From Streptomyces puniciscabiei (GTDB taxonomy: Bacteria; Actinomycetota; Actinomycetes; Streptomycetales; Streptomycetaceae), in assembly GCF_006715785.1 (NCBI RefSeq), contig NZ_VFNX01000001.1:124001-188000 (forward strand): a stretch of DNA of 64,000 nt, in the 5' to 3' direction. Shown in pieces: positions 1 to 64,000 of this stretch (position 1 is the stretch's first letter; each line of letters opens with the position of its first letter). A program made the translations under genes and the position numbers. The notes under the pieces were generated by a model. The model saw only the letters and a list, made by a program, of their open reading frames with translations. It had not been told where the DNA came from and ran no database searches.

Positions 1-323
1 GCCGTGAGAACTTCCTCGCCGAGGCCGGGCGGCGGGGCCTCGGGGTGCGGGACATCGTCTCCAACCTCAACTGGTTCATGAACGTGCCCGTCGAGGCGGA
101 CGGCGCGCTGGGCATCGTGGACGGCATGTCGGCGCCGGGCCGTCGGGTCGCGGTGCGCGCCGAGACGGACGTGCTGGTGATGGTGTCCAACTGCCCGCAG
201 ATGAACAACCCGTGCAACGACTTCAACCCCACTCCGCTGCGGATGATCGTCGTGGAGCCGGCACCGGCCGACGTCGACGCCGGGTCCGCGCACGCCGCCC
301 GCACCTCGAAGGAGGGCGCGTGA
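1..323 (+). CDS. Urea carboxylase-associated protein (UAAP2/DUF1989 family), 3' part only
   Basis: The reading frame is open from the window edge (first full codon at base 3), so the start lies outside. The visible residues end a DUF1989 domain: NLNWFMNVPVEADG, then a long strand-rich segment with VMVSNCPQMNNPCNDFNPTP, the conserved Cys/Asn-rich end of the urea-carboxylase-associated proteins. These small proteins accompany urea carboxylase in many bacteria; their exact role is not settled. The stop TGA overlaps the GTG start of the next gene (GTGA), so it is the upstream member of the urea operon and translationally coupled to it. Family assignment is from sequence recognition; whether it is UAAP1 or UAAP2 is less certain, though adjacency to the carboxylase favours UAAP2. 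Confidence 0.85.
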   Translation, partial: RENFLAEAGRRGLGVRDIVSNLNWFMNVPVEADGALGIVDGMSAPGRRVAVRAETDVLVMVSNCPQMNNPCNDFNPTPLRMIVVEPAPADVDAGSAHAARTSKEGA

Positions 324-3300
324 TCCGCCCCACCGCCGTTCTCGTCGCCAACCGCGGTGAGATAGCCCGCCGTGTGATCCGCACCGCCAGGAGGATGGGC
401 CTGGGCACCGTCGCCGTCTTCTCCGACGCCGACCGGGCCGCCCCGCACGTCCGCGAGGCCGATCACGCGGTCCGCATCGGTCCGGCGCCCGCCCGCGCGT
501 CGTATCTGCGCGGGGAGGCGATCATCGAGGCCGCGCTCGCCCATGGCGCGGGCATCGTCCATCCCGGCTACGGCTTCCTCTCCGAGAACACCGTCTTCGC
601 CCGTGCCGTGGAGGAGGCCGGTCTGCGTTTCGCGGGACCGACCGCCGACCAGATCACGGCCTTCGGTGAGAAGCACAGCGCGCGCGCCCTGGCCAAGGCC
701 GCCGGAGTGCCGCTGCTGGCCGGGACGGAGTTGCTCGCAAGCGCCGAGGAGGCCGTCGCCGCGGCCTCCTCGATCGGGCTGCCCGTGATGGTCAAGGCCA
801 CCGGCGGTGGCGGCGGCATCGGCATGCAGGCCTGCGCCACCGCCGACGAGGTGCGCGGGGCCTTCGCCCGCGTCGCGGCACTCGCGGAGTCCAACTTCGG
901 ATCCGCAGGGGTGTTCCTGGAGCGCCTCGTGCGCCCCGCCCGCCATGTCGAGGTGCAGGTCTTCGGCGACGGCACCGGCCGGATCGCCGTCCTCGGTGAC
1001 CGGGACTGCTCCTTGCAGCGCCGCAACCAGAAGGTGATCGAGGAGGCCCCGGCCCCTGCCCTGCCTCCTCATGTGCGGGCGCTGCTGCACGACTCCTCCC
1101 GCCGGCTGCTCGCCTCGGTCGGCTACCGGAGCGCGGGGACCGTGGAGTTCGTCTACGACCCCGCGCGCGAGGAGGCCGCCTTCCTGGAGGTCAACACCCG
1201 CCTCCAGGTCGAACACCCGGTGACCGAGGAGGCGTACGGCGTCGACCTCGTCGAACTCATGCTCGTCCTGGCCCGCGACGGGAGGGTCGAGCACGCGGTG
1301 TTCGAGCGGGAGTGGACGGCCGCCGGGCATGCCGTGGAGGCCCGCGTCTACGCCGAGGACCCCGGCAAGGACTCGCTGCCGTCCTCGGGCCTGATCACCC
1401 GGGCGCTCTTCCCCGGCCAGGGCGCCGACAACATGCCCGGCGTGCGCGTCGACGGCTTTGCCGAAACCGGTCTGGAGGTCTCCCCCTACTACGACCCCAT
1501 GCTCGCCAAGGTGATCGCGAAGGGCCCCACCCGGGAGGCCGCGTTCGACGTGCTCGGCCAGGCCCTGACCGCGAGCCGGGTCGACGGCATCGTCACCAAC
1601 CTGGGCCTGCTGCGCGAGCTGACCTCGCGGGGCGAGGTGCGCGAGGCCGTGCACAGTACCAGCACGCTCGCCACCACGGCCGACCCCGATCCGCGCATCG
1701 ACGTCCTGGTGCCGGGCGCGATGACCACCGTCCAGGACCTCCCGGGCCGGCTCGGCTACTGGCATGTGGGCGTGCCGCCGAGCGGCCCCTTCGACGCCGT
1801 CTCCTTCGCCGAGGCCAACCTGGCCGTCGGCAACCCGGCCCAGGCCCCTGGCCTGGAGGTCACCGCGGGCGGGCTGAGCCTGCGCTTCTCGGCCGCCACC
1901 GTCGCCGCCGTCACCGGCGCTCCCGTCCCGGTCACGGTGGAGGGCAGCGCGGCAGCCCTGTGGGAGCCGGTCACGGTCCCGGCCGGCGGCACCCTGGTGC
2001 TGGGCGCCTGCCAGGGGCCGGGTCTGCGCACCTACGTGGCCGTCCGGGGCGGCATCGACGTACCCGAATACCTGGGCAGCGCCTCCACGTTCACCCTCGG
2101 CGGCTTCGGCGGGCACTCCGGGCGGGCGCTGCGCGCCGGAGACGTACTGCGGCCCGGAGCTTCGCCGACCGACGGCGGCGGCCCCACCCCGCCCGAGCGC
2201 CGGCCGGCGATCACCTCGCACTGGCAGATCGGTGTCACCGAAGGGCCGCACGCGGCGCCCGAGTTCTTCACCCGCGAGGACATCGACACCCTCTACGCCA
2301 CGGACTACAAGGTCCACCACAACTCGGCCCGCACCGGCGTCCGCCTGATCGGGCCCAAGCCGCGGTGGGCCCGCCAGGACGGCGGTGAGGCCGGGCTGCA
2401 CCCCTCCAACATCCACGACACGCCGTACGCGGTGGGTGCCCTCGACTTCACCGGCGACACACCGATCATCCTGGGCCCCGACGGGCCGTCCCTCGGCGGG
2501 TTCGTCTGCCCCGCGGTGGTCGCCAGCGGCGAACTGTGGAAGCTCGGCCAGCTCCGCCCCGGCGACACCGTCCGCTTCGTACCGGTCAGGGAAGCCGAGG
2601 CGGCCGCCCTCGACGCCCGCCGCTCCTCCCCCACGCTGATCAGCACCGGCGGAGACGGCGACGACGGCGTTCTCGGCCGCCTGGAGGCCACCGATGCCCG
2701 CCCCGCCGTCACCTACCGCCGGGACGGCGACGACAACGTCCTGGTCGAGTACGGCCCCATGGTCCTCGACCTCGGCCTGAGGATGCGGGTCCACGCCCTG
2801 CAGGAGACCCTCGCCGCGCACGCGCCCGACGGCGTCCTCGACGTCACCCCGGGCATCCGCTCCCTCCAGATCCACACCGACGCCCGCCGGCTCAAGGCCC
2901 GTGACCTCACCGCCCTGCTGCGCGAACTGGAGGACGAAGTCCCGCCCAGCGACGAACTGGTGGTCCCCTCCCGCACGGTGCGGCTGCCGCTCAGCTGGGA
3001 CGACCCGGCCACCCGGCTCGCCATCGAGCGGTACATGGCCGGGGTGCGCGACGACGCCCCGTGGTGCCCGTGGAACATCGAGTTCATCCGCCGGGTCAAC
3101 GGCCTTCGGACCGCAGACGACGTCTACCGCACCGTTTTCGACGCCTCATACCTGGTGCTCGGCCTCGGCGATGTCTATCTCGGCGCCCCCGTCGCCACCC
3201 CGCTCGACCCCCGGCACCGCCTGGTGACCACCAAGTACAACCCGGCCCGCACCTGGACCGCGGAGAACTCCGTCGGCATCGGCGGCGCCTACCTGTGCAT

Positions 3301-3913
3301 CTACGGCATGGAAGGCCCCGGCGGCTACCAGTTCGTCGGCCGCACCGTGCAGATCTGGAACCGGTTCCGCACGGGCGGCCTGTTCCAGGACTCGCCGTGG
3401 GCGCTGCGCTTCTTCGACCGCATCGAGTGGTATCCCGTCACGCCGGATGAACTGCTCGAACTGCGGGCCGAGACCGACGCCGGGCGCGGTGACTTCCCGA
3501 CCGAGGAGGGCACCTTCTCGATCGCCGAGTACAACGCCTTCCTGGCCGCGGAGGCCGACTCGATCGCCGCGTTCCGCCGGCGGCAGAGCACCGCCTTCGA
3601 GGCCGAGAAGCAACGCTGGCGAGCCGCGGGAGAGTTCGACCGCACCGACGATCCCGAACCCGTGACCGCCACTGCTGCCGTCACCCTGCCGGACGGGGCG
3701 GTCCCGGTCACCGCGCCGTACACCGCCACCGTCTGGCAGATCGCCGCCGAGCCGGGCGCCACCATCGCGAGCGGCGAGGCGATCCTCTCCCTGGAGGCGA
3801 TGAAAATGGAGTCCGAGGTGAACGCCCCCACCGCCGGGACACTGCTGGAGATCTACGTCAAGCCCGGTGAGCAGGTCGCCCCCGGCCAGATCCTCGCGGC
3901 GGTGCGGGCATGA
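320..3913 (+). CDS. uca: Urea carboxylase (biotin-dependent)
   Basis: ATP- and biotin-dependent carboxylation of urea to allophanate in the cytoplasm, first step of the urease-independent urea pathway. 1197 residues, the usual length for the single-chain enzyme. The order is a biotin carboxylase (residues about 1-450, starting VLVANRGEIARRVI, with the ATP-grasp loop KATGGGGGIG near 157-168), a KipA/AHS2-like domain (about 465-780, GAMTTVQDLPGRLGYW), a KipI/AHS1-like domain (about 797-1010), and a C-terminal biotinyl domain with EAMKMES, in which Lys1162 is the biotin site. The GTG at 320 is chosen because it overlaps the upstream stop and gives the standard N-terminus; an in-frame extension to 212 would run inside the upstream gene. 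The next gene overlaps by ATGA. No defects seen. Confidence 0.95.
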   Translation: MIRPTAVLVANRGEIARRVIRTARRMGLGTVAVFSDADRAAPHVREADHAVRIGPAPARASYLRGEAIIEAALAHGAGIVHPGYGFLSENTVFARAVEEAGLRFAGPTADQITAFGEKHSARALAKAAGVPLLAGTELLASAEEAVAAASSIGLPVMVKATGGGGGIGMQACATADEVRGAFARVAALAESNFGSAGVFLERLVRPARHVEVQVFGDGTGRIAVLGDRDCSLQRRNQKVIEEAPAPALPPHVRALLHDSSRRLLASVGYRSAGTVEFVYDPAREEAAFLEVNTRLQVEHPVTEEAYGVDLVELMLVLARDGRVEHAVFEREWTAAGHAVEARVYAEDPGKDSLPSSGLITRALFPGQGADNMPGVRVDGFAETGLEVSPYYDPMLAKVIAKGPTREAAFDVLGQALTASRVDGIVTNLGLLRELTSRGEVREAVHSTSTLATTADPDPRIDVLVPGAMTTVQDLPGRLGYWHVGVPPSGPFDAVSFAEANLAVGNPAQAPGLEVTAGGLSLRFSAATVAAVTGAPVPVTVEGSAAALWEPVTVPAGGTLVLGACQGPGLRTYVAVRGGIDVPEYLGSASTFTLGGFGGHSGRALRAGDVLRPGASPTDGGGPTPPERRPAITSHWQIGVTEGPHAAPEFFTREDIDTLYATDYKVHHNSARTGVRLIGPKPRWARQDGGEAGLHPSNIHDTPYAVGALDFTGDTPIILGPDGPSLGGFVCPAVVASGELWKLGQLRPGDTVRFVPVREAEAAALDARRSSPTLISTGGDGDDGVLGRLEATDARPAVTYRRDGDDNVLVEYGPMVLDLGLRMRVHALQETLAAHAPDGVLDVTPGIRSLQIHTDARRLKARDLTALLRELEDEVPPSDELVVPSRTVRLPLSWDDPATRLAIERYMAGVRDDAPWCPWNIEFIRRVNGLRTADDVYRTVFDASYLVLGLGDVYLGAPVATPLDPRHRLVTTKYNPARTWTAENSVGIGGAYLCIYGMEGPGGYQFVGRTVQIWNRFRTGGLFQDSPWALRFFDRIEWYPVTPDELLELRAETDAGRGDFPTEEGTFSIAEYNAFLAAEADSIAAFRRRQSTAFEAEKQRWRAAGEFDRTDDPEPVTATAAVTLPDGAVPVTAPYTATVWQIAAEPGATIASGEAILSLEAMKMESEVNAPTAGTLLEIYVKPGEQVAPGQILAAVRA

Positions 3914-5622
3914 ACGCCATGACACCGGCCGCCCGCGTCCAGGCCGCCTACGACCGGATCGAGGGCGTCGGCCGGCCCGAGATCTGGATCCACCTCAGGC
4001 CACGCGAAGAGGTGCTCGCCGAGGCGGCCGGCATCGACCCGGCGCTGCCGCTGGCCGGCCTGGTGGTGGCCGTCAAGGACAACATCGACGTCGCCGGGCT
4101 CCCCACCACCGCGGGCGCCCCGTCGTACGCCTACGCACCGCGGGCCGACGCGTCCGCGGTGGCGCGGCTGCGCGCGGCCGGCGCGGTGGTGCTCGGCAAG
4201 ACCAACCTGGACCAGTTCGCCACCGGCCTGGTCGGCACCCGCAGCCCCTACGGCGCGGTGCGCAACGCCTGGGACGCGGACCGCATCTCCGGCGGGTCGT
4301 CCTCCGGATCCGCCGTCGCGGTGGCACTGGGCATCGCCGACATCGCGCTCGGCACCGACACGGCCGGCTCCGGGCGGGTGCCCGCCGCCCTCAACGGCAT
4401 CGTCGGCGTCAAGCCCACGAAGGGCCTGGTGCCCGTGACCGGGGTGGTCCCCGCCTGCTACACCCTCGACTGCGTCACCGTCTTCGCCCGCGACGTGCAA
4501 CTCGCCCGCGCCGCCGCGGAGTTCGCCGAAGGCCCCGATCCGGCCGACCCGCTCTCCCGCACCGGTACCCAGCTTCCGCCGCCCCCCGCGCGCCCGCGGA
4601 TCGCCGTACCGGCCGGGGAGCATCTGAACGGCATGGCCGACGGCTGGCGCGCAGCCTTCGACGCCGCCGTCGCCCGCATGGCGAGCACCGGAGCGGAGAT
4701 CGTCGAAACCGACATCACCCCGCTGCTTCAGGCAGCGGACCTGCTGTACGGCGGCGCGTTCGTCGCCGAGCGGTACGCCGCCGTTGGCGCGCATCTGGAG
4801 AAGCACCGCGATCTGATCGGGGCGGACCTCGATCCGACCGTCGCCTCCATCGTGCTGGCAGGCCGGGAGAAGACCGCCGCCGACTGGGCCGCCGACGCCG
4901 CCAGACTCGCCGCGCTCGGCGCCGCCGGACGCGCGGTGCTCGACGGCTGTACGGCTCTCCTGACGCCGACCACCACATGGCATCCCACCCTCGACGAGGT
5001 GGCGGCCGACCCGGTCGGCGCCAATGCCCGGTTGGGACGGTTCACCAACTTCGCCAACCTGCTGGACTGCGCCTCGCTCGCCGTTCCCGCCGGGTTCGTG
5101 GACGGCCTGCCGTTCGGCGTGATGTTCACCGGACCGGCCTTCTCCGACCGCGCCCTGGCCGTGCTGGCCGAGCGGTTCGCCAACCCCGGGGTCGACCTGT
5201 TCGTGGTCGGCGCCCACCTCACCGGTCAGCCGCTCAATGCCCAGTTGGTGCAGGCAGGCGGCACCCTGACCGGCGGGGCCCGCACCGCCGGCGGCTACCG
5301 GCTGTACGCCCTGGCCACCGAGCCGCCCAAGCCCGGCCTGCTCCGGGTCACCGAGGGCGGGCGGGACGCCGGAGCCGGGGCGGGTCACGCCACGGCGTCA
5401 GGAGGCGACGTGGGCATGGGAATCGAAGGCGAGATCTGGCGGCTGCCGGCTTCCGGGTTCGGGGCGTTGACCGCCGACCTGCCCGCGCCGATGACCATCG
5501 GCACCGTCGAACTGGCCGAGGGGCGGCAGGTCTGCGGCTTCCTCGTCGAGCCGTACGCCGTCGAGGGCGCGCCCGACATCACCCGCTTCGGTGGCTGGCG
5601 GGCGTACAGGGCGTCCGCGTGA
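3910..5622 (+). CDS. atzF: Allophanate hydrolase
   Basis: Hydrolyses allophanate to ammonia and CO2, completing urea breakdown after urea carboxylase. 570 residues, slightly shorter than the usual 600. The N-terminal amidase-signature domain shows Lys56 (AVKDNID), the GGSSSGSA loop with the cis-Ser at 130, and the nucleophile Ser154 in GTDTAGSGR. The C-terminal allophanate-hydrolase domain (about 460-570, MGIEGEIWRLPASGFGAL and ITRFGGWRAY) is typical of AtzF-type enzymes, which distinguishes it from a generic amidase. Its ATG overlaps the stop of the carboxylase gene (ATGA), so the two are translationally coupled. It is the last gene of the operon; a TetR gene follows after 41 bp on the same strand. 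Confidence 0.95.
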   Translation: MNAMTPAARVQAAYDRIEGVGRPEIWIHLRPREEVLAEAAGIDPALPLAGLVVAVKDNIDVAGLPTTAGAPSYAYAPRADASAVARLRAAGAVVLGKTNLDQFATGLVGTRSPYGAVRNAWDADRISGGSSSGSAVAVALGIADIALGTDTAGSGRVPAALNGIVGVKPTKGLVPVTGVVPACYTLDCVTVFARDVQLARAAAEFAEGPDPADPLSRTGTQLPPPPARPRIAVPAGEHLNGMADGWRAAFDAAVARMASTGAEIVETDITPLLQAADLLYGGAFVAERYAAVGAHLEKHRDLIGADLDPTVASIVLAGREKTAADWAADAARLAALGAAGRAVLDGCTALLTPTTTWHPTLDEVAADPVGANARLGRFTNFANLLDCASLAVPAGFVDGLPFGVMFTGPAFSDRALAVLAERFANPGVDLFVVGAHLTGQPLNAQLVQAGGTLTGGARTAGGYRLYALATEPPKPGLLRVTEGGRDAGAGAGHATASGGDVGMGIEGEIWRLPASGFGALTADLPAPMTIGTVELAEGRQVCGFLVEPYAVEGAPDITRFGGWRAYRASA

Positions 5623-5663
5623 CCAGAGGCCGCAGGGCGGACACCTGGTGGCAGGATGGGACC

Positions 5664-6347
5664 ATGACGACGACGCGTCCCCGTCAAGGCAGGCCCCGGC
5701 ACACGCCGCCGTCCGACCCCGGCACCTCCGCCCGCGAACAGATCCTCGACGCCGCCGGGGCGCTCTTCGTCGACCATGGGATCACCAGTACCAGCACCCG
5801 GATGATCGCCGAGCGGGTCGGCATCAGGCAGGCCTCGCTCTACTACCATTTCGCCACCAAGGAGGAGATCCTCGCCGAGCTGCTGGCGACGTCCGTCCGG
5901 CCCAGTCTGCAGATGGTGGACCGGATCCGGGCCCTGGTGCCCGAGCGGGCGAATCCGGCCGCCGCGCTGTACGCCGTTGCCGCGATGGACGTACGCACCC
6001 TCTCCCGCACTCCGTACAACATCGGCACGCTCTATCTGCTGCCGGAGGTGCGGGCCGAGCGGTTCGACGCCTTCCGGGCCGAGCGGGGCCGTCTGCAGTC
6101 GAGCTACGGCACGCTGGGCGCCCTGGCGGCGACCGAGGACGTCGCGCGCGGCCTGCCCGCCGAGCGGCTCGGTGAACTGCTGATCCAGCTGGTGGAGGTC
6201 GTCATCCAGATACGGCGCTCCCGTGAGCCGGATGCGGCGGACACCGAGGCCATCGCGTCGTCGTGCCTGCGCCTGTGCGGGCTCGGAGAGCCGGCGGTTG
6301 CCGCCGCCCGGGAGGAAGGCCGAACGCTGCTGAGCAGCCTGGACTGA
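5664..6347 (+). CDS. TetR/AcrR family transcriptional regulator
   Basis: 227 residues. A TetR-type DNA-binding domain covers about residues 25-72: REQILDAAGALFVDHG, then the helix-turn-helix TSTRMIAERVGIRQASLYYHF and ATKEEILAELL. The rest is a helical ligand/dimer domain with no recognisable ligand motif. ATG at 5664 follows a weak GGATGGG ribosome site and gives a normal basic N-terminal tail. It lies 41 bp after the allophanate hydrolase gene on the same strand, so it is probably cotranscribed and a plausible local regulator of urea or nitrogen use. That role is inference from position only. Confidence 0.9.
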   Translation: MTTTRPRQGRPRHTPPSDPGTSAREQILDAAGALFVDHGITSTSTRMIAERVGIRQASLYYHFATKEEILAELLATSVRPSLQMVDRIRALVPERANPAAALYAVAAMDVRTLSRTPYNIGTLYLLPEVRAERFDAFRAERGRLQSSYGTLGALAATEDVARGLPAERLGELLIQLVEVVIQIRRSREPDAADTEAIASSCLRLCGLGEPAVAAAREEGRTLLSSLD

Positions 6348-6658
6348 CCGCCGGCCCACCGCACGCCCTCCAGTGCCGCTATGCAGCAGTTCAGCCTTCA
6401 CCAGGCCCTCGGTGGACGCCCAGTGCCTCGTCCCGCTCGAGCGGCTGCCGAAAGAGCGTTCCCGGGGCGGCACATGTTGCCCGGTCCTGCCCCGTGTGGA
6501 GTGCCGGTGGGGTCAGCCGCCCTTCTTGCTCGCCTACGACCCCGCGACCAGGACCCCGACCGCGGACACCCCAGACAGAGAGGACCACCATCTGCTGACC
6601 GAACCGACCGAACCGCCGATCGAAGGGAGAAGCCAGGCCGAGACACCGAAACAACGAA

Positions 6659-6690
6659 CACCCGCCCCGGCCGGGAGCCGGAAGCGGGTG
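6659..6690 (+). terminator. GC-rich hairpin, possible terminator
   Basis: An inverted repeat with left arm at 6659-6671 (CACCCGCCCCGGC) and right arm at 6677-6690 (GCCGGAAGCGGGTG), a 5-base loop and a small mismatch. It lies 310 bp after the TetR stop and before the Rhs promoter region. No T-run follows, as is common for Streptomyces terminators. Confidence 0.4.
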
Positions 6691-6729
6691 CCAATGTTCC
6701 CTGCCCAGAAAAGGGGACGCCGTGGGGCA

Positions 6730-6784
6730 ACTCTGTGTCCGAGGGGGGAGTCGACCGCTGACGATACGGTCGTGGTGGCTCAAG
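6730..6784 (+). repeat. Copy A of a dispersed 55-bp repeat
   Basis: This segment matches 23127-23181 in the same orientation with only a few substitutions (ACTCTGTGTCCGAGGGG at the left end, CGTGGTGGCTCAAG at the right). A shortened inverted copy is at 13465-13505. It is probably the edge of a mobile element or of an eroded insertion sequence; no ORF in it is conserved. Confidence 0.6.
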
Positions 6785-7234
6785 GGCGGTTCCCACTGTG
6801 AATTTGTAATTGACGCACGATCCGTTCCATAGTCCAACTGGTCCAAGGGTCGACGTACGGCTCCCGCCGAGGAGCCTGGGCACGAGGGGGGCGACCGCCA
6901 ACGCAGTCCTCGATCGCGGAGGCGACCTCCTTGTGGCGTCCAGGAGCCCAGGCTTGCCTCCTTCGAGGGGCCACCTGGCGGCGGAGCCACTGCTGGATCG
7001 CCGACGCCATAGGCTCGCGAACCACGCCCAAGACGGCTTGTGCTCCGGCCCTGAACAGCTGTGACGGTCAGCGCGACGGCGGTCACATGCTCGAGCCCGC
7101 ACGCTGCGGCATGACCGATTTTCAACGCCTCTCCGTCGCCCCTGCCCCTTCCAGGAACTAACGTTCACCCGTTCGCGTCTTTGTTCGCGTTGTACTGAAC
7201 GAACTACTATTGTGTTGACGGGGGTTGCACGGGG

Positions 7235-10200
7235 ATGGGTTATACGATCCCGGGCTGGCTGGACCAGGTCCTGGACTACATCGGCATCCACTTCCCGAAC
7301 GTCGACGAGGACGACTACCGCCACATGGCGGACGCCATGCGGGAGTTCGCCGACAAGTTCGAGGGCCATGGGGCCGACGCCCACAAGGCGGTGGAACAGA
7401 TCCTCGCCTCGTCCAAGGGCTGGGCCGTCCACTCGATGCAGACCCACTGGAACCAGGTCAAGGCCGGCCACCTGGACAAGATCCCGGAACTGGCCCGTCT
7501 GTTCGCCGACGCCTGTGACGTGGTCGCGGACATCATCTTCGGGATGAAGACGAAGGCCGAGGCAGAACTCGCCGTCATGGCGGGCTCGGTGGGCCTCTCG
7601 CTCGGCGCGGCCTTCATCACCGGTGGCCTGTCCGCAGTCCTGGGCGCGGCCGAGATCACTGCCATGCGCCAGCTGGTGAAACGCATCATCGACGAGGCCG
7701 CCGAGCAGATCGTGAACGAGCTGCTCGCCAAGGTCACCGAGCCGGTCAACGCCAAGCTGGAGGCAATGGTCGAGGACACGGTCCTGAACCTGGCGAACGA
7801 CGCGTTCTCGCTGCCCCCCGACCCGGCCGGTGCGGGCGCGCACGGTGGCGGCCATGATATCGGCGGGCACGGTCACGGACACGGCGGCATGCATCTGGCC
7901 TCGGCCGGCGGCGCGGGCGGCGGCTTCGCGCTCGCCTCCGCGGGCGGCGGTGGCACAGGCGGCGCTGACCTCCACATCGATCACGAGGAGTTCGAGAGCG
8001 GCGCCGGCAAGGTCTCCTTCCACGGCAGCGAACTGCACCTGAACAGCGCGGCCCCGCTCGGCCGGGCCAAGGGCTTCTTCGGCCGCACCAAGGGCAAGGA
8101 CCCCTTCACCCGAGCCTTCGACTCGGTCCTGGAAGGCGCCCTGCACGGCTCCGAGAAGGCCCTTGGCAAGATCGCCAAACACGTCACGGAAACGCTGCCG
8201 GACCGCGTGAGGGCCGCGTCCCGGCTGCACAAGCACAACGACCTCGACATCCGCAGCAAGATCGACGGGATCCGCCTGGGCGGACACGGCCACGGCAAGG
8301 GCGGCGGTGACCATCTCCCCGGCTCCAGTTCCCACCTCAAGATCGACGCCCATGACAAGCACGATCCGGACCTGCTGCAGCGCTCCAAGGACGCCCGCGC
8401 CCTGGCGAACAAGGAGACCTGCGGCGACCCGATCGACATGGCCACCGGCCAGATGATTCTGGCCCAGACCGACGTCGACCTGCCCGGCATCCTCCCGCTG
8501 ACCGTCCGCCGTACCCACCTGACCGGCTACACACACGGCATCGGCTTCGGCCCCTCCTGGGCCTCCACCCTGGACGAACGCCTGGAGGAGGATCCGGAGG
8601 CGGACGGTGTGTGGTGGCACCGCGAGGACGGCTCCAGTCTCTACTACCCGCGCACTCCGGACATTGTCGGTGACCGCGTCGACCCGGTCGCGGGCGAGCG
8701 TCTGCCGTTGACCTACGTGTCTCAAGGCACGTCGTATGCGCTGGTGGTGCAGGACCCGTACACGGGACTGACCCGGCACTTCGAACCCTCCGAGGCCCGT
8801 GCGGGCGTGTGGTGGCTGGCGCAGGTCGAAGACCGCAACCACAACCTCATCACCGTCGAGCGCGCCGAGGACGACACCCTGCTGGAAGTCGCACACTCCG
8901 GCGGCTACCGCCTCACGATCACCACGGACCCGGACAGTCACCGCGTCACCGGGCTGCACGCCATCACCGAGGACGAGCCGCTCCGGCTGCGCGGCTACGG
9001 GTACGACGAGAGCGGCAACCTCACCGAGGTGATCAACGCGGTCGACGCGCCCACCCGCTTCACCTACGACGACGAGCACCGCATCACCGGCTGGCGCGAC
9101 TCCAACGACACGACGTTCCGTTACGTCTACGACGCGTCGGGCAGAGTCGTCGAGACGCACGGCATCGACGGGATCCTCAACTCCCGTATCACGTACGGCG
9201 GTCCGGACGAGGACGGCAGCACCACTGCCACCTACACCGACTCCCTGGGCCACGCCAGCACCTACCGCGCCAATCCGCACGGCCAGATCGTCGCGATCAC
9301 CGACCCGCTCGGACACACCACCCACCAGCAGTGGGACGTGCGCGACCATCTGCTCAGCCGGACGGACCCCTCGGGGCACACCACACGCTGGCAGTGGACC
9401 GACGAGGGCGACCTCGCCGCAGTAACCGCCGCCGACGGTGCCGTAACCCGTTTCTCCTACAACGCTCTGCACCTGCCGGTGAAAATGGAGGGCCCGGACG
9501 GCATCGTCACCCGCCAGGACTTCGACCAGCGCGGCAACCGCATCGCCGTCCATACCCCCGACGGCACGACGACCGCCTTCACGCACCACCCCACTGGTGC
9601 CCTCGCCGGCGTCACCGATCCCCGCGGCACGGCGCTGTCCATCGACGCGGACGCAGCCGGCCTCCCGGTCTCGGTCACCGACGCCCGAGGCGGGACCACC
9701 ACGTGCACCCGCGACGCTTTCGGCCGCCCGCTCACCCTCACCGATCCCCTCGGCGGAGCAACGGCCATGGCCTGGGATGCGGAAGGCCGGCTGGTAACGC
9801 TCACCGCCCCGGACGGCAGCCGCGAGTCGTGGACGTATGACGGCGAAGGTAACTGCACCCGTCACACCGACCCACTCGGCGGCGCGACCATCCTCACATA
9901 CGGCCCCTTTGACCTGCTCGCCTCCCGCACCACCCCCGACGGCGCCACCTACACCTTCACCCACGACACCGAGCGCCGCCTCACCGACGTGACCGACCCC
10001 CAGGGCAACACCTGGACGTACACCTTCAACGGGCGTGGGGAGGTGGTGGCCGAGACCGACTTCGACGGACGTCGCACCACGTTCCTCCATGACGCGACCG
10101 GCTTCCTCGTCTCCAGCACGACTCCGGCCGGTGACGTGTTCACCTTCGTCCGGGACGCCGTCGGCCGCCTCACCGCCAAGGAGGTCTCCGGCAAGCGCAC

Positions 10201-11950
10201 CGACTACACGTACGACGCCGCCGGCCGACTGACCGCTGTGGCCTCACCCGACTCGGTCCTCACCCGCTCCTACGACAGTCTCGGCCGACTGCTCGCCGAG
10301 ACCGTCGACGGGCACACCACGCACTACCGCTACGACGACGCCGGGCAGCGCACCGGCCGCACCACCCCGACCGGCGCGCAGACCACCCTCGCCTGGGACG
10401 CTCTCGGCAACCGCACCCACCTGTCGCTGGACGCCCGGCACACTCTGGCCTTCACCCACGACCTCCTCGGCCAGGAAACCGAACGCACGCTCGGGGAGCG
10501 GGTGTTGTTCTCCTCGGTCCGCGACGGCCTCGGCCGGCTCACCCGGCAGACGCTCAGTGCTCAGGCCGGCCCCGGCACCGGCCCGCAGCTCCTGCGTGAC
10601 CGCCGCTACACCTACCGCCCGGACGGCCACCTGACCGAACTCGTCGAGCAGGTCACCGGCCGCACCCTCGCCTACACCCTCGACCCGGTCGGCCGTCCGC
10701 TCAGCACCACCGCGGGCCGCGGCGGCTGGCGCGAGGAGTACTCCTACGACAGCGCGGGAAACCAGGCCAGCGCCCACTGGCCCGACCGCCCGGCCGACCC
10801 CGACGCACGAGGGCAGCGCACCTACGCAGGCACCCGCCTGCTGCGCGCGGGCAACACCACGTACCGCTACGACGAGGCCGGACGCCTCGTGTCTCGCACC
10901 AAGAAGCGTCTGTCTGTCAAGTCCGAGACATGGCAGTACACATGGGACGCTGAGAACCGGCTGACCTCTTGCACCACCCCCGATGGCCGGACCTGGCACT
11001 ACCGCTACGACCCCCTCGGCCGCCGCACCGCCAAGTACCGGCTGGCGGGCGACGGTGTCACAAGGCTCGACGAGACCCGCTTCGCCTGGGACGGCACCCG
11101 CCTCGCCGAGGAGATCCATACCTCAACCGGTGTCACTGTCACCTGGGAGTACGACGGCCACCGCCCCATCGCCCAGTACGAGCGCAAGCCGCTGTCGGAC
11201 ACCGAGGTCGACTCCCGCTTCTTCGCGATCGTCACCGACCTGATCGGAACCCCCACCGAACTCGTCACCGAAGACGGCGAGATCGCCTGGCACACCCGCA
11301 CCACCACCTGGGGCACCACCGCCCCGAACGCCGACGCCCTCGCCGACATCCCGCTGCGCTTCCCCGGCCAGTACGTCGACCCCGAGACCGGTGGCCTGCA
11401 CTACAACTACTTCCGCCACTACGACCCCGAGACCGCCCGCTACGTCTCCCCCGACCCCCTCGGCCTGGAACCTGCCCCCAACCCCTGCGCGTACGTCCCG
11501 AATCCGGCGACGTGGTTCGACCTGCTGGGACTGCTCACCTGCAAGCAGAACGCGGCGCGCCTGCGGGCCAACATGGAGGCGAACGGGGTCAGCTTCAAGC
11601 CCGGCCAGGCCGCCGCGCACATCGTCCCGTCCGGCGGCGCGAAGGGCCACTGGGCCCCCGGCGCCCGCGCGCGCCAGCTGCTCCAACAGTACGGGGTGGA
11701 CATCAACGACGCCTCCAACGGCATCCCACTCGACCACCCAACGCCGCACAACTACACGCACCGCGGTAAATTCCTGACCCGCATCGACGATCATCTCCAG
11801 AACGAGGTGAGGCAGCTCACGGCACGTGGAGCGAGCACCACTAAAATCGGCAACCACCTCAAATCGGAGCTGAGTCGTATCGGTTCCGAAATCCTGCACG
11901 AGCTCCGGAACGGCGCTCCTGATTCAACGGCAGTTTGGACAGCACCATGA
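7235..11950 (+). CDS. Rhs/YD-repeat polymorphic toxin with WXG100-like N-terminus and AHH nuclease C-terminus
   Basis: 1571 residues, a contact or secreted polymorphic toxin. Residues about 1-190 form a helical WXG100-like/channel module (GYTIPGWLDQVLDY) with a hydrophobic stretch near 110-140, the usual type VII-style N-terminus of actinobacterial Rhs proteins. A Gly/His-rich linker (about 200-390) leads to a DUF6531 entry domain (CGDPIDMATGQM from residue 396), then about 20 YD repeats (for example TRFTYDDEHRITGW and YRYDDAGQRTG) and the Rhs core end (RFPGQYVDPETGGLHYN; YVSPDPLGL). The variable tip after the core (about 1430-1571) has AAHIVP (His1462) and NGIPLDHPTPHNYTH, the pattern of AHH/HNH-superfamily toxin nucleases, with AAH in place of AHH. 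ATG at 7235 follows an ACGGGG site. The stop overlaps the next gene's start. Confidence 0.92.
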   Translation: MGYTIPGWLDQVLDYIGIHFPNVDEDDYRHMADAMREFADKFEGHGADAHKAVEQILASSKGWAVHSMQTHWNQVKAGHLDKIPELARLFADACDVVADIIFGMKTKAEAELAVMAGSVGLSLGAAFITGGLSAVLGAAEITAMRQLVKRIIDEAAEQIVNELLAKVTEPVNAKLEAMVEDTVLNLANDAFSLPPDPAGAGAHGGGHDIGGHGHGHGGMHLASAGGAGGGFALASAGGGGTGGADLHIDHEEFESGAGKVSFHGSELHLNSAAPLGRAKGFFGRTKGKDPFTRAFDSVLEGALHGSEKALGKIAKHVTETLPDRVRAASRLHKHNDLDIRSKIDGIRLGGHGHGKGGGDHLPGSSSHLKIDAHDKHDPDLLQRSKDARALANKETCGDPIDMATGQMILAQTDVDLPGILPLTVRRTHLTGYTHGIGFGPSWASTLDERLEEDPEADGVWWHREDGSSLYYPRTPDIVGDRVDPVAGERLPLTYVSQGTSYALVVQDPYTGLTRHFEPSEARAGVWWLAQVEDRNHNLITVERAEDDTLLEVAHSGGYRLTITTDPDSHRVTGLHAITEDEPLRLRGYGYDESGNLTEVINAVDAPTRFTYDDEHRITGWRDSNDTTFRYVYDASGRVVETHGIDGILNSRITYGGPDEDGSTTATYTDSLGHASTYRANPHGQIVAITDPLGHTTHQQWDVRDHLLSRTDPSGHTTRWQWTDEGDLAAVTAADGAVTRFSYNALHLPVKMEGPDGIVTRQDFDQRGNRIAVHTPDGTTTAFTHHPTGALAGVTDPRGTALSIDADAAGLPVSVTDARGGTTTCTRDAFGRPLTLTDPLGGATAMAWDAEGRLVTLTAPDGSRESWTYDGEGNCTRHTDPLGGATILTYGPFDLLASRTTPDGATYTFTHDTERRLTDVTDPQGNTWTYTFNGRGEVVAETDFDGRRTTFLHDATGFLVSSTTPAGDVFTFVRDAVGRLTAKEVSGKRTDYTYDAAGRLTAVASPDSVLTRSYDSLGRLLAETVDGHTTHYRYDDAGQRTGRTTPTGAQTTLAWDALGNRTHLSLDARHTLAFTHDLLGQETERTLGERVLFSSVRDGLGRLTRQTLSAQAGPGTGPQLLRDRRYTYRPDGHLTELVEQVTGRTLAYTLDPVGRPLSTTAGRGGWREEYSYDSAGNQASAHWPDRPADPDARGQRTYAGTRLLRAGNTTYRYDEAGRLVSRTKKRLSVKSETWQYTWDAENRLTSCTTPDGRTWHYRYDPLGRRTAKYRLAGDGVTRLDETRFAWDGTRLAEEIHTSTGVTVTWEYDGHRPIAQYERKPLSDTEVDSRFFAIVTDLIGTPTELVTEDGEIAWHTRTTTWGTTAPNADALADIPLRFPGQYVDPETGGLHYNYFRHYDPETARYVSPDPLGLEPAPNPCAYVPNPATWFDLLGLLTCKQNAARLRANMEANGVSFKPGQAAAHIVPSGGAKGHWAPGARARQLLQQYGVDINDASNGIPLDHPTPHNYTHRGKFLTRIDDHLQNEVRQLTARGASTTKIGNHLKSELSRIGSEILHELRNGAPDSTAVWTAP

Positions 11951-12537
11951 CTGAGCATGCGACCACCCCCGTCGAGGTGTTCCGCGTCGTACCGCGCTAT
12001 CACGACTCCTTCAAGGGCATCCTCCTTGAGGACGACCAGATCCTGCGGTGGGAGCTGGACGAGCAGACCGTACCCCTGCCTGCCGAGATCCCGGGATCGC
12101 TGCACGGCGAGCTCGGGGGAACACCCGCCGACTATCCCACCTCGGACCCCGCATCCCCGGTCCTGAGTGCTGCCCTGCTGGAGGCCGTCCGGGACCGCTT
12201 CTCCGGCACCGGACACTTCATCCCGGTCAACGTCCCCGGCCTCGCCGCCGGCACCTACACGGCCTACGTGCCCGCCACCGTCGCCGACTGCCTGGACCAG
12301 CTCAACTCCTCCACCCCGGAGGCGACCGGAAGGATCAGGAAGGCCGCCTTCCACCAAGACCGGGTGCCTGTGCAGTTCCCCGCGTTCCGCCTGCCGCAGA
12401 ACAGGACCTACGTGTACTGGAACGCCTGGGCCGCCCGCCTGATCGAGTCCTCGGCCGCGCCCGGCAGCGTGGAACTGCGCCTGGTGTGGTCGAGCAACCC
12501 GACGGCAACTCCTCACCGGGATCCGATGGGGTTCTAG
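11947..12537 (+). CDS. Candidate immunity protein for the Rhs toxin
   Basis: 196 residues, acidic, no signal peptide or membrane segment. It begins EVFRVVPRYHDSFKGILLEDD and ends ELRLVWSSNPTATPHRDPMGF. No family was recognised. Its ATG overlaps the toxin stop (ATGA), exactly the position of immunity genes for polymorphic toxins, so the function is inferred from context. The last dozen residues look unlike a folded C-terminus and the following DNA contains mobile-element debris, so the 3' end may have been altered by insertion or deletion. Confidence 0.65.
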   Translation: MTEHATTPVEVFRVVPRYHDSFKGILLEDDQILRWELDEQTVPLPAEIPGSLHGELGGTPADYPTSDPASPVLSAALLEAVRDRFSGTGHFIPVNVPGLAAGTYTAYVPATVADCLDQLNSSTPEATGRIRKAAFHQDRVPVQFPAFRLPQNRTYVYWNAWAARLIESSAAPGSVELRLVWSSNPTATPHRDPMGF

Positions 12538-12960
12538 TACTCCAGCAGCACTTTGACGTATTCCCTGATCAGGGGCGGTTTGGTTGAGTGTGGTGGGCTG
12601 ATTGCCGACCCGTGTTCTCTTTCCCGGACCGCCCTTCGATCGTGTGCAGCCGCCGCTGATAGTGGCAGCGGTCCAGGGACGACTGCATGGAGTCGCCCGG
12701 CCACGCAATCCAGCCACGCAGGCGGACTCCTGCACCCAGTGATCTACGCTCCTCACGTGGCGCTGGTCCTGGCCCTTCACCGCACAGCGGTCTTCATTCG
12801 CTCGGGTCAACATTTTGTATTTCTGTGCAGCCGGCCCGCTCTGTCCGGACAGGTCCATGGTGAGGCAACACACGGCGAGCAAGGGGAGGCGCCGATCATG
12901 AAAGCGCCGCACCGTCCGGCCGGACAGCCCTGCCCTTGCCGGAAACCTCATCCGCCCAGG
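12538..12960. other. Non-coding stretch after the immunity gene
   Basis: No gene supported on either strand. The sequence directly after the immunity stop is likely insertion-sequence debris, given the adjacent integrase relic. A relatively AT-rich patch near 12800-12835 has no associated gene. Confidence 0.4.
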
Positions 12961-13415
12961 TCACGCGGCATGTTCGTACTCGTGAAGAATGCCACCCAGG
13001 CGTTCACGCCTTCGTATGTCGAGGTGGGCGATCTGCCCTGGATCGCTAATCGCCTGAGGCAAGGGGTGGAATGGTCAGGCGTTCGCGATTCCCTGATGGG
13101 GCCGATGAGAGCTGTAAAACCGCTAGAACTCCCGCGCAGCGTGACAGAGGTGGCGCTGGTTCCAGATCAACGTGCGGTCCAGCAGTTCACGCCGGCACGT
13201 CTGCACCCACCGCTCCATAGTCGAGTTCATTCGGGGCATCTGGACGCCGCTGAGAACGACCTCGATGGCCGCGTCCTGCAAGATGGTGTCGAACAGCTCG
13301 GGGAACTCCCCGTCCCTGTCCCTGATCATGAACCGCGCTCTCAGCCCGTGTACTCCAGGTCCATGACGAGATACTTCGCAGCCTGGACTACCCAGGCCGC
13401 CGACGGGTGAGCCGT
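12961..13415 (-). pseudogene. Integrase-core (rve) transposase relic
   Basis: Read on the minus strand from about 13415 the translation gives WVVQAAKYLVMDLE, then after a frameshift MIRDRDGEFPELFD, GVQMPRMNSTMERW, RRELLDRTLIWNQRH, two in-frame stops, then HLDIRRRERLGGILHEYEHAA and a stop at 12961. This is the C-terminal half of a common Streptomyces integrase-core transposase, with conserved RDRD and MNS-E landmarks. The same family appears as a second relic at 61221-61895. The N-terminal half is missing. Two stops plus at least one frameshift make it non-functional. Confidence 0.85.
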
Positions 13416-13464
13416 GGCGGAAAACGCAACGAGGACCGCGATCGTAAGATCGAGGCCCTCATCA

Positions 13465-13505
13465 CCGTATCGTCAAGCGTTGTGGGACGTTCACGAGATC
13501 CTTTG
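13465..13505 (-). repeat. Shortened inverted copy C of the dispersed repeat
   Basis: The bases ACCGTATCGTCA followed by TGGGACGTTCACGAGATC match the reverse complement of the 23.1-kb copy and its flank (23100-23170), with roughly 28 internal bases deleted. It lies 50 bp from the integrase relic. Confidence 0.5.
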
Positions 13506-13846
13506 AGCAGCCACAACAGGGCTAATTGATGTTGGGGTTCCCGCGAGTCGCAAGATCATCCCCCAAGAATATGCACACGCAATCTTTTTTGATGGGATGC
13601 GCATGTGTCCCTGTGGTGGCTCGTCCGTCGCAGCTTCCATGCAGGCACTCTCTGCGTCTCACAGCTCGCACAGGCAGTATGAGCTGGAGAGTCCCGTGCA
13701 CGATTGCACCTTGGACCAAGCTAGGCCGGTCGCAAAGGCCAGCATCACCCTCAGTTATGACGACCGCGTGGCCGTAGGCCAGCATCGCGTTCGAGGTTTC
13801 GGGCAACCCCGCACCACGCACCACTTGAGTGCGAGCGCGCCTACGC
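13506..13846. other. Non-coding stretch
   Basis: No recognisable protein or RNA. A minus-strand open frame (13522-13905) is composed of low-information residues and overlaps a better small gene; it is not supported. Confidence 0.4.
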
Positions 13847-14065
13847 CTACGCGGACAGCGCAGGGAACACGACCACCGAGCCGTCCTTGTTGCGGGCAAT
13901 CTCAATCGCCACGTCTGTCGTGCGGCTACTGACCATGACGCCGTCGCCCAGCTTGCGAATCCGGTTTGCCGCGCGCATCAGGTGATCGACTTCACCGGTC
14001 GTGAAGAGGGGCCGCAGACCGTGCGGACCTGCCAGCTCCAGCGCCGACAGGCGTTCCAGGACCAT
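13847..14065 (-). CDS. Small hypothetical protein (72 aa)
   Basis: Starts at ATG (14065) with GAGG about 9 bases upstream and ends at 13847. The sequence looks like a real folded protein: EVDHLMRAANRIRKLGDGV, VAIEIARNKDGSVVVFP, an amphipathic helix followed by strands. No family or function was recognised. It stands alone among mobile-element debris. It could also be the intact end of a longer eroded gene. Confidence 0.5.
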   Translation of the reverse strand: MVLERLSALELAGPHGLRPLFTTGEVDHLMRAANRIRKLGDGVMVSSRTTDVAIEIARNKDGSVVVFPALSA

Positions 14066-14476
14066 GCCAGGCCCTCGATGCGCCGAAGCAACATTAAGTT
14101 CGTGAGAGTGAACGGGATGCTATTTCATGTGGTTGCTTCGGCAGCAAGCGAGTTGCCACGCCAGACGGGATGGTTAGATGCAGGGCGCAAACTGTCCCTC
14201 TGCGTAGATAGGCCCATGAGGGTGGTGCCCCGCGGCCACGCCGATGACCGCCCACGAGTACGTCTGGCACTCCTACCGCGATTCCGGACTACAAGCGCGA
14301 GGTCCAGCCGAACAACGCGATCCTCCATCGCCCCACTGCTACACCGACGTACCAGCACGCTTCGGCCCAGCACCAACGGCTGTCCCCTGCCTTCGTGCCA
14401 AGACCGTCATGTAGGAGTTGCTGTGCCCGGTCACGGCTATCAATGTGGGCTGCGGTCCGGACAGCTGTGTTGGCTC
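14066..14476. other. Non-coding stretch downstream of the RiPP operon
   Basis: No supported gene. Short open frames on both strands lack recognisable motifs; a plus-strand frame beginning MTAHEYVWHSYRDSG near 14249 runs only about 55 codons and may be a relic. Confidence 0.35.
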
Positions 14477-15727
14477 TCAGCTCAGTAGCACCGAAGGCGT
14501 CGAGCGGGCCACGTACGCCAATCCGTCGTACTCACGCATGAGCACCGTCTGAGTCATCGAGAAGCGGTACGTCACGCGTGGCACGCCGGCGCCGAAGGAC
14601 CTCATGAACTGCGGGCTCTCCAGCCACTCGGCAACGGCGGGCTCGGTCCGGCCGGCGCGGAGATCGATCAGGTGGTCCTCGGAGGTGGCCGAGGCCAGCT
14701 GGGCCTCGACGGAGCGCGGACCCGCCGCACTGATGGTGTGTTTCTTGGGCGGTCGTGTCGCGGAGTTTCCGGGGCGGGCGCGGAAGGCGCCCTCGCCGAA
14801 CAGCAGGCCCAGGGCGTAGTACCGCTCACCGTAGTGATCCCTGAGGTGATGCCCCATGGCGGGAATGTCTCGCGCGTAACGGTCGGTGCAGACGTGGCCG
14901 TTGTGGGCCCAGACGGCCACCTTGTCGGCAGTCCCCTCCTCCAGGGTGATCACTGCCTGGGCCATGTGGTGGTCCCGGGCGGCCAGCGCGCCCATCTCCT
15001 CGCCGTCTCCGCGCGGTGGCCGGGAGGCTACGTCGGCCGCGGCCACGATCAGGCGCGCATGCCTGAGCGCCTGATCGACGGCCGTGTCCCCGATGTGCGC
15101 AGTAAGCCGGGGGTGCTCCTCCTCGAGGAATCGCTCCAGATCACGCGCCTCGGCAAGGAGCTGGGGGCGCTGGTCCACGAGTGACCCGGTCCTGGCCTCC
15201 GCCAGTGTGCCGAGCAGGCCATCGGTGATGTCCGCACGTTCCGGTGCCAGCGTGCGCAGCACGGCGGCCAGCGCCGACAGGGAGGGGCCGCATCGCTGCG
15301 GATCGATGCCCACGAATCGTACGGCCCGGTCCTGGGGAACCGTTCGGTTGTGGTCACGCATCCACTCGACGACGTCGAGCATTTCCCGTGTCCGCCACGT
15401 CCAGAAGCCGAGGCCGGCCACTGCGTCGACGGCATCACCGGTTCCGTGCAGCACATAGTCGTCGACCGCCTGGGCAGCGGAGGCACTGGCCTCCATGGCC
15501 AGAGCGGTGAACCCCATCTCCTCGACGAGGAAGCGCAGTAACAGGTGTTTGAGCCGGAAGAACTCAGCGGTCCCGTGCGTCGCTTCCCCCATCCCCAGAA
15601 CGCGTACGTCGCGCAGAACCTCGCGCAGTGGCTCCAGGTCACCGTAGCCCGGGTCTGATGCCTCGGAGTGCAGGCCTTTCAAGGGCAAGGCGTTCTCTTT
15701 CAGCCATCGTTGCACTTCCTCGGTCAT
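14477..15727 (-). CDS. Erythromycin esterase family protein
   Basis: About 416 residues, full length for the family. Motifs of the esterase fold are visible: LGMGEATHGTAEFFRLKH (Glu and His of the active site), FVGIDPQRCG, and the late KVAVWAHNGHV with the second conserved His. Members hydrolyse macrolide lactones (EreA/B), but many Streptomyces members lie in RiPP and other biosynthetic clusters with unknown substrates. The start at 15727 is chosen because AAAGGA lies 7 bases upstream; ATG 15733 and GTG 15748 are alternatives. It is the last gene of the minus-strand operon, about 45 bp after the LLM oxidoreductase gene, so it is likely to act on the same natural product. Confidence 0.85.
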   Translation of the reverse strand: MTEEVQRWLKENALPLKGLHSEASDPGYGDLEPLREVLRDVRVLGMGEATHGTAEFFRLKHLLLRFLVEEMGFTALAMEASASAAQAVDDYVLHGTGDAVDAVAGLGFWTWRTREMLDVVEWMRDHNRTVPQDRAVRFVGIDPQRCGPSLSALAAVLRTLAPERADITDGLLGTLAEARTGSLVDQRPQLLAEARDLERFLEEEHPRLTAHIGDTAVDQALRHARLIVAAADVASRPPRGDGEEMGALAARDHHMAQAVITLEEGTADKVAVWAHNGHVCTDRYARDIPAMGHHLRDHYGERYYALGLLFGEGAFRARPGNSATRPPKKHTISAAGPRSVEAQLASATSEDHLIDLRAGRTEPAVAEWLESPQFMRSFGAGVPRVTYRFSMTQTVLMREYDGLAYVARSTPSVLLS

Positions 15728-15772
15728 CGCCATTTCCTTTCGCGTCACCTCTCGACACGGTGAGCCTAACCT

Positions 15773-16750
15773 TTATGTGATCACGCACGAACGGACCGCA
15801 CGCATTTCGGCCGAGAGTTCCGCCAGGTCCTCCAGGGCCGCATTCCAGCCATGCGCGAGACCTACACCTGCGCAGTTGAGGACCACTTCGTCCACGCCCA
15901 CTCGCGCGTATTCGGCCAGTGCGCCGGCCACTTCCCGCGGGGTGCCGTACACGAAGGTTCCCGAGTCGACCAAGGCACGTGCGTTGAGATAGGGCTGCGA
16001 CTGGTGCACCCGCAGCCCCGCGCGCCTGAGCATGTCCGTGTAGTGCGGGGCGCCCAGGTGGGTGTGGGCAGCTGCGTAGGCGAGCTGGCGGGGATCGCGC
16101 CCGTGGCGGGCGACGGCGACATGTACGACGGTGACCAGGCGCGGGACTTGGCGGCCCGCCGCCTGGGCGCCGCGCCGGAGAGCCGGCACCACATCACGCG
16201 CCAGGTACCCTGGCGGCGTCATCCAGGTGATCGCCACATCGGCCGTCTCGCCCGCAAGACGGGCGAGTACGGGGCGGAGGACTCCGAGGCCGATATCCAC
16301 ACCGGCATGACCGAGATCCGGCAGGTCCGATGCCGGCCAACCGGCCTCGGGCGCTTCGTGCCGCTGCTCGGTAAGAAAGCCGCGCACCTGTCGGAGATAG
16401 TCGGCGCACGCGGCTTTCGGGCTGTCGTAAGGCTTTCCGCGCAGACTCGCCACGAAGTCGGGGGATCCCGGGCCCAGTCCCAGCGTCACCCGCCTGCCGG
16501 TCAGACGGGCCAGGGACCGGGCGTGTGCCGCTGCTTCCATGGGGTGACGCAAAGGCATCAGGGTGACGGCAGTGCCGAACGGGATGCGGAATCCCATGCC
16601 CGCGAGGTAGGCGAACATCTGATGGGTTTCGATCGTGACGGACTGGCCCTGCCACAGCCGCGGCATGTCCTCGCTTCTGACGAGTTCCGCGAAGGGAACC
16701 GCCTCGGAGGGGGCCGTGGGCATGACCGGAAAGATGACCGAAGTTTGCAT
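15773..16750 (-). CDS. Luciferase-like (LLM) F420/flavin-dependent oxidoreductase
   Basis: 325 residues with the LLM TIM-barrel pattern: an N-terminal strand (SVIFPVMP), GTAVTLMPLRHPMEAAAHARSL, RVTLGLGPGSPDF, and the late VYGTPREVAGALAEYARVGVDEVVLN. Members use reduced F420 or FMN. Located 10 bp after an ABC exporter and downstream of a LanB dehydratase, it is a candidate for the LanJC-type reductases that convert dehydroalanine to D-alanine in lanthipeptides. That assignment rests on context, not on a diagnostic residue. ATG at 16750 has GTGAAGG about 8 bases upstream. Confidence 0.88.
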   Translation of the reverse strand: MQTSVIFPVMPTAPSEAVPFAELVRSEDMPRLWQGQSVTIETHQMFAYLAGMGFRIPFGTAVTLMPLRHPMEAAAHARSLARLTGRRVTLGLGPGSPDFVASLRGKPYDSPKAACADYLRQVRGFLTEQRHEAPEAGWPASDLPDLGHAGVDIGLGVLRPVLARLAGETADVAITWMTPPGYLARDVVPALRRGAQAAGRQVPRLVTVVHVAVARHGRDPRQLAYAAAHTHLGAPHYTDMLRRAGLRVHQSQPYLNARALVDSGTFVYGTPREVAGALAEYARVGVDEVVLNCAGVGLAHGWNAALEDLAELSAEMRAVRSCVIT

Positions 16751-16760
16751 GAAGTGGCCT

Positions 16761-18545
16761 TCACTGAGAGGCGGGTTCGCCGAGATATCCCGCTGCCTGC
16801 AGGTTGAACAGATGGGCGTACGTTCCGTCGGCGCTCAGCAGTTCCTCGTGGGTTCCTTCCTCGACCACCCTGCCCCGGTCCAGGACCACGATCCGGTCGG
16901 CGATGCGCACCGTGGCGAACCGGTGGGCGATGATGAGGGAGGTGGCGTCCCTCGCGATGTCACGAAGCCGGCCGAAGATCTCGGACTCGGCCTCGGCGTC
17001 GATGGCCGAGGTGGGTTCGTCGAGCACGACCACCGGAGCCCTCCTCATGAAGGCCCGGCTCAGAGCCACCTTCTGCCATTGACCGCCCGACAGTTGCCGG
17101 CCCTCCTCGAAGTGCCGGCCGAGCATGGTGTCGTACCGGTCCGGAAGGTCGGACACCACGGTGTCGACTCCTCCGGCCACGGCTGCGGCCCGGATGCGCT
17201 CGTCGTCGTCCATCGCCTCGATGCGGCCGAAGCCGATGTTGTCGCGGACGGACATCTCGTAGCGGATAAAGTCCTGGAAGATGACGCCGATATGCCGCTG
17301 GAGGTCGTCGACGTCGTATTCCTCGATCGGTACGTCGTCGATCAGGATCCGCCCGCCCGTCGGCTCGTAGAGCCGGGTCAGCAGCTTGACGATGCTCGTC
17401 TTCCCGGCGCCGTTCTGCCCCACGAGCGCCACGCACTCCCCGGCCGGCAGGAGCAGGTCGACACCATCGAGCACGAGCCGGTCGGTGCCCGGGTACACGA
17501 AGCTGACGTCCCGGAACTCGATCCCCTTGCGCAGCTTCGCCGGGAACCGCCTGTTCCCACCGGTGATCCGGCGCTCGGGCAGGTCCAAGAACGCGAAGAG
17601 GTTGCCGAGGAAGAGCGTGTCCTTGTAGAGCGAGGCGATCCCCAGGAGCAGTCCGTGGGCCGATACCTGGATGGCGCCCATGGACTGGAGGTATCCCGCG
17701 AGGCGGCCCACCTGTCCGCCGTCCGCAGCCGACCCGATCGCCCACAGCAGAGCCCCGGAGGAGGCGATGACGCTCAGCAGGCCCAGCAGGCCCACGATGC
17801 CCGACTGGCGGCGGGCCAGCTGCCGGTCGACGCGGAAGAACTCGTGGACAAGTGTGCGGTACCGCTCGACGAGGTACGGTCCGAGCTGGAACAGGCGCAC
17901 TTCCTTGAAGGAGTGATCCGTCGTGGTCAGGTACTGGTAGTAGTACATCCGCCGGCGGTCTGCTGCGCGCGCGTACTCGATGGCGTACGCCTTGTTCGTG
18001 TAGATCATGTGCGCGGCCACGGACGGGACTGGTGACACCAGGATGAACAGGGCCACCCACGGTGACCAGGTGAACAGCACTGCGCCGACCGAGATGACGG
18101 TGACCAGCTCGCGGGTGACGGTCAGCATTTCGGAGAACAGCTGGTAAATGCGTCCCCCGTTGCTTTCCTGGAAGGCGCGTTGCAGCTTGTCGTAGGACTC
18201 GGCGTTCTCGTACTGCTCCAGGTCGAGTCGGGTGCCCTTGACCATCACCTGTTCACCGATCTTGGTGGTGAGTTCCAGGCGGAGCAGGGAGTCGAGGTAC
18301 TGGCCCCAGACGTCCAGCAGGTGCCCGGCCACGGCGATCAGCAGCAGGACGACGCCCGCCTGGAGGGCGTGCCGTCCGGCCCCCTCGTTGCCGCTGGCAG
18401 CCTGCGCCACGGACTGCACCGCGCTCGCCGTGAGCCCGACCTGCACGCCGGGTATCGCAGCCGACAGCACTGAGGCGACGGCGAAGGCGGTGACCTTCCG
18501 GGCGCTCATCTTCCAGAAGAGCCGCAGCACGCGGAGCCAGATCAC
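16761..18545 (-). CDS. ABC transporter, fused permease and ATP-binding protein
   Basis: 594 residues, an exporter half-transporter. The N-terminal transmembrane domain (about 1-320) has several hydrophobic helices (VTAFAVASVLSAAIPG; ISVGAVLFTWSPWVALFI). The nucleotide-binding domain has Walker A GQNGAGKTS, the signature LSGGQWQKVALSRAF, and Walker B VVVLDEPTSAIDAE. No peptidase (C39) domain is present, so a separate protease would be needed to remove a leader. ATG at 18545 overlaps the stop of the lanB gene (ATGA), indicating tight coupling. Likely exports the modified peptide made by the operon. Confidence 0.93.
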   Translation of the reverse strand: MIWLRVLRLFWKMSARKVTAFAVASVLSAAIPGVQVGLTASAVQSVAQAASGNEGAGRHALQAGVVLLLIAVAGHLLDVWGQYLDSLLRLELTTKIGEQVMVKGTRLDLEQYENAESYDKLQRAFQESNGGRIYQLFSEMLTVTRELVTVISVGAVLFTWSPWVALFILVSPVPSVAAHMIYTNKAYAIEYARAADRRRMYYYQYLTTTDHSFKEVRLFQLGPYLVERYRTLVHEFFRVDRQLARRQSGIVGLLGLLSVIASSGALLWAIGSAADGGQVGRLAGYLQSMGAIQVSAHGLLLGIASLYKDTLFLGNLFAFLDLPERRITGGNRRFPAKLRKGIEFRDVSFVYPGTDRLVLDGVDLLLPAGECVALVGQNGAGKTSIVKLLTRLYEPTGGRILIDDVPIEEYDVDDLQRHIGVIFQDFIRYEMSVRDNIGFGRIEAMDDDERIRAAAVAGGVDTVVSDLPDRYDTMLGRHFEEGRQLSGGQWQKVALSRAFMRRAPVVVLDEPTSAIDAEAESEIFGRLRDIARDATSLIIAHRFATVRIADRIVVLDRGRVVEEGTHEELLSADGTYAHLFNLQAAGYLGEPASQ

Positions 18546-21349
18546 CTTGCCTCCTCGGCAGCGAGGCGGCCCCGGAGGGCGCGCAGGGTGTGCCGCAGCA
18601 GCCCGTAGCAGCGTTCCTCACGGGCCAGATCGACCGGCAGGAGGCGGTTGATCTGCATGTGGGCGAGGCTGCCGAGGAGATGGGCGAGCTGCACCGCGAG
18701 TCGGCCGCGTTCGGCGGCCTTGCGGACCGCTGCGGATGCCGCACGGACCGCAGGCTCCTGGGGCGCGAGGGCCGCCGCGATCCCCATGCGGTGTGCACGG
18801 CCCTCCTCATGGGTGGACCGGTCCCAGGGCAGCAGCAGTTCGCACAGGTAGGCACGAGCCTTCCTGAATTCATCCCGCGTGGCGTGGTCGTCCTGGTGGC
18901 CGGGGAGGAGGTCCATGCGCTCGGCGAGCGGGACGCCCCAGTGGCGGTGGAGGGTGTCCACCGCGGCCACGGCCAGATGCTCGTCCGTCAGTTGCGGCAG
19001 GTCCGCGCGGGCCGCTATCAGTCGGGCGGTGGCGTCGCTGTTGGCCTCAAACAGAAGCTCGACCGAGTCGAACGTGCCGGGGCCGCCGTAGCGCATGGTC
19101 TCGGGGCAATAGCTGTCCATGGTGACGTCCTGGGCGAGGCCGGCGTCCACCAGGCTCCTGCCCCAGGTGGCGAGTCGCCCGAGGACCGACGGCCGTTCGC
19201 TGCGCACCCTGATGCGAAGGTGCGGGCGCGGATCGGCGTACCGGATGTAGAACCAGCGATCCACCGCGTCCTCTGCGCGCAGCTCCGCAATAAGTTCCCG
19301 CAGCGGACCAGCGATGATCTCGTCATGGCGTTCGAAGGCGGCGTACAGTTTGACGTACGACCATTCGCTGCCCGGCGGGTACCGCCGTGAGGGGATCTCC
19401 ACCGGCGGCCCGGCCGGGTGCCGGGCGATGGTCTCGGCCCGGGTGGCCATGACGGGGACGACGATCTCTTCGGTGTATCGCCGCCCGAGGTCGTCGGTCA
19501 GCCAGTGATGCTCGAAGTCGGGCAGCATCTCGTGGAGCAGCACCGTTCCACCGCCCGCGCGGCCGACCTCTTCCCGCAGTTCCGCGACGCAGCGGGGGTG
19601 GTCGAGGTCGAGCAGCAGCCGGTTGTCGAGGTTCACGAAATGCACGTACCGCGGCACGCGCCACCGCTCGCGCCAAGCCGCGAGATCCTCCAGGCCGTGT
19701 GCGTCCAGTCGCCATTCGGCCGGCCGGAGCACTACCTTGCCGCGGGTCACCCGGGGCAGGAAGGTCGCGTTCGACACTGGCCCCCAGTGGAATCCGCCGG
19801 GGAGCACGTACCCGTCCTGCGAGGCCTCCAGCAGGAAGCGGGCAACGTTCGGGGCGGCGAGGGGGCTGAGCATGTGGTGCTGCGTCACGACGATCTCGCG
19901 GTCCAGGCGCCGCGACCACAGGTGGAACCGCCGGTCGTCGGCGCCCACCAGGATGTCGTCCAACGGCAGTACGCGGTCGACCGACACGGAGGGACTGGTG
20001 TTGACGGGTATTTCGTACGTTCCGAGGTCTGGGTGCTCGGCGACGTTCCCGGCCCGGCCGTACGTGGGGAGGTAGGCCACCTCGGCGTATGCCACGTGCG
20101 GCTGAAGTTTCTGCTCCCACCGGGCGAGGTCGCGCAGTTGGTCCGCCAGCCGGTCGCCAAGCAGGTCGAAGAAGCGCCCGAAGGTGCGTCCGCCGTGGGC
20201 GAGGCAGTCGGCGCGGAGGACGGCCCGCCACTCCCCCCGGTCGACGGCCTGCCGGTCGGTGGCCTCGATCTGCAGGTAGAGGTCCACCGTGGGAAGCAAC
20301 GGTCCCACGGTCGCCGCCGGGGCAAGGCGGTCCAGCCAGGCGTCGGTGAGTTCCGCTTCCAGCATCCCCTCGCGCCAGGCCTGGTACGCGAATTCGACGA
20401 CGGCCCTGTCGTAGGAGGAGGTGTCCTCGGGGTCGGTGGCACTGTTGAGCCCACCAGCCGTGCGGGTTGGCTCCGTGTAGGACTCGGGTGCGTCCAGACC
20501 CTGGTCCGGTCCGAGTAGTTCCAGAACTGGCACGCGCACGCCGTGGCCGTACCGTTCGAGGAACTCCTCCCGGTATCGCCTCAGATGTGCGTTGGTGGCA
20601 CCCGTGGCCGCGCTCAGACGCATGAGGACGTCCACCGCGTCGGCCGCCGCCTCGCCCACGGACCGGTTGAGCTCGTCCGAGCGCAGGCCGATGGCGGAGT
20701 CCAGTTGGTACGTCTGTCCCGTGTAACCCGGTACGAGCTTCTCCTGGGCCACTCGCAAGCGGGCGAGCGAGGCAGGGTCGTCTGCGTGCCGGACCATCTC
20801 GACGACCTCGCGCAGTCGTTCGGCCACCTCTGCCGCCTGCGGGATTCCGGCAAGCCCGTCGAGCAGGTACTGCTCCGGCTGGGCGGTCGTCTGGGGCGGG
20901 CGAAGGTCGCTGGTGAGGAAGTTCAGATCCCACAACCGCTGGAGGAGGTTCTCCTTCTGCGGACCGGTCGCCTCGGGGAAGGCGGCCGTTAGCGCGTCGA
21001 TGAGCTCAGGGTAGGTCACGGGGGTGGCGGCCGCGTTCAGCACTGTGTGGACGGCGGGGGTTGCCCGGACGCGCACCGACGTGCGGTCGCTGTTCCCGTA
21101 GACGTCGGCGTGTGGCAGGACCACCCGGTCGCCGGAGACATGGACTGTCGCGTTACGGACGATTCTGAGGCTCCGCCAGATCTCATGGTCGTCCTCAAGC
21201 CGTTTGATGCAGGCGAGGATCCATGCCATGTCCGCGCGCACCCGGGTGCTGCTGATCACGGGGGTCTCCAACCGGGCGGTGGTACGTCCGGAGAAGGTCC
21301 CGGCGGCGACGCCCGAGAACGCCCCGAAGGGTGTGGGCCGGGTCGACAT
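18542..21349 (-). CDS. Lantibiotic dehydratase (full-length LanB type), 5'-truncated
   Basis: 935 residues from the ATG at 21349. A LanB protein glutamylates Ser/Thr of a precursor peptide using Glu-tRNA and eliminates glutamate to give Dha/Dhb. The glutamylation domain is visible from its middle motif RPTPFGAFSGVAAG. The C-terminal part (about 665-935, WFYIRYADPRPHLRIRVRS to MQINRLLPVDLAREERCY) is the SpaB_C elimination domain. Reading the frame upstream of the ATG gives RLWRYVTRM directly before STRPTPFG, as in intact LanB proteins, then a stop near 21388. So the first roughly 70-100 residues are missing and foreign DNA begins near 21380. Probably non-functional. No precursor peptide or LanC cyclase gene remains in view. 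Confidence 0.88.
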   Translation of the reverse strand: MSTRPTPFGAFSGVAAGTFSGRTTARLETPVISSTRVRADMAWILACIKRLEDDHEIWRSLRIVRNATVHVSGDRVVLPHADVYGNSDRTSVRVRATPAVHTVLNAAATPVTYPELIDALTAAFPEATGPQKENLLQRLWDLNFLTSDLRPPQTTAQPEQYLLDGLAGIPQAAEVAERLREVVEMVRHADDPASLARLRVAQEKLVPGYTGQTYQLDSAIGLRSDELNRSVGEAAADAVDVLMRLSAATGATNAHLRRYREEFLERYGHGVRVPVLELLGPDQGLDAPESYTEPTRTAGGLNSATDPEDTSSYDRAVVEFAYQAWREGMLEAELTDAWLDRLAPAATVGPLLPTVDLYLQIEATDRQAVDRGEWRAVLRADCLAHGGRTFGRFFDLLGDRLADQLRDLARWEQKLQPHVAYAEVAYLPTYGRAGNVAEHPDLGTYEIPVNTSPSVSVDRVLPLDDILVGADDRRFHLWSRRLDREIVVTQHHMLSPLAAPNVARFLLEASQDGYVLPGGFHWGPVSNATFLPRVTRGKVVLRPAEWRLDAHGLEDLAAWRERWRVPRYVHFVNLDNRLLLDLDHPRCVAELREEVGRAGGGTVLLHEMLPDFEHHWLTDDLGRRYTEEIVVPVMATRAETIARHPAGPPVEIPSRRYPPGSEWSYVKLYAAFERHDEIIAGPLRELIAELRAEDAVDRWFYIRYADPRPHLRIRVRSERPSVLGRLATWGRSLVDAGLAQDVTMDSYCPETMRYGGPGTFDSVELLFEANSDATARLIAARADLPQLTDEHLAVAAVDTLHRHWGVPLAERMDLLPGHQDDHATRDEFRKARAYLCELLLPWDRSTHEEGRAHRMGIAAALAPQEPAVRAASAAVRKAAERGRLAVQLAHLLGSLAHMQINRLLPVDLAREERCYGLLRHTLRALRGRLAAEEAR

Positions 21350-21404
21350 CCGGGTGACATAGCGCCACAGCCGTGAAAAGCGCGTCTACCGGTCCTGGTC
21401 CTCG

Positions 21405-22886
21405 ATGACCCGGCGCCTCGACCCGGCACCACACGACCGCCGCAAGCGGCTGTCGCTCAGCGAGGCCAAGAAGATCCGACGGAAGTGGAATGCCCGCGAC
21501 AACCAGGACACCGTGCGCAACCTGGAGGCCATCGCCCAGGATCTGATTCTCGCTCCGGCGATGGCTTCCTACCGGCGCGGCGACTTCGCTCGGTGGCCTG
21601 GCCACATCGCGGTCGACGACACTCCGGTTCCGGTCTGGGGCAAAGAGCCGGACTACCACCAGGACCGGGCCTCGCTCGAGATCACCGCCGGGATGTACGT
21701 GAAGGGAGGAACGCAGATGAAGTCGGGGCCCAGCAGCAAAGCTGGGGCCTCCATGAACACTGGCACCCGGCGCGGCACGGCAAACAAGCCAGTGCCTCGC
21801 AAGACCAAGGCGACACGGGAGAAGAAGGCCAAGGCGCCGGAGAAGAGAAAGTTCCGCTACGCCATGATGGCCGCGTTCCCAGGCCATGGCCATGGTGACC
21901 TCGCCGGCGCCTACCCCGCGGTCTGCCTCGGCATGGTCCTCCACACCCCGGGCACCGAACCCGGCCCGGCCGCCCTGCGCGCCATCCAGCCGGCCTTCGA
22001 ACGAGGCCTGGTCAAAGACCTGTTCTGCGCCGACCGGGGCATCACCCAGGCCAAGCCTCACCACCTGCATCTGCAGCTGCTCAAACTCGGCCTCAACACA
22101 GTGAAGCACTACAACGACGACAAGGTCGACCGGCAGGGAGAGTTCCGCGGCATGCAGCTGGTCGGCGGCGAGTTCTACTGCCCGCTGATGCCCACCCCGC
22201 TCATCACCGCGGGCGCCACATACATCGACAGCCGCACGGACGAGGACCGCGCCCACGCACTCAACCTGATCCAGTCCCGGAAGGACTACCAGGCCAAGAT
22301 CAAGGAGTACGGGCCCGCAGGGGACCAGCGTCGACAGTGCCCCGCCCTCGGGTCCCACGCCACGGTCACCTGCTACCGCCGGCCCCAGCCACGCCCGTCC
22401 ACCGTCGTCGACCTCGACGCCCCCACTGTCCGTACCCCGGCAGCCCTGCCCACCGTCCCCAGGCCCAAGCGGGACACCCCCGTCTACCCCGACATCTGCA
22501 CGGGGAAGAGCATCACCGTCCCGGGCACCGTGTTGGCCAAGTGGCGGCAGAAATACCCCCTGTTCACCCCTCTGTGGCAGAAAGCCTGGTCCGGACTGCG
22601 CAGCCAGAACGAGGGCGGCAACGGCAACCTCAAGAAGTCCGCCCTCGACAGCATCGACGATCCCCAGCTCCGCCTGCCGCACGGACGCGTCGCGCAGACC
22701 CTGCTCAATGCCGTCATCATCTTCGTGGCGAACCTCAGAGCCATCCGACGGTTCCTCCGCGACCAGGGCATCCAGCCCCGCAAAGCCAGCACGCAGAGCG
22801 CCGCAACCCAACCCGGTGAGCCCTCGGACCCGTCCCTGGCGCGACCGCTTACGACCGAGCAGGTCGAGCCTCCGCCACGCGAGTGA
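21405..22886 (+). CDS. DDE-transposase-like protein, probably N-terminally truncated
   Basis: 493 residues from ATG 21405; homologous-looking sequence (KRVYRSWSSMTRRL) begins a few codons earlier, near 21378, right at the break with lanB. Candidate DDE residues are spread through it: Asp in HIAVDDTPVPVWG, Asp in FCADRGITQAKP, and Glu in NEGGNGNLKKSA. A Lys-rich insert lies near residues 125-150. A C-terminal helix (RVAQTLLNAVIIFVANLRAIRR) follows. I could not place it in a named IS family. A strong terminator follows 36 bp after the stop. Because its 5' end abuts the break in lanB, it is probably part of the DNA that cut the RiPP operon. Confidence 0.6.
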   Translation: MTRRLDPAPHDRRKRLSLSEAKKIRRKWNARDNQDTVRNLEAIAQDLILAPAMASYRRGDFARWPGHIAVDDTPVPVWGKEPDYHQDRASLEITAGMYVKGGTQMKSGPSSKAGASMNTGTRRGTANKPVPRKTKATREKKAKAPEKRKFRYAMMAAFPGHGHGDLAGAYPAVCLGMVLHTPGTEPGPAALRAIQPAFERGLVKDLFCADRGITQAKPHHLHLQLLKLGLNTVKHYNDDKVDRQGEFRGMQLVGGEFYCPLMPTPLITAGATYIDSRTDEDRAHALNLIQSRKDYQAKIKEYGPAGDQRRQCPALGSHATVTCYRRPQPRPSTVVDLDAPTVRTPAALPTVPRPKRDTPVYPDICTGKSITVPGTVLAKWRQKYPLFTPLWQKAWSGLRSQNEGGNGNLKKSALDSIDDPQLRLPHGRVAQTLLNAVIIFVANLRAIRRFLRDQGIQPRKASTQSAATQPGEPSDPSLARPLTTEQVEPPPRE

Positions 22887-22921
22887 CGCACCTCCGCCGC
22901 GCTCCGCCCCCTGAAAACCCC

Positions 22922-22962
22922 ACATGCCTGCGCCACGGCTACCAGCCGTCGCGCAGGCATGT
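22922..22962 (+). terminator. Long near-perfect hairpin terminator
   Basis: Left arm 22922-22940 and right arm 22944-22962 pair almost perfectly: ACATGCCTGCGC with GCGCAGGCATGT, then one mismatch, then ACGGCT with AGCCGT around a 3-base loop. It lies 36 bp downstream of the transposase-like gene. Confidence 0.85.
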
Positions 22963-23061
22963 CCTGTTTCCGCAGGTGAGGGGCGCAGTACCTGGACCGC
23001 CACCGCCTCACCCCCTCACCGAGCCGATCACGAGGCCCGAAGGCCCCAGAAACGACGAAAT

Positions 23062-23091
23062 ACCGGTGAGTCACATGACTCGACCGGTAAT
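23062..23091. repeat. Interrupted palindrome
   Basis: TACCGGT, AGTCA, TGACT and ACCGGTA form two nested inverted arms around a CA centre. It lies about 35 bp before the 23.1-kb copy of the dispersed 55-bp repeat. It may be an element end or a protein-binding site; no gene starts nearby. Confidence 0.45.
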
Positions 23092-23126
23092 TCGTGAACG
23101 CTTCGGGACGATCTCGTGAACGTCCC

Positions 23127-23181
23127 ACTCTGTGTCCGAGGGGCGAGTTGACGACTGACGATACGGGCGTGGTGGCTCAAG
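23127..23181 (+). repeat. Copy B of the dispersed 55-bp repeat
   Basis: Matches 6730-6784 in the same orientation. The flanking bases (TCTCGTGAACGTCCC) also match, inverted, the relic at 13485-13505, so this is the longest copy in the window. Confidence 0.6.
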
Positions 23182-23742
23182 GGGATCTCCGCCTCTGAGA
23201 TGGCTGCCGGCACAGGCGGTGGGCCATCTGACTGAAGAACGCCCGCGCCGGCGCCCGGAAGGCTGCCTGGATCGAGCAGCGGCGTACCGAGGGCCTGCCC
23301 GTGAAGTCGGCGGCCGGGGCGCTGCCAGTCACCAGCCTGTGTGGCCCGCGTTCGACGCGACCATGGGGAGCCGATCCGGTGCTTGAACCTCGAACGCTCA
23401 TAACCAGTACGGTCCTCGGCCGCACCGGTGGTTGCGCGAAGGGGTCGCGCGCCGGAGCGGTGACGGCCTCACCGGCTGTGGCAGCCGGGGTGGCGTGCGC
23501 GGCAGTCGTCGGGACCGGGGCGCTGCGAGGGCAGCGGCAGCGTACGGACGGGTGGCGCGGGACCGGGATCCTTCGAGGAGCGCAGACAGGCCGTGATCCT
23601 CGTAGCGGCTTTCTCCAGCCACCCGTCCGGCACCCGAGGACTGCGCCGTCCGATCGGGCGGAGGCCGCCGCCCCCAAGAACGGGAGCGGCCGATCTGCTA
23701 CGGCTTGTTCATCGCGCACCTGTCCTGCGAAGTACCGCCTGG

Positions 23743-23766
23743 TTGCGCATTTGCGCAATGCGGCAA
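23743..23766. promoter_or_regulatory. Palindromic operator candidate, site 1 (perfect match)
   Basis: Fits TTGC-N4-TTGCGCAA-N4-GCAA exactly, with spacers GCAT and TGCG. It is the only copy outside the 31-47 kb island. No convincing gene adjoins it; the nearest clear gene is the synthetase 570 bp downstream. Confidence 0.55.
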
Positions 23767-24192
23767 GCTAAGCTTGTGCCGCGGACTCAAGCCGCGCGCC
23801 TGTCGGATGAGCGCCGCAGGGAGCCGAGGCGGGCTGCAGGCTCCCGAATCGGCGGCAGAAGTATCCCGCCGCCCTGCCTGGCCGGGGGGCGCAGGAACGC
23901 AGGAACACTGAAGACATGAGCAGAGGGCGGGGCATGATCGGGCCGAACGCGGCCAGGAATCCCGACGTGATGCGGCTGGTCGTCACCGAAGGGCACCGGC
24001 TGTGCGGCCACAGCGTCCACCACGACACGGCGATGGACCGCAAACCGGCCTCCTACCAGCACAGCGGGGTCGTCGGCGCGGAGCGGATCATCGAATGCCC
24101 GGGGTACGGACGATCGTCGACAACCCGTTCGACTTCCCGGTGCGGTGAGATGGTCTACCGGCGGCAGGGCACGGCGGGGTGAATTTTGGTAT

Positions 24193-24251
24193 TTGATTCA
24201 CCAATTTCCTCCCATGGGCAGGTTGTGAATCAATTGCACCGAGTTGGTGAA
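24193..24251. promoter_or_regulatory. Nested inverted repeats in the AT-rich region upstream of the synthetase
   Basis: Two overlapping inverted pairs: TTGATTCAC (24193-24201) with GTGAATCAA (24225-24233), and TTCACCAA (24197-24204) with TTGGTGAA (24244-24251). The region is markedly AT-rich for this genome and ends 80 bp before the start codon, so a promoter with an operator is likely. The binding protein is unknown. Confidence 0.5.
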
Positions 24252-24331
24252 CGCGTCCTGTGACGAAGGGCGTCTGACAGGCCGTAAAGGGCCTACCGGC
24301 CCGTCGAACATGGAAATCCAAAGGCGCGACC

Positions 24332-27300
24332 TTGACCTCGACCGCACTCGATGCCTCACACCCTTTCTCGGAAGTCCCGACGAACCGGGCCCTGTTCCGC
24401 TCCGGGGCAGCCGCGCCACCCCGCACCCTCGTCGACGTCCTGGAGGCGACCGCCGCGCTGCACCCGCACGCACCCGCGCTGGACGCAGGCGCCGAGGTGC
24501 TGTCCTACCGGGAGCTGTGCACCGAGGCCCGCGCCCGCGCGCGGCGGCTCACCGAGCGGGGCATCGGCCCCGGCGACCGGGTGGGCGTACGAGTGCCATC
24601 GGGCACCGCGGAGTTGTACCTGTCGATCCTCGCGGTCCTGCACTGCGGTGCGGCCTACGTCCCGGTCGACGCCGACGACCCCGAGGAGCGCGCCGCGACC
24701 GTGTTCAGCGAGGCCGGCGTGTGTCACGTCCTCGGGCCGCACCCGCAACCCGCCGAGCTGGTACCGCCGTCCGGAGCGGCCATGGGCTCCACACCGGCAC
24801 CCGCGGACGACGCCTGGATCATCTTCACGTCCGGCTCGACCGGCGCGCCCAAGGGCGTGGCCGTCACCCACCGCTCCGCCGCGGCCTTCGTCGACGCGGA
24901 GGCCGGGCTGTTCCTGCGCGACCGGCCCCTCGGCCCGGGCGACCGCGTCCTGGCCGGCCTTTCGGTCGCATTCGACGCCTCCTGCGAGGAGATGTGGCTC
25001 GCTTGGTGCTCCGGCGCCTGCCTGGTGCCGGCCGAACGGTCCCTGGTGCGCGCCGGGCTCGAACTCGGCCCCTGGTTGGACGCCCGCGGCATCACCGCCG
25101 TCTCCACCGTGCCCACGCTCTTGGCGATGTGGCCGGAGGAGGCGCTGCGCCGGGTCCGGTTGCTGATCCTGGGCGGCGAGGCCTGCCCGCCCGGACTCGT
25201 CGAACGGTTCGCCCGCCCCGAGCGGGAAATGTGGAACACCTACGGCCCCACGGAGACCACCGTCGTGGCCTGCGCCGCCCGGCTGGAGCCCGGGCAGCCG
25301 GTGCGCATCGGGCTGCCGCTCGCCGGCTGGGAGTTGGCAGTGGTGGACGAGGCCGGGAATCCCGTCGCCTTCGGCGAGCAGGGCGAACTGGTCATCGCCG
25401 GCGTCGGAACCGCCCGCTACCTCGACCCGGTCAAGGACGCGGAACGCTTCCGGCCGAGCCCGGCGCTGGGCCCGCCGCGCGCCTATCGCTCGGGCGACCT
25501 GGTGCGCGCCGACGCCGAGGGACTGGTGTTCCTCGGTCGCGCCGACGACCAGGTCAAGCTCGGCGGACGCCGTGTCGAACTCGGCGAGATCGACACGGCC
25601 CTGCTCGCCCTGCCCGGGGTGCGCGGCGCGGCGGCGGCCGTACAGGCCACCGCGGCCGGCGCCCAGGTGCTGGTCGGCTACATCGTCGCGCAGGAGACCG
25701 CCGACGGCCGCTCGGCCTTCGACGCCGACAAGGCCAGGGCGCTGCTGGGCGAGCGGCTCCCCGCACCGCTGGTGCCTGTGCTGGCCGAGGTGGCGGACCT
25801 GCCCACGCGGGCGTCCGGAAAGGTGGACCGCAAGGCGCTGCCCTGGCCGGTGCAGCTGGCCGGTGCCGGGCACGGTGGCGAGGCGGCCCACCGGTTGCAC
25901 GGGACCGCCGCCCGGCTGGCGGACGTATGGGAGGAGTTGCTGGGCCTGCGGCCCGGCCCGGGCAGCGACTTCGTCGAGCTGGGCGGCACCAGCCTGACCG
26001 CCGCCCGGATGGCCTCGATGCTGCGCCGGGACTACCCGGGCCTTTCGGTCGCCGACCTCTACCGGCATCCGGTCCTGCAGAGCATGGCCGACCATCTCGA
26101 CTCCCTGACCGGCACCGCAGCGGAGGTGCGCCCCGCCCGGCCCGTGCCCCGACGGACCGCCGTGGTGCAGTTCCTCGTCTCCCTGGCCGGTTACGGCGTC
26201 ACCGGATTGCGGGGCCTGGTCGGGCTGGCCGCGGCGGACGACGTCATCGGCTGGATCGCGCCGCACCGGTGGGCGCCGCACACCTCGTGGTGGCTGGTCG
26301 TGGCCGGGTGGGTGCTGCTGTTCAGCGCGCCCGCGCGCTGCCTGCTCGGGGCGGCCCTCGCCCGCGCACTGGCCGGCTCGATCACTCCGGGCGCCCATCC
26401 GCGCGGCGGCGCCGTCCACCTGCGCCTGTGGAGCGCGGAGCGTGCGGTCGTGGCGTTCGGCGTACCGTCCCTGCTCGGCACCCCCTGGGCAGCGCTGTAC
26501 GCCCGGACCCTCGGCTGCCGCACCGGGCGGGACATATGGCTGCACGCCATGCCCCCGGTGACGGGCCTGGCCGAGCTGGGCGACGGGTGCAGTGTCGAAC
26601 CGGAGGCGGACATCGCAGGCTGGTGGCTCGACGGCGACAGGCTGCACGTCGGCAGGGTCGTCGTCGGCGCGGACGCCCGGGTGGGCCACCGCAGCACCCT
26701 GCTGCCGGGCGCTGTCCTCGGCCATGGTGCGGAACTCGCTGCCGGCGGCTGCCTGGGCGGCCGTATCCCCGACGGCCAGGTATGGACCGGCTCCCCCGCC
26801 CGGCCGGCTGCACCCACCGAATGCCTCGCCGAGCCGAACTGGCCCGCCCCGCCGACGGACCGCCGGCGCCGCTGGCACCTCGCCTACGCGCTGTCGCTCG
26901 CCCTGCTGCCACTGCTGTCGTTGCTGGCCGCCGCCCCGGCGCTCGCCGTCACCTGGCTGCTGGTGCGCGGTACGGCCACGCTGTCCGGGGCGACCTGGCG
27001 GCTGCTCGCGGCGGCACCCCTGTTCGCCGTGCTGACCACCGTGTGCGGCATGCTCATCACCGCGCTCACCGTGCGCCTGCTGAGCCGCGGGATCGCGCCC
27101 GGCCTGCACCGCGCCGACGGGGGCGTGGCCTGGCGGGCGTGGCTGGTGACTCTGCTGCTCGACGGCGCTCGGAGCAGCCTGTTCCCGCTCTACGCGAGCC
27201 TCGCCACACCCGCCTGGCTGCGCCTCCTCGGCGCCCGGGTCGGCCGCGGCGCCGAGATCTCGACCGTGCTGCCGCTGCCGTCGCTGCTCCGGGTCGAGGA

Positions 27301-28291
27301 CGGGGCGTTCCTCGCCGACGACACGCTCGTGGCCCCCTTCGAACTGCGTGGCGGATGGATGCGGTTGGGGGCCGTGCGGATCGGCAGGCGGGCCTTCGTC
27401 GGCAACTCCGGCATTGTTGGCCCCGGCCGTGAGGTGGCCGACCACGCCCTGGTTGGCGTGCTGTCCGACGCACCGGCGCACGCCGAGCCGCACTCGTCGT
27501 GGATCGGCCGGCCCGCGATGCCGCTGCCCCGCGTGGCCGGGATCGCCGACGCGGCGCGGACGTTCGCCCCGCCCAGGCGGCTGGTGGCGGCCCGCGCGGC
27601 CGTCGAGGCGTGCCGCGTGCTGCCGGTGATCCTCGGCACGCTGCTGGCCGAGGGCCTGCTACTGGCCCAGCAGAGGGCCCTGGACGTGGGCGGCTTGTCC
27701 CTGGCGGCACTCGCGGGCGTCCCGCTGCTGCTGGCCGCGTCCCTGGTGGCCTGCCTGACCACGACCGCCGCCAAGTGGCTGCTCGTGGGCCGGTTCCGTC
27801 CGGTGGAGCGGCCCCTGTGGTCGTCGTTCGTGTGGCGCAACGAGTTGTTCGACACGTTCGTGGAGGTGCTGGCCGTGCCGTGGGGCATCGCCGCGCACCT
27901 GGGCACGCCTGTGGTGAACTGGTGGCTGCGCAGCCTCGGCGCGCGCATCGGACGCGGGGTGTGGTGCGACACGTACTGGCTGCCGGAGTCAGATCTGGTG
28001 AGCATCGGGGACGGCGCCACCGTCAACCGTGGCTGTGTGCTGCAGACCCACCTCTTCCACGACCGGATCATGCGGATGGACAGCGTGCGCCTGGCTGCCG
28101 GCGCCTCCTTGGGCCCGCACAGCATCGCCCTGCCCGGCACCGCGATCGGCGCCGGTACGTCCATCGCCTCGGCGTCCCTGGTGATGCGCGGGGAGACGGT
28201 GCCCGACGGCACCCGTTGGGCCGGCAACCCCATCGCCGGCATCCCCGCGGCCCGCCCCGCCGCCCGGCTCACCGAAGGGGAAACGGCATGA
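24332..28291 (+). CDS. pls: Epsilon-poly-L-lysine synthetase-type NRPS (Pls family)
   Basis: 1319 residues, the length of known Pls enzymes. It makes an isopeptide-linked cationic homopolymer at the membrane. An adenylation domain (about 20-510) has IIFTSGSTGAPKG, NTYGPTETT, YRSGDLVR and the catalytic lysine motif SGKVDRKALP. A carrier domain has Ser554 in GGTSLTAARM. The remainder alternates about six transmembrane helices with three left-handed beta-helix/acyltransferase-like soluble domains (DGCSVEPEADIAGWW, STVLPLPSLLRVEDGAFLADD, NRGCVLQTHLFHDRIM), the unique Pls tail that links residues without condensation domains. TTG at 24332 matches the expected N-terminus and has AAAGG upstream. The substrate (lysine, ornithine or diaminobutyrate) is not decided by eye. 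The next gene overlaps (ATGA). Confidence 0.92.
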   Translation: MTSTALDASHPFSEVPTNRALFRSGAAAPPRTLVDVLEATAALHPHAPALDAGAEVLSYRELCTEARARARRLTERGIGPGDRVGVRVPSGTAELYLSILAVLHCGAAYVPVDADDPEERAATVFSEAGVCHVLGPHPQPAELVPPSGAAMGSTPAPADDAWIIFTSGSTGAPKGVAVTHRSAAAFVDAEAGLFLRDRPLGPGDRVLAGLSVAFDASCEEMWLAWCSGACLVPAERSLVRAGLELGPWLDARGITAVSTVPTLLAMWPEEALRRVRLLILGGEACPPGLVERFARPEREMWNTYGPTETTVVACAARLEPGQPVRIGLPLAGWELAVVDEAGNPVAFGEQGELVIAGVGTARYLDPVKDAERFRPSPALGPPRAYRSGDLVRADAEGLVFLGRADDQVKLGGRRVELGEIDTALLALPGVRGAAAAVQATAAGAQVLVGYIVAQETADGRSAFDADKARALLGERLPAPLVPVLAEVADLPTRASGKVDRKALPWPVQLAGAGHGGEAAHRLHGTAARLADVWEELLGLRPGPGSDFVELGGTSLTAARMASMLRRDYPGLSVADLYRHPVLQSMADHLDSLTGTAAEVRPARPVPRRTAVVQFLVSLAGYGVTGLRGLVGLAAADDVIGWIAPHRWAPHTSWWLVVAGWVLLFSAPARCLLGAALARALAGSITPGAHPRGGAVHLRLWSAERAVVAFGVPSLLGTPWAALYARTLGCRTGRDIWLHAMPPVTGLAELGDGCSVEPEADIAGWWLDGDRLHVGRVVVGADARVGHRSTLLPGAVLGHGAELAAGGCLGGRIPDGQVWTGSPARPAAPTECLAEPNWPAPPTDRRRRWHLAYALSLALLPLLSLLAAAPALAVTWLLVRGTATLSGATWRLLAAAPLFAVLTTVCGMLITALTVRLLSRGIAPGLHRADGGVAWRAWLVTLLLDGARSSLFPLYASLATPAWLRLLGARVGRGAEISTVLPLPSLLRVEDGAFLADDTLVAPFELRGGWMRLGAVRIGRRAFVGNSGIVGPGREVADHALVGVLSDAPAHAEPHSSWIGRPAMPLPRVAGIADAARTFAPPRRLVAARAAVEACRVLPVILGTLLAEGLLLAQQRALDVGGLSLAALAGVPLLLAASLVACLTTTAAKWLLVGRFRPVERPLWSSFVWRNELFDTFVEVLAVPWGIAAHLGTPVVNWWLRSLGARIGRGVWCDTYWLPESDLVSIGDGATVNRGCVLQTHLFHDRIMRMDSVRLAAGASLGPHSIALPGTAIGAGTSIASASLVMRGETVPDGTRWAGNPIAGIPAARPAARLTEGETA

Positions 28292-29712
28292 CCTGGTGCA
28301 GCCGCCGCGCCCTGGTCCGGGGCGCGGCGCTCGCCCCGCTGGCGGCGATGGCCGCGGACCGCCTGCCGAAAACGGCGCCGCGCTACTTCGCCGGCCACGG
28401 CAGCTACGATCACCGCACGCTCGCCTACGACCTCCACCTGGCCTACGACCCGGCCGCCGGCAGGCTGGAGGGCCGGGCGCACATCCGCGCGGTGGCCGAG
28501 CGGACGCTGCGTCAGATCCGCCTCGACCTGGCGAAGCTCTCCGTGCACGAGGCGCTGGTCGACGGGGCCGCCGTACGGCCCGGCCGGAAGGGGCACAAAC
28601 TGCTGCTGTCCGTGCCACGCCCGATCCCGGCGGACACCCCCTTCTCCCTGGAGATCGGCTACGGCGGCCGGCCCGGCCCGGTCCGCACACCGTTCGGGCA
28701 GATCGGCTGGGACCGCACGGGCGACGCACACGGCGGCACCATGGTGGCCGCCCAGCCGCTGGGCGCCCCGTCGTGGTTCCCGTGCAACGACCGGCCGGAC
28801 GACAAGGCCGAGTTCACCTTCCGGGTGACCGTGCCCCGCGGCCACCAGGCGCTCGCCAACGGAGCCCTGCTGGAGCGGCGCACCTCGGACACCACCGAGT
28901 GCTGGACGTACCACCATGGGGGTCCCATGGCCCCCTACCTCGCCGCGCTGTACACCGGCCGCTTCGCGCACGAGACCTGGCAGGCCACGGACAGCGCGAC
29001 CGGCCGCCCGGTCACCGGCCGCAACGCCTACCCCGTCCAGCTGTCCGGCCAGGCCCGGCACGATCTGGGCCGCCAGCCGGAGATGTTCGAGACGTTCACG
29101 CGGTGGTTCGGGCCGTATCCCTTCGAGACGTACGGCGCCGTCGTCGTGGACACCGACCTGGACCAGCCGGTGGAGAACCAGACCGCGTCCGTCTTCGGCC
29201 GCAACCACATCGACGGCGAGCGCACCTGGGAGACGCTGGTGGCCCACGAACTCGTCCACCAGTGGTACGGCAACAGCGTCAGCCTGCGCGACTGGCGGGA
29301 CATCTGGCTCAACGAGGGCTTCGCCACCTATGGGGAATGGCTCTGGTCGGAGCACATCGGCGAGGACTCCGCCGACACCATCGCCCGGGCGGCCTGGCAC
29401 ACCCTCGCCCGGCAGGGCACGGGGCTGCGGATCGCCGACCCCGGCCCCGACCGCATCTTCGACGACCGGGTGTACAACCGGGGCGCGTGCACGCTGCACG
29501 CGCTGCGCCTGACGATGGGCGACGACCGCTTCTTCGCGATGCTGCGCGGCTGGCACCACGCCCATCGCGGTGAAAGCGTCGACACCGCCGCCTTCATCGC
29601 TCATGCCGACCGGGCGATGCCGAGGGCGGTGGAACCCCTGCTGCGCGCCTGGCTCTACGACACCTGCCTGCCGCCCCTGCCTCCGCCGGAACCGGGAAAC
29701 GCGCGGAGCTGA
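28288..29712 (+). CDS. M1-family zinc metallopeptidase, poly-lysine-degrading (PldII-like)
   Basis: 474 residues. The zinc site is complete: His320, Glu321 and His324 in HELVHQWYGN, and Glu343 in LNEGFATYGEW, with the correct 18-residue spacing. The N-terminus has a twin-arginine-like start (CSRRALVRGAALAPLAAMAA), so export or membrane association is likely. ATG at 28288 overlaps the synthetase stop. In epsilon-poly-lysine producers an M1 aminopeptidase sits next to pls and hydrolyses the polymer, giving self-protection. The same role is inferred here from family and coupling. About 475 residues is the length of the M1 core without the C-terminal domains of PepN. Confidence 0.88.
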   Translation: MTWCSRRALVRGAALAPLAAMAADRLPKTAPRYFAGHGSYDHRTLAYDLHLAYDPAAGRLEGRAHIRAVAERTLRQIRLDLAKLSVHEALVDGAAVRPGRKGHKLLLSVPRPIPADTPFSLEIGYGGRPGPVRTPFGQIGWDRTGDAHGGTMVAAQPLGAPSWFPCNDRPDDKAEFTFRVTVPRGHQALANGALLERRTSDTTECWTYHHGGPMAPYLAALYTGRFAHETWQATDSATGRPVTGRNAYPVQLSGQARHDLGRQPEMFETFTRWFGPYPFETYGAVVVDTDLDQPVENQTASVFGRNHIDGERTWETLVAHELVHQWYGNSVSLRDWRDIWLNEGFATYGEWLWSEHIGEDSADTIARAAWHTLARQGTGLRIADPGPDRIFDDRVYNRGACTLHALRLTMGDDRFFAMLRGWHHAHRGESVDTAAFIAHADRAMPRAVEPLLRAWLYDTCLPPLPPPEPGNARS

Positions 29713-29728
29713 AACCTGCCGCATGTCC

Positions 29729-29762
29729 GGTGCGCCCGCTTCATCACCCCGGCGGGCGTGCC
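29729..29762 (+). terminator. Hairpin terminator after the metallopeptidase gene
   Basis: GGTGCGCCCGC (29729-29739) pairs with GCGGGCGTGCC (29752-29762) with two wobble pairs, 17 bp after the stop codon. Confidence 0.65.
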
Positions 29763-30191
29763 ACTTCGACATGCCGCTCGGCCACGCTCGGGGCAGCCTG
29801 GATTCGCGAGCCGCCCCGAGTGACCGACTCGTCCCAAGGGGACTCCGGCGAAAACAGAAGACTCTCGATCGGGCTTCGCCCGAAGCCGCCGCGTCCGTGC
29901 GCTCGCCGCCGGTGCCCTGTCCGCCGCCATGCTGTCGACCGGTACGGCAGGAGCCGTCACCGCGACCGGGACGCCGGCCCCCGGGCCCTCCATGACCCCC
30001 ACGGGTATGCCGAGCACGAAGCCGTCACGGACACCGACCGCCACGGGCTCGATCACCCTCTCGGCCGACCACAAGGCGGTCAAGGCGGCAAGTGGACCAC
30101 GCTGAGGACCACGACGGCCGTCAACGAGAACTGCACCTGCACGATCAAGCGGACGTTCACCGAAAAGGGCACCGAGCAGGCGGTGAGCTGA
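29763..30191 (+). pseudogene. Degraded copy of the small secreted protein gene at 36801-37253
   Basis: From about 29763 the DNA parallels 36690-37253. The leader segment GAGCCGCCCCGAGTGACCGA is shared, the start codon region is altered (no ATG at the expected place), and the signal-peptide and linker part is well conserved (RRVRALAAGALSAAMLSTG in one frame). About 84 bp are then deleted between two GGC-AAG repeats in the Ig-like part (GGTCAAGGCGGCAAGTGGACC), and the last strand is deleted before the stop at 30191. It ends 8 bp from the convergent SEDS gene. Clearly a duplicate in decay. Confidence 0.85.
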
Positions 30192-30199
30192 TGATGACG

Positions 30200-31393
30200 T
30201 CACGGCCTCGTCTGCTGCACCCGGATCGACTGCAGCAGGCCGACCGCCACCCACACTGCGAACATCGAGGAACCGCCGTAGGAGACGAACGGCAGGGGAA
30301 TTCCCGCCACCGGCATGATGCCGAGCGCCATGCCGATGTTCTCGAAGGACTGGAAGGAGAACCAGGCGACGATGCCGGCGGCGATGATCGTGCCGTACAA
30401 CTCGGTCGTCTCCCGGGCGATGCGACAGGCGCGCCACAGGATCACTCCGATCAGGGAGATGATCAGGATCCCGCCCACGAAGCCCAGTTCCTCCCCGGCG
30501 ACGGTGAACACGAAGTCGGTCTGCTGCTCCGGGACGAACTGACCGGTGGTCTGCGCGCCGTGGAAGAGGCCCTCGCCCGTCAGACCGCCGGAACCGATGG
30601 CGATGCGGGCCTGGTTGGTGTTGTAACCGACTCCGGACGGGTCCAGGCTCGGGTCGGCGAAGGCGGCGAAGCGGTTGATCTGGTACTGGTCCAGGAGATG
30701 CAGCTGCCACACGGCGACGGCGCCGAGGACACCGATGCCGAGCAGACCGAAGACCCAGCGGTTGGAGGCGCCGGATGCGAGCAGCACGCCCAGGATCGTG
30801 ACGGTCATGACCATCGTCGAGCCGAGGTCCGGCATCATCATCACGACCATGATCGGCACGGCGGCCAGCCCCAGCGCCTGGATCACTGTGCGGCCGTCGG
30901 GGTACTTCCTGTCACCCGCGTCGACCCGGGCCGCGAGGAGCAGCGCCATGCCCAGGATGATGGTGACCTTCACGAATTCCGAGGGCTGCAGTGAGAATCC
31001 GCCGCCCAGCACGATCCAGTTGCGGTTGCCGTTGATGGTGGCACCGAGCGGGGTGAGCACCAGCAGCACCCCGAGCACTGAAATCCCGTAGAGGATGGGC
31101 ACCGCGTTGCGCAGGGCGCGGTGCCCCAGCCACATCGTGCCGATCATCAGGACGCACCCGATGCCGAGGTTCATCAGGTGCCGGACGAGGAAGTAGTGCG
31201 GGTCGCCCTGGTTGATCGCGGTGCGGTTGCGAGTCGCGGAGTACACCAGCAGCGAGCCGATGAACGACAGGGCGAGGGCGGCCAGCAGTATCGGCCAGTC
31301 CAGCCGACGGATGCTGGAGTCGCGCGCGAAAAGCCGCGTCCAGGCGGGGCGCTCGGGGCCATAGCCCGAGACGGTGAAGCTGCTCCCGGTCAT
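30200..31393 (-). CDS. SEDS peptidoglycan polymerase, RodA/FtsW family
   Basis: 397 residues with about ten transmembrane helices. SEDS signatures: RRLDWPILLAALALSFIGSLLVYSAT at the start, NGNRNWIVLGGGFSLQPSEFVK, a conserved extracellular acidic loop around QTDFVFTVAGEELGFVG, and the end GIPLPFVSYGGSSM. These enzymes polymerise lipid II glycan strands at the membrane, normally with a class B PBP, but no PBP gene is nearby. A palindromic operator candidate lies about 180 bp upstream (31570-31593). Before the IS110 insertion it would have lain directly downstream of the LCP gene, in the same direction. A second SEDS gene is at 47498-48925. Confidence 0.92.
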   Translation of the reverse strand: MTGSSFTVSGYGPERPAWTRLFARDSSIRRLDWPILLAALALSFIGSLLVYSATRNRTAINQGDPHYFLVRHLMNLGIGCVLMIGTMWLGHRALRNAVPILYGISVLGVLLVLTPLGATINGNRNWIVLGGGFSLQPSEFVKVTIILGMALLLAARVDAGDRKYPDGRTVIQALGLAAVPIMVVMMMPDLGSTMVMTVTILGVLLASGASNRWVFGLLGIGVLGAVAVWQLHLLDQYQINRFAAFADPSLDPSGVGYNTNQARIAIGSGGLTGEGLFHGAQTTGQFVPEQQTDFVFTVAGEELGFVGGILIISLIGVILWRACRIARETTELYGTIIAAGIVAWFSFQSFENIGMALGIMPVAGIPLPFVSYGGSSMFAVWVAVGLLQSIRVQQTRP

Positions 31394-31569
31394 GACAGCG
31401 TCCTCCGGCTTTCGCGCTCACAGGCGGTCGCCCGCGGGTCGTACGGTCGGCTGTGGTCACCGAGCTTCCACACCCTCTCGTGGACCGGCCGCATGCGGCC
31501 AAGAGGCAGGTGACCCATGGAGGACTCCGTTCGCTCCAGAGACGAAGCAGGCTGCCGCGCCCATCATAT

Positions 31570-31593
31570 CTGCTTGATTGCGCAAAGCTGCAA
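31570..31593. promoter_or_regulatory. Palindromic operator candidate, site 2 (upstream of SEDS gene)
   Basis: CTGC-TTGA-TTGCGCAA-AGCT-GCAA: one mismatch from the 24-base consensus. It lies about 177 bp upstream of the SEDS start on the minus strand. Confidence 0.6.
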
Positions 31594-31774
31594 TAGAAAC
31601 CCGGCCGCGTACGATGCCGGCCGCCGGTCAGGCGTCCCTACCTTGTTGATCGGGATGAGCGAGCCATTCGTAGGGTTGGCTCACCCAGGGGTGCCGGGTG
31701 TGGCTTTCAGGCGTCTGCCGTGGTTGTGGCTTAGTCCGATTCGCCGCCCGGCGCCTCACGACGACTCGGCTGCT

Positions 31775-33070
31775 CATTAGGAATTGCGGCACTGATCGCT
31801 CAGTAGGGACTCGACAGCGAGGTCGTCTGTGGTACCTGCACGAACACGACCTGTGGAGAAGCGAGTGACAGCGATCTGGGCCGGTATCGACGCCGGGAAG
31901 ACGCATCACCACTGCGTGGTGATCGACAACGCGGGCAAGCGGCTGCTGTCCCGGCGCGTCGCCAACGACGAGACCGAACTGCTCAAGCTCATCGCGGACG
32001 TTCTCGACTGGGTGACGAGGCAGTGTGGGGCATCGACCTGGCCGACGGCGGGGCCGCCCTGGTGATAGCGGTCCTGCTCAACCACGGTCAGCAGCTGCTC
32101 TACATTCCCGGACGGGCGGTCAACCGGGCCTCCGAGGGCTACCGGGGTGACGGCAAGACCGATGCCAAGGACGCAGCGGTCATCGCCGACCAGGCCCGCA
32201 TCCGGCGCGACCTCACGCCCTTGCGTCCCGGCGACGAGCTGGTGTCCGAGTTGAAGGTCCTCACCCGGCACCGCCGCGACCTCAGCGACGACCGCACCCG
32301 GACCATCAACCGACTCCGCGGCCACCTCACCGAGATCTTCCCCGGCCTGGAGCGCGAACTCGATCTGGGCAACGTCGGCCCCCTGGTGCTGCTGACCGGC
32401 TACCAGACCCCGGCCGCCATCCGCCGCACCGGCCGGCGGCGTCTGGCCACCTGGCTGCGCAACCGCAAGGTCCGCAGCGCGGACGAGCTCGCCGCGAAGT
32501 CCGTCCAGGCCGCCGAAGGACAGCACACTGCTGTCCCCGGTGAGGACATGACCGCCCACGTGGTTCACTCCCTGGCCAGGGAGGTGATGGCCCTCAACGA
32601 GAAGATCGCAGAGACCGACAAGCTCATCGAGGGCCGGTTTCGCCGCCACCGCAACGCGGAGGTGATCACGAGCATGCCCGGCATCGGTGTCCTGCTGGGC
32701 GCAGAGTTCCTGGCCGCCACCGGCGGAGATATGGGCGCCTTCGCCAGCGCGGACCGGCTGGCCTCCTTCGCCGGTGTCTCCCCGGTGCCCCGTGACTCCG
32801 GGAAGGTGAGCGGCAACCTGCACCGTCCCACCCGCTACAGCCGGCGTCTTCAACGCGTCTTCTACACCTCCGCGTTGATCAACATCCGCTGCTGCAACGA
32901 GTCCCGCCGCTTCTACGATCGCAAGCGTGCCGAAGGCAAACGACACAGCCAGGCCGTCATGGCACTCGCGCGCCGCAGGGTCAACGTTCTGTGGGCCCTT
33001 CTTCGTGACGGACGGTGCTACGGCCCCATACCCGCCGTCACGTCGGCCGCTTGACATCTCCATTAGGAAT
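31775..33070 (+). mobile_element. IS110-family insertion sequence
   Basis: An approximately 1.29-kb element carrying one IS110-type transposase. It is bounded by the identical 10-mer CATTAGGAAT at 31775-31784 and 33061-33070, which could be the recombination-site repeat or a target remnant. The right copy overlaps the TAA stop of the LCP gene, so the insertion preserved that coding sequence. It separates the LCP gene from the SEDS gene downstream. The transposase is frameshifted, so the element is probably immobile. Confidence 0.8.
31865..33054 (+). pseudogene. IS110-family transposase, frameshifted
   Basis: Begins VTAIWAGIDAGKTHHHCVVID, the RuvC-like N-terminus of IS110 transposases with the first catalytic Asp. 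GTG 31865 has GGAG upstream. Near 32015-32025 the frame is lost by a small deletion (DWVT then a shift) and resumes as VWGIDLADGGAAL, followed by GKTDAKDAAVIADQAR. The C-terminal Tnp_20 part is complete (SMPGIGVLLGAEFLAATGG, LASFAGVSPVPRDSG, FYDRKRAEGKRHSQA). Total about 395 codons, normal length. One frameshift appears to be the only lesion. Confidence 0.85.
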
Positions 33071-34775
33071 CGGAGTCGGGTGTGCTGCGCGCCGCCGCGT
33101 ACGCCTGGGGCGGTGTCATGGAGATGCCGTTGAGGCTGACCGTCTTGTAGGGGCTGACCTTGGCGCAGGTCTTGGCCTGGTCGGCGGTGGAGGCGTGGGC
33201 GCCTCCGACGGCGGCCTTGGTGTCGGCCGGCGCCGGGGAGGAGCTGCCGCCCGGGAAGCCGGTGCCGCTGGGCCAGTCGCTGCCGATGACCAGGGTCAGG
33301 CCGGTGCCGGTGCCCTGCTTCAGATGCGAGGAGGGCAGACCGAGCGCCTTGGCGACCGTCGTCGTCTCCTCCTTCTGGCCGGTGCCGTAGGTGAGGGTGG
33401 TGGTGGCCGCCGGGCTCGGCGCGTTGGCCGTGGTCGTCGCCGAGTTGAAGCCCTGGTCGGTCAGGGCGGTCGCGATGTCCGAGGCGCGGCCGGTGACCGC
33501 GGTGCCGTTCTCGACGGTGACGGCGATCTGCGACGCGGGGACCGCCGGGGCGGTGGGCTTCGCGGTCGGCGAGGCCGCCGCGGACTTGTCGCCGGAGCCG
33601 GTGGTCAGGGACTGGTCGTTGGCGATGGTGGAGAACAGGGACTTCGCGCCCGGGCCCACGACGAGCCGTTCCTTGTTGTTCGGGTCGGGGGCCGTCTGCA
33701 TCGTCGTGAAGGTCATCCGCTTGGTCGGCACCTTGTTCACGTCCGCCGCGAGCGAGATCAGCTTGCTCACACTGCCCAGGCCGTCGTCCACGGTCAGCGC
33801 CTTGGTGGCGGCGTCGGCCAGGCCATAGACCGCGGTGGGGTCGGTGAGCGTCCCCGTGCTCTTGAACTTGCGGATCAGCGAGCTGAGGAAGAAGTGCTGG
33901 GTCGTCGTACGGCCGAGGTCGCTGCCGTCGCCGAAGCCGTGCCGGGAGCGGACGAACTCCAGCGCGGCCTGACCCTTGAGCGTGTGGTCGCCCTTGGACA
34001 GCTTCAGGTGCGAATAGGTGTCGTACACGTCGTCGGTGACACAGACGGAAACACCACCGACCGCGTCGGACATCTTCACGACGCCGGCGAAGTCGAGCTC
34101 GACGAAGTGGTCGACCGGGATGCCGGTGAGCTGATGGACCGTGGCCACCTGGCAGGCGGGACCGTACTGAAGCGCGCTGTTGATCTGGCCGTAGTAACCG
34201 TTCGTGGACTGATGGCTCTGGCTGTCCGCGCAGGCGGGCACCTGGGTCATGGTGTCGCGGGGGATGCTCATCACCGTCGCGTTGGAGCGGTCGGCGGCTA
34301 TGTGCACCACCATCTCCACGTCCGCGTTGCTGCCGGTCTGCACACCGGTCCTGGCGCAGCCGCCGCCGAGCTTGCAGTCCTCGACGCTGGTTCGGCCGTC
34401 CGAGCCCATGACCAGGATGTTGATCGGGGTACGGCCGAAGGCGTCGGCCTTCTCGGTGCCGCCCTTGCCGTCGAGCGAGACGCTGTTGATGTTGCCGTTC
34501 AGGTGCTCGTAGAACCACCAGCCCGCACCGGCCGTGACCAGGATCAGTACGGACAGGGTGATAGCGACGATCTTGAGCGCCCGTCGGGCGCGCCCGGCCG
34601 GATGTGCACGACGCCGCGACCGGGCAGCGCCCCGTGACCGGGAGGTGGCCCGGGCCGCGGCACGGCCGCCCGGTGGGCGCCTGCCCTCCGCCTCGTACGT
34701 ACGCTGACCGGGCACCCGGGTAGTGGTGCGGCCGCGCGTGGCCTGGCCGTTCGGGCCGTCCCACGGGTCGCTCAT
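33063..34775 (-). CDS. LytR-CpsA-Psr (LCP) family protein with LytR_C domain
   Basis: 570 residues. An Arg-rich cytoplasmic tail (about 1-65), one transmembrane helix (ALKIVAITLSVLILVTAGAG), then the LCP domain: NILVMGSDGR, MSIPRDTMTQVP, INSALQYGP, IPVDHFVELDF and FVRSRHGFGDGSDLGRTTTQ, including the Arg/Asp residues that bind the polyprenyl pyrophosphate. A C-terminal LytR_C domain (IAVTVENGTAVTGRASDIATAL) follows a Pro/Thr linker. Such proteins attach teichoic-acid-like or other glycopolymers to peptidoglycan outside the membrane. The start at 34775 is preferred over 34787 because GGGAG lies 5 bases before it. A perfect operator-like palindrome lies 105 bp upstream. Confidence 0.92.
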   Translation of the reverse strand: MSDPWDGPNGQATRGRTTTRVPGQRTYEAEGRRPPGGRAAARATSRSRGAARSRRRAHPAGRARRALKIVAITLSVLILVTAGAGWWFYEHLNGNINSVSLDGKGGTEKADAFGRTPINILVMGSDGRTSVEDCKLGGGCARTGVQTGSNADVEMVVHIAADRSNATVMSIPRDTMTQVPACADSQSHQSTNGYYGQINSALQYGPACQVATVHQLTGIPVDHFVELDFAGVVKMSDAVGGVSVCVTDDVYDTYSHLKLSKGDHTLKGQAALEFVRSRHGFGDGSDLGRTTTQHFFLSSLIRKFKSTGTLTDPTAVYGLADAATKALTVDDGLGSVSKLISLAADVNKVPTKRMTFTTMQTAPDPNNKERLVVGPGAKSLFSTIANDQSLTTGSGDKSAAASPTAKPTAPAVPASQIAVTVENGTAVTGRASDIATALTDQGFNSATTTANAPSPAATTTLTYGTGQKEETTTVAKALGLPSSHLKQGTGTGLTLVIGSDWPSGTGFPGGSSSPAPADTKAAVGGAHASTADQAKTCAKVSPYKTVSLNGISMTPPQAYAAARSTPDSDS

Positions 34776-34879
34776 CTTCACTCCCATGAACGGTCGGGCT
34801 CGTCAGGCCGGGCCATCAAGGGTACGGCCAGGCATGCGCGGCTGGTTCGTGACAGGCGAGGGGTGAGCCCCCACCTGGA

Positions 34880-34903
34880 TTGCATGGTTGCGCAATCTAG
34901 CAA
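34880..34903. promoter_or_regulatory. Palindromic operator candidate, site 3 (perfect match, upstream of LCP gene)
   Basis: TTGC-ATGG-TTGCGCAA-TCTA-GCAA, an exact consensus match, 105 bp upstream of the LCP start. The eroded mgtA copy ends right at this site, so a deletion joined the ATPase remnant to the LCP promoter without removing the palindrome. Confidence 0.65.
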
Positions 34904-35964
34904 ACCCGTGGCCTGGGCTGTGCAGACCTCCAGGACGTCGGGGTCGTTCCGGCCGTCCGGGCCGAGGCCGCGGCCGACGACGGGCTGGCCCTGGGTGAGC
35001 GTGCCGGTCTTGTCCAGGCACAGCACATCAGCGGCGCCGATGTCGTACAGGGCGGGCAGCCGTCTGACGATCACCCCGCGGGTCCGGGCCAGCAGTGAGG
35101 CTCCGCGGGACAGGCAGGTGGTGACGAGGACCGGCAGCATCTCCGGGGTCAGCCCCACCGCCACCGCCACCGCGAACGGCAGGGTCTCCAGACCGCGTCC
35201 GCGCAGCGCCGCGTTGGCCATCAGCACCAGCGGGGGCGTCAGCAGCATGAACCGGATCAGGATCCAGGAGACGCCGTGGACGGAACGGTCGAAGGCGCTC
35301 GGCTCCGGCCGGCCCGCCCTACGGCCGTGCGCGGCACCGAACCGAGTGCTCGCACCGGTTACGGCGACGACCGCGGTGCCGCTGCCGGAGGCGATGCCGC
35401 TGCCCTGGAAACACCACTGCGGCTGATCGAACAGTCCGCTGCCGGTGCCCGAAGGCGCGTCGTCGGTGTGCTTCGCGACGGGCGCCGACTCTCCCGTGAG
35501 CGCGGACTGGTGCACGGTCAGACCGCTCGCGCGCAGCAGGCGTACGTCCGCCGGTACGAGGTCACCCGGCCCGAGGCGGATCACGTCGCCGACAAGAGTT
35601 CGTCCACGGGGATCTCGCGAGAGGTGGGTACCGCGTCCTCGTCGGCGCGCCGCAGAACGGTCACCGTGGTGGCGACCAGCCGGCGCAACGCGGCCGAGGA
35701 CCGGTCGGCCCGGTGCTCGCCCGTCGCGCGCAGCCCGCAGCTGACCCAGACGAGGGAGAGGATCACCGCGGCGGTGCCCCAGGCGAAGACGGCCGCCGAG
35801 ACCAACCCGAGGCAGAGCAGGACCGCGGTGAAGGGATCACGCAGGCTGCGCACGAACAGTCGAAGCCAGGAAGCCTCGCCGCGAGCCGGAACCGTGTTGC
35901 CGCCGAACCGGGCCGGAGCAGGCAGGTCCACTTCCTGGTCCGAAGCCGCTGTGCTCTCAGTCAC
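34904..35964 (-). pseudogene. Mg2+-importing P-type ATPase (MgtA-like), truncated and frameshifted copy
   Basis: Compared with the intact copy at 50827-53511, this one lacks about 50 N-terminal residues. It reads well through SLRDPFTAVLLCLGLVSAAV to SREIPVDELL, then loses one base near 35590 (the GDVIRLGPGD motif is shifted). It continues through LTGESAPVAK, FAVAVAVGLTPEMLP and the phosphorylation motif DKTGTLTQGQP, and stops being homologous about 35 residues later at the LCP operator. The nucleotide-binding and C-terminal membrane parts are gone. Its GTG start overlaps the arsR stop by 8 bp, as in the intact pair. Confidence 0.88.
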
Positions 35965-36361
35965 TGGTCCCGTGCAGAAGTCGTACGGGCGCGGAACCCT
36001 GGCGGGAACGTGCCGTCAGCTGCCCGATCATCACTCGCACGAGCGTCACGACGTCCGGGTCGTCGATGTAGTAGACCTGCCGCCGGCCCTCACGGCGAGA
36101 GCACACCAGTCCGGCGAGCTTCAGCTTCGCCAGGTGCTGGCTCACGGCGGGCAGGGCACCACCCACCCGGTCGGCGAGGTGCGTGACATCGCACTCCCCC
36201 TGCGACAGCGCCCACATCAGGTGAAGCCTGACGGACGAGGCGAGCAGCCCGAAGGCGCCGGCAGCAGCCGCCAGCACGTCGGCCGACGGATCCTTGAAGC
36301 CACCGACGTTCCCAGCCACGGTCCTCTGCCCTCCCGCCCGCACTTCACAGCCGACACTCAT
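35957..36361 (-). CDS. ArsR/SmtB-family transcriptional regulator
   Basis: 134 residues from ATG 36361 (a TTG at 36391 is possible). Winged helix: LASSVRLHLMWALSQGECDVTHLADRV, recognition helix ALPAVSQHLAKLKLAGLV, and beta-wing SRREGRRQVYYIDD. No cysteine metal box (ELCVCDL) is present; the family's other metal sites cannot be judged by eye. It is closely similar to the ArsR at 53504-53938, and both precede an mgtA-type gene with the same 8-bp overlap, so the pair is a duplicated module. The partner ATPase here is a pseudogene, leaving the regulator an orphan. Confidence 0.88.
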   Translation of the reverse strand: MSVGCEVRAGGQRTVAGNVGGFKDPSADVLAAAAGAFGLLASSVRLHLMWALSQGECDVTHLADRVGGALPAVSQHLAKLKLAGLVCSRREGRRQVYYIDDPDVVTLVRVMIGQLTARSRQGSAPVRLLHGTSD

Positions 36362-36391
36362 ACGCCCACCCAGTGTAGGCGCCGGGCGCAA

Positions 36392-36728
36392 GCAGTCCTG
36401 TGGAGCAGGACGTCGGCTCCGCGACCGGGGGTGTGGCTGCCTCCAGTCGTAACTACCGCTTCCTCGCTACCGGTTCCTCGCGGGGTTCACGGCCTTACGG
36501 CCCCTCGCCCCAGCGCACCGAACAACACTCCCCCATCAGCGTGCCGGCCCTGCCGACAGCAGCCCCGCTGCGATCACTGCGCAATGACGCTGCTCCATTC
36601 CAGTGACAAAAGAATGAGAAGACGAGGAGGGGAAACATTTGTTCAACCTGCTGCTCTACCACGAAAAGTAGACGATTCAACGGCCGGCGCACCCACTTCG
36701 GCGTGCCGCTCAGCCGCGCTCGGGCCAG
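36392..36728. other. Intergenic region between arsR and the secreted-protein gene
   Basis: No gene. It contains a weak operator-like palindrome (36569-36592). From about 36690 it contains sequence shared with the degraded duplicate near 29763. Confidence 0.5.
36569..36592. promoter_or_regulatory. Weak palindromic operator-like site
   Basis: The core CTGCGCAA matches 7 of 8 consensus bases, but both outer half-sites (TGCG and GCTG) fit poorly. It lies 210 bp upstream of the secreted-protein gene. Confidence 0.25.
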
Positions 36729-36771
36729 CCTGGATGTGCGAGCCGCCCCGAGTGACCGACTCGCACCCAGG
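36729..36771 (+). promoter_or_regulatory. Structured 5' leader of the secreted-protein gene
   Basis: CCTGG-AT-GTGCGAG (36729-36742) pairs with CTCGCAC-CCAGG (36760-36771). The loop CCGCCCCGAGTGAC is the part best conserved in the degraded copy (near 29808-29830). It ends 29 bp before the start codon. It could be a cis-regulatory RNA or simply an mRNA-stabilising hairpin; no known riboswitch class was recognised. Confidence 0.4.
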
Positions 36772-36800
36772 GGGACGTCGAAGAAAGCAGGAGATCCACC

Positions 36801-37253
36801 ATGAGTTTCTCCCGAAGCCGCCGCGCCCGTGCGCTCGCTGCCGGTGCCCTGTCCGCCGCCATGCTGTCGACCGGTACGGCAGGAGCCGTCGCCGCGACCG
36901 GGACGCCCGCCCCCAAGCCTTCCATGACCCGCACGGGCATGCCGAGCGTGAGGCCGTCGCGGACGCCGACCGCCATGGGCTCGATCACCGTCTCGGCCAA
37001 CCACAAGGCCGTCAAGGCGGGCAACGCCGTGGTGTTCACCGGCCGGGTCAGGGGCATCAAGGCCGGTTCGACGCTGGTGCTCCAGCACCTGCACAACGGC
37101 AAGTGGACCACGCTGAAGACCACGGCGACCGTCAACAAGAACGGCACCTACACGATCAAGCGGACGTTCACCAAGAAGGGCACCGAACAGGTGCGGGTGG
37201 CGACCAAGTCCGGCACGTTCCGCTCCTCGCCGGTCACCGTAAAGGTCAGCTGA
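36801..37253 (+). CDS. Small secreted protein with Ig-like domain
   Basis: 150 residues. A typical Sec signal peptide (FSRSRRARALAAGALSAAM, cleavage expected near AGAVAATG) is followed by a Pro/Thr-rich linker (about 33-60) and a single beta-sandwich-like domain (ITVSANHKAVKAGNAVVFTG; LQHLHNGKWTTLKTTATV; NGTYTIKRTFTKKGTEQVRV; ending SSPVTVKVS). No cysteines and no sorting signal. It is probably an extracellular or wall-associated protein of unknown role. GGAG lies 7 bases before ATG 36801. A degraded duplicate lies at 29763-30191. A strong terminator follows. Confidence 0.85.
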   Translation: MSFSRSRRARALAAGALSAAMLSTGTAGAVAATGTPAPKPSMTRTGMPSVRPSRTPTAMGSITVSANHKAVKAGNAVVFTGRVRGIKAGSTLVLQHLHNGKWTTLKTTATVNKNGTYTIKRTFTKKGTEQVRVATKSGTFRSSPVTVKVS

Positions 37254-37282
37254 CGGTGAGCTGACGCAGGTCAGTGACCTGA

Positions 37283-37321
37283 CTGGTTGGCCGCCCGGGG
37301 AAGATGCGGGCGACCAACCAG
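37283..37321 (+). terminator. Strong hairpin terminator
   Basis: CTGGTTGGCCGCCCG (37283-37297) pairs with CGGGCGACCAACCAG (37307-37321) with one mismatch and a 9-base loop, 30 bp after the secreted-protein stop. Confidence 0.85.
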
Positions 37322-37478
37322 ATGGTCCGGCATTGCCCGGCTGGTGCTGTGACCGCGAAGGTTCGCCGGGTTGGATGATCAAGGCCATGGTGCTGAGTGA
37401 TCGGCCTCCCCGTCGGATGCCTGGCCCGCTACGGACCTTGGCGCGTTCGCGTCGCCAGCACGGCAGTACGGTGAAGCG

Positions 37479-37658
37479 GTGACGCCCTTACCGGAAGACT
37501 CGTCGCCGCTGATCAGCGAAGACGACCGCGGCATGGCCGTGCAGCGCCTGCAGGAGTCGTACGCCGAAGGGCTTGTCTCGCACGAGGAGTTGGACGAACT
37601 CTGGTCGGACACGACCTTCCCTGACGCGTCGCACAGCGCGGAGGCGTCCAGATCGTAG
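37479..37658 (+). pseudogene. DUF1707-domain protein, N-terminal fragment
   Basis: A 59-codon frame from GTG 37479. The first 43 or so residues are a DUF1707 domain: LISEDDRGMAVQRLQESYAEG then LVSHEELDELW, the short helical module found at the start of many actinobacterial membrane and regulatory proteins. After DELW the sequence diverges and runs antisense into a TerD fragment, where it stops. So the gene is broken at about 37605. Confidence 0.6.
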
Positions 37659-37770
37659 TCGGCACCCGTGGTGGTGCGTACAGCCCAGCCGGGACCGACG
37701 GTTACGGCGGTCAGTCCCGGCGGCTCCTTGTCAGTGAGACATTGCCGCCCCTGGCCAGGGCCACGCCCAT
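37606..37770 (-). pseudogene. TerD-family (tellurium-resistance/Ca2+-binding) N-terminal fragment
   Basis: From ATG 37770 on the minus strand: MGVALARGGNVSLT, a one-base frameshift, then EPPGLTAVTVGPGWAVRTTT and GADYDLDASALCDASGKVVSDQ. This is the characteristic start of TerD proteins (a DLDASA calcium-binding segment). It stops being TerD-like at about 37606, where the opposing DUF1707 fragment begins. A rearrangement joint between two broken genes. Confidence 0.8.
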
Positions 37771-37832
37771 GAGATGCCCTCTCGCGATGATGGTGGCGGG
37801 ATGCCGCCTCTGCGGCGTTCCATGCCTGTGTG

Positions 37833-38615
37833 CTACCGCATGTGCGGACGTGTGGGGCCGGTGAAGCCCGGACTGCCGAAGTCGGGGCTTGAGCAATCCG
37901 GGGCGATGGCGCCGGGGCGACGGGCGGACAGCGAGTCGTCATCCGGATCGTCACTGTCGGCGCCTGCCCCGCCGGCGGCTGCCTCGCGAGCGGAACGGAC
38001 GGCTTCCTCTGCCATGTGCGCCCGCTCCAGGAGGCCGAGGAGGAACGGCACCATGCCGCGTTCCAGCAGCGCAGCCTGCCACACATCCCACGCCTGACGC
38101 ACGCGCGGATCTCTGTCCCCGTGGTCCGCGTGACCCGCCGACGACCGGTTGCGCGCCGCGGCGACCAACAGCCATATGAGATCGACGGCCCCGGATCCGA
38201 CGGCCACGACGGCGGCGACCGCACCTGTGGTGACCAGGTCATCGCCGATCTGCCGGGCCTGGTCCAGGGCACGCAGGCCGTACCCGAGCGCCAGGAACAC
38301 GGCTCCTGCCACGGCCGAAAGGCTCGGCACGAACACGGCCAGCACCGGCAGGATCCCACCTGCCGCACGTGAGGCAGCGCCTTCGTCGCGCCTGGCGGAC
38401 GCTTCCTTCAGCTCAAGGTAGTCCCGGTACTCGGCTCCCGCTGTGGCCGTGATCGCTTTTCGTGCCGCCACCGCACGGGCACGTAGATCTTCGCGGGTGG
38501 GCCTTCCCGCATGCCGGCGCAACGCCTGGCTCAATTCCGGGGAGCGCAGGGCTTGGTCCAGGAGCCGCTCGAAGACGGCATCGCCGTTTGCCGGCAAACG
38601 GTCGGGCGTGGACAT
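37833..38615 (-). CDS. Hypothetical membrane protein
   Basis: 260 residues from ATG 38615, chosen because GGGAG lies 6 bases upstream. An N-terminal helical cytoplasmic part (FERLLDQALRSPELSQALRR; AAGAEYRDYLELKEASARRD), two or three hydrophobic segments (GILPVLAVFVPSLSAVAGAV; VAAVVAVGSGAVDLIWLLV), then a helical region (AWDVWQAALLERGMVPFL) and a disordered Asp/Ser/Pro tail. No family was recognised. An operator-like palindrome lies about 90 bp upstream. Probably expressed with the envelope and metal island. Confidence 0.65.
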   Translation of the reverse strand: MSTPDRLPANGDAVFERLLDQALRSPELSQALRRHAGRPTREDLRARAVAARKAITATAGAEYRDYLELKEASARRDEGAASRAAGGILPVLAVFVPSLSAVAGAVFLALGYGLRALDQARQIGDDLVTTGAVAAVVAVGSGAVDLIWLLVAAARNRSSAGHADHGDRDPRVRQAWDVWQAALLERGMVPFLLGLLERAHMAEEAVRSAREAAAGGAGADSDDPDDDSLSARRPGAIAPDCSSPDFGSPGFTGPTRPHMR

Positions 38616-38705
38616 GTATGGCTCCCGCTGCAAGTAAGGGTCCCGGAGATGGCAGGCGCACCCGAAGGGAGGTGCCGCACCGTCTCGCGGTGGACATCGT
38701 CATGG

Positions 38706-38729
38706 TTCTCTAATTGCGCAATCGTGAAA
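38706..38729. promoter_or_regulatory. Palindromic operator candidate, site 4 (divergent region)
   Basis: TTCT-CTAA-TTGCGCAA-TCGT-GAAA: perfect core, outer half-sites degenerate. It lies between the minus-strand membrane protein (start 38615) and the plus-strand Nramp pseudogene (from about 38754). Confidence 0.5.
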
Positions 38730-38753
38730 CCTTAGTCAAGCACGGAGAACGGC

Positions 38754-39975
38754 TTGCCGAAGAAGGACCACCGGAGCGGAGGCGTCCGGACGGGCCGCCG
38801 CCGGAGCGACCCGCCGAAGCCGCCGCTCGGAAAGCCGCCGACCGGCCCGCGCGGCCCGGCGCCCTGTTCGACGAGGCTCACCTCGGCGAGCTCCAGCGCG
38901 CCTTCGGCCGCGTCCCCCCGAACACGCCGAGGAACCGCCCGGGTTCAAGGCCCCGGCTGCTGACACTGCCGGCCGTCGTCGGGCCCGGCATCGTCGTGAT
39001 GGTCGGTGACAACGACGCGGGCGGCGTGGCCACCTACGCGCAGCCAGGCCAGAACGACGGCTACTCCCTGCTGTGGGTCCTGCTCCTGCTCATCCTCGTA
39101 CTGATCGTCGCCCAGGAGATGGTCGTACGACTGGCGCGGTCACCGGCGTCGGCCAAGCCCGCCTGATCACCGAGCGGTTCGGCCGGTTCTGGGGCTGGTT
39201 CAGCGCCGGTGACCTCTTCCTGCTGAACTTCCTCACCATCGTGACCGAGTTCATCGGCGTCTCCCTGGCTGCGGAACATCTCGGCGGCCCGCCGTGTGTC
39301 GTCGTCCCGGTGGCCGCCGTCGTTCTGGTCGCCATGACTGCCGGCGGTTCCTTCCGCCGCTGGGAACGCGCCATGTTCGCCTTCATCGGCGCCGGCCTGC
39401 TTCTGATCCCGCTGACCTTGATGTCCCGGCCGCGGTGGGGCGACGCGGACCACGCCGTCGTGGTGCCCGGCGTCCAGGGCGGCGTCAGCAGCGAGGCCAT
39501 CCTGCTGATCACCGCGATCGTCGCCACGACCGCCGCACCGTGGCAACGGCTCTTCCAGCAGTCCAACGTCGTCGACAAACGCATCCCCCGTTATGTTCTG
39601 GGGCGGCCGTCGTCACGCTGGCCACCAGCTACGTCTTCGGAGACGTCTTCAACCTGCGCCACTCCCTGCACCACAGCTTCGGCGAGGCCAAGCGGTTCTA
39701 CGGCTCCTACAGCCTGCTGGTCCTGCTCCTGGTGTGCAACGACACCGAAGTGCTCGGCCCCTGGGTCAACCCGCGCAGCCGAACGTGCTCGCCACCGTCA
39801 TCATCGCCGTTCTGCTGATGCTCTCCGGCACGCTGACGGCGACCAGTCTCTTCCCGACGGTGGACGTCACCCGGCTCACGATCTGGCTGGCCATCGCACT
39901 GGTCACGAGCCTGATCGCGGCCGGTGTCGCGCTTCCGCGCCGCCCGGCGCCGCGCGCCGGCACGGCCGAGGCCCG
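38754..39975 (+). pseudogene. Nramp-family divalent metal transporter, multiply frameshifted
   Basis: Pieces of an Nramp/MntH protein appear in all three frames. They include LFDEAHLGELQRAFGRVPPNTP, LTLPAVVGPGIVVMVGDNDAGGVATYA (with the metal-binding DNDAG), and after a shift TGVGQARLITERFGRFWGWF and LNFLTIVTEFIGVSLAAE. WQRLFQQSNVVDKRI comes next, then another break with internal loss, then FYGSYSLLVLLLVCNDTEVLGPWVN and finally TIWLAIALVTSLIAAGVALPRR. At least three frame changes and one internal deletion. It once encoded an approximately 450-residue Mn2+/Fe2+ importer. Confidence 0.88.
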
Positions 39976-39999
39976 TGCTGTCGCGGGTCGAGAGTCCTG

Positions 40000-40077
40000 T
40001 CAGGAGCCGCCGAGCCGGATCGCCTTGATGAGCAGGAGCAGGGCGCTGAGGATCAGATAGCCGCGCAGCGCCGTCAT
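40000..40077 (-). CDS. Very small membrane protein (25 aa)
   Basis: ATG 40077 to TGA 40000. It consists almost wholly of one hydrophobic helix (LRGYLILSALLLLIKAIRLG) with flanking positive charges, a composition typical of small bacterial membrane proteins. It lies 29 bp downstream of a two-helix membrane protein gene on the same strand, so cotranslation is plausible. The ribosome site is weak. Chance cannot be excluded. Confidence 0.35.
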   Translation of the reverse strand: MTALRGYLILSALLLLIKAIRLGGS

Positions 40078-40105
40078 GCCCGGGCGCACCAAGGATCCCG
40101 GTCGA

Positions 40106-40543
40106 TCAGTGACGCTGCCGGGCGGCATCGACCAGGAGGCGGGTGACGTCGGCGGGGAGGTTCGGATGGCGCTGGATCCAGTGGGCGTCCTGGCCGTGGA
40201 TGGCGAAGACCCAGGCCGTATACAGGGAGTTGAGACTGGGCGCGTTCTTGCCGAGCAGATACGGACGCACGGCCTCCATGGGGAAGCCCTCCAGCGTATG
40301 GGCGGTGAACCACAACTCGTCGACCGTCTCCGTCAGGCTCCGGCGGCGTTGGCGGGTGGCGCCGCGGTGGCCGTGCCACAGGGCCACCACGACGAACGTG
40401 GCGGTGCCCGCGCCGATGAGGGCCCCACTGACGAGCGGCCGGTCCCGGGCGGGCGCGGTGGCCAGCGCGGTCACCTCCAGCACCATCAGCACGATCACCC
40501 CGAGCATGGCGGTGACTTCGCCGGTGTGCGGCAGGGTCCTCAT
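40106..40543 (-). CDS. Hypothetical membrane protein (145 aa)
   Basis: ATG 40543 with AGGGAG 9 bases upstream. Two hydrophobic helices at the N-terminus (AMLGVIVLMVLEVTALAT; GALIGAGTATFVVVALWHG), then a cytoplasmic helical domain (LTETVDELWFTAHTLEGFPM; WIQRHPNLPADVTRLLVDAA). No family was recognised. It lies 107 bp downstream of mgtC on the same strand and may belong to that transcription unit. Confidence 0.7.
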   Translation of the reverse strand: MRTLPHTGEVTAMLGVIVLMVLEVTALATAPARDRPLVSGALIGAGTATFVVVALWHGHRGATRQRRRSLTETVDELWFTAHTLEGFPMEAVRPYLLGKNAPSLNSLYTAWVFAIHGQDAHWIQRHPNLPADVTRLLVDAARQRH

Positions 40544-40650
40544 GACACGTTCTCCCTCGGGTTTCCATCCTGGCCCGTCACCGGACCGTTGTCCTGGGGC
40601 CGTACTGTCCCTGTCCGGCCCGGGCGGCCCGAGGGCGCTGCCCTGGTGCG

Positions 40651-41382
40651 TCAGGCCAGCACCCGCGGGCGTTCCCGTTCGGACTCCTCGTCGTCCACGT
40701 GCCAGTGCAGGTCGCTCACGCCCGGCTCCAGGGACAACCGGGAGATGACCTGCTCCAGTGCGGCGGCGACATCGCCGTTGATCATGACCGCGGCACGCAG
40801 GCCGGCCGTCTCGCCCTCCCGGCGCGCACGCAGCCCGGTAGGGGCGAGTCCGGAGGCGGTCAGGGTCTGCAGCAGCAGGGCGCGCAGGTGGGGCTCGGCG
40901 CTGCGCTCGCACACCAGGTGGACTGTGGCGCGGACAGTGGCATCAGGGTCCGTACCGGAAGCCGGCGCTCGGTCCAGCAGCCGCCCGGCCGGCCGCAGCA
41001 CAAGGTGGACGGCCAGGACCACCACGGTGCCGAGGACGGCCAGGCTCAGCTTGCCGGAGGCGGCCAGGACCCCGACGGCCGCCGAGCACCACAGGGTGGC
41101 GGCGGTGTTCAGGCCGCGCACTCCGGCCCCGTCGCGCAGGATCACGCCACCGCCCAGAAATCCGATGCCGGACACCACGTAGGAGGCGACCCGGGTGGGG
41201 CTGCCCATATCGCCGACGGCCTCGCTGTACAGCACGAACAGGGTGGCGCCGGTGGCGACCAGGGCGTTGGTGCGCAGCCCGGCCATCCGGGCCCGCCACT
41301 GCCGCTCGACGCCGATCAGCGCGCCGCAGGCCACCCCGGTGCCGAGTCGGGTCAGGAATTCGACGGTGGTCAGTGCGTGCAC
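40651..41382 (-). CDS. mgtC: MgtC/SapB family membrane protein
   Basis: 243 residues. The N-terminal MgtC domain has four to five transmembrane helices with family motifs (CGALIGVERQWRARMAGLRTN; GIGFLGGGVILRDGAGVRGLNTAATLWCSAAVG). A soluble ACT-like C-terminal half (about 145-243) follows. MgtC proteins support growth at low Mg2+ and modulate ATP synthase and membrane potential; they are not Mg2+ pumps. The GTG start at 41382 has an almost ideal ribosome site (AAAGGAGGTG, 4 bases upstream). Neighbouring mgtA-type and Nramp genes fit a divalent-metal theme. No operator copy adjoins it directly, but site 5 lies upstream of the same-strand gene series. Confidence 0.93.
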   Translation of the reverse strand: MHALTTVEFLTRLGTGVACGALIGVERQWRARMAGLRTNALVATGATLFVLYSEAVGDMGSPTRVASYVVSGIGFLGGGVILRDGAGVRGLNTAATLWCSAAVGVLAASGKLSLAVLGTVVVLAVHLVLRPAGRLLDRAPASGTDPDATVRATVHLVCERSAEPHLRALLLQTLTASGLAPTGLRARREGETAGLRAAVMINGDVAAALEQVISRLSLEPGVSDLHWHVDDEESERERPRVLA

Positions 41383-41479
41383 GAGGCACCTCCTTTAAGG
41401 AGCGGGGCCGCGAGCGGCCGGATCAGATGCGTGACAGCGACGCCCCAGGCGGTAGCCGCACGGCGTCCGGCGCCGGACG

Positions 41480-41848
41480 TCAGGCGAGCGGCTGGAGGAA
41501 TTCCAGGCGGTTGCCGACGGGGTCGGTACTGTAGAAGCGGCGGTGGCCGGGCAGGTTGTCGTCCCACACGACCGGCGCGCCGTGTGCGGCGAGGCGGTCG
41601 GAGAGGGCGTCGATGTCGGTCACCCGCAGCCCGGGGTGGGCCTTTTGCGCGGGCCGGAAGGGGTCTTCGATGCCCAGGTGGAGCTGCACGCTGCCGCCAG
41701 GGGTGGCGAACCAGCAGCCACCGCGGGCGGCGAGCACCGGTGGCTTGGGGATCTCGGTCATCCCGAGGGCGCCGGTGTAGAAGGCGCGCAGCGTCTCCTC
41801 ACTGGCGGGCGGGGCGGCGAGCTGGACGTGGTCGAGAGCGGCGAGCAT
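41480..41848 (-). CDS. Glyoxalase/bleomycin-resistance (VOC) family protein
   Basis: 122 residues, standard single-chain VOC length with two beta-alpha-beta-beta-beta modules: MLAALDHVQLAAPPASEE and FYTGALGMTEIPKP in the first, GLRVTDIDALSDRLAAHGAP, FYSTDPVGNRLEFLQPLA in the second. His7 and Glu near the end are the usual metal ligands. Substrate unknown. ATG 41848 has AAAGG 8 bases upstream. It lies 97 bp upstream of mgtC on the same strand, so the two may be cotranscribed. Confidence 0.88.
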   Translation of the reverse strand: MLAALDHVQLAAPPASEETLRAFYTGALGMTEIPKPPVLAARGGCWFATPGGSVQLHLGIEDPFRPAQKAHPGLRVTDIDALSDRLAAHGAPVVWDDNLPGHRRFYSTDPVGNRLEFLQPLA

Positions 41849-42094
41849 AGCGAAGGCCTTTCTGTCTTCAGCCTGGCCGACAGCCCGGTGCGGGGTGCGG
41901 TGTCGTCGAGCCTGATGGTGCCGAGCGCACCCTGGATGTCGCCGACGTGCGCGTCGTCCAGGACCCCAAAAGGAGGAGATAGGGGGCACGCGAAAGCCAT
42001 CCTCCCCGCGCGAGCGCGCAGGACGGCAGCCCGTCACGGCGCACGGCCGTGCGGGGGCAGCAGACGCGGACGGGAATCCGCGCAGGGAAGGTGG

Positions 42095-42172
42095 TTACCG
42101 CGTGCCGGAAGAATGCGAGGACAAGCGGGTAAGGGGCCGACTGTGGCCCGGACTACTGCTACTGCAGTCCAT
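42095..42172 (-). CDS. Short Ser/Cys-rich ORF (25 aa), possible leader peptide
   Basis: ATG 42172 with AAGGAGG 8 bases upstream, stop at 42095. The peptide starts MDCSSSSPGHSRP and is Ser- and His-rich. Two relatives lie close by: 43063-43140 (25 codons, MSSCSSSPSSHS) and 43396-43500 (MNRTCSSPGHSRP). The upstream 80-100 bp, including a GC hairpin at 42240-42262, is conserved with the third one. It is upstream of the VOC-mgtC genes on the same strand, so a regulatory leader role is possible. It could equally be a small peptide or a repeated element without translation. Confidence 0.4.
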   Translation of the reverse strand: MDCSSSSPGHSRPLTRLSSHSSGTR

Positions 42173-42239
42173 GTCTCTCGCCTCCTTCCGGCCGGGGACA
42201 CGCACGGCGCGCGTCGACGTCGACTCGGCAGGGAGCGGA

Positions 42240-42262
42240 CCGGCCCACGCGACGGTGGCCGG
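42240..42262 (-). promoter_or_regulatory. Conserved leader hairpin before the 25-aa ORF
   Basis: On the minus strand CCGGCCAC pairs with GTGGGCCGG around a short loop. The same hairpin occurs on the plus strand at 43321-43343 before the related short ORF, followed in both by TGCCGAGTCG. The conservation of both sides of the stem between the copies suggests RNA structure. No known riboswitch was recognised. Confidence 0.35.
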
Positions 42263-42464
42263 CACACCCCAACTCGTCAGAGCTTTGGCACTCCACGGCG
42301 TAATCCCCTTGCCGGGGAAGCCACTTGGCCTCACCCCTTGGGCCGGGGAGAGGTGTCCTGACCCTGGGCGTCTCTCGACGTCGTGGGGTCAGTGGCCTGT
42401 GTCCGTGAAGACGCCTCACCGAACGAGGTGCCCTTTTCAAACCTCAAAGAGTGTAGCCCAACGC

Positions 42465-42488
42465 TTGCATGCTTGCGCAAGTCATTTG
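42465..42488. promoter_or_regulatory. Palindromic operator candidate, site 5
   Basis: TTGC-ATGC-TTGCGCAA-GTCA then TTTG: perfect left half and core, right half-site poor. It lies upstream of the minus-strand series short ORF (42172), VOC gene, mgtC, and just downstream of the small gene ending at 42505. Confidence 0.5.
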
Positions 42489-42504
42489 CGATCTCTTCAC
42501 GCGG

Positions 42505-42768
42505 TCACGGACCGTGGCGTACGTCACCCGAACCGATCCAGTCATCGATCACGGCGACGTTTACCCCAGCGTCCAAGGCCAGGACCTCGGGCGCGACACC
42601 GGCGCTCCAAGCAGCGACCACCGCACGCCGAAGGTCCTCCGCACGCGTCGCCAGCCCGGCCTCGGCGGCCTCCGCGGAGGCCGCCATCAAGGCCCCCGCG
42701 TCCTCGGTCAGCCGTTGCGCCGCCTGGCTCACCGCGAGGCGTTCCTTTGCCCACCGCTGATCGTTCAC
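42505..42768 (-). CDS. Small helical protein with HTH-like C-terminus (87 aa)
   Basis: GTG 42768 with GGGAGG upstream. All-helical: RWAKERLAVSQAAQRLTEDA, then EDLRRAVVAAWSAGVAPEVL followed by ALDAGVNVAVIDDWIG, which resembles a helix-turn-helix (ALxAGVxxxxIDxWI). No family was assigned. It starts 27 bp after the stop of the next small gene upstream (42796-42978) on the same strand, so the two probably form an operon. Possibly a small DNA-binding protein. Confidence 0.55.
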   Translation of the reverse strand: MNDQRWAKERLAVSQAAQRLTEDAGALMAASAEAAEAGLATRAEDLRRAVVAAWSAGVAPEVLALDAGVNVAVIDDWIGSGDVRHGP

Positions 42769-42795
42769 CGCCTGCCTCCCTGGGACCGAGCCGGA

Positions 42796-42978
42796 TCAGT
42801 CCTGCGTGGCCGACCGGGCGAGCTTGACACCGAGTCCCAGAAGGCGCACCGGCATCCCGACACCGCAGGCATCGGCTACGGCGAGAACCGCCGGCTCGGC
42901 GACGGGGAGCAGAATCCGCAGGCCACGCTCGGCCACGGCGGGCAGCGTGAAACGGGGCAGTGTGATCGTGATCGTCAT
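42796..42978 (-). CDS. Small protein resembling the end of a Y-family polymerase little finger
   Basis: 60 residues from ATG 42978, with GGAGG 6 bases upstream. The sequence ends GMPVRLLGLGVKLARS, very like the final strand of DinB-type little-finger domains (PVRLLGVGVS). The preceding TITITLPRFTLPAVAERGLR is less clear. The polymerase core is absent. It may be a stand-alone domain or a resemblance only. Upstream partner of the 87-residue gene. Confidence 0.45.
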   Translation of the reverse strand: MTITITLPRFTLPAVAERGLRILLPVAEPAVLAVADACGVGMPVRLLGLGVKLARSATQD

Positions 42979-43062
42979 GACGCACCTCCGCCTGATCGGC
43001 ACCCGCTGGCGGACCGGAGGCAGGCGTAATGACTGCCTGGCACATTCCGGAGAGCCAGGCCG

Positions 43063-43140
43063 TCAGACAGCGGTGCGGTGCCCGCCGAACGCCCGGGGTG
43101 CCACGGAATGGGAGCTGGGACTACTGCTGCAGGAACTCAT
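43063..43140 (-). CDS. Short Ser-rich ORF (25 aa), relative of 42095-42172
   Basis: ATG 43140 has an excellent ribosome site (GGAGGTG, 6 bases upstream), stop at 43063. It starts MSSCSSSPSSHS. Same length as the ORF at 42095 and the same Cys-Ser run before Pro. It lies 85 bp upstream of the two small genes at 42978-42505 on the same strand, consistent with a leader ORF. Translation is likely given the ribosome site; function unknown. Confidence 0.45.
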   Translation of the reverse strand: MSSCSSSPSSHSVAPRAFGGHRTAV

Positions 43141-43395
43141 CCCGTTCACCTCCTCGCGCTCGCGGCGGTCGGATCGGGCAACGACACATCGCGCCCTCGG
43201 CCAGAATACGCCCACCCATGCCGCGACCACATGCCGAAGCCCACCGAGCCGGTTCTCGCACCCGCACCGCTGGACGGGACGCGGCGACCCGGATCGCGGA
43301 CGGCCACGAGTCGAGGTGCACCGGCCACCACCGTGTGGGCCGGCCTGCACGTTGCCGAGTCGTACGGCGCCACTCCGGAGGGAGGCGGGAGTCAG
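43141..43395. other. Spacer between divergent short ORFs
   Basis: Contains the promoter regions of the minus-strand ORF at 43140 and the plus-strand ORF at 43396, and the second copy of the leader hairpin (43321-43343). No gene. Confidence 0.4.
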
Positions 43396-43500
43396 ATGAA
43401 CCGCACTTGCAGTAGTCCGGGCCACAGTCGGCCCCGCGCCCGCCCTCGGCACTCGGCACTCGGCAACGCCACTCGTCCACCTGCGCTTTGGCTGACCTGA
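43396..43500 (+). CDS. Short ORF (34 aa) sharing CSSPGHSRP with the 42.1-kb ORF
   Basis: ATG 43396 preceded by GGGAG. It starts MNRTCSSPGHSRPRARP, then diverges. The 5' region from about 43315 matches, on the opposite strand, the leader of the ORF at 42172, including the hairpin. No gene follows on the plus strand before the convergent LCP gene, so if it is a leader its target is gone. Confidence 0.35.
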   Translation: MNRTCSSPGHSRPRARPRHSALGNATRPPALWLT

Positions 43501-43560
43501 CACCCGTGCGGCCCTGCGCCGCCGCGGGCGGCCGGGCTGCCTCGGTCCGCCCATGCGGCG

Positions 43561-43601
43561 AACCATGTCTCTCGCCTTCTTCCGGCCGGGGACGCAGGCG
43601 T
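43561..43601 (-). repeat. Partial copy of the short-ORF leader
   Basis: GTCTCTCGCCTTCTTCCGGCCGGGGAC matches 42173-42199 (the ribosome-site side of the 42.1-kb short ORF) with one or two changes, and the similarity continues through GTCGACGTCG. The downstream peptide is not conserved, so this is a leader remnant. Confidence 0.45.
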
Positions 43602-43672
43602 CGACGTCGCCTCGGCAAGAAGCCACCCGGTCCTGGATCACCGCTCACGCGAGCCACGGCATCGAGGGTGGG

Positions 43673-45196
43673 TCAGTTGACGCACGGCACACCGCCTGCC
43701 TCCACAGGCGGGCCGTAGTCGTCCGCTGTTGCCGTGCTCGACGCGGAAGCGGTCGGCGTCCGGGTCGGAGCTGCCTGACTGGGATGCGTGTAGTCCTCGC
43801 CGAGGGTGACGACGACGTGGCCCGCGGACACGGCGGGACTGGAAGCGGCGGTGCCGGCGTGGAGCCGGCCGGCGATCTGCTGAGCCGCCTGCTGTGCCCC
43901 TGCGCCGTAGCGGACGGTGGTCGCAGGCTGCGTGGTGGTGTTGCCCGTCGTACCGGCCGTGTAGCCGAGTTCGACCAGAGTGGAGAGCGCCTTCGAGGCG
44001 AGGCCCCGACCGCCGTTGCCGTTGATGACATCCACGGTGGCGGGTGCGGCCGCAGTGGTGTCGGAAGCCGCGGGAGACGGGGCACCGGCCGCTCCGAAGG
44101 CTTGCTGCACGATCGACTTGATCTTCTCCGGATCCACGAGGTTGACGTCCTCGCGGTTGCGGATCCCGAAGCCCTCGATGGGCAGGGTGCGGAACACGAC
44201 GTTGCCGCCGGTGAGGTCCGGGGCCTGCTGTGCGAAATCGAGCACGTTCCAGCTGCTGTCCAGGACGACATCCTTCTTCACGACGTCGAACAGTCCTTGA
44301 AGCTTGGACGGGCTGCCCCAGACACCCTCGGTCTTGAGCTGATGCGTGACTGTGGAGATGAAGGCCTGCTGCCGGCGCGTACGGTCCAGGTCACCGGCGT
44401 CCAGCCCGTGCCGCTGTCGTACGAAGGCCAGTGCCTGACGGGCGTTCAGCTGCTGCAGGCCGGCCGGGAAGTCGGCACCCGAATAACGGTCCTTGACCGG
44501 GTGCTTGAGGCACACCGTGACGGGCTGCAGAACCTTGGCGATGTCGTAGAAGCCGAGGAGGTTGACCTCGGCGAAGTGGTCGATGGGCACGCCGGTGAAC
44601 TGCTGCACTGTCGCCAGCGTCGCCTCCCGGCCGGCCTCACGGCTCTTCGCTTCCAGATCCGCGCCCTTGACGCCCTGGGCGGCGTACTTGTCGTGGGCGG
44701 TGGTGTACGCGTTGGCGTACGCCTCCTTGATCTTGAAGTGGCCCTGTATCGAGCCGTCTCCGTTCAGCGTCTGCACGTAGTCGTCGCGCGGGATGGAGAA
44801 CGCCTGCACCTTGCCGCCGTTCGCGGGGATGTGCATGAGGATCAGGGTGTTGGTGTTGTAGTAACCGATGTCGCTCGACCCGGCGTGCAACTCGGTCTGC
44901 ACGAACTGCCGTGGCAGGTCGTTGCCGTTCATGTCCTTGCGCGAGTCGAGACCTATCAGCAGCAAGTTGACCGCGTTGTCCAGGTGTCGGGCCGCCTTGC
45001 CGCGGATCGCGTCGAGCGCATCAGAGGTGGTGAGGCCGTGCGTCAGGGACCGGTAGGCGTACCAGGTCGCACCGCAGCCGAGCAGCACAGCCGCCGAAAC
45101 CGTCCATGTCGCAACACGCAACACGACAAGCCAGGGCGCCCTGCGTCCGCGTGTGACGGCGGCCGAGTACGGACGGTGTCGCATGCTCTCAGGCAC
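43673..45196 (-). CDS. LytR-CpsA-Psr (LCP) family protein with LytR_C domain, second copy
   Basis: 507 residues. One transmembrane helix (VATWTVSAAVLLGCGATWY), an LCP domain (NLLLIGLDSRKD; AFSIPRDDYVQTL; IPIDHFAEV-like GVPIDHFAEVNL; LAFVRQRHGLDAGDLDRTRRQ), and LytR_C (VDVINGNGGRGLASKALSTL). Glycopolymer transfer to peptidoglycan on the outer membrane face is the family role. It differs clearly in sequence from the LCP at 33063, so it is a paralogue rather than a recent duplicate. GTG 45196 has GGAGG close upstream and overlaps the stop of the membrane gene before it by 8 bp. Confidence 0.92.
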   Translation of the reverse strand: MPESMRHRPYSAAVTRGRRAPWLVVLRVATWTVSAAVLLGCGATWYAYRSLTHGLTTSDALDAIRGKAARHLDNAVNLLLIGLDSRKDMNGNDLPRQFVQTELHAGSSDIGYYNTNTLILMHIPANGGKVQAFSIPRDDYVQTLNGDGSIQGHFKIKEAYANAYTTAHDKYAAQGVKGADLEAKSREAGREATLATVQQFTGVPIDHFAEVNLLGFYDIAKVLQPVTVCLKHPVKDRYSGADFPAGLQQLNARQALAFVRQRHGLDAGDLDRTRRQQAFISTVTHQLKTEGVWGSPSKLQGLFDVVKKDVVLDSSWNVLDFAQQAPDLTGGNVVFRTLPIEGFGIRNREDVNLVDPEKIKSIVQQAFGAAGAPSPAASDTTAAAPATVDVINGNGGRGLASKALSTLVELGYTAGTTGNTTTQPATTVRYGAGAQQAAQQIAGRLHAGTAASSPAVSAGHVVVTLGEDYTHPSQAAPTRTPTASASSTATADDYGPPVEAGGVPCVN

Positions 45197-45749
45197 GATC
45201 CCTCCTGTTCATTCCGTACCGGAGCACGGCTACCGCCAGCGCCACGACGACCACCGCGCACTCCGCCGCGGCCATCGCCGGGAACACCGCCACGGCCCAC
45301 CGCACCAGCCGCGTGGCCAGCGGACCGTGCGACGTCAGCACCGTCCCCGCCGTGACAACGGCCACAGCCAGGGCCGGCAGCGGTGCCACGAATCCCAGAG
45401 CGCGGCGACGAACCGCCGCCAGGGCCGCGAGCAGGGCTCCCGCCGCCGCTCCCACCACCACACCCCAGCCGGGCTCCCGGCCGACCAGGGCGTCCACCCC
45501 GTCTCCCAGAAGCAACGGTCCCAGCAGCATCGCTGCGATGCCCCCTGCCCGGGGCCGGCGCACAGGAGACGCGCCGCCCTCGCCCCGCTGCGAGCGTGGC
45601 GCACGGGGTGTGCCTTCGGACGGCGTCCGCTCTCCGGCCCGGCCCTGAGGGACCACCCGACTGTGCGTCACGGAGCTGTGCTGCCCCTGCGCGCCGATGG
45701 CACTGTTGACGCGTTCCCGTTGATGGCGCATGCGCTCGCTCTCGCTCAT
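45189..45749 (-). CDS. Membrane protein, DUF6542-like, coupled to LCP gene
   Basis: 186 residues from ATG 45749; an upstream in-frame start at 45842 would overlap the operator, so the later one is preferred. A charged N-terminal third (SPVRRPRAGG) is followed by about four transmembrane helices (IAAMLLGPLLLGDGVDALVG; GWGVVVGAAAGALLAALAAV; FVAPLPALAVAVVTAGTVL; ECAVVVVALAVAVLRYGMNR). Such DUF6542-type proteins commonly sit next to LCP genes in Streptomyces. An 8-bp overlap with the LCP gene suggests they work together. Confidence 0.75.
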   Translation of the reverse strand: MSESERMRHQRERVNSAIGAQGQHSSVTHSRVVPQGRAGERTPSEGTPRAPRSQRGEGGASPVRRPRAGGIAAMLLGPLLLGDGVDALVGREPGWGVVVGAAAGALLAALAAVRRRALGFVAPLPALAVAVVTAGTVLTSHGPLATRLVRWAVAVFPAMAAAECAVVVVALAVAVLRYGMNRRDRA

Positions 45750-45826
45750 CTCGACGCGGGCAACACGGCTGAATCCGGAGTGTTGCCCCGACTGCCACCA
45801 GTGAGACGAAAAAGGAGCTCTGATGG

Positions 45827-45850
45827 TTGCACAGTCGCGCAAGTAGGCAA
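45827..45850. promoter_or_regulatory. Palindromic operator candidate, site 6 (upstream of DUF6542-LCP operon)
   Basis: TTGC-ACAG-TCGCGCAA-GTAG-GCAA: one mismatch in the core, both half-sites perfect. It is about 80 bp upstream of the operon start at 45749. Confidence 0.62.
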
Positions 45851-46075
45851 GTATTCGAGCTGGGTGTCCTCGGGTTCACGCCCCTCCACCGTCTGGCCGG
45901 CGTGCGGCTATGGTCGCCGTTCCTCCCGCAGCGACCCCCAGGGTCCGGCACATGCGGGCACGACAGGCCCTGGCGCCCATACCGAGCCGGTCGGCGATCC
46001 CGCGATCACGGATGTAGGCCACGCGATGATGGATCAGTGCCGCTCGAGGCGTGCTGTGATCCCTTCTGTCCGGGG

Positions 46076-46395
46076 TTACTGCAGGGCCCCGACGGCGCGC
46101 GAGATGATCAGCGCCAGGGTCAGCAGCGAGATCGTGGACTGTACGGACATCAGCAGCTTCGCCCAGCGGGACAGCGGCATGGTGTCGGTGGGGCTGAAGG
46201 CCGTGGCGTTGGTGAGGGCCACATACAGGTAGGTAGTCCATGTACCCCGGCTCCCAGTCGTCGGGCGCGATGCCCTCCTGCTGCATCCGGGGAAAGAGGA
46301 AGTCCGGGCGCGGGTGCGTGCCCAGGGCATGGGCTACCGGGCCGCCCCGGCCTCCTGGTTGGCGGAGCCGTTCCTCGACAGCTCCACTCCACAAC
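46076..46395 (-). pseudogene. Conserved actinobacterial membrane protein, C-terminal fragment with frameshift
   Basis: Minus strand: HPRPDFLFPRMQQEGIAPDD then WEPGYMDY, then a frame change into LYVALTNATAFSPTDTMPLS and the final helix VQSTISLLTLALIISRAVGAL, stop at 46076. This is the C-terminal part of an ion-channel-like/DUF1345-like membrane protein. The shift is caused by a duplicated CTAC (GACTAC-CTAC-CTGTATG) near 46236. The N-terminal transmembrane part is missing upstream of 46395. Exact family name is uncertain. Confidence 0.65.
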
Positions 46396-46469
46396 CGGAG
46401 GCCTTCACCCGTCACCCGATTCAGACGATGTCAGAGCACAAACTCGACCAGCATGCCTGGGCAGTACAG

Positions 46470-47375
46470 CTAACCCAGCTCCACCGCCAGCACCCCGGCC
46501 TGCCGGGAATCGGGTGTGCTGTGCGTCCAGCCTCGGTCCGAGGCGGCGCTGCTCCAGCGCCGGCCGTCGAATGTCACGGATGTGGCGTGCAGTGCGGTGG
46601 CGTGGCAGAGCAGCCACAGGGCGAGGGACCAGCCTGTGGAAGCCTGCTCGGTCGCAATCGGGAAGCTGACGCTGTCGCCGCCGGTCGCGGGCCCGGCGAC
46701 CGGCGCGTCGCCGAACTCCCGCCGCACGGCTGCCGCGACACCGCTGCCGTCACCGGCCTCGCTCACGGCGCCCGCCGCGCTGCTCGCTGTATCGGAGGGA
46801 GCCGGGTCGGCCCCACTCACCGTGCAGTTCAGCGCCGGCCCCTCCCGCCCCGTCAGCACGTCGGCCAGCGTCGCCGCCATGGCCTCATGTGATGCGTAGG
46901 CCTCCGGGTAGCCGCTGTGCTGGACTCGCTGCGCGGCGACGGTGACCGGAAGGCCGAGGTAGTCGGGCACCTTGACCAGCGCGTCGAAGAACTTGCCCGA
47001 CGCGTAGACGGGGTCGCGGATCTGGGCGGGACTGCCCCAGCCCTGGGACGGGCGCTGCTGGAACAGGCCGAGGGAGTCGCGGTCCCCGTACGTCAAGTTG
47101 TGGAGTTTGGACTCCTGGATCGCGGTCGCCAGGGCGATGGTGACAGCGCGTTCCGGCAGGCCGTGCGCGTGGGCCACGGCCGCGATGGTCGCGGCGTGGG
47201 ACGCCTGGTCCAGATCGAGTGTGACCGTCGTACCGTCCGTGCCCTGCGCCGTGCACTCGTCGGGAGTCGCCGAGCGGATGAACCGGACGGCGAGATAGCT
47301 CACGAGCGCCAGAACCACGCTCACCCCGATCAGCACCGCCCACGCCTTGCGGCGCCCCGTCCTGCGTGCCGCCAC
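46470..47375 (-). CDS. Membrane-anchored lysozyme-like lytic transglycosylase
   Basis: 301 residues. One N-terminal membrane helix (AWAVLIGVSVVLALVSYLAV), then a lysozyme-fold domain: HAHGLPERAVTIALATAIQESKL (catalytic Glu in AIQES), NLTYGDRDSLGLFQQRPSQGWG, FFDALVKVPDYLGLPVTVAAQ, VQHSGYPEAYASHE. The C-terminal part is a small domain with VSFPIATEQASTGWSLALWL. Streptomyces genomes often label such proteins heavy-metal transporter, but the visible fold is a peptidoglycan hydrolase. GTG 47375 has GGAGGG 5-6 bases upstream. Divergent from the SEDS gene across an operator-like palindrome. Confidence 0.82.
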   Translation of the reverse strand: MAARRTGRRKAWAVLIGVSVVLALVSYLAVRFIRSATPDECTAQGTDGTTVTLDLDQASHAATIAAVAHAHGLPERAVTIALATAIQESKLHNLTYGDRDSLGLFQQRPSQGWGSPAQIRDPVYASGKFFDALVKVPDYLGLPVTVAAQRVQHSGYPEAYASHEAMAATLADVLTGREGPALNCTVSGADPAPSDTASSAAGAVSEAGDGSGVAAAVRREFGDAPVAGPATGGDSVSFPIATEQASTGWSLALWLLCHATALHATSVTFDGRRWSSAASDRGWTHSTPDSRQAGVLAVELG

Positions 47376-47413
47376 GCCGACCCTCCTCTTACCTGGCCTC
47401 GACTACAGTTCAG

Positions 47414-47437
47414 TTGCGTTGTTGCGCAACCATATAA
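47414..47437. promoter_or_regulatory. Palindromic operator candidate, site 7 (divergent promoter)
   Basis: TTGC-GTTG-TTGCGCAA-CCAT then ATAA: left half and core perfect, right half-site poor. It sits 39 bp from the transglycosylase start and 61 bp from the SEDS start, so one site could control both envelope genes. Confidence 0.62.
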
Positions 47438-47497
47438 CCCTGTTGACCGAGTCCTGGAGCGGGAGTCGAGGGGGTGGACCCGATCGAGGGGGAAAGC

Positions 47498-48925
47498 ATG
47501 ACTGGTCGGCGTGGACCGGCGAAACTGGCCGTGCGGCCGGGCCGGTCAGGACGCATGAGTGACCGGAACCTGGAGCTTCTCCTGCTCCTCGGCGCCATCC
47601 TCATCTGCTGCTACGGCTATGCGGAGACGGCCCTCGTCGTCAGCGGGAAGCTGCCGCCGAGTATGGCACTGACATGCCTGACGGCGGCCGTGATGCCCGT
47701 GGTGTGCCATGTCACCGTACGCCGGTTCGCGCCGCACGCCGATCCGCTGATCCTGCCCCTGGCCACCCTGCTCAGCGGTCTGGGTCTCGTCCTGATCCAC
47801 CGCCTCGACCTCGCCTACGCGTCGCACTACCACCACTCGACGGCCGCGGCATCGGGTCAGCTGATGTGGTGCGGCATCGCGGTGGCGGTGTTCGCCGCGG
47901 CGGTCGCGCTGCTGATGGACCACCGCAGGCTTCAGCGCTACCCGTACGTCACCATCGCCATGGGGCTGGTCCTGCTGATGGCACCGGCGTTCTATCCCGG
48001 CGACGTCTACGGCGCCAAGCGGTGGATCTTCATCGGCCCGCTGTCCTTCCAGCCCGGAGAGTTCGTGAAGATCGTCATCGTGGTCTTCTTCGCGGGATAC
48101 CTGACGCTGCGCAGGGACGCCCTCGCGCTCGCCGGACGGCGGCTCATGGGCATGTATCTCCCGCGCGGGCGGCAGTTCGGCCCCGTCGCGGCCGTGTGGA
48201 TCCTCAGCCTGCTCGTCCTGGTCTTCGAACGGGACCTCGGCACCTCGCTGATCTTCTTCGGCATCTTCGTGATCATGCTGTACGTCGCCACCGAGCGCAC
48301 CAGCTGGGTCGTGTTCGGCGTCGCCATGTTCGCCGTCGGCGCCTTCGTCGTCGGTTCCTTCGAACCGCACGTCCACGGCCGCGTCGTGGCCTGGCTGCAC
48401 CCGATGGACATCTTCCTCCCGCCCGACAAGCGCCCGCCGGGGCTCATCTCGGACCAGGCCGCCCAGGCCCTGTTCAGCTTCGGCTCCGGCGGCATCCTCG
48501 GCTCCGGCCTCGGCGAGGGCCATCCCGAGCTCATCGGCTTCGCCGGACGCAGCGACTTCATCCTGACCACGGTCGGCGAGGAACTCGGCCTGACCGGCGT
48601 CACGATCGTCATCCTGCTCTACGCCCTGCTCGCCGAACGGGGCCTGCGTACGGCCCTCACCGTCACCGACCCGTTCGGCAAACTGCTCGCCGGCGGCCTG
48701 GCCTCGGCGCTCGTCCTCCAGGTCTTCGTCGTCGTGGGTGGCGTCACCGGACTCATCCCACTCACCGGCAAGGCATTGCCCTTCCTCGCCCAGGGCGGCT
48801 CGTCCATGGTGGCCAACTGGCTGCTGGTCGCCGTCCTGATCAAGATCAGCGACACCGCCCGCCGCCCACCACCAATACCGGCAGCGGACGTCAGCGCCGC
48901 CGAGACCCAGTTCGTACGGCCGTGA
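47498..48925 (+). CDS. SEDS peptidoglycan polymerase, FtsW/RodA family, second copy
   Basis: 475 residues from ATG 47498 (GAGGGGG 5 bases upstream; the in-frame GTG 47474 lacks a site). About twelve transmembrane helices. Family motifs: GAKRWIFIGPLSFQPGEFVKI, the conserved FERDLGTSLIFFGIF, GRSDFILTTVGEELGLTGV, GKALPFLAQGGSSMVANW. Its length and the N-terminal extra helices resemble the FtsW-like proteins that Streptomyces encode beside PBPs, but no PBP gene is adjacent. Followed after 37 bp by tatB-like on the same strand. Confidence 0.92.
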   Translation: MTGRRGPAKLAVRPGRSGRMSDRNLELLLLLGAILICCYGYAETALVVSGKLPPSMALTCLTAAVMPVVCHVTVRRFAPHADPLILPLATLLSGLGLVLIHRLDLAYASHYHHSTAAASGQLMWCGIAVAVFAAAVALLMDHRRLQRYPYVTIAMGLVLLMAPAFYPGDVYGAKRWIFIGPLSFQPGEFVKIVIVVFFAGYLTLRRDALALAGRRLMGMYLPRGRQFGPVAAVWILSLLVLVFERDLGTSLIFFGIFVIMLYVATERTSWVVFGVAMFAVGAFVVGSFEPHVHGRVVAWLHPMDIFLPPDKRPPGLISDQAAQALFSFGSGGILGSGLGEGHPELIGFAGRSDFILTTVGEELGLTGVTIVILLYALLAERGLRTALTVTDPFGKLLAGGLASALVLQVFVVVGGVTGLIPLTGKALPFLAQGGSSMVANWLLVAVLIKISDTARRPPPIPAADVSAAETQFVRP

Positions 48926-48962
48926 GCCCGGCGTCCCCTTCGGCGACAGAGCGGAGGCACCG

Positions 48963-49415
48963 ATGTTGTTCGACCTGAGCCCCCTGGACCTGCTCGTCCT
49001 GGCAATCATGATCATCCTGCTCTTCGGCCCCGACAAGCTGCCCGAGGTCGTCCAGAAGGTGACCGGGTTCCTGCGAAAGGTCCGCGAGTTCTCCGAGGCC
49101 GCCAAGGAAGACGTCCGCTCGGAACTGGGTCCGCAGTTCAAGGACCTCGAGCTGGAGGACCTGCATCCGAAGACGTTCGTGCGCAAACACCTCCTCGGCG
49201 GCGAGGGCGACGGCCTCGGGATCGAGGAGATCCGCTCCGCCCTGGATCCGAGGGCGGAGCTGGCGGAACTGACCGACGCGGTGAACGGCGAGCCGGGCGA
49301 ATCGACCGAGCGGGCCGCGCGAACCGACCCGACCGGGCGGGCCGGGGGTGCGGCGAGAGGAGCGGCGTCGCCGGAGCCGCCCACCGTGCATGCCTACGAT
49401 CCCGACGCCACCTGA
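48963..49415 (+). CDS. tatB: Sec-independent protein translocase TatB
   Basis: 150 residues. An N-terminal membrane helix (LDLLVLAIMIILLFGPDKLPE) with the FGP hinge, then an amphipathic helix (VVQKVTGFLRKVREFSEAAK) and the long helical, then disordered, C-terminus (DLELEDLHPKTFVRKHLLG) typical of TatB rather than TatA, which would be about 90 residues. TatB is the twin-arginine receptor subunit with TatC. GGAGG 5 bases before ATG 48963. It lies 37 bp after the SEDS gene. A paralogue of the housekeeping TatB is implied; no tatA or tatC is nearby. Confidence 0.85.
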   Translation: MLFDLSPLDLLVLAIMIILLFGPDKLPEVVQKVTGFLRKVREFSEAAKEDVRSELGPQFKDLELEDLHPKTFVRKHLLGGEGDGLGIEEIRSALDPRAELAELTDAVNGEPGESTERAARTDPTGRAGGAARGAASPEPPTVHAYDPDAT

Positions 49416-49731
49416 GCCACGACGAGTGGTCAGGTGGACGGGGCTGAACCGAGCGATCAGGGACACCGCGGAGGCCCGGCCCGTCACCTGCGGGATACGG
49501 CGGACGACCGGCCCGTCACCCGAGGGACACGGCTGTGGGCCGCCCCCATGACCCGAAGGCGAACGGGCCGCCCCTCGACGGTGGACGGAGGCGCACCGGC
49601 CCCTTAGGCCCGAGGAGGAAAGCGTGCCCCCTCACCCCGCGTGGCAGCCGCTGCCACACCGGCTGGGGTGGACGCCCCTCACCCTGGCGTGAACCAGCCG
49701 GTCCCCGGCTCAGCCTGAGCGGACAACACCT
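49416..49731. other. Convergent intergenic region
   Basis: No gene. GC-rich, with a perfect hairpin at 49641-49657 (listed) that may terminate transcription from either side. Confidence 0.5.
49641..49657. terminator. Hairpin between convergent tatB and uppP
   Basis: GTGGCAG-CCG-CTGCCAC, a perfect 7-bp stem with a 3-base loop, located between the ends of tatB (+) and uppP (-). Confidence 0.5.
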
Positions 49732-50652
49732 TTACGCCAACGTGAAGTACGCGAGGCTGCCCAGGCCCGCCACCGAGCAGTAGATGGCGAACGGGATGAG
49801 AGTGCGGTTCTCGAAGTAGCGGACGAGGTAGCGGGTGGCGAGGTAGGCCGCCACGAAGGCGGCGACGCTGCCCGCCAGCAACGGACCGCGCAGGCCGTCG
49901 CCCTGGGCGCCGAGCAGCGGGGGCAGCTTGAGCAGTGCGGCTCCGCCGATCACCGGCGTGGCGAGCAGGAAGGCGAAGCGGGCGGAGTCCTCGTGGCCCA
50001 GGCCCTTGAAGATCCCCGCGCTGATCGTGGATCCGGATCGGCTGATGCCAGGCAAGAGGGCGAGGATCTGGGCCGCACCGATCGTCACGGCCTGCCGGAT
50101 CGTCATCCGGGTTATCCGCAGGTCCGACTGCTCCTCCGCCGACAGATGCTCCTCCCCGGGGGCGGTCACGGCCCCGGCCCGCCTGCGGCCGCTGCCGCCG
50201 CGCCGCAGCTGCTCGGTGACGAAGAGCACGATGCCGTTGAGCGCCAGGAAGATCGCGGTCGGGACGGGCTTCCCGAGCGTCGTGCGGAACACCTTGTCGA
50301 GCGCGACGCCGGCGACCGCGACCGGAATGCACGCGCTGACGATCAGCCAGGCGAGCCGCTGGTCCACGGTCTCGATCCGGCGCTGGGTGACCGACGTCGC
50401 AAGGCCCCGGATCACCCGGACCCAGTCCCGCCAGAAGTAGACGACGAGCGCGAGCGCGGTGGCCAGGTGGAGGCCGACCAGCTCGTTGAGATAGAGGGAG
50501 CCGTCGGCGGAGACGTCCAGGTCGTGTTTCCAGTGCCCGCCCAGCAGCGCCGGGATCAGGATGCTGTGCCCCAGGCTGGAGACGGGGAACAGCTCGGTGA
50601 CGCCTTGCAGCAGGCCGACGCCCACGGCTTCGGGGTAGGTCAGAACGGACAT
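49732..50652 (-). CDS. uppP: Undecaprenyl-diphosphate phosphatase
   Basis: 306 residues. Recycles the lipid carrier for peptidoglycan and wall-polymer synthesis by dephosphorylating undecaprenyl pyrophosphate (BacA type). Motifs: LLQGVTELFPVSSLGHSIL (the conserved Glu-rich motif 1) and PGISRSGSTISAG (motif 2), with about eight hydrophobic segments. The start at 50652 (MSVLTYPEAVG) gives the usual N-terminus; in-frame extension to 50808 would add non-family residues. Overexpression of such enzymes gives bacitracin resistance. Fits the envelope theme of the island (SEDS, LCP). Confidence 0.93.
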   Translation of the reverse strand: MSVLTYPEAVGVGLLQGVTELFPVSSLGHSILIPALLGGHWKHDLDVSADGSLYLNELVGLHLATALALVVYFWRDWVRVIRGLATSVTQRRIETVDQRLAWLIVSACIPVAVAGVALDKVFRTTLGKPVPTAIFLALNGIVLFVTEQLRRGGSGRRRAGAVTAPGEEHLSAEEQSDLRITRMTIRQAVTIGAAQILALLPGISRSGSTISAGIFKGLGHEDSARFAFLLATPVIGGAALLKLPPLLGAQGDGLRGPLLAGSVAAFVAAYLATRYLVRYFENRTLIPFAIYCSVAGLGSLAYFTLA

Positions 50653-50826
50653 GGGCCGGCCTTCGTCTCCAGGTGCGCGAGAGAACGGAACCGCGGACCC
50701 CGCGCGCGGCGGACGGCTCCGGTCGCGCAAGGTACTGCAGGCGGGCAAGAAACCGACAGGCCATCCGAAGTGTCCGGCAACCATTGCTCCCTCTTTGGAC
50801 GCCGACACCCGGACCGGCGCCAGGAA

Positions 50827-53511
50827 TTACCCGCCATCGCCCGAATTGCCCCCGCCGAGCAGGTTGCGTTCGTGGTGCTTGCGGGCCAGGACGAGTCCGG
50901 CGGCGTAGAGGGCGAGGACGATGGTGAGAAGCAGGTAATACTCAAGCGGGAGCGTGGGGAGGCCGAGCGGCGGGCCGAGAGGGGAGGGCGGCAGCACCAG
51001 GCCGATGACCGCGAGAGCGGCAGCGGCCCAGCCGACCGGGCCGGGCGGTCGGTCCTCGAAGAAGCGGCGGCCGGTGCGCAGCAGCAGCATCACCAGGCTC
51101 TGGGTGATCAGGTTCTCGGTGAACCAGCCGGAGTGGAAGACCGCCTCGTCCCCGGCTGGGCCCGCGCCGTGCAGGGAGAGGGCCAGGGCGGCGAAGGTGG
51201 CGAGGTCGGCCGCCGCGTTGAGGATGCCGAACCCGGTGATGAAGCGCAGCAGGGCGCTCGGATCCAGTGCGGCCGGGCGGCGCAGCAGGGCCGGGTGGGG
51301 GCGGTCGTAGGCGAAGGCGAGTTGCACGGTGTCGAAGCACAGGTTCTGCACCAGCACCTGCGCCGGGAGCATCGGCAGGAAGGGCAGCAGCAGGCCGGCT
51401 GCGAGCATCGCGATGACGTTGCCGACGTTGGAGGACAGGGTGACGCGCAGATACGTGGCGATGTTGCCGCTGCTGTGCCGGCCCGCGGAGATGGCGTGGC
51501 CGATGGCGGTGAGGTTCTTCTCGGCGAGCACCACGTCGGCGCTCTCGCGGGCCACGTCGGTGGCGTCGCGCGGGGCGATGCCGACGTCGGCCGCCCACAG
51601 CGCGGGCACGTCGTTGACCCCGTCCCCGAGGAAGCCGACCGTGTGCCCGCCGGTGCGCAGCGCGGCGCTGATCCGTGCCTTGTGCTCGGGGGTGCAGCGG
51701 GCGAAGAGCGTCGTACGGCGGGTCAGCTCGGCCAGTTCGGTGTCGGTCAGGCCGTTGGTGTGCTCGGCGGTGACGACGGCGTCCGTACCGAGCGGGACGC
51801 CCAGGTCGCGGCAGGCACGGGCCGCGGTGCCGGGGTGGTCGCCGGTAAGGATCTTGACGGTGACGCCGTGAGCGGCGAGCGCGGCGAGGGCGGCCGCCGC
51901 CGTGGGCGCGAGGGCGTCGCGCAGGGTGACGAAGCCGCGGAAATCCAGGCCGCGTTCGTCTGCCGGGGTGTAGTCGCGCAGCCGGGCCGGGCGTTCGGCG
52001 GTGGCGACCGCCAGCACCCGTAGACCGTCACGCGCGGCTCGGTCCGCCAGCTCCGCCAGGCTTTGCGCCTCCTCCGGCTCCAGGGCGCAACGCTCAAGGA
52101 CGGTCTCCACGGCGCCCTTGACGACGAGCGTGTGCGAGCCCAGCCGGCCGGGGGTGCGCACCACGGCCGTGGCCAGCCGGCGCACGGGATCGAAAGGGAG
52201 CGCCGCGACCCCGTCGTACGCCATGAGGTCGTCCTCGTCCGCCGCGTCCAGGACCGCCTCGTCCAGGGCGTCGGGCTCGGGCAGCTCGGCGAGCTGGAGG
52301 GTCCACCAGGCGTTGACGGCGGCCCAGCGCACCACCTCGGGATCGTCGGCACCGGCCGCGTCCAGGCCCCGCTCGACCACCGGCCGGTCCTGAGTGAGGG
52401 TGCCCGTCTTGTCCAGGCACAGCACGTCGACCGCGCCCAGGTCGTGCAGGGACGGGAGCCGTTTGACGATCACCCCGTGCGCGCGGGCCAGCAGCGATGC
52501 GCCGCGCGCCAGACAGGTGGTGACGACGACCGGCAGCATCTCCGGCGTCAGCCCCACCGCCACCGCCACGGCGAACGGCAGGGTCTCCAGCCCCCGGTCG
52601 CGCAGCGCGGCGTTGGTCATCAGCACCAGCGGCGGGGTGAGCAGCATGAACCGGATCAGGATCCACGAGATGCCGTGCACGGACCGGTCGAAGGCGCTCG
52701 GCTCGCGTCCGCCGGCCGCGCGGTCATGGGCGGCCGCGAACCCGGTGCGCTCGCCCGTCTCCAGCACGACCGCGGTGCCGCTGCCGGTGGCGACGCTGCT
52801 GCCCTGGAAGCACAGCTGCGGCTGCTCGAACACCGCGGCCGGGGCGGGCCCGGCGAAGTCCGCCGCGTGTTTCGCGACCGGGGCCGACTCCCCGGTCAGC
52901 GCCGACTGGTGGACGGTCAGGCCCCTCGCGCGCAGCAGCCGTACATCCGCCGGGACCAGGTCGCCCGGGCCGAGCTGGACGATGTCGCCGGGGACCAGGT
53001 CCTCCACCGGGATCTCCCGGGCGACGGGTGCCGCGTCCTCGTCGGCCCGGCGCAGTACGGTGGAAGTGGTGGCGACCAGCTCGCGCAGGTGGGCCACGGA
53101 CCGATCGGCCCGGCGCTCGCCCGAGGCCCGCAGTACCGTGCTGATCACGACCAGCACGAGAATCACACAGGCAGTGGCCCAGGCGAACACCACCGCGGAG
53201 ACCACGGCGAGGCACAGCAGTACCGCGGTGAAGGGGTCGCGCAGGCTGCGCAGCAGCAGGAGCGGCCAGGAGGCGTCCTTGCGGGCGGGCAGCGTGTTGA
53301 CCCCGAAGCGAGCCAGGCGCACCGCGGCCTCGTCCTCGGTCAGCCCGCGCGGCCCGGTGTCCAGCCGCCGCAGCACCTGCAGTGCCGTGCCCGCGTCGGG
53401 CGTTCCGGCGGCCGTCCGCGCAGCGGTGCTGCCCGGCGCGCGCGTGCCCGGTACGACCCCGGACACTGGCCCCGCGGCGTCCTCTCCCCAGGCTGGGGCA
53501 CTCCTAGGCAT
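50827..53511 (-). CDS. mgtA: Mg2+-importing P-type ATPase
   Basis: 894 residues, the expected length. Order: N-terminal cytoplasmic part with GLTEDEAAVRLARFGVNTL, transmembrane pair (SLRDPFTAVLLCLAVVSAVV), actuator domain (LTGESAPV), membrane segment VAVAVGLTPEMLPV, phosphorylation motif DKTGTLTQDRP, nucleotide-binding domain (KGAVETVLERC), the hinge GDGVNDVPALWAADVGI, and a C-terminal membrane bundle ending with PLEYYLLLTIVLALYAAGLVL. LTPEMLP is characteristic of MgtA/MgtB-type rather than Ca2+ or heavy-metal pumps. ATG 53511 overlaps the arsR stop by 8 bp, so the regulator and the pump are coupled. A pseudogene copy lies at 34904. Confidence 0.93.
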   Translation of the reverse strand: MPRSAPAWGEDAAGPVSGVVPGTRAPGSTAARTAAGTPDAGTALQVLRRLDTGPRGLTEDEAAVRLARFGVNTLPARKDASWPLLLLRSLRDPFTAVLLCLAVVSAVVFAWATACVILVLVVISTVLRASGERRADRSVAHLRELVATTSTVLRRADEDAAPVAREIPVEDLVPGDIVQLGPGDLVPADVRLLRARGLTVHQSALTGESAPVAKHAADFAGPAPAAVFEQPQLCFQGSSVATGSGTAVVLETGERTGFAAAHDRAAGGREPSAFDRSVHGISWILIRFMLLTPPLVLMTNAALRDRGLETLPFAVAVAVGLTPEMLPVVVTTCLARGASLLARAHGVIVKRLPSLHDLGAVDVLCLDKTGTLTQDRPVVERGLDAAGADDPEVVRWAAVNAWWTLQLAELPEPDALDEAVLDAADEDDLMAYDGVAALPFDPVRRLATAVVRTPGRLGSHTLVVKGAVETVLERCALEPEEAQSLAELADRAARDGLRVLAVATAERPARLRDYTPADERGLDFRGFVTLRDALAPTAAAALAALAAHGVTVKILTGDHPGTAARACRDLGVPLGTDAVVTAEHTNGLTDTELAELTRRTTLFARCTPEHKARISAALRTGGHTVGFLGDGVNDVPALWAADVGIAPRDATDVARESADVVLAEKNLTAIGHAISAGRHSSGNIATYLRVTLSSNVGNVIAMLAAGLLLPFLPMLPAQVLVQNLCFDTVQLAFAYDRPHPALLRRPAALDPSALLRFITGFGILNAAADLATFAALALSLHGAGPAGDEAVFHSGWFTENLITQSLVMLLLRTGRRFFEDRPPGPVGWAAAALAVIGLVLPPSPLGPPLGLPTLPLEYYLLLTIVLALYAAGLVLARKHHERNLLGGGNSGDGG

Positions 53512-53938
53512 CGGTCCTCTGCAATCCGCCCGCGAGGGCGGCCGGTTCCGCGGCGCGCCGGGACAACTGGCCGACCAGCACGCGGACGACCGTGACGACA
53601 TCGGGGTCGTCGACGTAGTAGATCTGCCGCCGGCCCTCCCGGCGGGAGCGGACGAGACCCGCGAGTCTGAGCTTGGACAGGTGCTGGCTGACGGCGGGCA
53701 GCGCCCCGCCGATCCGGTCCGCGAGCGCGCTCACGTCGCTCTCGCCCTGGGCCAGCGCCCACATGATGTGCAGCCTCGGCGCCGCGGCCAGCAGCCCGAA
53801 AGTGGCGGCCGCCTCCGCGAGCACTTCGGCGGACGGATCCTCGAAGCCGCCGGCGATCTGCGCCACAGTTCCCTCCCCTTTTCGCCACCGGTCCACCAGG
53901 GTCGTCCGCATGCGCGCGGCCACCAGTCTAGGCGTCAC
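53504..53938 (-). CDS. ArsR/SmtB-family transcriptional regulator
   Basis: 144 residues from GTG 53938 (GAGAGG 8 bases upstream). Winged helix: LAAAPRLHIMWALAQGESDVSALADRI, recognition helix ALPAVSQHLSKLRLAGLV and wing SRREGRRQIYYVDD. It is the paralogue of the ArsR at 35957-36361 (near-identical helix and wing) and is translationally coupled to mgtA. It probably represses its own arsR-mgtA operon in response to a metal; the specific ion cannot be read from the sequence. Not shown to bind the TTGC palindrome: none lies in its own promoter. Confidence 0.9.
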   Translation of the reverse strand: MTPRLVAARMRTTLVDRWRKGEGTVAQIAGGFEDPSAEVLAEAAATFGLLAAAPRLHIMWALAQGESDVSALADRIGGALPAVSQHLSKLRLAGLVRSRREGRRQIYYVDDPDVVTVVRVLVGQLSRRAAEPAALAGGLQRTDA

Positions 53939-54749
53939 CTGCCGGACCTCTCGGGCGTCACCTGCACATCGAGGCTGCGCTCGACGAAAGCGCCGGGCCG
54001 GCCGTGGTCTGTGCCCGCAGGTGGGTGACGGAGACTGGGCAACGAGGCGGGCCGCCTACACCAGCCGCGTGCAGGCGTCGGTCGTCACTCGGTGCGGCCG
54101 GCACCGATCCGCACTGCAACCACGCGACGAGCTTTCCCCGCTCACGAAGCGGCGTCCGTCCCACCGCCATCGGCCGACGTCGCCGGGACAGCCTCTCAGC
54201 GTGCGCCCTCCAGGCTGCAGGAATGCCGGGAGATGTGCGCCCCCGGGCTCCCCACCGCATCACTGCCGGACCGCGATCCAGGACAGACGCCATGACTTCC
54301 GACACCTCCGCTCCGCCGGTCGCCCCGGCCCCGCCCCTGGGCCGCGCGGGATCGGCCGGTGAGCGGCGCCCGGCGTCCGACCTGTGCCGGACTGGACGGC
54401 CCGGCCGCCCTGGTCGCCCTGGTCGCCCTGGTCGCCCACCGGTTGCACCGTCTCGGCATCGGACGGACAGCCGCGCGGCGCTGCTCCTGCCGAGGTCCAG
54501 AGACCAGCCGGGCCGGTCGCAGAGGTGCTCGGCCGGCTGTCCCCAAGGACATCGGCGGCCGACCTCGGACCGCCGCCGGCTTCTCATGGTGGTTTTGACG
54601 GCTTGATGAGCCGACGCTGACGCACAGCCCCGCCGCCCCAGGCCGGGTTTCAGACACTCCATACCCAAATCTCATACTTGTGCTGGAACCCGGGAGCGGT
54701 CAGGGGGAGTCATTCCAGGCAGGGGGTCGACCACCAGAGAGGCATGAGG
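53939..54749. other. Long non-coding stretch
   Basis: No supported gene. It contains a short tandem array, 3.4 copies of GCCCTGGTC at 54407-54437. Relatively AT-rich sequence near 54590-54690 (CATACCCAAATCTCATACTTG) may be the promoter of the following membrane glycosyltransferase gene. Confidence 0.45.
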
Positions 54750-55967
54750 ATGGCTGATCAGAGCAGCTACCCCGCGCGGGGCGGGGCCGCCTGGCACTGG
54801 TGGTTCCTCGGCCCCTGGGCGGCGATCTGGTTCCTGGCGGACCTGCACGGCGGCGGCTACTCGTGGCACTATTTCGCGAACGGCAGCACCTTGCTGTTCT
54901 CCGGCTCCGGAGCCTCGCCGGCAGGGGGCCTGCACCTCTATGCGAACTACCCGAACCTACAGATAGGACCACTGGCCTTCCTCTGCGCCTGGGTTCTGGG
55001 GAACCTCGGCGGGGTCGTCGTCGCCCAGCTGACGATGATGAGCGTCGGCGTTCTGGTGCTGCGGCTGATCGAGCAGACGGCACTGGCCCGGCAGCCGGAT
55101 CTGCGGTCGCGCCCGCAGGCCCTGCGGACGACCGTCGCGGCAGCCGGCGCGGTGTTCCTGATCGTCTGGGCATCGCTCGCGGTGCACTACAGCCACCTCG
55201 ACGACGTGCTGGCGCTGCTCCTCGCGGCACTGGCGATCCGGGCGGTCCTCGCTGACGTCCCGGCACTGGCGGGACTGAGCCTGGGCCTGGCCGTGGACGC
55301 CAAGCCCTGGGCACTGGTCTTCCTGCCGCTGGCTCTCGCCGTGGCCCGCACCCGACGACGGCATGTCGCGTTCTACGCCGTCGCCGCCGTGCTGTTGGCC
55401 TGGCTGCCCTTCGTCGTCGCCGACCCCGCGACGCTGGGTGCGACCCAGTACCACATCGTCAACGAACCGTCCTCGGCGCTCCGCGCGCTCGGGGTGTCGG
55501 CGGCGGGGACGCCGTCCTGGGACCGGCCTGCGCAACTCGTACTCGGCTGCGTGCTCGGGGCGGCCGCGGTCCTCCGAGGGCGCTGGGTGGCGGTGCCGCT
55601 GCTCGGCATCGGCGCGCGACTCCTGCTGGATCCCGGCGTCTACGACTACTACTCGGCGGGACTCCTGCTCGGCACCTTGGTCTGGGAGGCCCTGGGGCTG
55701 CGTCGGCCCGTGCCCGTCTGGTCGCTGGTCTCCTTCAGCGCGCTCTACCTCGCCCCGAGGCTGACCAACGACGCGCACGTCCTGGGCGACCTACGGCTCT
55801 GGCTGATTCTGGCGGTGACCATCAGCGTCCTGCTGGCTCCACGGGACTGGTGCGCCGCGCCGAAACCGAGCAAGGTCGCCGTCGGCGCCCTCCGGCTTCC
55901 TCACCAAGGCCCGTGGGTCGCCCACTCGGTCGGCGCGGAAGCGAGCAGGCCGTCCGTGCATCACTGA
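54750..55967 (+). CDS. Polytopic membrane protein, GT-C/mannosyltransferase-like
   Basis: 405 residues from ATG 54750 (GAGAGG 7 bases upstream). About ten hydrophobic helices. WHWWFLGPWAAIWFLADLHG and YANYPNLQIGPLAF near the N-terminus, HYSHLDDVLALLLAALAIR (an acidic pair at the first external loop), then GLSLGLAVDAKPWALVFLPLAL, the central motif common in GT-C type polyprenyl-mannose glycosyltransferases, and VYDYYSAGLLLGTLVW. Probably transfers a sugar from a polyprenyl phosphate outside the membrane. No cluster context identifies the acceptor. Confidence 0.7.
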   Translation: MADQSSYPARGGAAWHWWFLGPWAAIWFLADLHGGGYSWHYFANGSTLLFSGSGASPAGGLHLYANYPNLQIGPLAFLCAWVLGNLGGVVVAQLTMMSVGVLVLRLIEQTALARQPDLRSRPQALRTTVAAAGAVFLIVWASLAVHYSHLDDVLALLLAALAIRAVLADVPALAGLSLGLAVDAKPWALVFLPLALAVARTRRRHVAFYAVAAVLLAWLPFVVADPATLGATQYHIVNEPSSALRALGVSAAGTPSWDRPAQLVLGCVLGAAAVLRGRWVAVPLLGIGARLLLDPGVYDYYSAGLLLGTLVWEALGLRRPVPVWSLVSFSALYLAPRLTNDAHVLGDLRLWLILAVTISVLLAPRDWCAAPKPSKVAVGALRLPHQGPWVAHSVGAEASRPSVHH

Positions 55968-56463
55968 GCATGACTGACATGAGCCAGGGCACAGGCTCTG
56001 TGACTACCGCGTCGACAGGCGGCCGTGAACCTGCTGACCGAAGGGGCTCGATTCCCCGCCCCGCCGACCTGGTCCCGGACGCTACCGGTCTGGACGCCCT
56101 CACCAGCGTGTGCAGGGCAGCCGAGAAGCAGCGAGCCATGTTCATCGCCGTCGGACGCCCAGCCCCGCGGTGGACGGTCGAAGCCGACGTGCTCGGTGCC
56201 CCACAGCACGCCATCGACGCCCGGCGTACCACGCCGTACGAGAGGCCGTCCTCCGCCTGATCCGCTCCCGGCGGAACCGCCCCGGCTCCTCCGCCGGCCC
56301 CGTCCACCTCGAGCTGCACGACGTGGACAGCGATGCCCGGGCCCGCGAACCGGCCGCCGAACTGCACGCCGCCCTCAATGGCCACCTCGAACGCCTGTCC
56401 GGCGGACCTGTCCCGTACGTGCGTGTTCGCGTCACATTTGCTCCAGCAGAAAGACGGCGACAC
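55968..56463. other. Stretch without an intact gene
   Basis: Fragments with coding-like composition occur in two plus-strand frames (EAVLRLIRSRRNRPG and PVHLELHDVDSDAR between 56240 and 56340) but are not continuous. A short Sec-signal-like start (MKHAARPRWLAFALPAATLA) begins at 56464 on the plus strand and is cut off about 45 codons later by the opposing nucleotidyltransferase fragment. Probably eroded genes. Confidence 0.4.
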
Positions 56464-56923
56464 ATGAAGCATGCTGCGCGGCCCAGATGGCTGGCATTCG
56501 CCCTGCCAGCCGCAACTCTGGCCGCCGCGGTACCGTGCGTGATCCCGCCTCTCGCGGGCGCCTCTTCTGCGCCGGCCACGCAGCCGGCCTCACCCAGGCC
56601 GGGGAGCCGATGCCCAGCTCGACTTCCAGGCCGGAGGCCGTGGAACAGCGTCGTTCTGTGATCGGTCCCCACGACTGGGTGCGGATCACTTCGCCCAGCC
56701 CCGGTTCCACGGTCCAGGCATCCTCAAGCAGATATCGGGACCCGTCCGTGGTGAGCAGGACGATGTCGATGTCGGAGTCCGGTCGCGCGGCATTGCGGGC
56801 GCAAGATCCCGCCAAGAGCAGACCGACGATGTCATCACGACCTCTCGCCCAGCGTGTGATCCGGTCGATGACCTCGTTGATCTCAGCGACCCGTTCCGGC
56901 GACGGCGCGGTCGCACGATTCAC
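56432..56923 (-). pseudogene. Nucleotidyltransferase-fold protein, 3' end replaced
   Basis: From GTG 56923: ERVAEINEVIDRITRWARG, then the nucleotidyltransferase motif LLLAGSCARNAARPDSDIDIVLL (GS...DxD), RYLLEDAWTVEPGLGEVIRTQ and VELGIGSPAW. Family members continue about 45 further residues with a DP-VD-GT segment. Here the sequence after SPAW (about 56600) is unrelated and antisense to a signal-peptide-like start. So the 3' part was replaced by rearrangement. The IS5-family element copy 1 is inserted 1 bp upstream of the start codon. Confidence 0.65.
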
Positions 56924-56924
56924 T

Positions 56925-57799
56925 GAGCCTTTTCAGCGTGGCCACCGATCGGGTGATGACCTTGGTGCCCGCAACGGACAGGGCTCCCGTGCCGTTGGGT
57001 GAGGTGTTCGAAGTCTCAACCTGCCGGTCCAGGAGCCCTGTTGGTTCCCTATCCTGCCGCACTCGACCTGCCTCATGCGCTGGTCGAGTGGGTCACGATG
57101 CTTATCGTCACCCGCGAGGGTGACCGCCGCTGCAAGCTCCCGCCGCACCAGCGCGCCCTCGTCGCTCTCGCCTACCTGCGCAAGCACGAGACTCTCGCGC
57201 AGATCGCCGCCGGGTTCGGCATATCCGTCGGCACCGCCCACGCCTACACCACCGCCGTCGTGCGGCTCCTCGCCGACCGGGCGCCGGGCCTGCTCAAGAC
57301 CCTGCGCGAGCACGACCCGGACTACGTACTCCTGGACGGCACCCTCAGCGAGTGCGACCGCCTGGGCGACGGACGCGCCGATTACTCCCACAAGCACCGG
57401 CGCCACGGCGTGAACGTGCAGGTCGTCACCGATCCCGTAGGCCAGCTTCTGTGGATCTCGCCGGCCTTGCCGGGCCGTGCTCACGATCTGACCGCCGCAC
57501 GCACCCACCGCATCATCCGAATCTGCGAACGCCAGGGCGTCCCGATCGTCGCCGACCGCGCCTACATCGGCGCCGGCTCCTGGGCCACCACCGCCATCCG
57601 CCGCCCGCCCAACGGCGGAACTGTCACCGACCGAGCGGACGCTGAACCGGGCACTCGCCCAGGCCCGCGCTCCCGTCGAACGAGGTGTCGCCCGCCTGAA
57701 GTCCTGGCGGATCTTCCGCCGCAGCCGCTGCAGCCCGAACCGCATGACGGACATCGCCGCCGCAGTCCTCACCCTGGAGAGGCAACGTTGAAAAGGCTC
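56925..57799 (+). mobile_element. IS5-family insertion sequence, copy 1
   Basis: 875 bp with inverted ends (GAGCCTTTTCA at the left, TGAAAAGGCTC at the right). Flanking ACT on both sides looks like a 3-bp target duplication. The element carries a frameshifted transposase. It lies tail to tail with a second, diverged copy (57807-58680), separated by 7 bp. Confidence 0.82.
57041..57791 (+). pseudogene. IS5-family (DDE_Tnp_4-like) transposase, frameshifted
   Basis: Starts [17 protein letters not shown]. Helix-turn-helix [20 protein letters not shown], catalytic Asp in [14 protein letters not shown], the second Asp in [13 protein letters not shown]. After RRPPNGG one base is missing near 57612, and the conserved end ([36 protein letters not shown]) follows in another frame to the stop at 57791. 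The intact relative is at 57815-58567. Confidence 0.85.
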
Positions 57800-57806
57800 A
57801 CTGACT

Positions 57807-58680
57807 GAGGTCTTTCAGCGTTGCCGCTCCAGGGTGAGGACGGCTGCTGCGATTGACGTCATTCGATTCGGGCTGCACCGTGCTCGTCGGAAGATCCGCC
57901 AGGACTTCAGACGGGCAACTCCACCCTCGACTGGGGGCCGTGCCCTGGACAGCGCCCGGTTGACGGTCTGTTGGGTGAGCGACAGCTCGCCTCCGGCAGG
58001 CCGTCTGGCCGGTGTGGTCACCCACGCGCCGGCACCGATGTAAGGGCGATCGGCCAGGATCGGCACTCCCTGGCGCTCACAGATCCTGATGATCCGATGG
58101 GTACGGGCCGCGGTCAGGTCATGGCAGCGCCCCGGCAGGGCCGGCGACAGCCACAGCACCTCGCCGTGAGGGTCCGTGACCACCTGCACGTTCACCCCAT
58201 GTCGACGATGCTTGGCCGAGTAGTCGGCGCGGCCGTCGCCGAGGCGGTCGCACTCAGCCAGGGTGCCGTCGAGCAGGACGAACTCGGGGTCTGCCTCGCG
58301 CAGAGCGCGCAACAGACCGGGCGCGCGGGCTGCCAGGAGGTCGATGACCGCGGTGACATAGGCGTGCGCGGTGCCGACCGAGATCCCAAACCCGGCGGCG
58401 ATCTGTGCGAGGGACTCATGCTTGCGCAGGTACACCAGAGCGACCAGGGCACGCTGGTGCGGCGGGAGCTTGCAGCGGCGGTCACCCTCGCGGGTGACGA
58501 TGAGCATCGTGACCCACTCGATGAGCGCATGGGGAAGGTCGAGTGCGGCAGGATGAGGGACCAACAAGGCTCCAGCGCCGATGGGTTGAGACTTCGAACA
58601 CCTCCCTCAACGGCACGGGAGCCTTGTGCGTTCTGGCCACGGTGCCTGTCACTCGATCGGTGGCCCCCCTGAAAGACCTC
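57807..58680 (-). mobile_element. IS5-family insertion sequence, copy 2 (inverted, intact)
   Basis: 874 bp with ends GAGGTCTTTCAG and CTGAAAGACCTC and flanking ACT. It is about 85-90 percent similar to copy 1 by eye in coding parts but has different terminal sequences, so it is a related element, not a recent transposition of the same copy. Confidence 0.82.
57815..58567 (-). CDS. IS5-family transposase (intact)
   Basis: 250 residues. Helix-turn-helix [20 protein letters not shown] (about 50-70); DDE catalytic core: Asp in [38 protein letters not shown], Asp in [17 protein letters not shown], then Glu in [22 protein letters not shown] 58567 is the probable start because it fixes the N-terminus [11 protein letters not shown] shared with copy 1. 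Complete with terminal repeats, so probably mobile. Confidence 0.9.
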
Positions 58681-59433
58681 ACTGATCGTCGCGATGCACC
58701 TCTAATGTCCCGTCCCTCGCCGAAGAGCCGTTCGAAGGAACGAGCACCGGCCAGCGTCCTGAGGTTCGCCTCTGTGAGCCCGCATGACTCTTTTCCGCCC
58801 TGCTGCTGGTGTGCAGTTTATGCCCCGCCAGCAGGCGGGGTGAGAGCCGACAACTTATGTGGATTGACGTCCAACTCGACCAGCGCCAGGGTGCTCACCC
58901 GGTCACGGCCCTTCTCCCGGCGCGGGAGTTCACGGTCTCGGTTGCCGCCGCGAGGACGGTGACTCACTCAAGGCTCTGGCCCTCACAGCCCACCAGCTCC
59001 GCCAGCACCCGGCCTGCCGGATGCGCTGAGACGTCGCTGCCGCTGCACAACACGCTGCTTGGCACCGACTGAGACGTCGATATCCTTTGGCGTGATCCTT
59101 CATTGAGCCGCGCATGACGGATGTGTTGAGCGGTTGCTGCCGGACGAGTTGTGGACGCTGTTCCAGCGGGTGGTCCCGCTGACGCAGGTCGTAGGCCCGC
59201 AGGGCGGCGGCCGACGGCGCGCCGGACACCGTATGGGCCGCATCCGCCACGGTTCCAGTCGACACCGGTAATGGGGCCGCGCCGTGACGGGTGGCAGCAT
59301 GGTCAGTCGCTTGCAGCCGTTCACAGGGTGCTGTGCCAAGGTGACGCACTATGTTCATCGTGTTTTCACCTTCATGCGAACCGACGCCGGAAGTGTGACC
59401 CATGTAGAGCGGTTGACGGAGAGGCCCTGAAAC
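58681..59433. other. Stretch without an intact gene
   Basis: Contains a short transposase N-terminal relic (listed separately) and a perfect CCCCGCC-AGCA-GGCGGGG hairpin at 58823-58840. No other coding sequence is supported on either strand. Confidence 0.45.
59114..59240 (+). pseudogene. IS5-type transposase N-terminal relic
   Basis: After ATG ACG GAT GTG TT a frame shift gives ERLLPDELWTLFQRVVP and PQGGGRRRAGHR, the standard N-terminus of a different IS5-subgroup transposase (VPDELWxLFxRVVPP...RPQGGGRRR). Nothing recognisable follows. A remnant of about 40 codons. Confidence 0.65.
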
Positions 59434-60705
59434 GTGACGGTGTGCTGGCGTGGAACGGTGACCGCGGGTCGCTCAAGGACATGGATGCCGGTGCTGGCCT
59501 GGGCGGTGACGCGAACCGCACTGCTGCTGACGCTGTTCGGCGCCCTGCACTTCCCCGGTGACGACGTCCGCCCCGACGTGGTCGTCATCTACCACGGCTG
59601 GTACGAACGGCTGCTGACCGGCAGCTTTCCGGCCGGCGACGTCACCTGGCAGTATCCGCCCGCCGCCGCGGCGGCCTTCCTCGCTCCGGCACTGCTGCCG
59701 TTCCTGACCTACTCGCACGCCTTCTACCTGCTCGCCTGCGCCGCCGACGCGACGGTCCTGGCGATGCTGCTGCGGGCCGGGCGGGCCGACAGCCGGGACC
59801 TGGCCGGCGCCTGGCTGTGGGTCGCCGGGGTCGCCGTGCTCGGCCCGCTGGCCCTGGCCCGCTATGACGTGATGGTCACCGCCCTCGCCGTCGCCGCCCT
59901 GCTGGCCGCCGCACGGCACCCCCGCGTGGCGGGCGCGCTGGCCGGGATCGGCGCGCTGGTCAAGGTCTGGCCCGTACTCGTGCTCGCCGGTGCGCGGCCG
60001 GGCCGCACGACCCGACGCTCCTGGGGGGCGGCGCTGGTCACTGCCGTCGGTGTCAGCGCCGCCTTCCTGGCTTTCACCCGGGGACCGTTCGCGTTCCTCA
60101 CCGAGCAGCGTCAGCGCGGCGTCGAGATCGAGTCGCTGGGCGCTCTGCCGTTTCATGTCCTGCGCTGGCTCGGTCTGTGGCACGGCACCTCCCGGCTGCA
60201 CTACGGATCGTTCGAGTTCCTGGGCCCGTATGTGCCCACCGCGGCCCGGATCGCACTGGTCGGCGCGGTGCTGGCCTTCTGCTGGCTGGTCTGGTGGCGG
60301 GTACGCGCCCGCACGTTCAGCGACGTCGTGCTCTACGACGCTGCGTTCGCCGCGGTGCTGGTCTTCGTCACCACCAGCCGGGTGATCAGTCCGCAGTACC
60401 TGATCTGGCTGCTCGGCCTCGGCGCGCTCTGCCTGACCAGCCGCTCCACAGTCCAGCGCCGACCCGTGCTGCTCATCCTGGTCGCGTGCTTCTTCACGGT
60501 GCTCGAATTCCCCATCGGCTTCGGTCCGGTCGTGCGGAGCAACCTGCCCGGCATAGTCGTACTGCTGATCCGCGACGGGCTGCTTCTGGTGGCAACGGTC
60601 TCCTCCTGCCGCCGACTCTGGCGCAGTACGGCCTCCCGGCCGGACGCGACGCCTGACGACGCGGCGTCCTCAGGCGCGGACTACGCGGTGGCGCACATGG
60701 GTTGA
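59434..60705 (+). CDS. GT87-like polyprenyl-phosphate mannosyltransferase family membrane protein
   Basis: 423 residues, ten or more hydrophobic helices. Typical landmarks: VVIYHGWYERLLTGSFPAGD then VTWQYPPAAAAAFLAPALLP (the DUF2029/GT87 WxYPP loop), ALARYDVMVTALAVAALLAA, GALAGIGALVKVWPVLVLAG (central K-W motif), and TTSRVISPQYLIWLLGLGAL. Such enzymes add mannose from polyprenyl-phosphate to lipids or proteins on the outer face. GTG 59434 has GAGAGG about 9 bases upstream. No linked pathway gene identifies the acceptor. Confidence 0.85.
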   Translation: MTVCWRGTVTAGRSRTWMPVLAWAVTRTALLLTLFGALHFPGDDVRPDVVVIYHGWYERLLTGSFPAGDVTWQYPPAAAAAFLAPALLPFLTYSHAFYLLACAADATVLAMLLRAGRADSRDLAGAWLWVAGVAVLGPLALARYDVMVTALAVAALLAAARHPRVAGALAGIGALVKVWPVLVLAGARPGRTTRRSWGAALVTAVGVSAAFLAFTRGPFAFLTEQRQRGVEIESLGALPFHVLRWLGLWHGTSRLHYGSFEFLGPYVPTAARIALVGAVLAFCWLVWWRVRARTFSDVVLYDAAFAAVLVFVTTSRVISPQYLIWLLGLGALCLTSRSTVQRRPVLLILVACFFTVLEFPIGFGPVVRSNLPGIVVLLIRDGLLLVATVSSCRRLWRSTASRPDATPDDAASSGADYAVAHMG

Positions 60706-61220
60706 CCCACCCGAGGACCAAGGGCGTCAGCCGCCCCCGCCCCGGTGATTGTCGGCGTCGATTCCGGCACGCACCTGGCCAAGTCGCCTTCGTCACCGGC
60801 GCCGGCTCCGGCATGGGCCTTGGCCACCGCCCGCGCCTTCGCCGCCTCCGGCGCCGCCGTCGCCCTCGCCGACATCGACGAGTCGGCCGTGAACGCGGCG
60901 GCGAAGGACCTCACCGACGACGACCACCAGGCCCTCGCCCTGTGTGCGACGTCGCCGACGAGGACCAAGCGCCGACCTCGGCTCGTCATCGATCGTGGAA
61001 CGGTTCATGGCCTCACTTCGGCACGTGTGGCTGGACCGGTCCGGTGGTCTTGTCGGTCACCACGCCGGCGCATGCCTGCGCTTCCGCCAGGTACCGCGCC
61101 ACCGGCCCCATCGTCAGCATCCCGCTCGCCCCGCCCGCGTGTTCGGTGCGGGCGGGGCGCAGGGCCGTTGCCGCGCGGGCGGCGAGCGGGCGCTCGTCGA
61201 GGCGGGCGGCGGCGTGGGCG
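60706..61220. other. Debris region with an SDR fragment
   Basis: Apart from the SDR remnant (listed), the sequence from about 60980 to 61220 has open frames without recognisable domains. Confidence 0.4.
60770..60980 (+). pseudogene. Short-chain dehydrogenase/reductase, N-terminal fragment
   Basis: GQVAFVTGAGSGMGLG in one frame shifts into LATARAFAASGAAVALADID and ESAVNAAAKDLTDDDHQALA, and back to CDVADEDQ. This is the Rossmann start of an SDR enzyme (TGxxxGxG, then the NAD/NADP-binding Asp of ADID, then DVADE). The catalytic YxxxK part is missing. At least two frameshifts. Confidence 0.75.
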
Positions 61221-61895
61221 GTCAGGCACCACAGCCACCGTCTCGGAGATCCTCAAGAACGAGGGCATCGAACCCGCGCCCGACCGAGCCGCCACAACCT
61301 GGTCCGACTTCCTGCACTCCCAGGCCGACACCCTCCTGGCATGCGACTTCATCGAGACCGTCACCCTGACCGGCCGAAGCCAGTACGTCCTCGCCGTCAT
61401 CGAGCACACCACCCGCCGCATCCGGATCCTCGGCACCACGGCGCACCCCCGCCGCGCACTGGGTGAGCCAGGCCGCACGAAACCTCGTCATGGACCTCGA
61501 AGACGCCTCAGCCACCGTCTCTTACCTCATCCGGGACCGGGACTCGAACTTCCCTGCGCTCTTCGACCAGATCCTGGCAGCCGCCGGCGTCGAGACCGTG
61601 TTCACCGGCGTCCGGATGCCGCGCATGAACTCAATCATGGAGCGCTGGGGCCAGACCTGCCGCCACGAACTCCTGGACCGCACCCTCATCTGGAACGAGC
61701 GCCACCTGCGCCACGCCCTCCGCCAGTTCGAGCAGCACCACAACACCCACCAGTCCCATCAAGCGATGAACCAGGCAGCACCAGTGCGCGCGGTCCCTGA
61801 ACCAATCACCGATCCGGGGCGCATCTCCTGTCTGGACATACGCCGCCGAGACCGGCTCGCCGGAGTGATCCACGAGTACCGACACGCCGCCTGCC
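61221..61895 (+). pseudogene. Integrase-core (rve) transposase relic, second copy
   Basis: TVSEILKNEGIEPAPDRAAT then TWSDFLHSQADTLLACDFIET (first catalytic Asp) and LAVIEHTTRRIRILG, then a frameshift near 61460 into WVSQAARNLVMDLEDA, YLIRDRDSNFPALFD (second Asp), VRMPRMNSIMERW (Glu), CRHELLDRTLIWNERH, and HEYRHAA. The usual stop after HAA is lost. Same family as the relic at 12961-13415. Only a C-terminal two-thirds is present. Confidence 0.88.
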
Positions 61896-61924
61896 CTGGT
61901 CGGACGAAATATTCGACAGCCGCA

Positions 61925-62169
61925 GGGTCGGCACCGTCCGCCGCGAGTGCACCGACCGCCTACTCATCATGAACGAACGGCACCTGCGCACCGACCCGAA
62001 CACCTACACCGACCACTACAACCGGCACCGCCCCCACCGATCCCCACACCAACGATCTCCCCATGCCTCGGAGACCAGCCAGACGGCACCTGTCATCCCC
62101 TTCGGTGGCCGCGTCCGCCGCACTCAACTACTCGGCGGCCCCATCAACGAGCACCAGCAAGCAGCCTGA
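61925..62169 (+). pseudogene. C-terminal relic of a different integrase-core transposase
   Basis: VGTVRRECTDRLLIMNERHL, NTYTDHYNRHRPHRS and LGGPINEHQQAA followed by a stop at 62169: the end of the GTVRREC-type Streptomyces integrase family. It is fused directly to the preceding relic. Confidence 0.8.
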
Positions 62170-62330
62170 CGGCAGCAACACAAACGGCCTGATCATCAGC
62201 CCGAACCAGGGTTTTCACGCGGGTCACCCATACCGCTGCCCGGGAACCCGAGTGCCCCGGTTATCCGGATTTACCGACAGAGATCATGTTCATCTCGGTG
62301 AATTCACTCGGTATTACGCTGTCGTGAGCC

Positions 62331-63669
62331 ATGACTTCTGAATCCACCGCAGCTCCCGACACCGACTGGTTTCGGGTGGCAATTCGAGCGGGGTTCGCCG
62401 CCCTCGGTCTGCGCTGGTACGCGGTGCCGGCCGTCAGCGACATGTCGCTGGAGATCGGCGGGGTCACGTACCCGGCCGCGCCCTTCAACGGCTGGTACAT
62501 GGGCACCGAGATCGGCTCCCGCAACCTCGCCGACACCGACCGCTACAACCTGCTGCCCGCCGTCGCCGAGCTGTTCGGCCTCGACACCCGCAACGAGCGC
62601 ACTCTGTGGCGCGACCGCGCCCTGGTCGAGCTCAACCTGGCGGTCCTGCACCCCAGCCGCTACCGGCCGGCGACACAGGGCGCCGGTGTCGGTGGTGACT
62701 GGTTCGACCTGATCCCGCTGGGCGCCGGCCGGGTCGGCGTGCTGATCGGCGATGTGATGGGCCGGGGACTGGAGGCCGCAGCCGTCACGGGCCAACTCCG
62801 GTCCGCCGCACACGCATTGGCAAAGACCGGATTGCAGCCCCGACAGCTGATGCAGGCCATGGAAGCCGTGGTCGCCGACCTCGACGTCCCCGACCAACTG
62901 GTCACCTGCTGCTATCTGACCCTCGCCGCCGACGCGGGCGACGTGACCATATGCTCGGCCGGGCACTTGCCGGTTCTCGTCACCGTTCCCGGTCAAAGCA
63001 CCCAGACGCTTCCCGCGACGGTGAACGCACCCCTCGGCGTCGGCGGCGTGATCTACGAACAGTGCTGCACGACGATTGCCCGCGGCGCCACCCTCGTGCT
63101 CTACACGGACGGCCTGATCGAGACCCCCGGCACCGACATCGAGGACCAGCTCATCCAGCTGGTGGCCACCCTGGACAAGCTCACGACCACAGCTCCCGAC
63201 CTGGAAACCACCGCCGACCACGTCCCGTCGACCATGCTCCCGGACGCCGACGGCCACGACGACGTCACGCTCCTGCTGACCCGGTTGCCCGAGGCTCCGC
63301 TGGCCACGGCCGCGATGGACCTGCCCTCGGTGCCGGAGTCCGTTCCGACGGGCCGCGACCTCCTCGACAAGACGCTCAGTGCCTGGGGCTGCAACGAACC
63401 GCACGGACAACGCACGCCTCCTGCTCTCCGAGATCCTCACCAACTCCGTCCAGCACGCGGAAGGCCCGATCACCCTGCACCTGTGCCACACGGACACCGA
63501 CCTCACCGTGGAGATCAGCGACCGCAGCCCCCACCTGCCCCAGCCACGTGTCACGGCCGAGGACGACGAATGCGGCCGCGGCCTGCTCCTCGTCCCCGCC
63601 CTAGCCAACGCCTGGGGCGTCCGGCCCACGGACGAGGGCAAGACAACCTGGTTCGGCCTCAAGCTCTGA
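62331..63669 (+). pseudogene. Chimera: nitric oxide synthase oxygenase fragment fused to SpoIIE-type PP2C phosphatase, with frameshifted ATPase tail
   Basis: Residues about 15-105 ([56 protein letters not shown]) match the central substrate region of bacterial NO synthases. The N-terminal part with the heme cysteine and the C-terminal end are absent. At [13 protein letters not shown] the sequence switches to a SpoIIE/PP2C phosphatase ([61 protein letters not shown]). A HATPase anti-sigma kinase-like end ([31 protein letters not shown]) follows after a +1 frameshift near 63400, ending at 63669. If unread, the frame continues to 63956. Probably a non-functional fusion made by deletion. Confidence 0.8.
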
Positions 63670-64000
63670 GCTCGTCCCACCTTCCAAGCGTGGGTCTGCT
63701 CGCCTGGCGGCTGCGGTGCCTTCGGTCGCCTTCTTGGCTGCGCCGACCTCGGCGGCGAGTTCGTCGGCGTACTCCTCCGCTTCCCGGCCCGCTACTACGA
63801 CACAACATCGGCCGCTTCACCCAACCCGCCCCCTCCGGCCGGGAAAACGCAATGCGGCACCGGCGGAGCACTCAGCGGACCTCGATCATCATCTCCATGG
63901 CGTCGCGAGCGGGGTGTGTCCTCGCCGGGGCGAAGGAGGCCGGGCCGGGCGCCTGACCGCCAGTGCCGGTCGGCCATGGTCACTCTTGCCGGTCGCGGGC
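63670..64000. other. Window end, nothing supported
   Basis: No gene with recognisable features. Short open frames on both strands; the minus strand could contain the end of a gene that lies outside. Confidence 0.4.

Follow-up and report, generated by a model that had tools for sequence, protein, structure and literature searches.

Regulators of the ArsR/SmtB family carry their classical metal ligands either as cysteines at α-3N or as a D/H/H/E set at α-5, and autoregulation through an operator in the regulator's own promoter is usual among ArsR regulators. A second point of reference is the enterobacterial PhoP/PhoQ regulon, a response to Mg2+, acid and cationic peptides that unites mgtA, mgtC, envelope remodelling and polycations. 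The window analysed here, 64 kb of Streptomyces puniciscabiei DNA, shares with the metalloregulators SmtB, CzrA, NmtR and CmtR the winged-helix domain and a palindromic promoter operator; it differs from them in that the targets are wall and membrane genes, not efflux pumps, and that there is little sign of autoregulation, no conserved cysteine and no counterpart of the SmtB α-5 ligands. The likeness to PhoP/PhoQ lies in the same union of mgtA, mgtC, envelope remodelling and polycations and is one of analogy only: no two-component system is found among the mapped genes, and mgtA and mgtC of the window neighbour the regulon, each without a full site of its own.

In S. albulus, acid raises pls, the LytR-type gene MAGL008579 and the TerD gene MAGL008582 together, a likeness to the regulon proposed here; envelope and acid control has been described there for SigE/CseBC and MprAB, with lytR ascribed to SigE (PMC7317143, from the part available to us). 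That part makes no mention of an ArsR operator, and the terms sought have zero occurrences in the accessible text of PMC12016549, PMC9617413, PMC11122054, PMC11768054 and PMC10157215. Within the accessible open-access literature we found no report of this operator or of an ArsR regulon composed in this way, in agreement with the initial annotation, which knew of no published regulator with this site.

The palindrome and the genes behind it

All seven palindrome copies listed by the initial annotation are present when the sequence is read, six of them as operators without strand (23743, 31570, 34880, 38706, 45827 and 47414). Those at 23743 and 34880 are perfect and those at 31570 and 45827 have one mismatch each, as had been claimed; the mismatch at 45827 sits in the core, which there reads TCGCGCAA. 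Of the other three, which had been described as a perfect core with degenerate arms, 47414 has two mismatches and 38706 three; 42465 keeps the core and left arm only, has all four right-arm bases wrong and is at best a half-site. With up to three mismatches, the window holds seven matches against 0.09 expected; only six are independent, because the match at 23735 is no more than an overlap with 23743; the seven do not include 42465. The core TTGCGCAA is found in six exact copies against 0.37 expected, a number reached in 0 of 100 shuffles. A weight matrix was built from 47 distinct sites among 51 rows taken from a longer list, all from other genomes and none from the window, and was later applied to loci from the genomes that supplied its sites. 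It scores the six window sites at 25.5–37.5 bits and, beyond these and the overlapping 23735, finds nothing in the window at 6 bits or more, 42465 falling below that value. The palindrome is genuine and far above chance.

Genome-wide and genus-wide counts, the check originally proposed, were positive. The 9.1-Mb genome has six sites with up to two mismatches against none for the reversed pattern; five lie in the window, and the other one stands before an LCP paralogue that has an ArsR paralogue next to it. At up to three mismatches, the count (11 sites versus 7 reversed-pattern matches) is near noise. A site with at most one mismatch is present in 48 of 150 congeneric genomes, our own counted (reversed control, 4 of 150), and in 15 of 268 genomes of other genera (reversed control, 3). 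The expected preference for promoters was borne out: coding sequence is avoided, genes containing 5 of 100 strong sites but 1194 of 1760 random positions, and the distance from site to start codon is mostly about 35–120 bp.

The window sites precede a series of wall and membrane genes. The operator at 31570..31593 (25.5 bits) lies upstream of SEDS1, of the FtsW/RodA family (30200..31393, minus strand; PF01098), and a degenerate 16.6-bit site lies upstream of a 91% SEDS1 counterpart (locus L110). LCP1 (LytR-CpsA-Psr; 33063..34787, minus, start near 34775; PF03816 and PF13399), separated from SEDS1 by an IS110-type transposase gene (32023..33054, plus; PF01548 and PF02371), has the perfect 37.5-bit operator (34880..34903) about 105 bp upstream, and LCP1-type genes of other genomes are likewise preceded by the operator. 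At 38706..38729 a 27.4-bit operator stands upstream of a gene that the initial annotation labelled a membrane protein (37833..38633, minus; no family found) and overlaps the start of an Nramp frame; the S. monashensis site (L280, 4239) differs from it at two bases. LCP2 (43673..45196, minus; PF03816 and PF13399) follows a DUF6542-like gene (45189..45842, minus; PF20177 at 21 bits, below the cut-off of 27) whose listed frame starts within the operator at 45827..45850 (26.5 bits). S. monashensis and IMTB 2501 have an operator at the equivalent place with the identical core change. The operator at 47414..47437 (25.7 bits) lies between two divergent genes, one annotated as transglycosylase-like (46470..47375, minus; no family match) and the other SEDS2 (47474..48925, plus; PF01098), with a TatA/B-like gene (48963..49415, plus; PF02416) after it; Streptomyces sp. 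CoH27 has a 24-mer identical to this operator, and three others have similar ones. Across the loci, which were chosen for a match to the site, to ArsR or to pls and so are not a random sample for gene counts, the genes behind sites encode LCP, small TatA, TerD, SEDS and transglycosylase-like proteins. Near-identical sites are retained at several orthologous promoters, the conservation that had been predicted; these observations support the claim that wall genes are targets of one transcription factor with this operator.

A clade of ArsR proteins that tracks the site

The regulator had been thought not to be obvious; we now propose a clade of ArsR proteins, whose presence tracks the site across genomes. 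The window encodes two, the proposed regulator ArsR1 (35957..36391, minus; PF01022 at 35.5 bits, cut-off 22; NF033788 at 74.2 bits, cut-off 55) and ArsR2 (53504..53938, minus; PF01022), which is 70% to its paralogue ArsR1 and adjoins MgtA. The winged-helix domain scores above the curated cut-offs of the ArsR/SmtB family, and in the match to SmtB chains the two aligned ranges are equally long. In an alignment of 45 rows (ArsR1 counted twice, four short rows dropped), the residues SQHL and KL-LAGLV of the recognition helix show little or no variation. No conserved cysteine is found in these rows (Cys reaches 16% at position 67), nor are the SmtB α-5 His/Glu ligands: the positions of H117 and E120, placed by constant offset, hold Q/R and A/E/D. 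The clade appears to lack the classical metal-sensor ligand set, which leaves room for a non-classical site. Autoregulation is unsupported, with a site of at least 12 bits in 6 of 55 ArsR upstream regions versus 15 of 275 control windows; in the window, the best upstream scores are -7.5 and -14.1 bits, so neither ArsR gene has the site in its own promoter, as the initial annotation had noted.

A close ArsR homologue (E ≤1e-30, a cut-off picked after a gap had been seen between 4e-31 and 1e-24, with at most 26 candidates scored per genome) occurs in 50 of the 150 congeneric genomes. Both site and ArsR are present in 47, the site only in 1, ArsR only in 3 and neither in 99 (p 4e-34, computed without correction for relatedness). 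With the cut-off relaxed to 1e-20, ArsR is counted in 65 of 150; the site is absent from all 15 genomes gained in this way. Among 42 genomes picked only through a polylysine-synthetase-like gene, at least three of them shared with the 150-genome set, 29 have both and 13 neither (reversed-pattern control, 1 of 42). In a class sample, the site was found in 8 of 28 congeners, three already in the 150-genome set, and ArsR in all eight. Site number and ArsR copy number are correlated (rho 0.66, 29 genomes). The co-occurrence partly mirrors linkage, because ArsR is only a few kb away from many of the sites. Five ArsR genomes have no close site; four of them have a weaker one (G019, 25.9 bits; G047, 18–20 bits; G417, 15.7 bits; G344, 28.3 bits), and in the fifth, G028, there is no site in the DNA examined.

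It could be argued that a different, unlinked transcription factor owns the sites and that the ArsR genes merely travel with the LCP/TatA locus. The scarcity of sites in ArsR promoters (6 of 55) and one genome, G097, with a site and no ArsR would fit such an arrangement, but we consider it unlikely, since 146 of 150 and 42 of 42 genomes have either both site and ArsR or neither, and sites with no ArsR in the 12–19 kb examined around them occur in genomes that carry ArsR elsewhere. These distant sites belong to SEDS2 genes (L108 and L110), LCP2 genes (L112 and L199) and a LURP-one-like gene (L289–L291 and L295). ArsR is, moreover, the sole DNA-binding family among the gene families mapped around the sites.

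The motif might instead be a promoter element for an alternative sigma factor, with no regulator needed; the usual spacing of about 35–120 bp before start codons and the TATGAT that directly follows a few sites (SEDS1 of the window, L108) could be read in this way. Yet it is a long symmetric palindrome, conserved on both sides, that serves divergent genes, and its presence tracks ArsR. A fixed -10 box behind the site is unsupported, TANNNT occurring at the commonest column in just 7 of 99 contexts, and we hold the sigma-factor explanation to be very improbable. We give hardly any credence to the idea that the copies are left over from a mobile or recombination repeat in a decaying region: an IS110 gene, a broken MgtA and an Nramp remnant are indeed present there, but the same or similar 24-mers stand at orthologous promoters of other species within differing flanks, coding sequence is avoided, and the promoter conservation comes with no mobile-element signature.

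Polylysine synthetase and magnesium genes

The perfect operator at 23743..23766 (29.5 bits) had been said to adjoin no clear gene. Downstream of it starts a gene (24332..28291, plus), missed by the initial annotation, that by sequence encodes a putative ε-poly-L-lysine synthetase, Pls (PDB 7wew, 793 bits; TIGR02353, 644 bits, cut-off 423), with adenylation and carrier domains (PF00501 and PF00550) and the Pls/PosA terminal domain. About 370 bp of extra DNA separates the operator from the conserved part of the pls promoter. In S. naganishii, a 21-bit site precedes pls by about 210 bp. Whether pls is a live target in this S. puniciscabiei strain seems to us an evenly balanced matter. As a general rule, a site upstream of pls is rejected: only 3 of 80 named pls-like loci have one with up to three mismatches (L123, L139 and L140), and only that of L139 is near pls. 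Four of the 80 have the core TTGCGCAA in the 600 bp before the gene, against 0.45 expected; the core is also present in the published S. albulus pls promoter, which scores just 8.7 bits (PMC8117764, available in part). ArsR was found in 23 of 24 genomes with a close Pls (at least 67%) and in 6 of the 18 whose Pls is less close (42 genomes, uncorrected for kinship).

The MgtA-type Mg2+ P-ATPase gene (50827..53601, minus; PDB 8uy7, 591 bits) matches the curated equivalog model TIGR01524 (705 bits, cut-off 610.75) and has no site of its own. A remnant of a second such gene, in two frames and 72% to the first, lies between ArsR1 and LCP1 (34778..35964, minus; PF00122 and PF00690). Of 55 ArsR matches, 34 have MgtA as the next gene, and 0 of 35 MgtA starts has a site. 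A copy had been placed before a leader-VOC-mgtC series (glyoxalase/VOC gene, 41480..42037, minus, PF00903; mgtC, 40651..41382, minus, PF02308 and PF21770); it is the half-site (42465..42488), 31 bp upstream of an M-box Mg2+ riboswitch that had been overlooked in the leader (42261..42434, minus; RF00380 at 129.9 bits, gathering score 44; positions 1–169 of 169 of the covariance model). None of 26 related loci, some of them without mgtA/mgtC, has an M-box at the gathering score; at L282 and L296, mgtC follows a SEDS2 gene that has a site. The Nramp frame is a remnant (38714..39166, plus; PF01566, 37 of 357 profile positions). Metal genes are therefore weak as direct targets, given the MgtA starts, the Nramp remnant and the half-site and M-box of mgtC, and of the regulon first proposed, one factor for wall and metal genes, the single factor and the wall genes stand and the metal genes are doubtful.

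A proposed envelope regulon

We suggest that a single clade of ArsR-family winged-helix regulators, represented here by ArsR1 and its paralogues, uses the palindromes as operators to control an envelope regulon, a reading that we consider likely. The regulator genes are often followed closely by a gene for an MgtA-type Mg2+ P-ATPase. Several observations count against this reading: the rarity of the site in ArsR promoters, its absence from the starts of the frequent partner MgtA and from most pls genes, the exceptions G097 and G028, the matches in other genera and the share of linkage in the co-occurrence. A dimer would bind the core TTGCGCAA with its TTGY/RCAA arms, a pattern that continues weakly to about 32 bp; we rate it as very likely that ArsR binds the site directly. 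Targets would be LCP glycopolymer transferases, small TatA, TerD, SEDS, transglycosylase-like and small membrane proteins and, in S. puniciscabiei and S. naganishii, probably pls. The mode of control is more probably repression than not, with ArsR leaving the DNA on a signal of envelope, acid, low-Mg2+ or polycation type; to name acid, a lack of Mg2+ or polycation stress as that signal is a tentative suggestion, not quite an even bet. The outcome would be wall reinforcement that accompanies polylysine production. It is conceivable, but on balance doubtful, that a Gram-positive PhoPQ analogue has as its master switch an ArsR protein that lacks a classical metal site, senses low Mg2+, acid or polycations, and jointly controls LCP, SEDS, TerD, Tat export and, in certain producers, polylysine synthesis, with weapon and armour produced side by side.

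The analysis provides a candidate regulator, operator and target list for an envelope response, with the regulator gene in one third of the congeneric genomes (50 of 150). Should the link prove true, it may account in part for the tolerance of polylysine producers to the polymer they make at low pH, and cell-wall control would join the functions of the ArsR family.

The palindromic operator and its proposed regulator

The initial annotation described a 24-bp palindrome at seven positions in the window, and each of these does hold the sequence that it reported. Six are full sites and the seventh, at 42465, consists of the core and one arm only; the core was observed six times against an expectation of 0.37 in the window. 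When the genome (9.146 Mb, nine contigs) was searched with up to two mismatches, six sites were found, five of them inside the window, and none for a reversed control pattern; with up to three mismatches the count of 11 is close to the control value of seven. The sixth genomic site (G000:C2:613613, on contig C2) lies upstream of an LCP gene with 84% identity to LCP1 of the window, and on its opposite side is an ArsR gene with 82% identity to ArsR1 (35957-36391), the regulator we propose. Some 2 kb from this site, a TerD gene has a weaker one (15.6 bits, scored with a weight matrix from 47 distinct sites of other genomes) 68 bp upstream of its start. A further ArsR-MgtA pair of the same genome (G000:C1:801000-819000) has no site of ≥8 bits in 18 kb.

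Among 150 congeners, 48 have the site and 50 the ArsR (E ≤1e-30); 47 have both (Fisher p 4e-34, uncorrected for relatedness), and four match the reversed pattern. A second set of 42, obtained by searching for Pls and sharing at least three genomes with the first, divides into 29 with site and ArsR and 13 with neither (reversed control, one); in the 29, ArsR number and site number correlate (rho 0.66). A class-wide sample of 296 genomes comprised 28 congeners, of which eight have the site (three already seen in the earlier set) and nine the ArsR, all eight being among the nine, and 268 genomes of other genera, among which the pattern was matched with no more than one mismatch in 15 (three for the reversed control). 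G344, a member of another family, carries ArsR, MgtA and a site of 28 bits. In G097, and in 15 genomes from other genera, sites occur with no member of the ArsR clade at E ≤1e-30; these sites may be due to chance or to another regulator.

ArsR proteins are mostly repressors that occupy promoters. The sites lie mostly 35-120 bp upstream of start codons, a location that fits such repression without proving it. The ArsR recognition helix is nearly invariant in the alignment; the classical metal ligands, judged against those of SmtB, are missing from it.

Genes downstream of the sites

The 100 distinct sites scoring ≥24 bits comprise 82 near a predicted start (-200 to 300 bp), 13 that are otherwise intergenic and five inside genes; among 1760 random positions, 1194 fall inside genes. 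In other genomes the sites are often part of an arrangement in the order ArsR, MgtA, site, LCP and/or small TatA, TerD; MgtA directly follows 34 of 55 ArsR hits. We counted mapped starts within -40 to 400 bp of 87 sites of ≥18 bits from the window and 80 fetched loci, with divergent sites counted twice and loci selected by site or gene: small TatA (39), the LCP1 type (20), a second LCP type (14), TerD (6), SEDS2 (4), ArsR (4), transglycosylase-like (3), the membrane gene (2), and SEDS1, Nramp, Pls and a larger TatA-like gene (one each). A LURP-one-like gene (80-94% alike) is preceded by a site in five loci (L054, L289-L291, L295), and in L054, L289 and L295 a related small membrane gene diverges from it.

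Several window sites recur at orthologous promoters. The SEDS2/transglycosylase site recurs as the same 24-mer in Streptomyces sp. CoH27, and S. monashensis, IMTB 2501 and S. naganishii have similar versions of it; the DUF6542-LCP2 site has a changed core common to the window, S. monashensis and IMTB 2501; the membrane-gene site differs by two bases in S. monashensis; the LCP1 site is kept in all three others compared, including the paralogue of the own genome; and the SEDS1 site is a 16.6-bit relic in locus L110.

Polylysine synthetase and other window genes

The site at 23743 lies upstream of pls (24332-28291), which by its sequence would encode epsilon-poly-L-lysine synthetase. The stretch adjoining pls aligns with S. 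naganishii, where a 21.2-bit site lies ~210 bp upstream of the gene; compared with that species, the window has ~370 bp extra between the site and the aligned stretch. Inside this extra DNA, between operator and pls promoter, an 88-aa frame (23916-24182, +) has a polysaccharide deacetylase match below cut-off. Most other pls genes are without the site; in S. albulus, S. rhizoryzae and strain CT34 the core is present and the arms are incomplete. In the 150-genome sample, the ArsR is present in all seven genomes, own included, whose Pls matches at ≥69% over the last 719 residues, versus 43 of 143 others.

Elsewhere in the window are a urea carboxylase and allophanate hydrolase pair (212-5622, +), a 1571-aa RHS/YD-repeat protein (7235-11950, +) and a gene with weak EreB-type erythromycin esterase similarity, far below cut-off (14477-15748, -). 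A thiopeptide-type bacteriocin biosynthesis protein (TIGR03891; 18542-21349, -) adjoins an ABC transporter whose MsbA-like match falls below cut-off (16761-18545, -), and the two possibly form a separate peptide cluster.

Magnesium and acid

The ATPase neighbouring ArsR is MgtA by a curated model, and a full M-box Mg2+ riboswitch (42261-42434, -) forms the leader of the VOC-mgtC unit, with the half-site at 42465 lying 31 bp upstream. None of 26 related loci has an M-box at gathering score; some of these loci contain neither mgtA nor mgtC. No site of ≥12 bits lies in the 400 bp before any of 35 MgtA starts, and most arsR genes are likewise without one; the tie to Mg2+ is therefore one of neighbourhood and not of a shared operator. 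The regulon is real and a regulator can now be proposed; of the wall and metal genes postulated initially as its members, the wall half stands and the metal half is indirect.

In a published study of S. albulus (PMC7317143), lower pH raised expression of pls, the LytR-type MAGL008579, the TerD gene MAGL008582 and the cation ATPase MAGL005340, and lowered that of the ArsR-family gene MAGL002769. The MAGL numbering is compatible with the LCP-TatA-TerD block, and we regard acid as a lead to the possible signal of the regulon.
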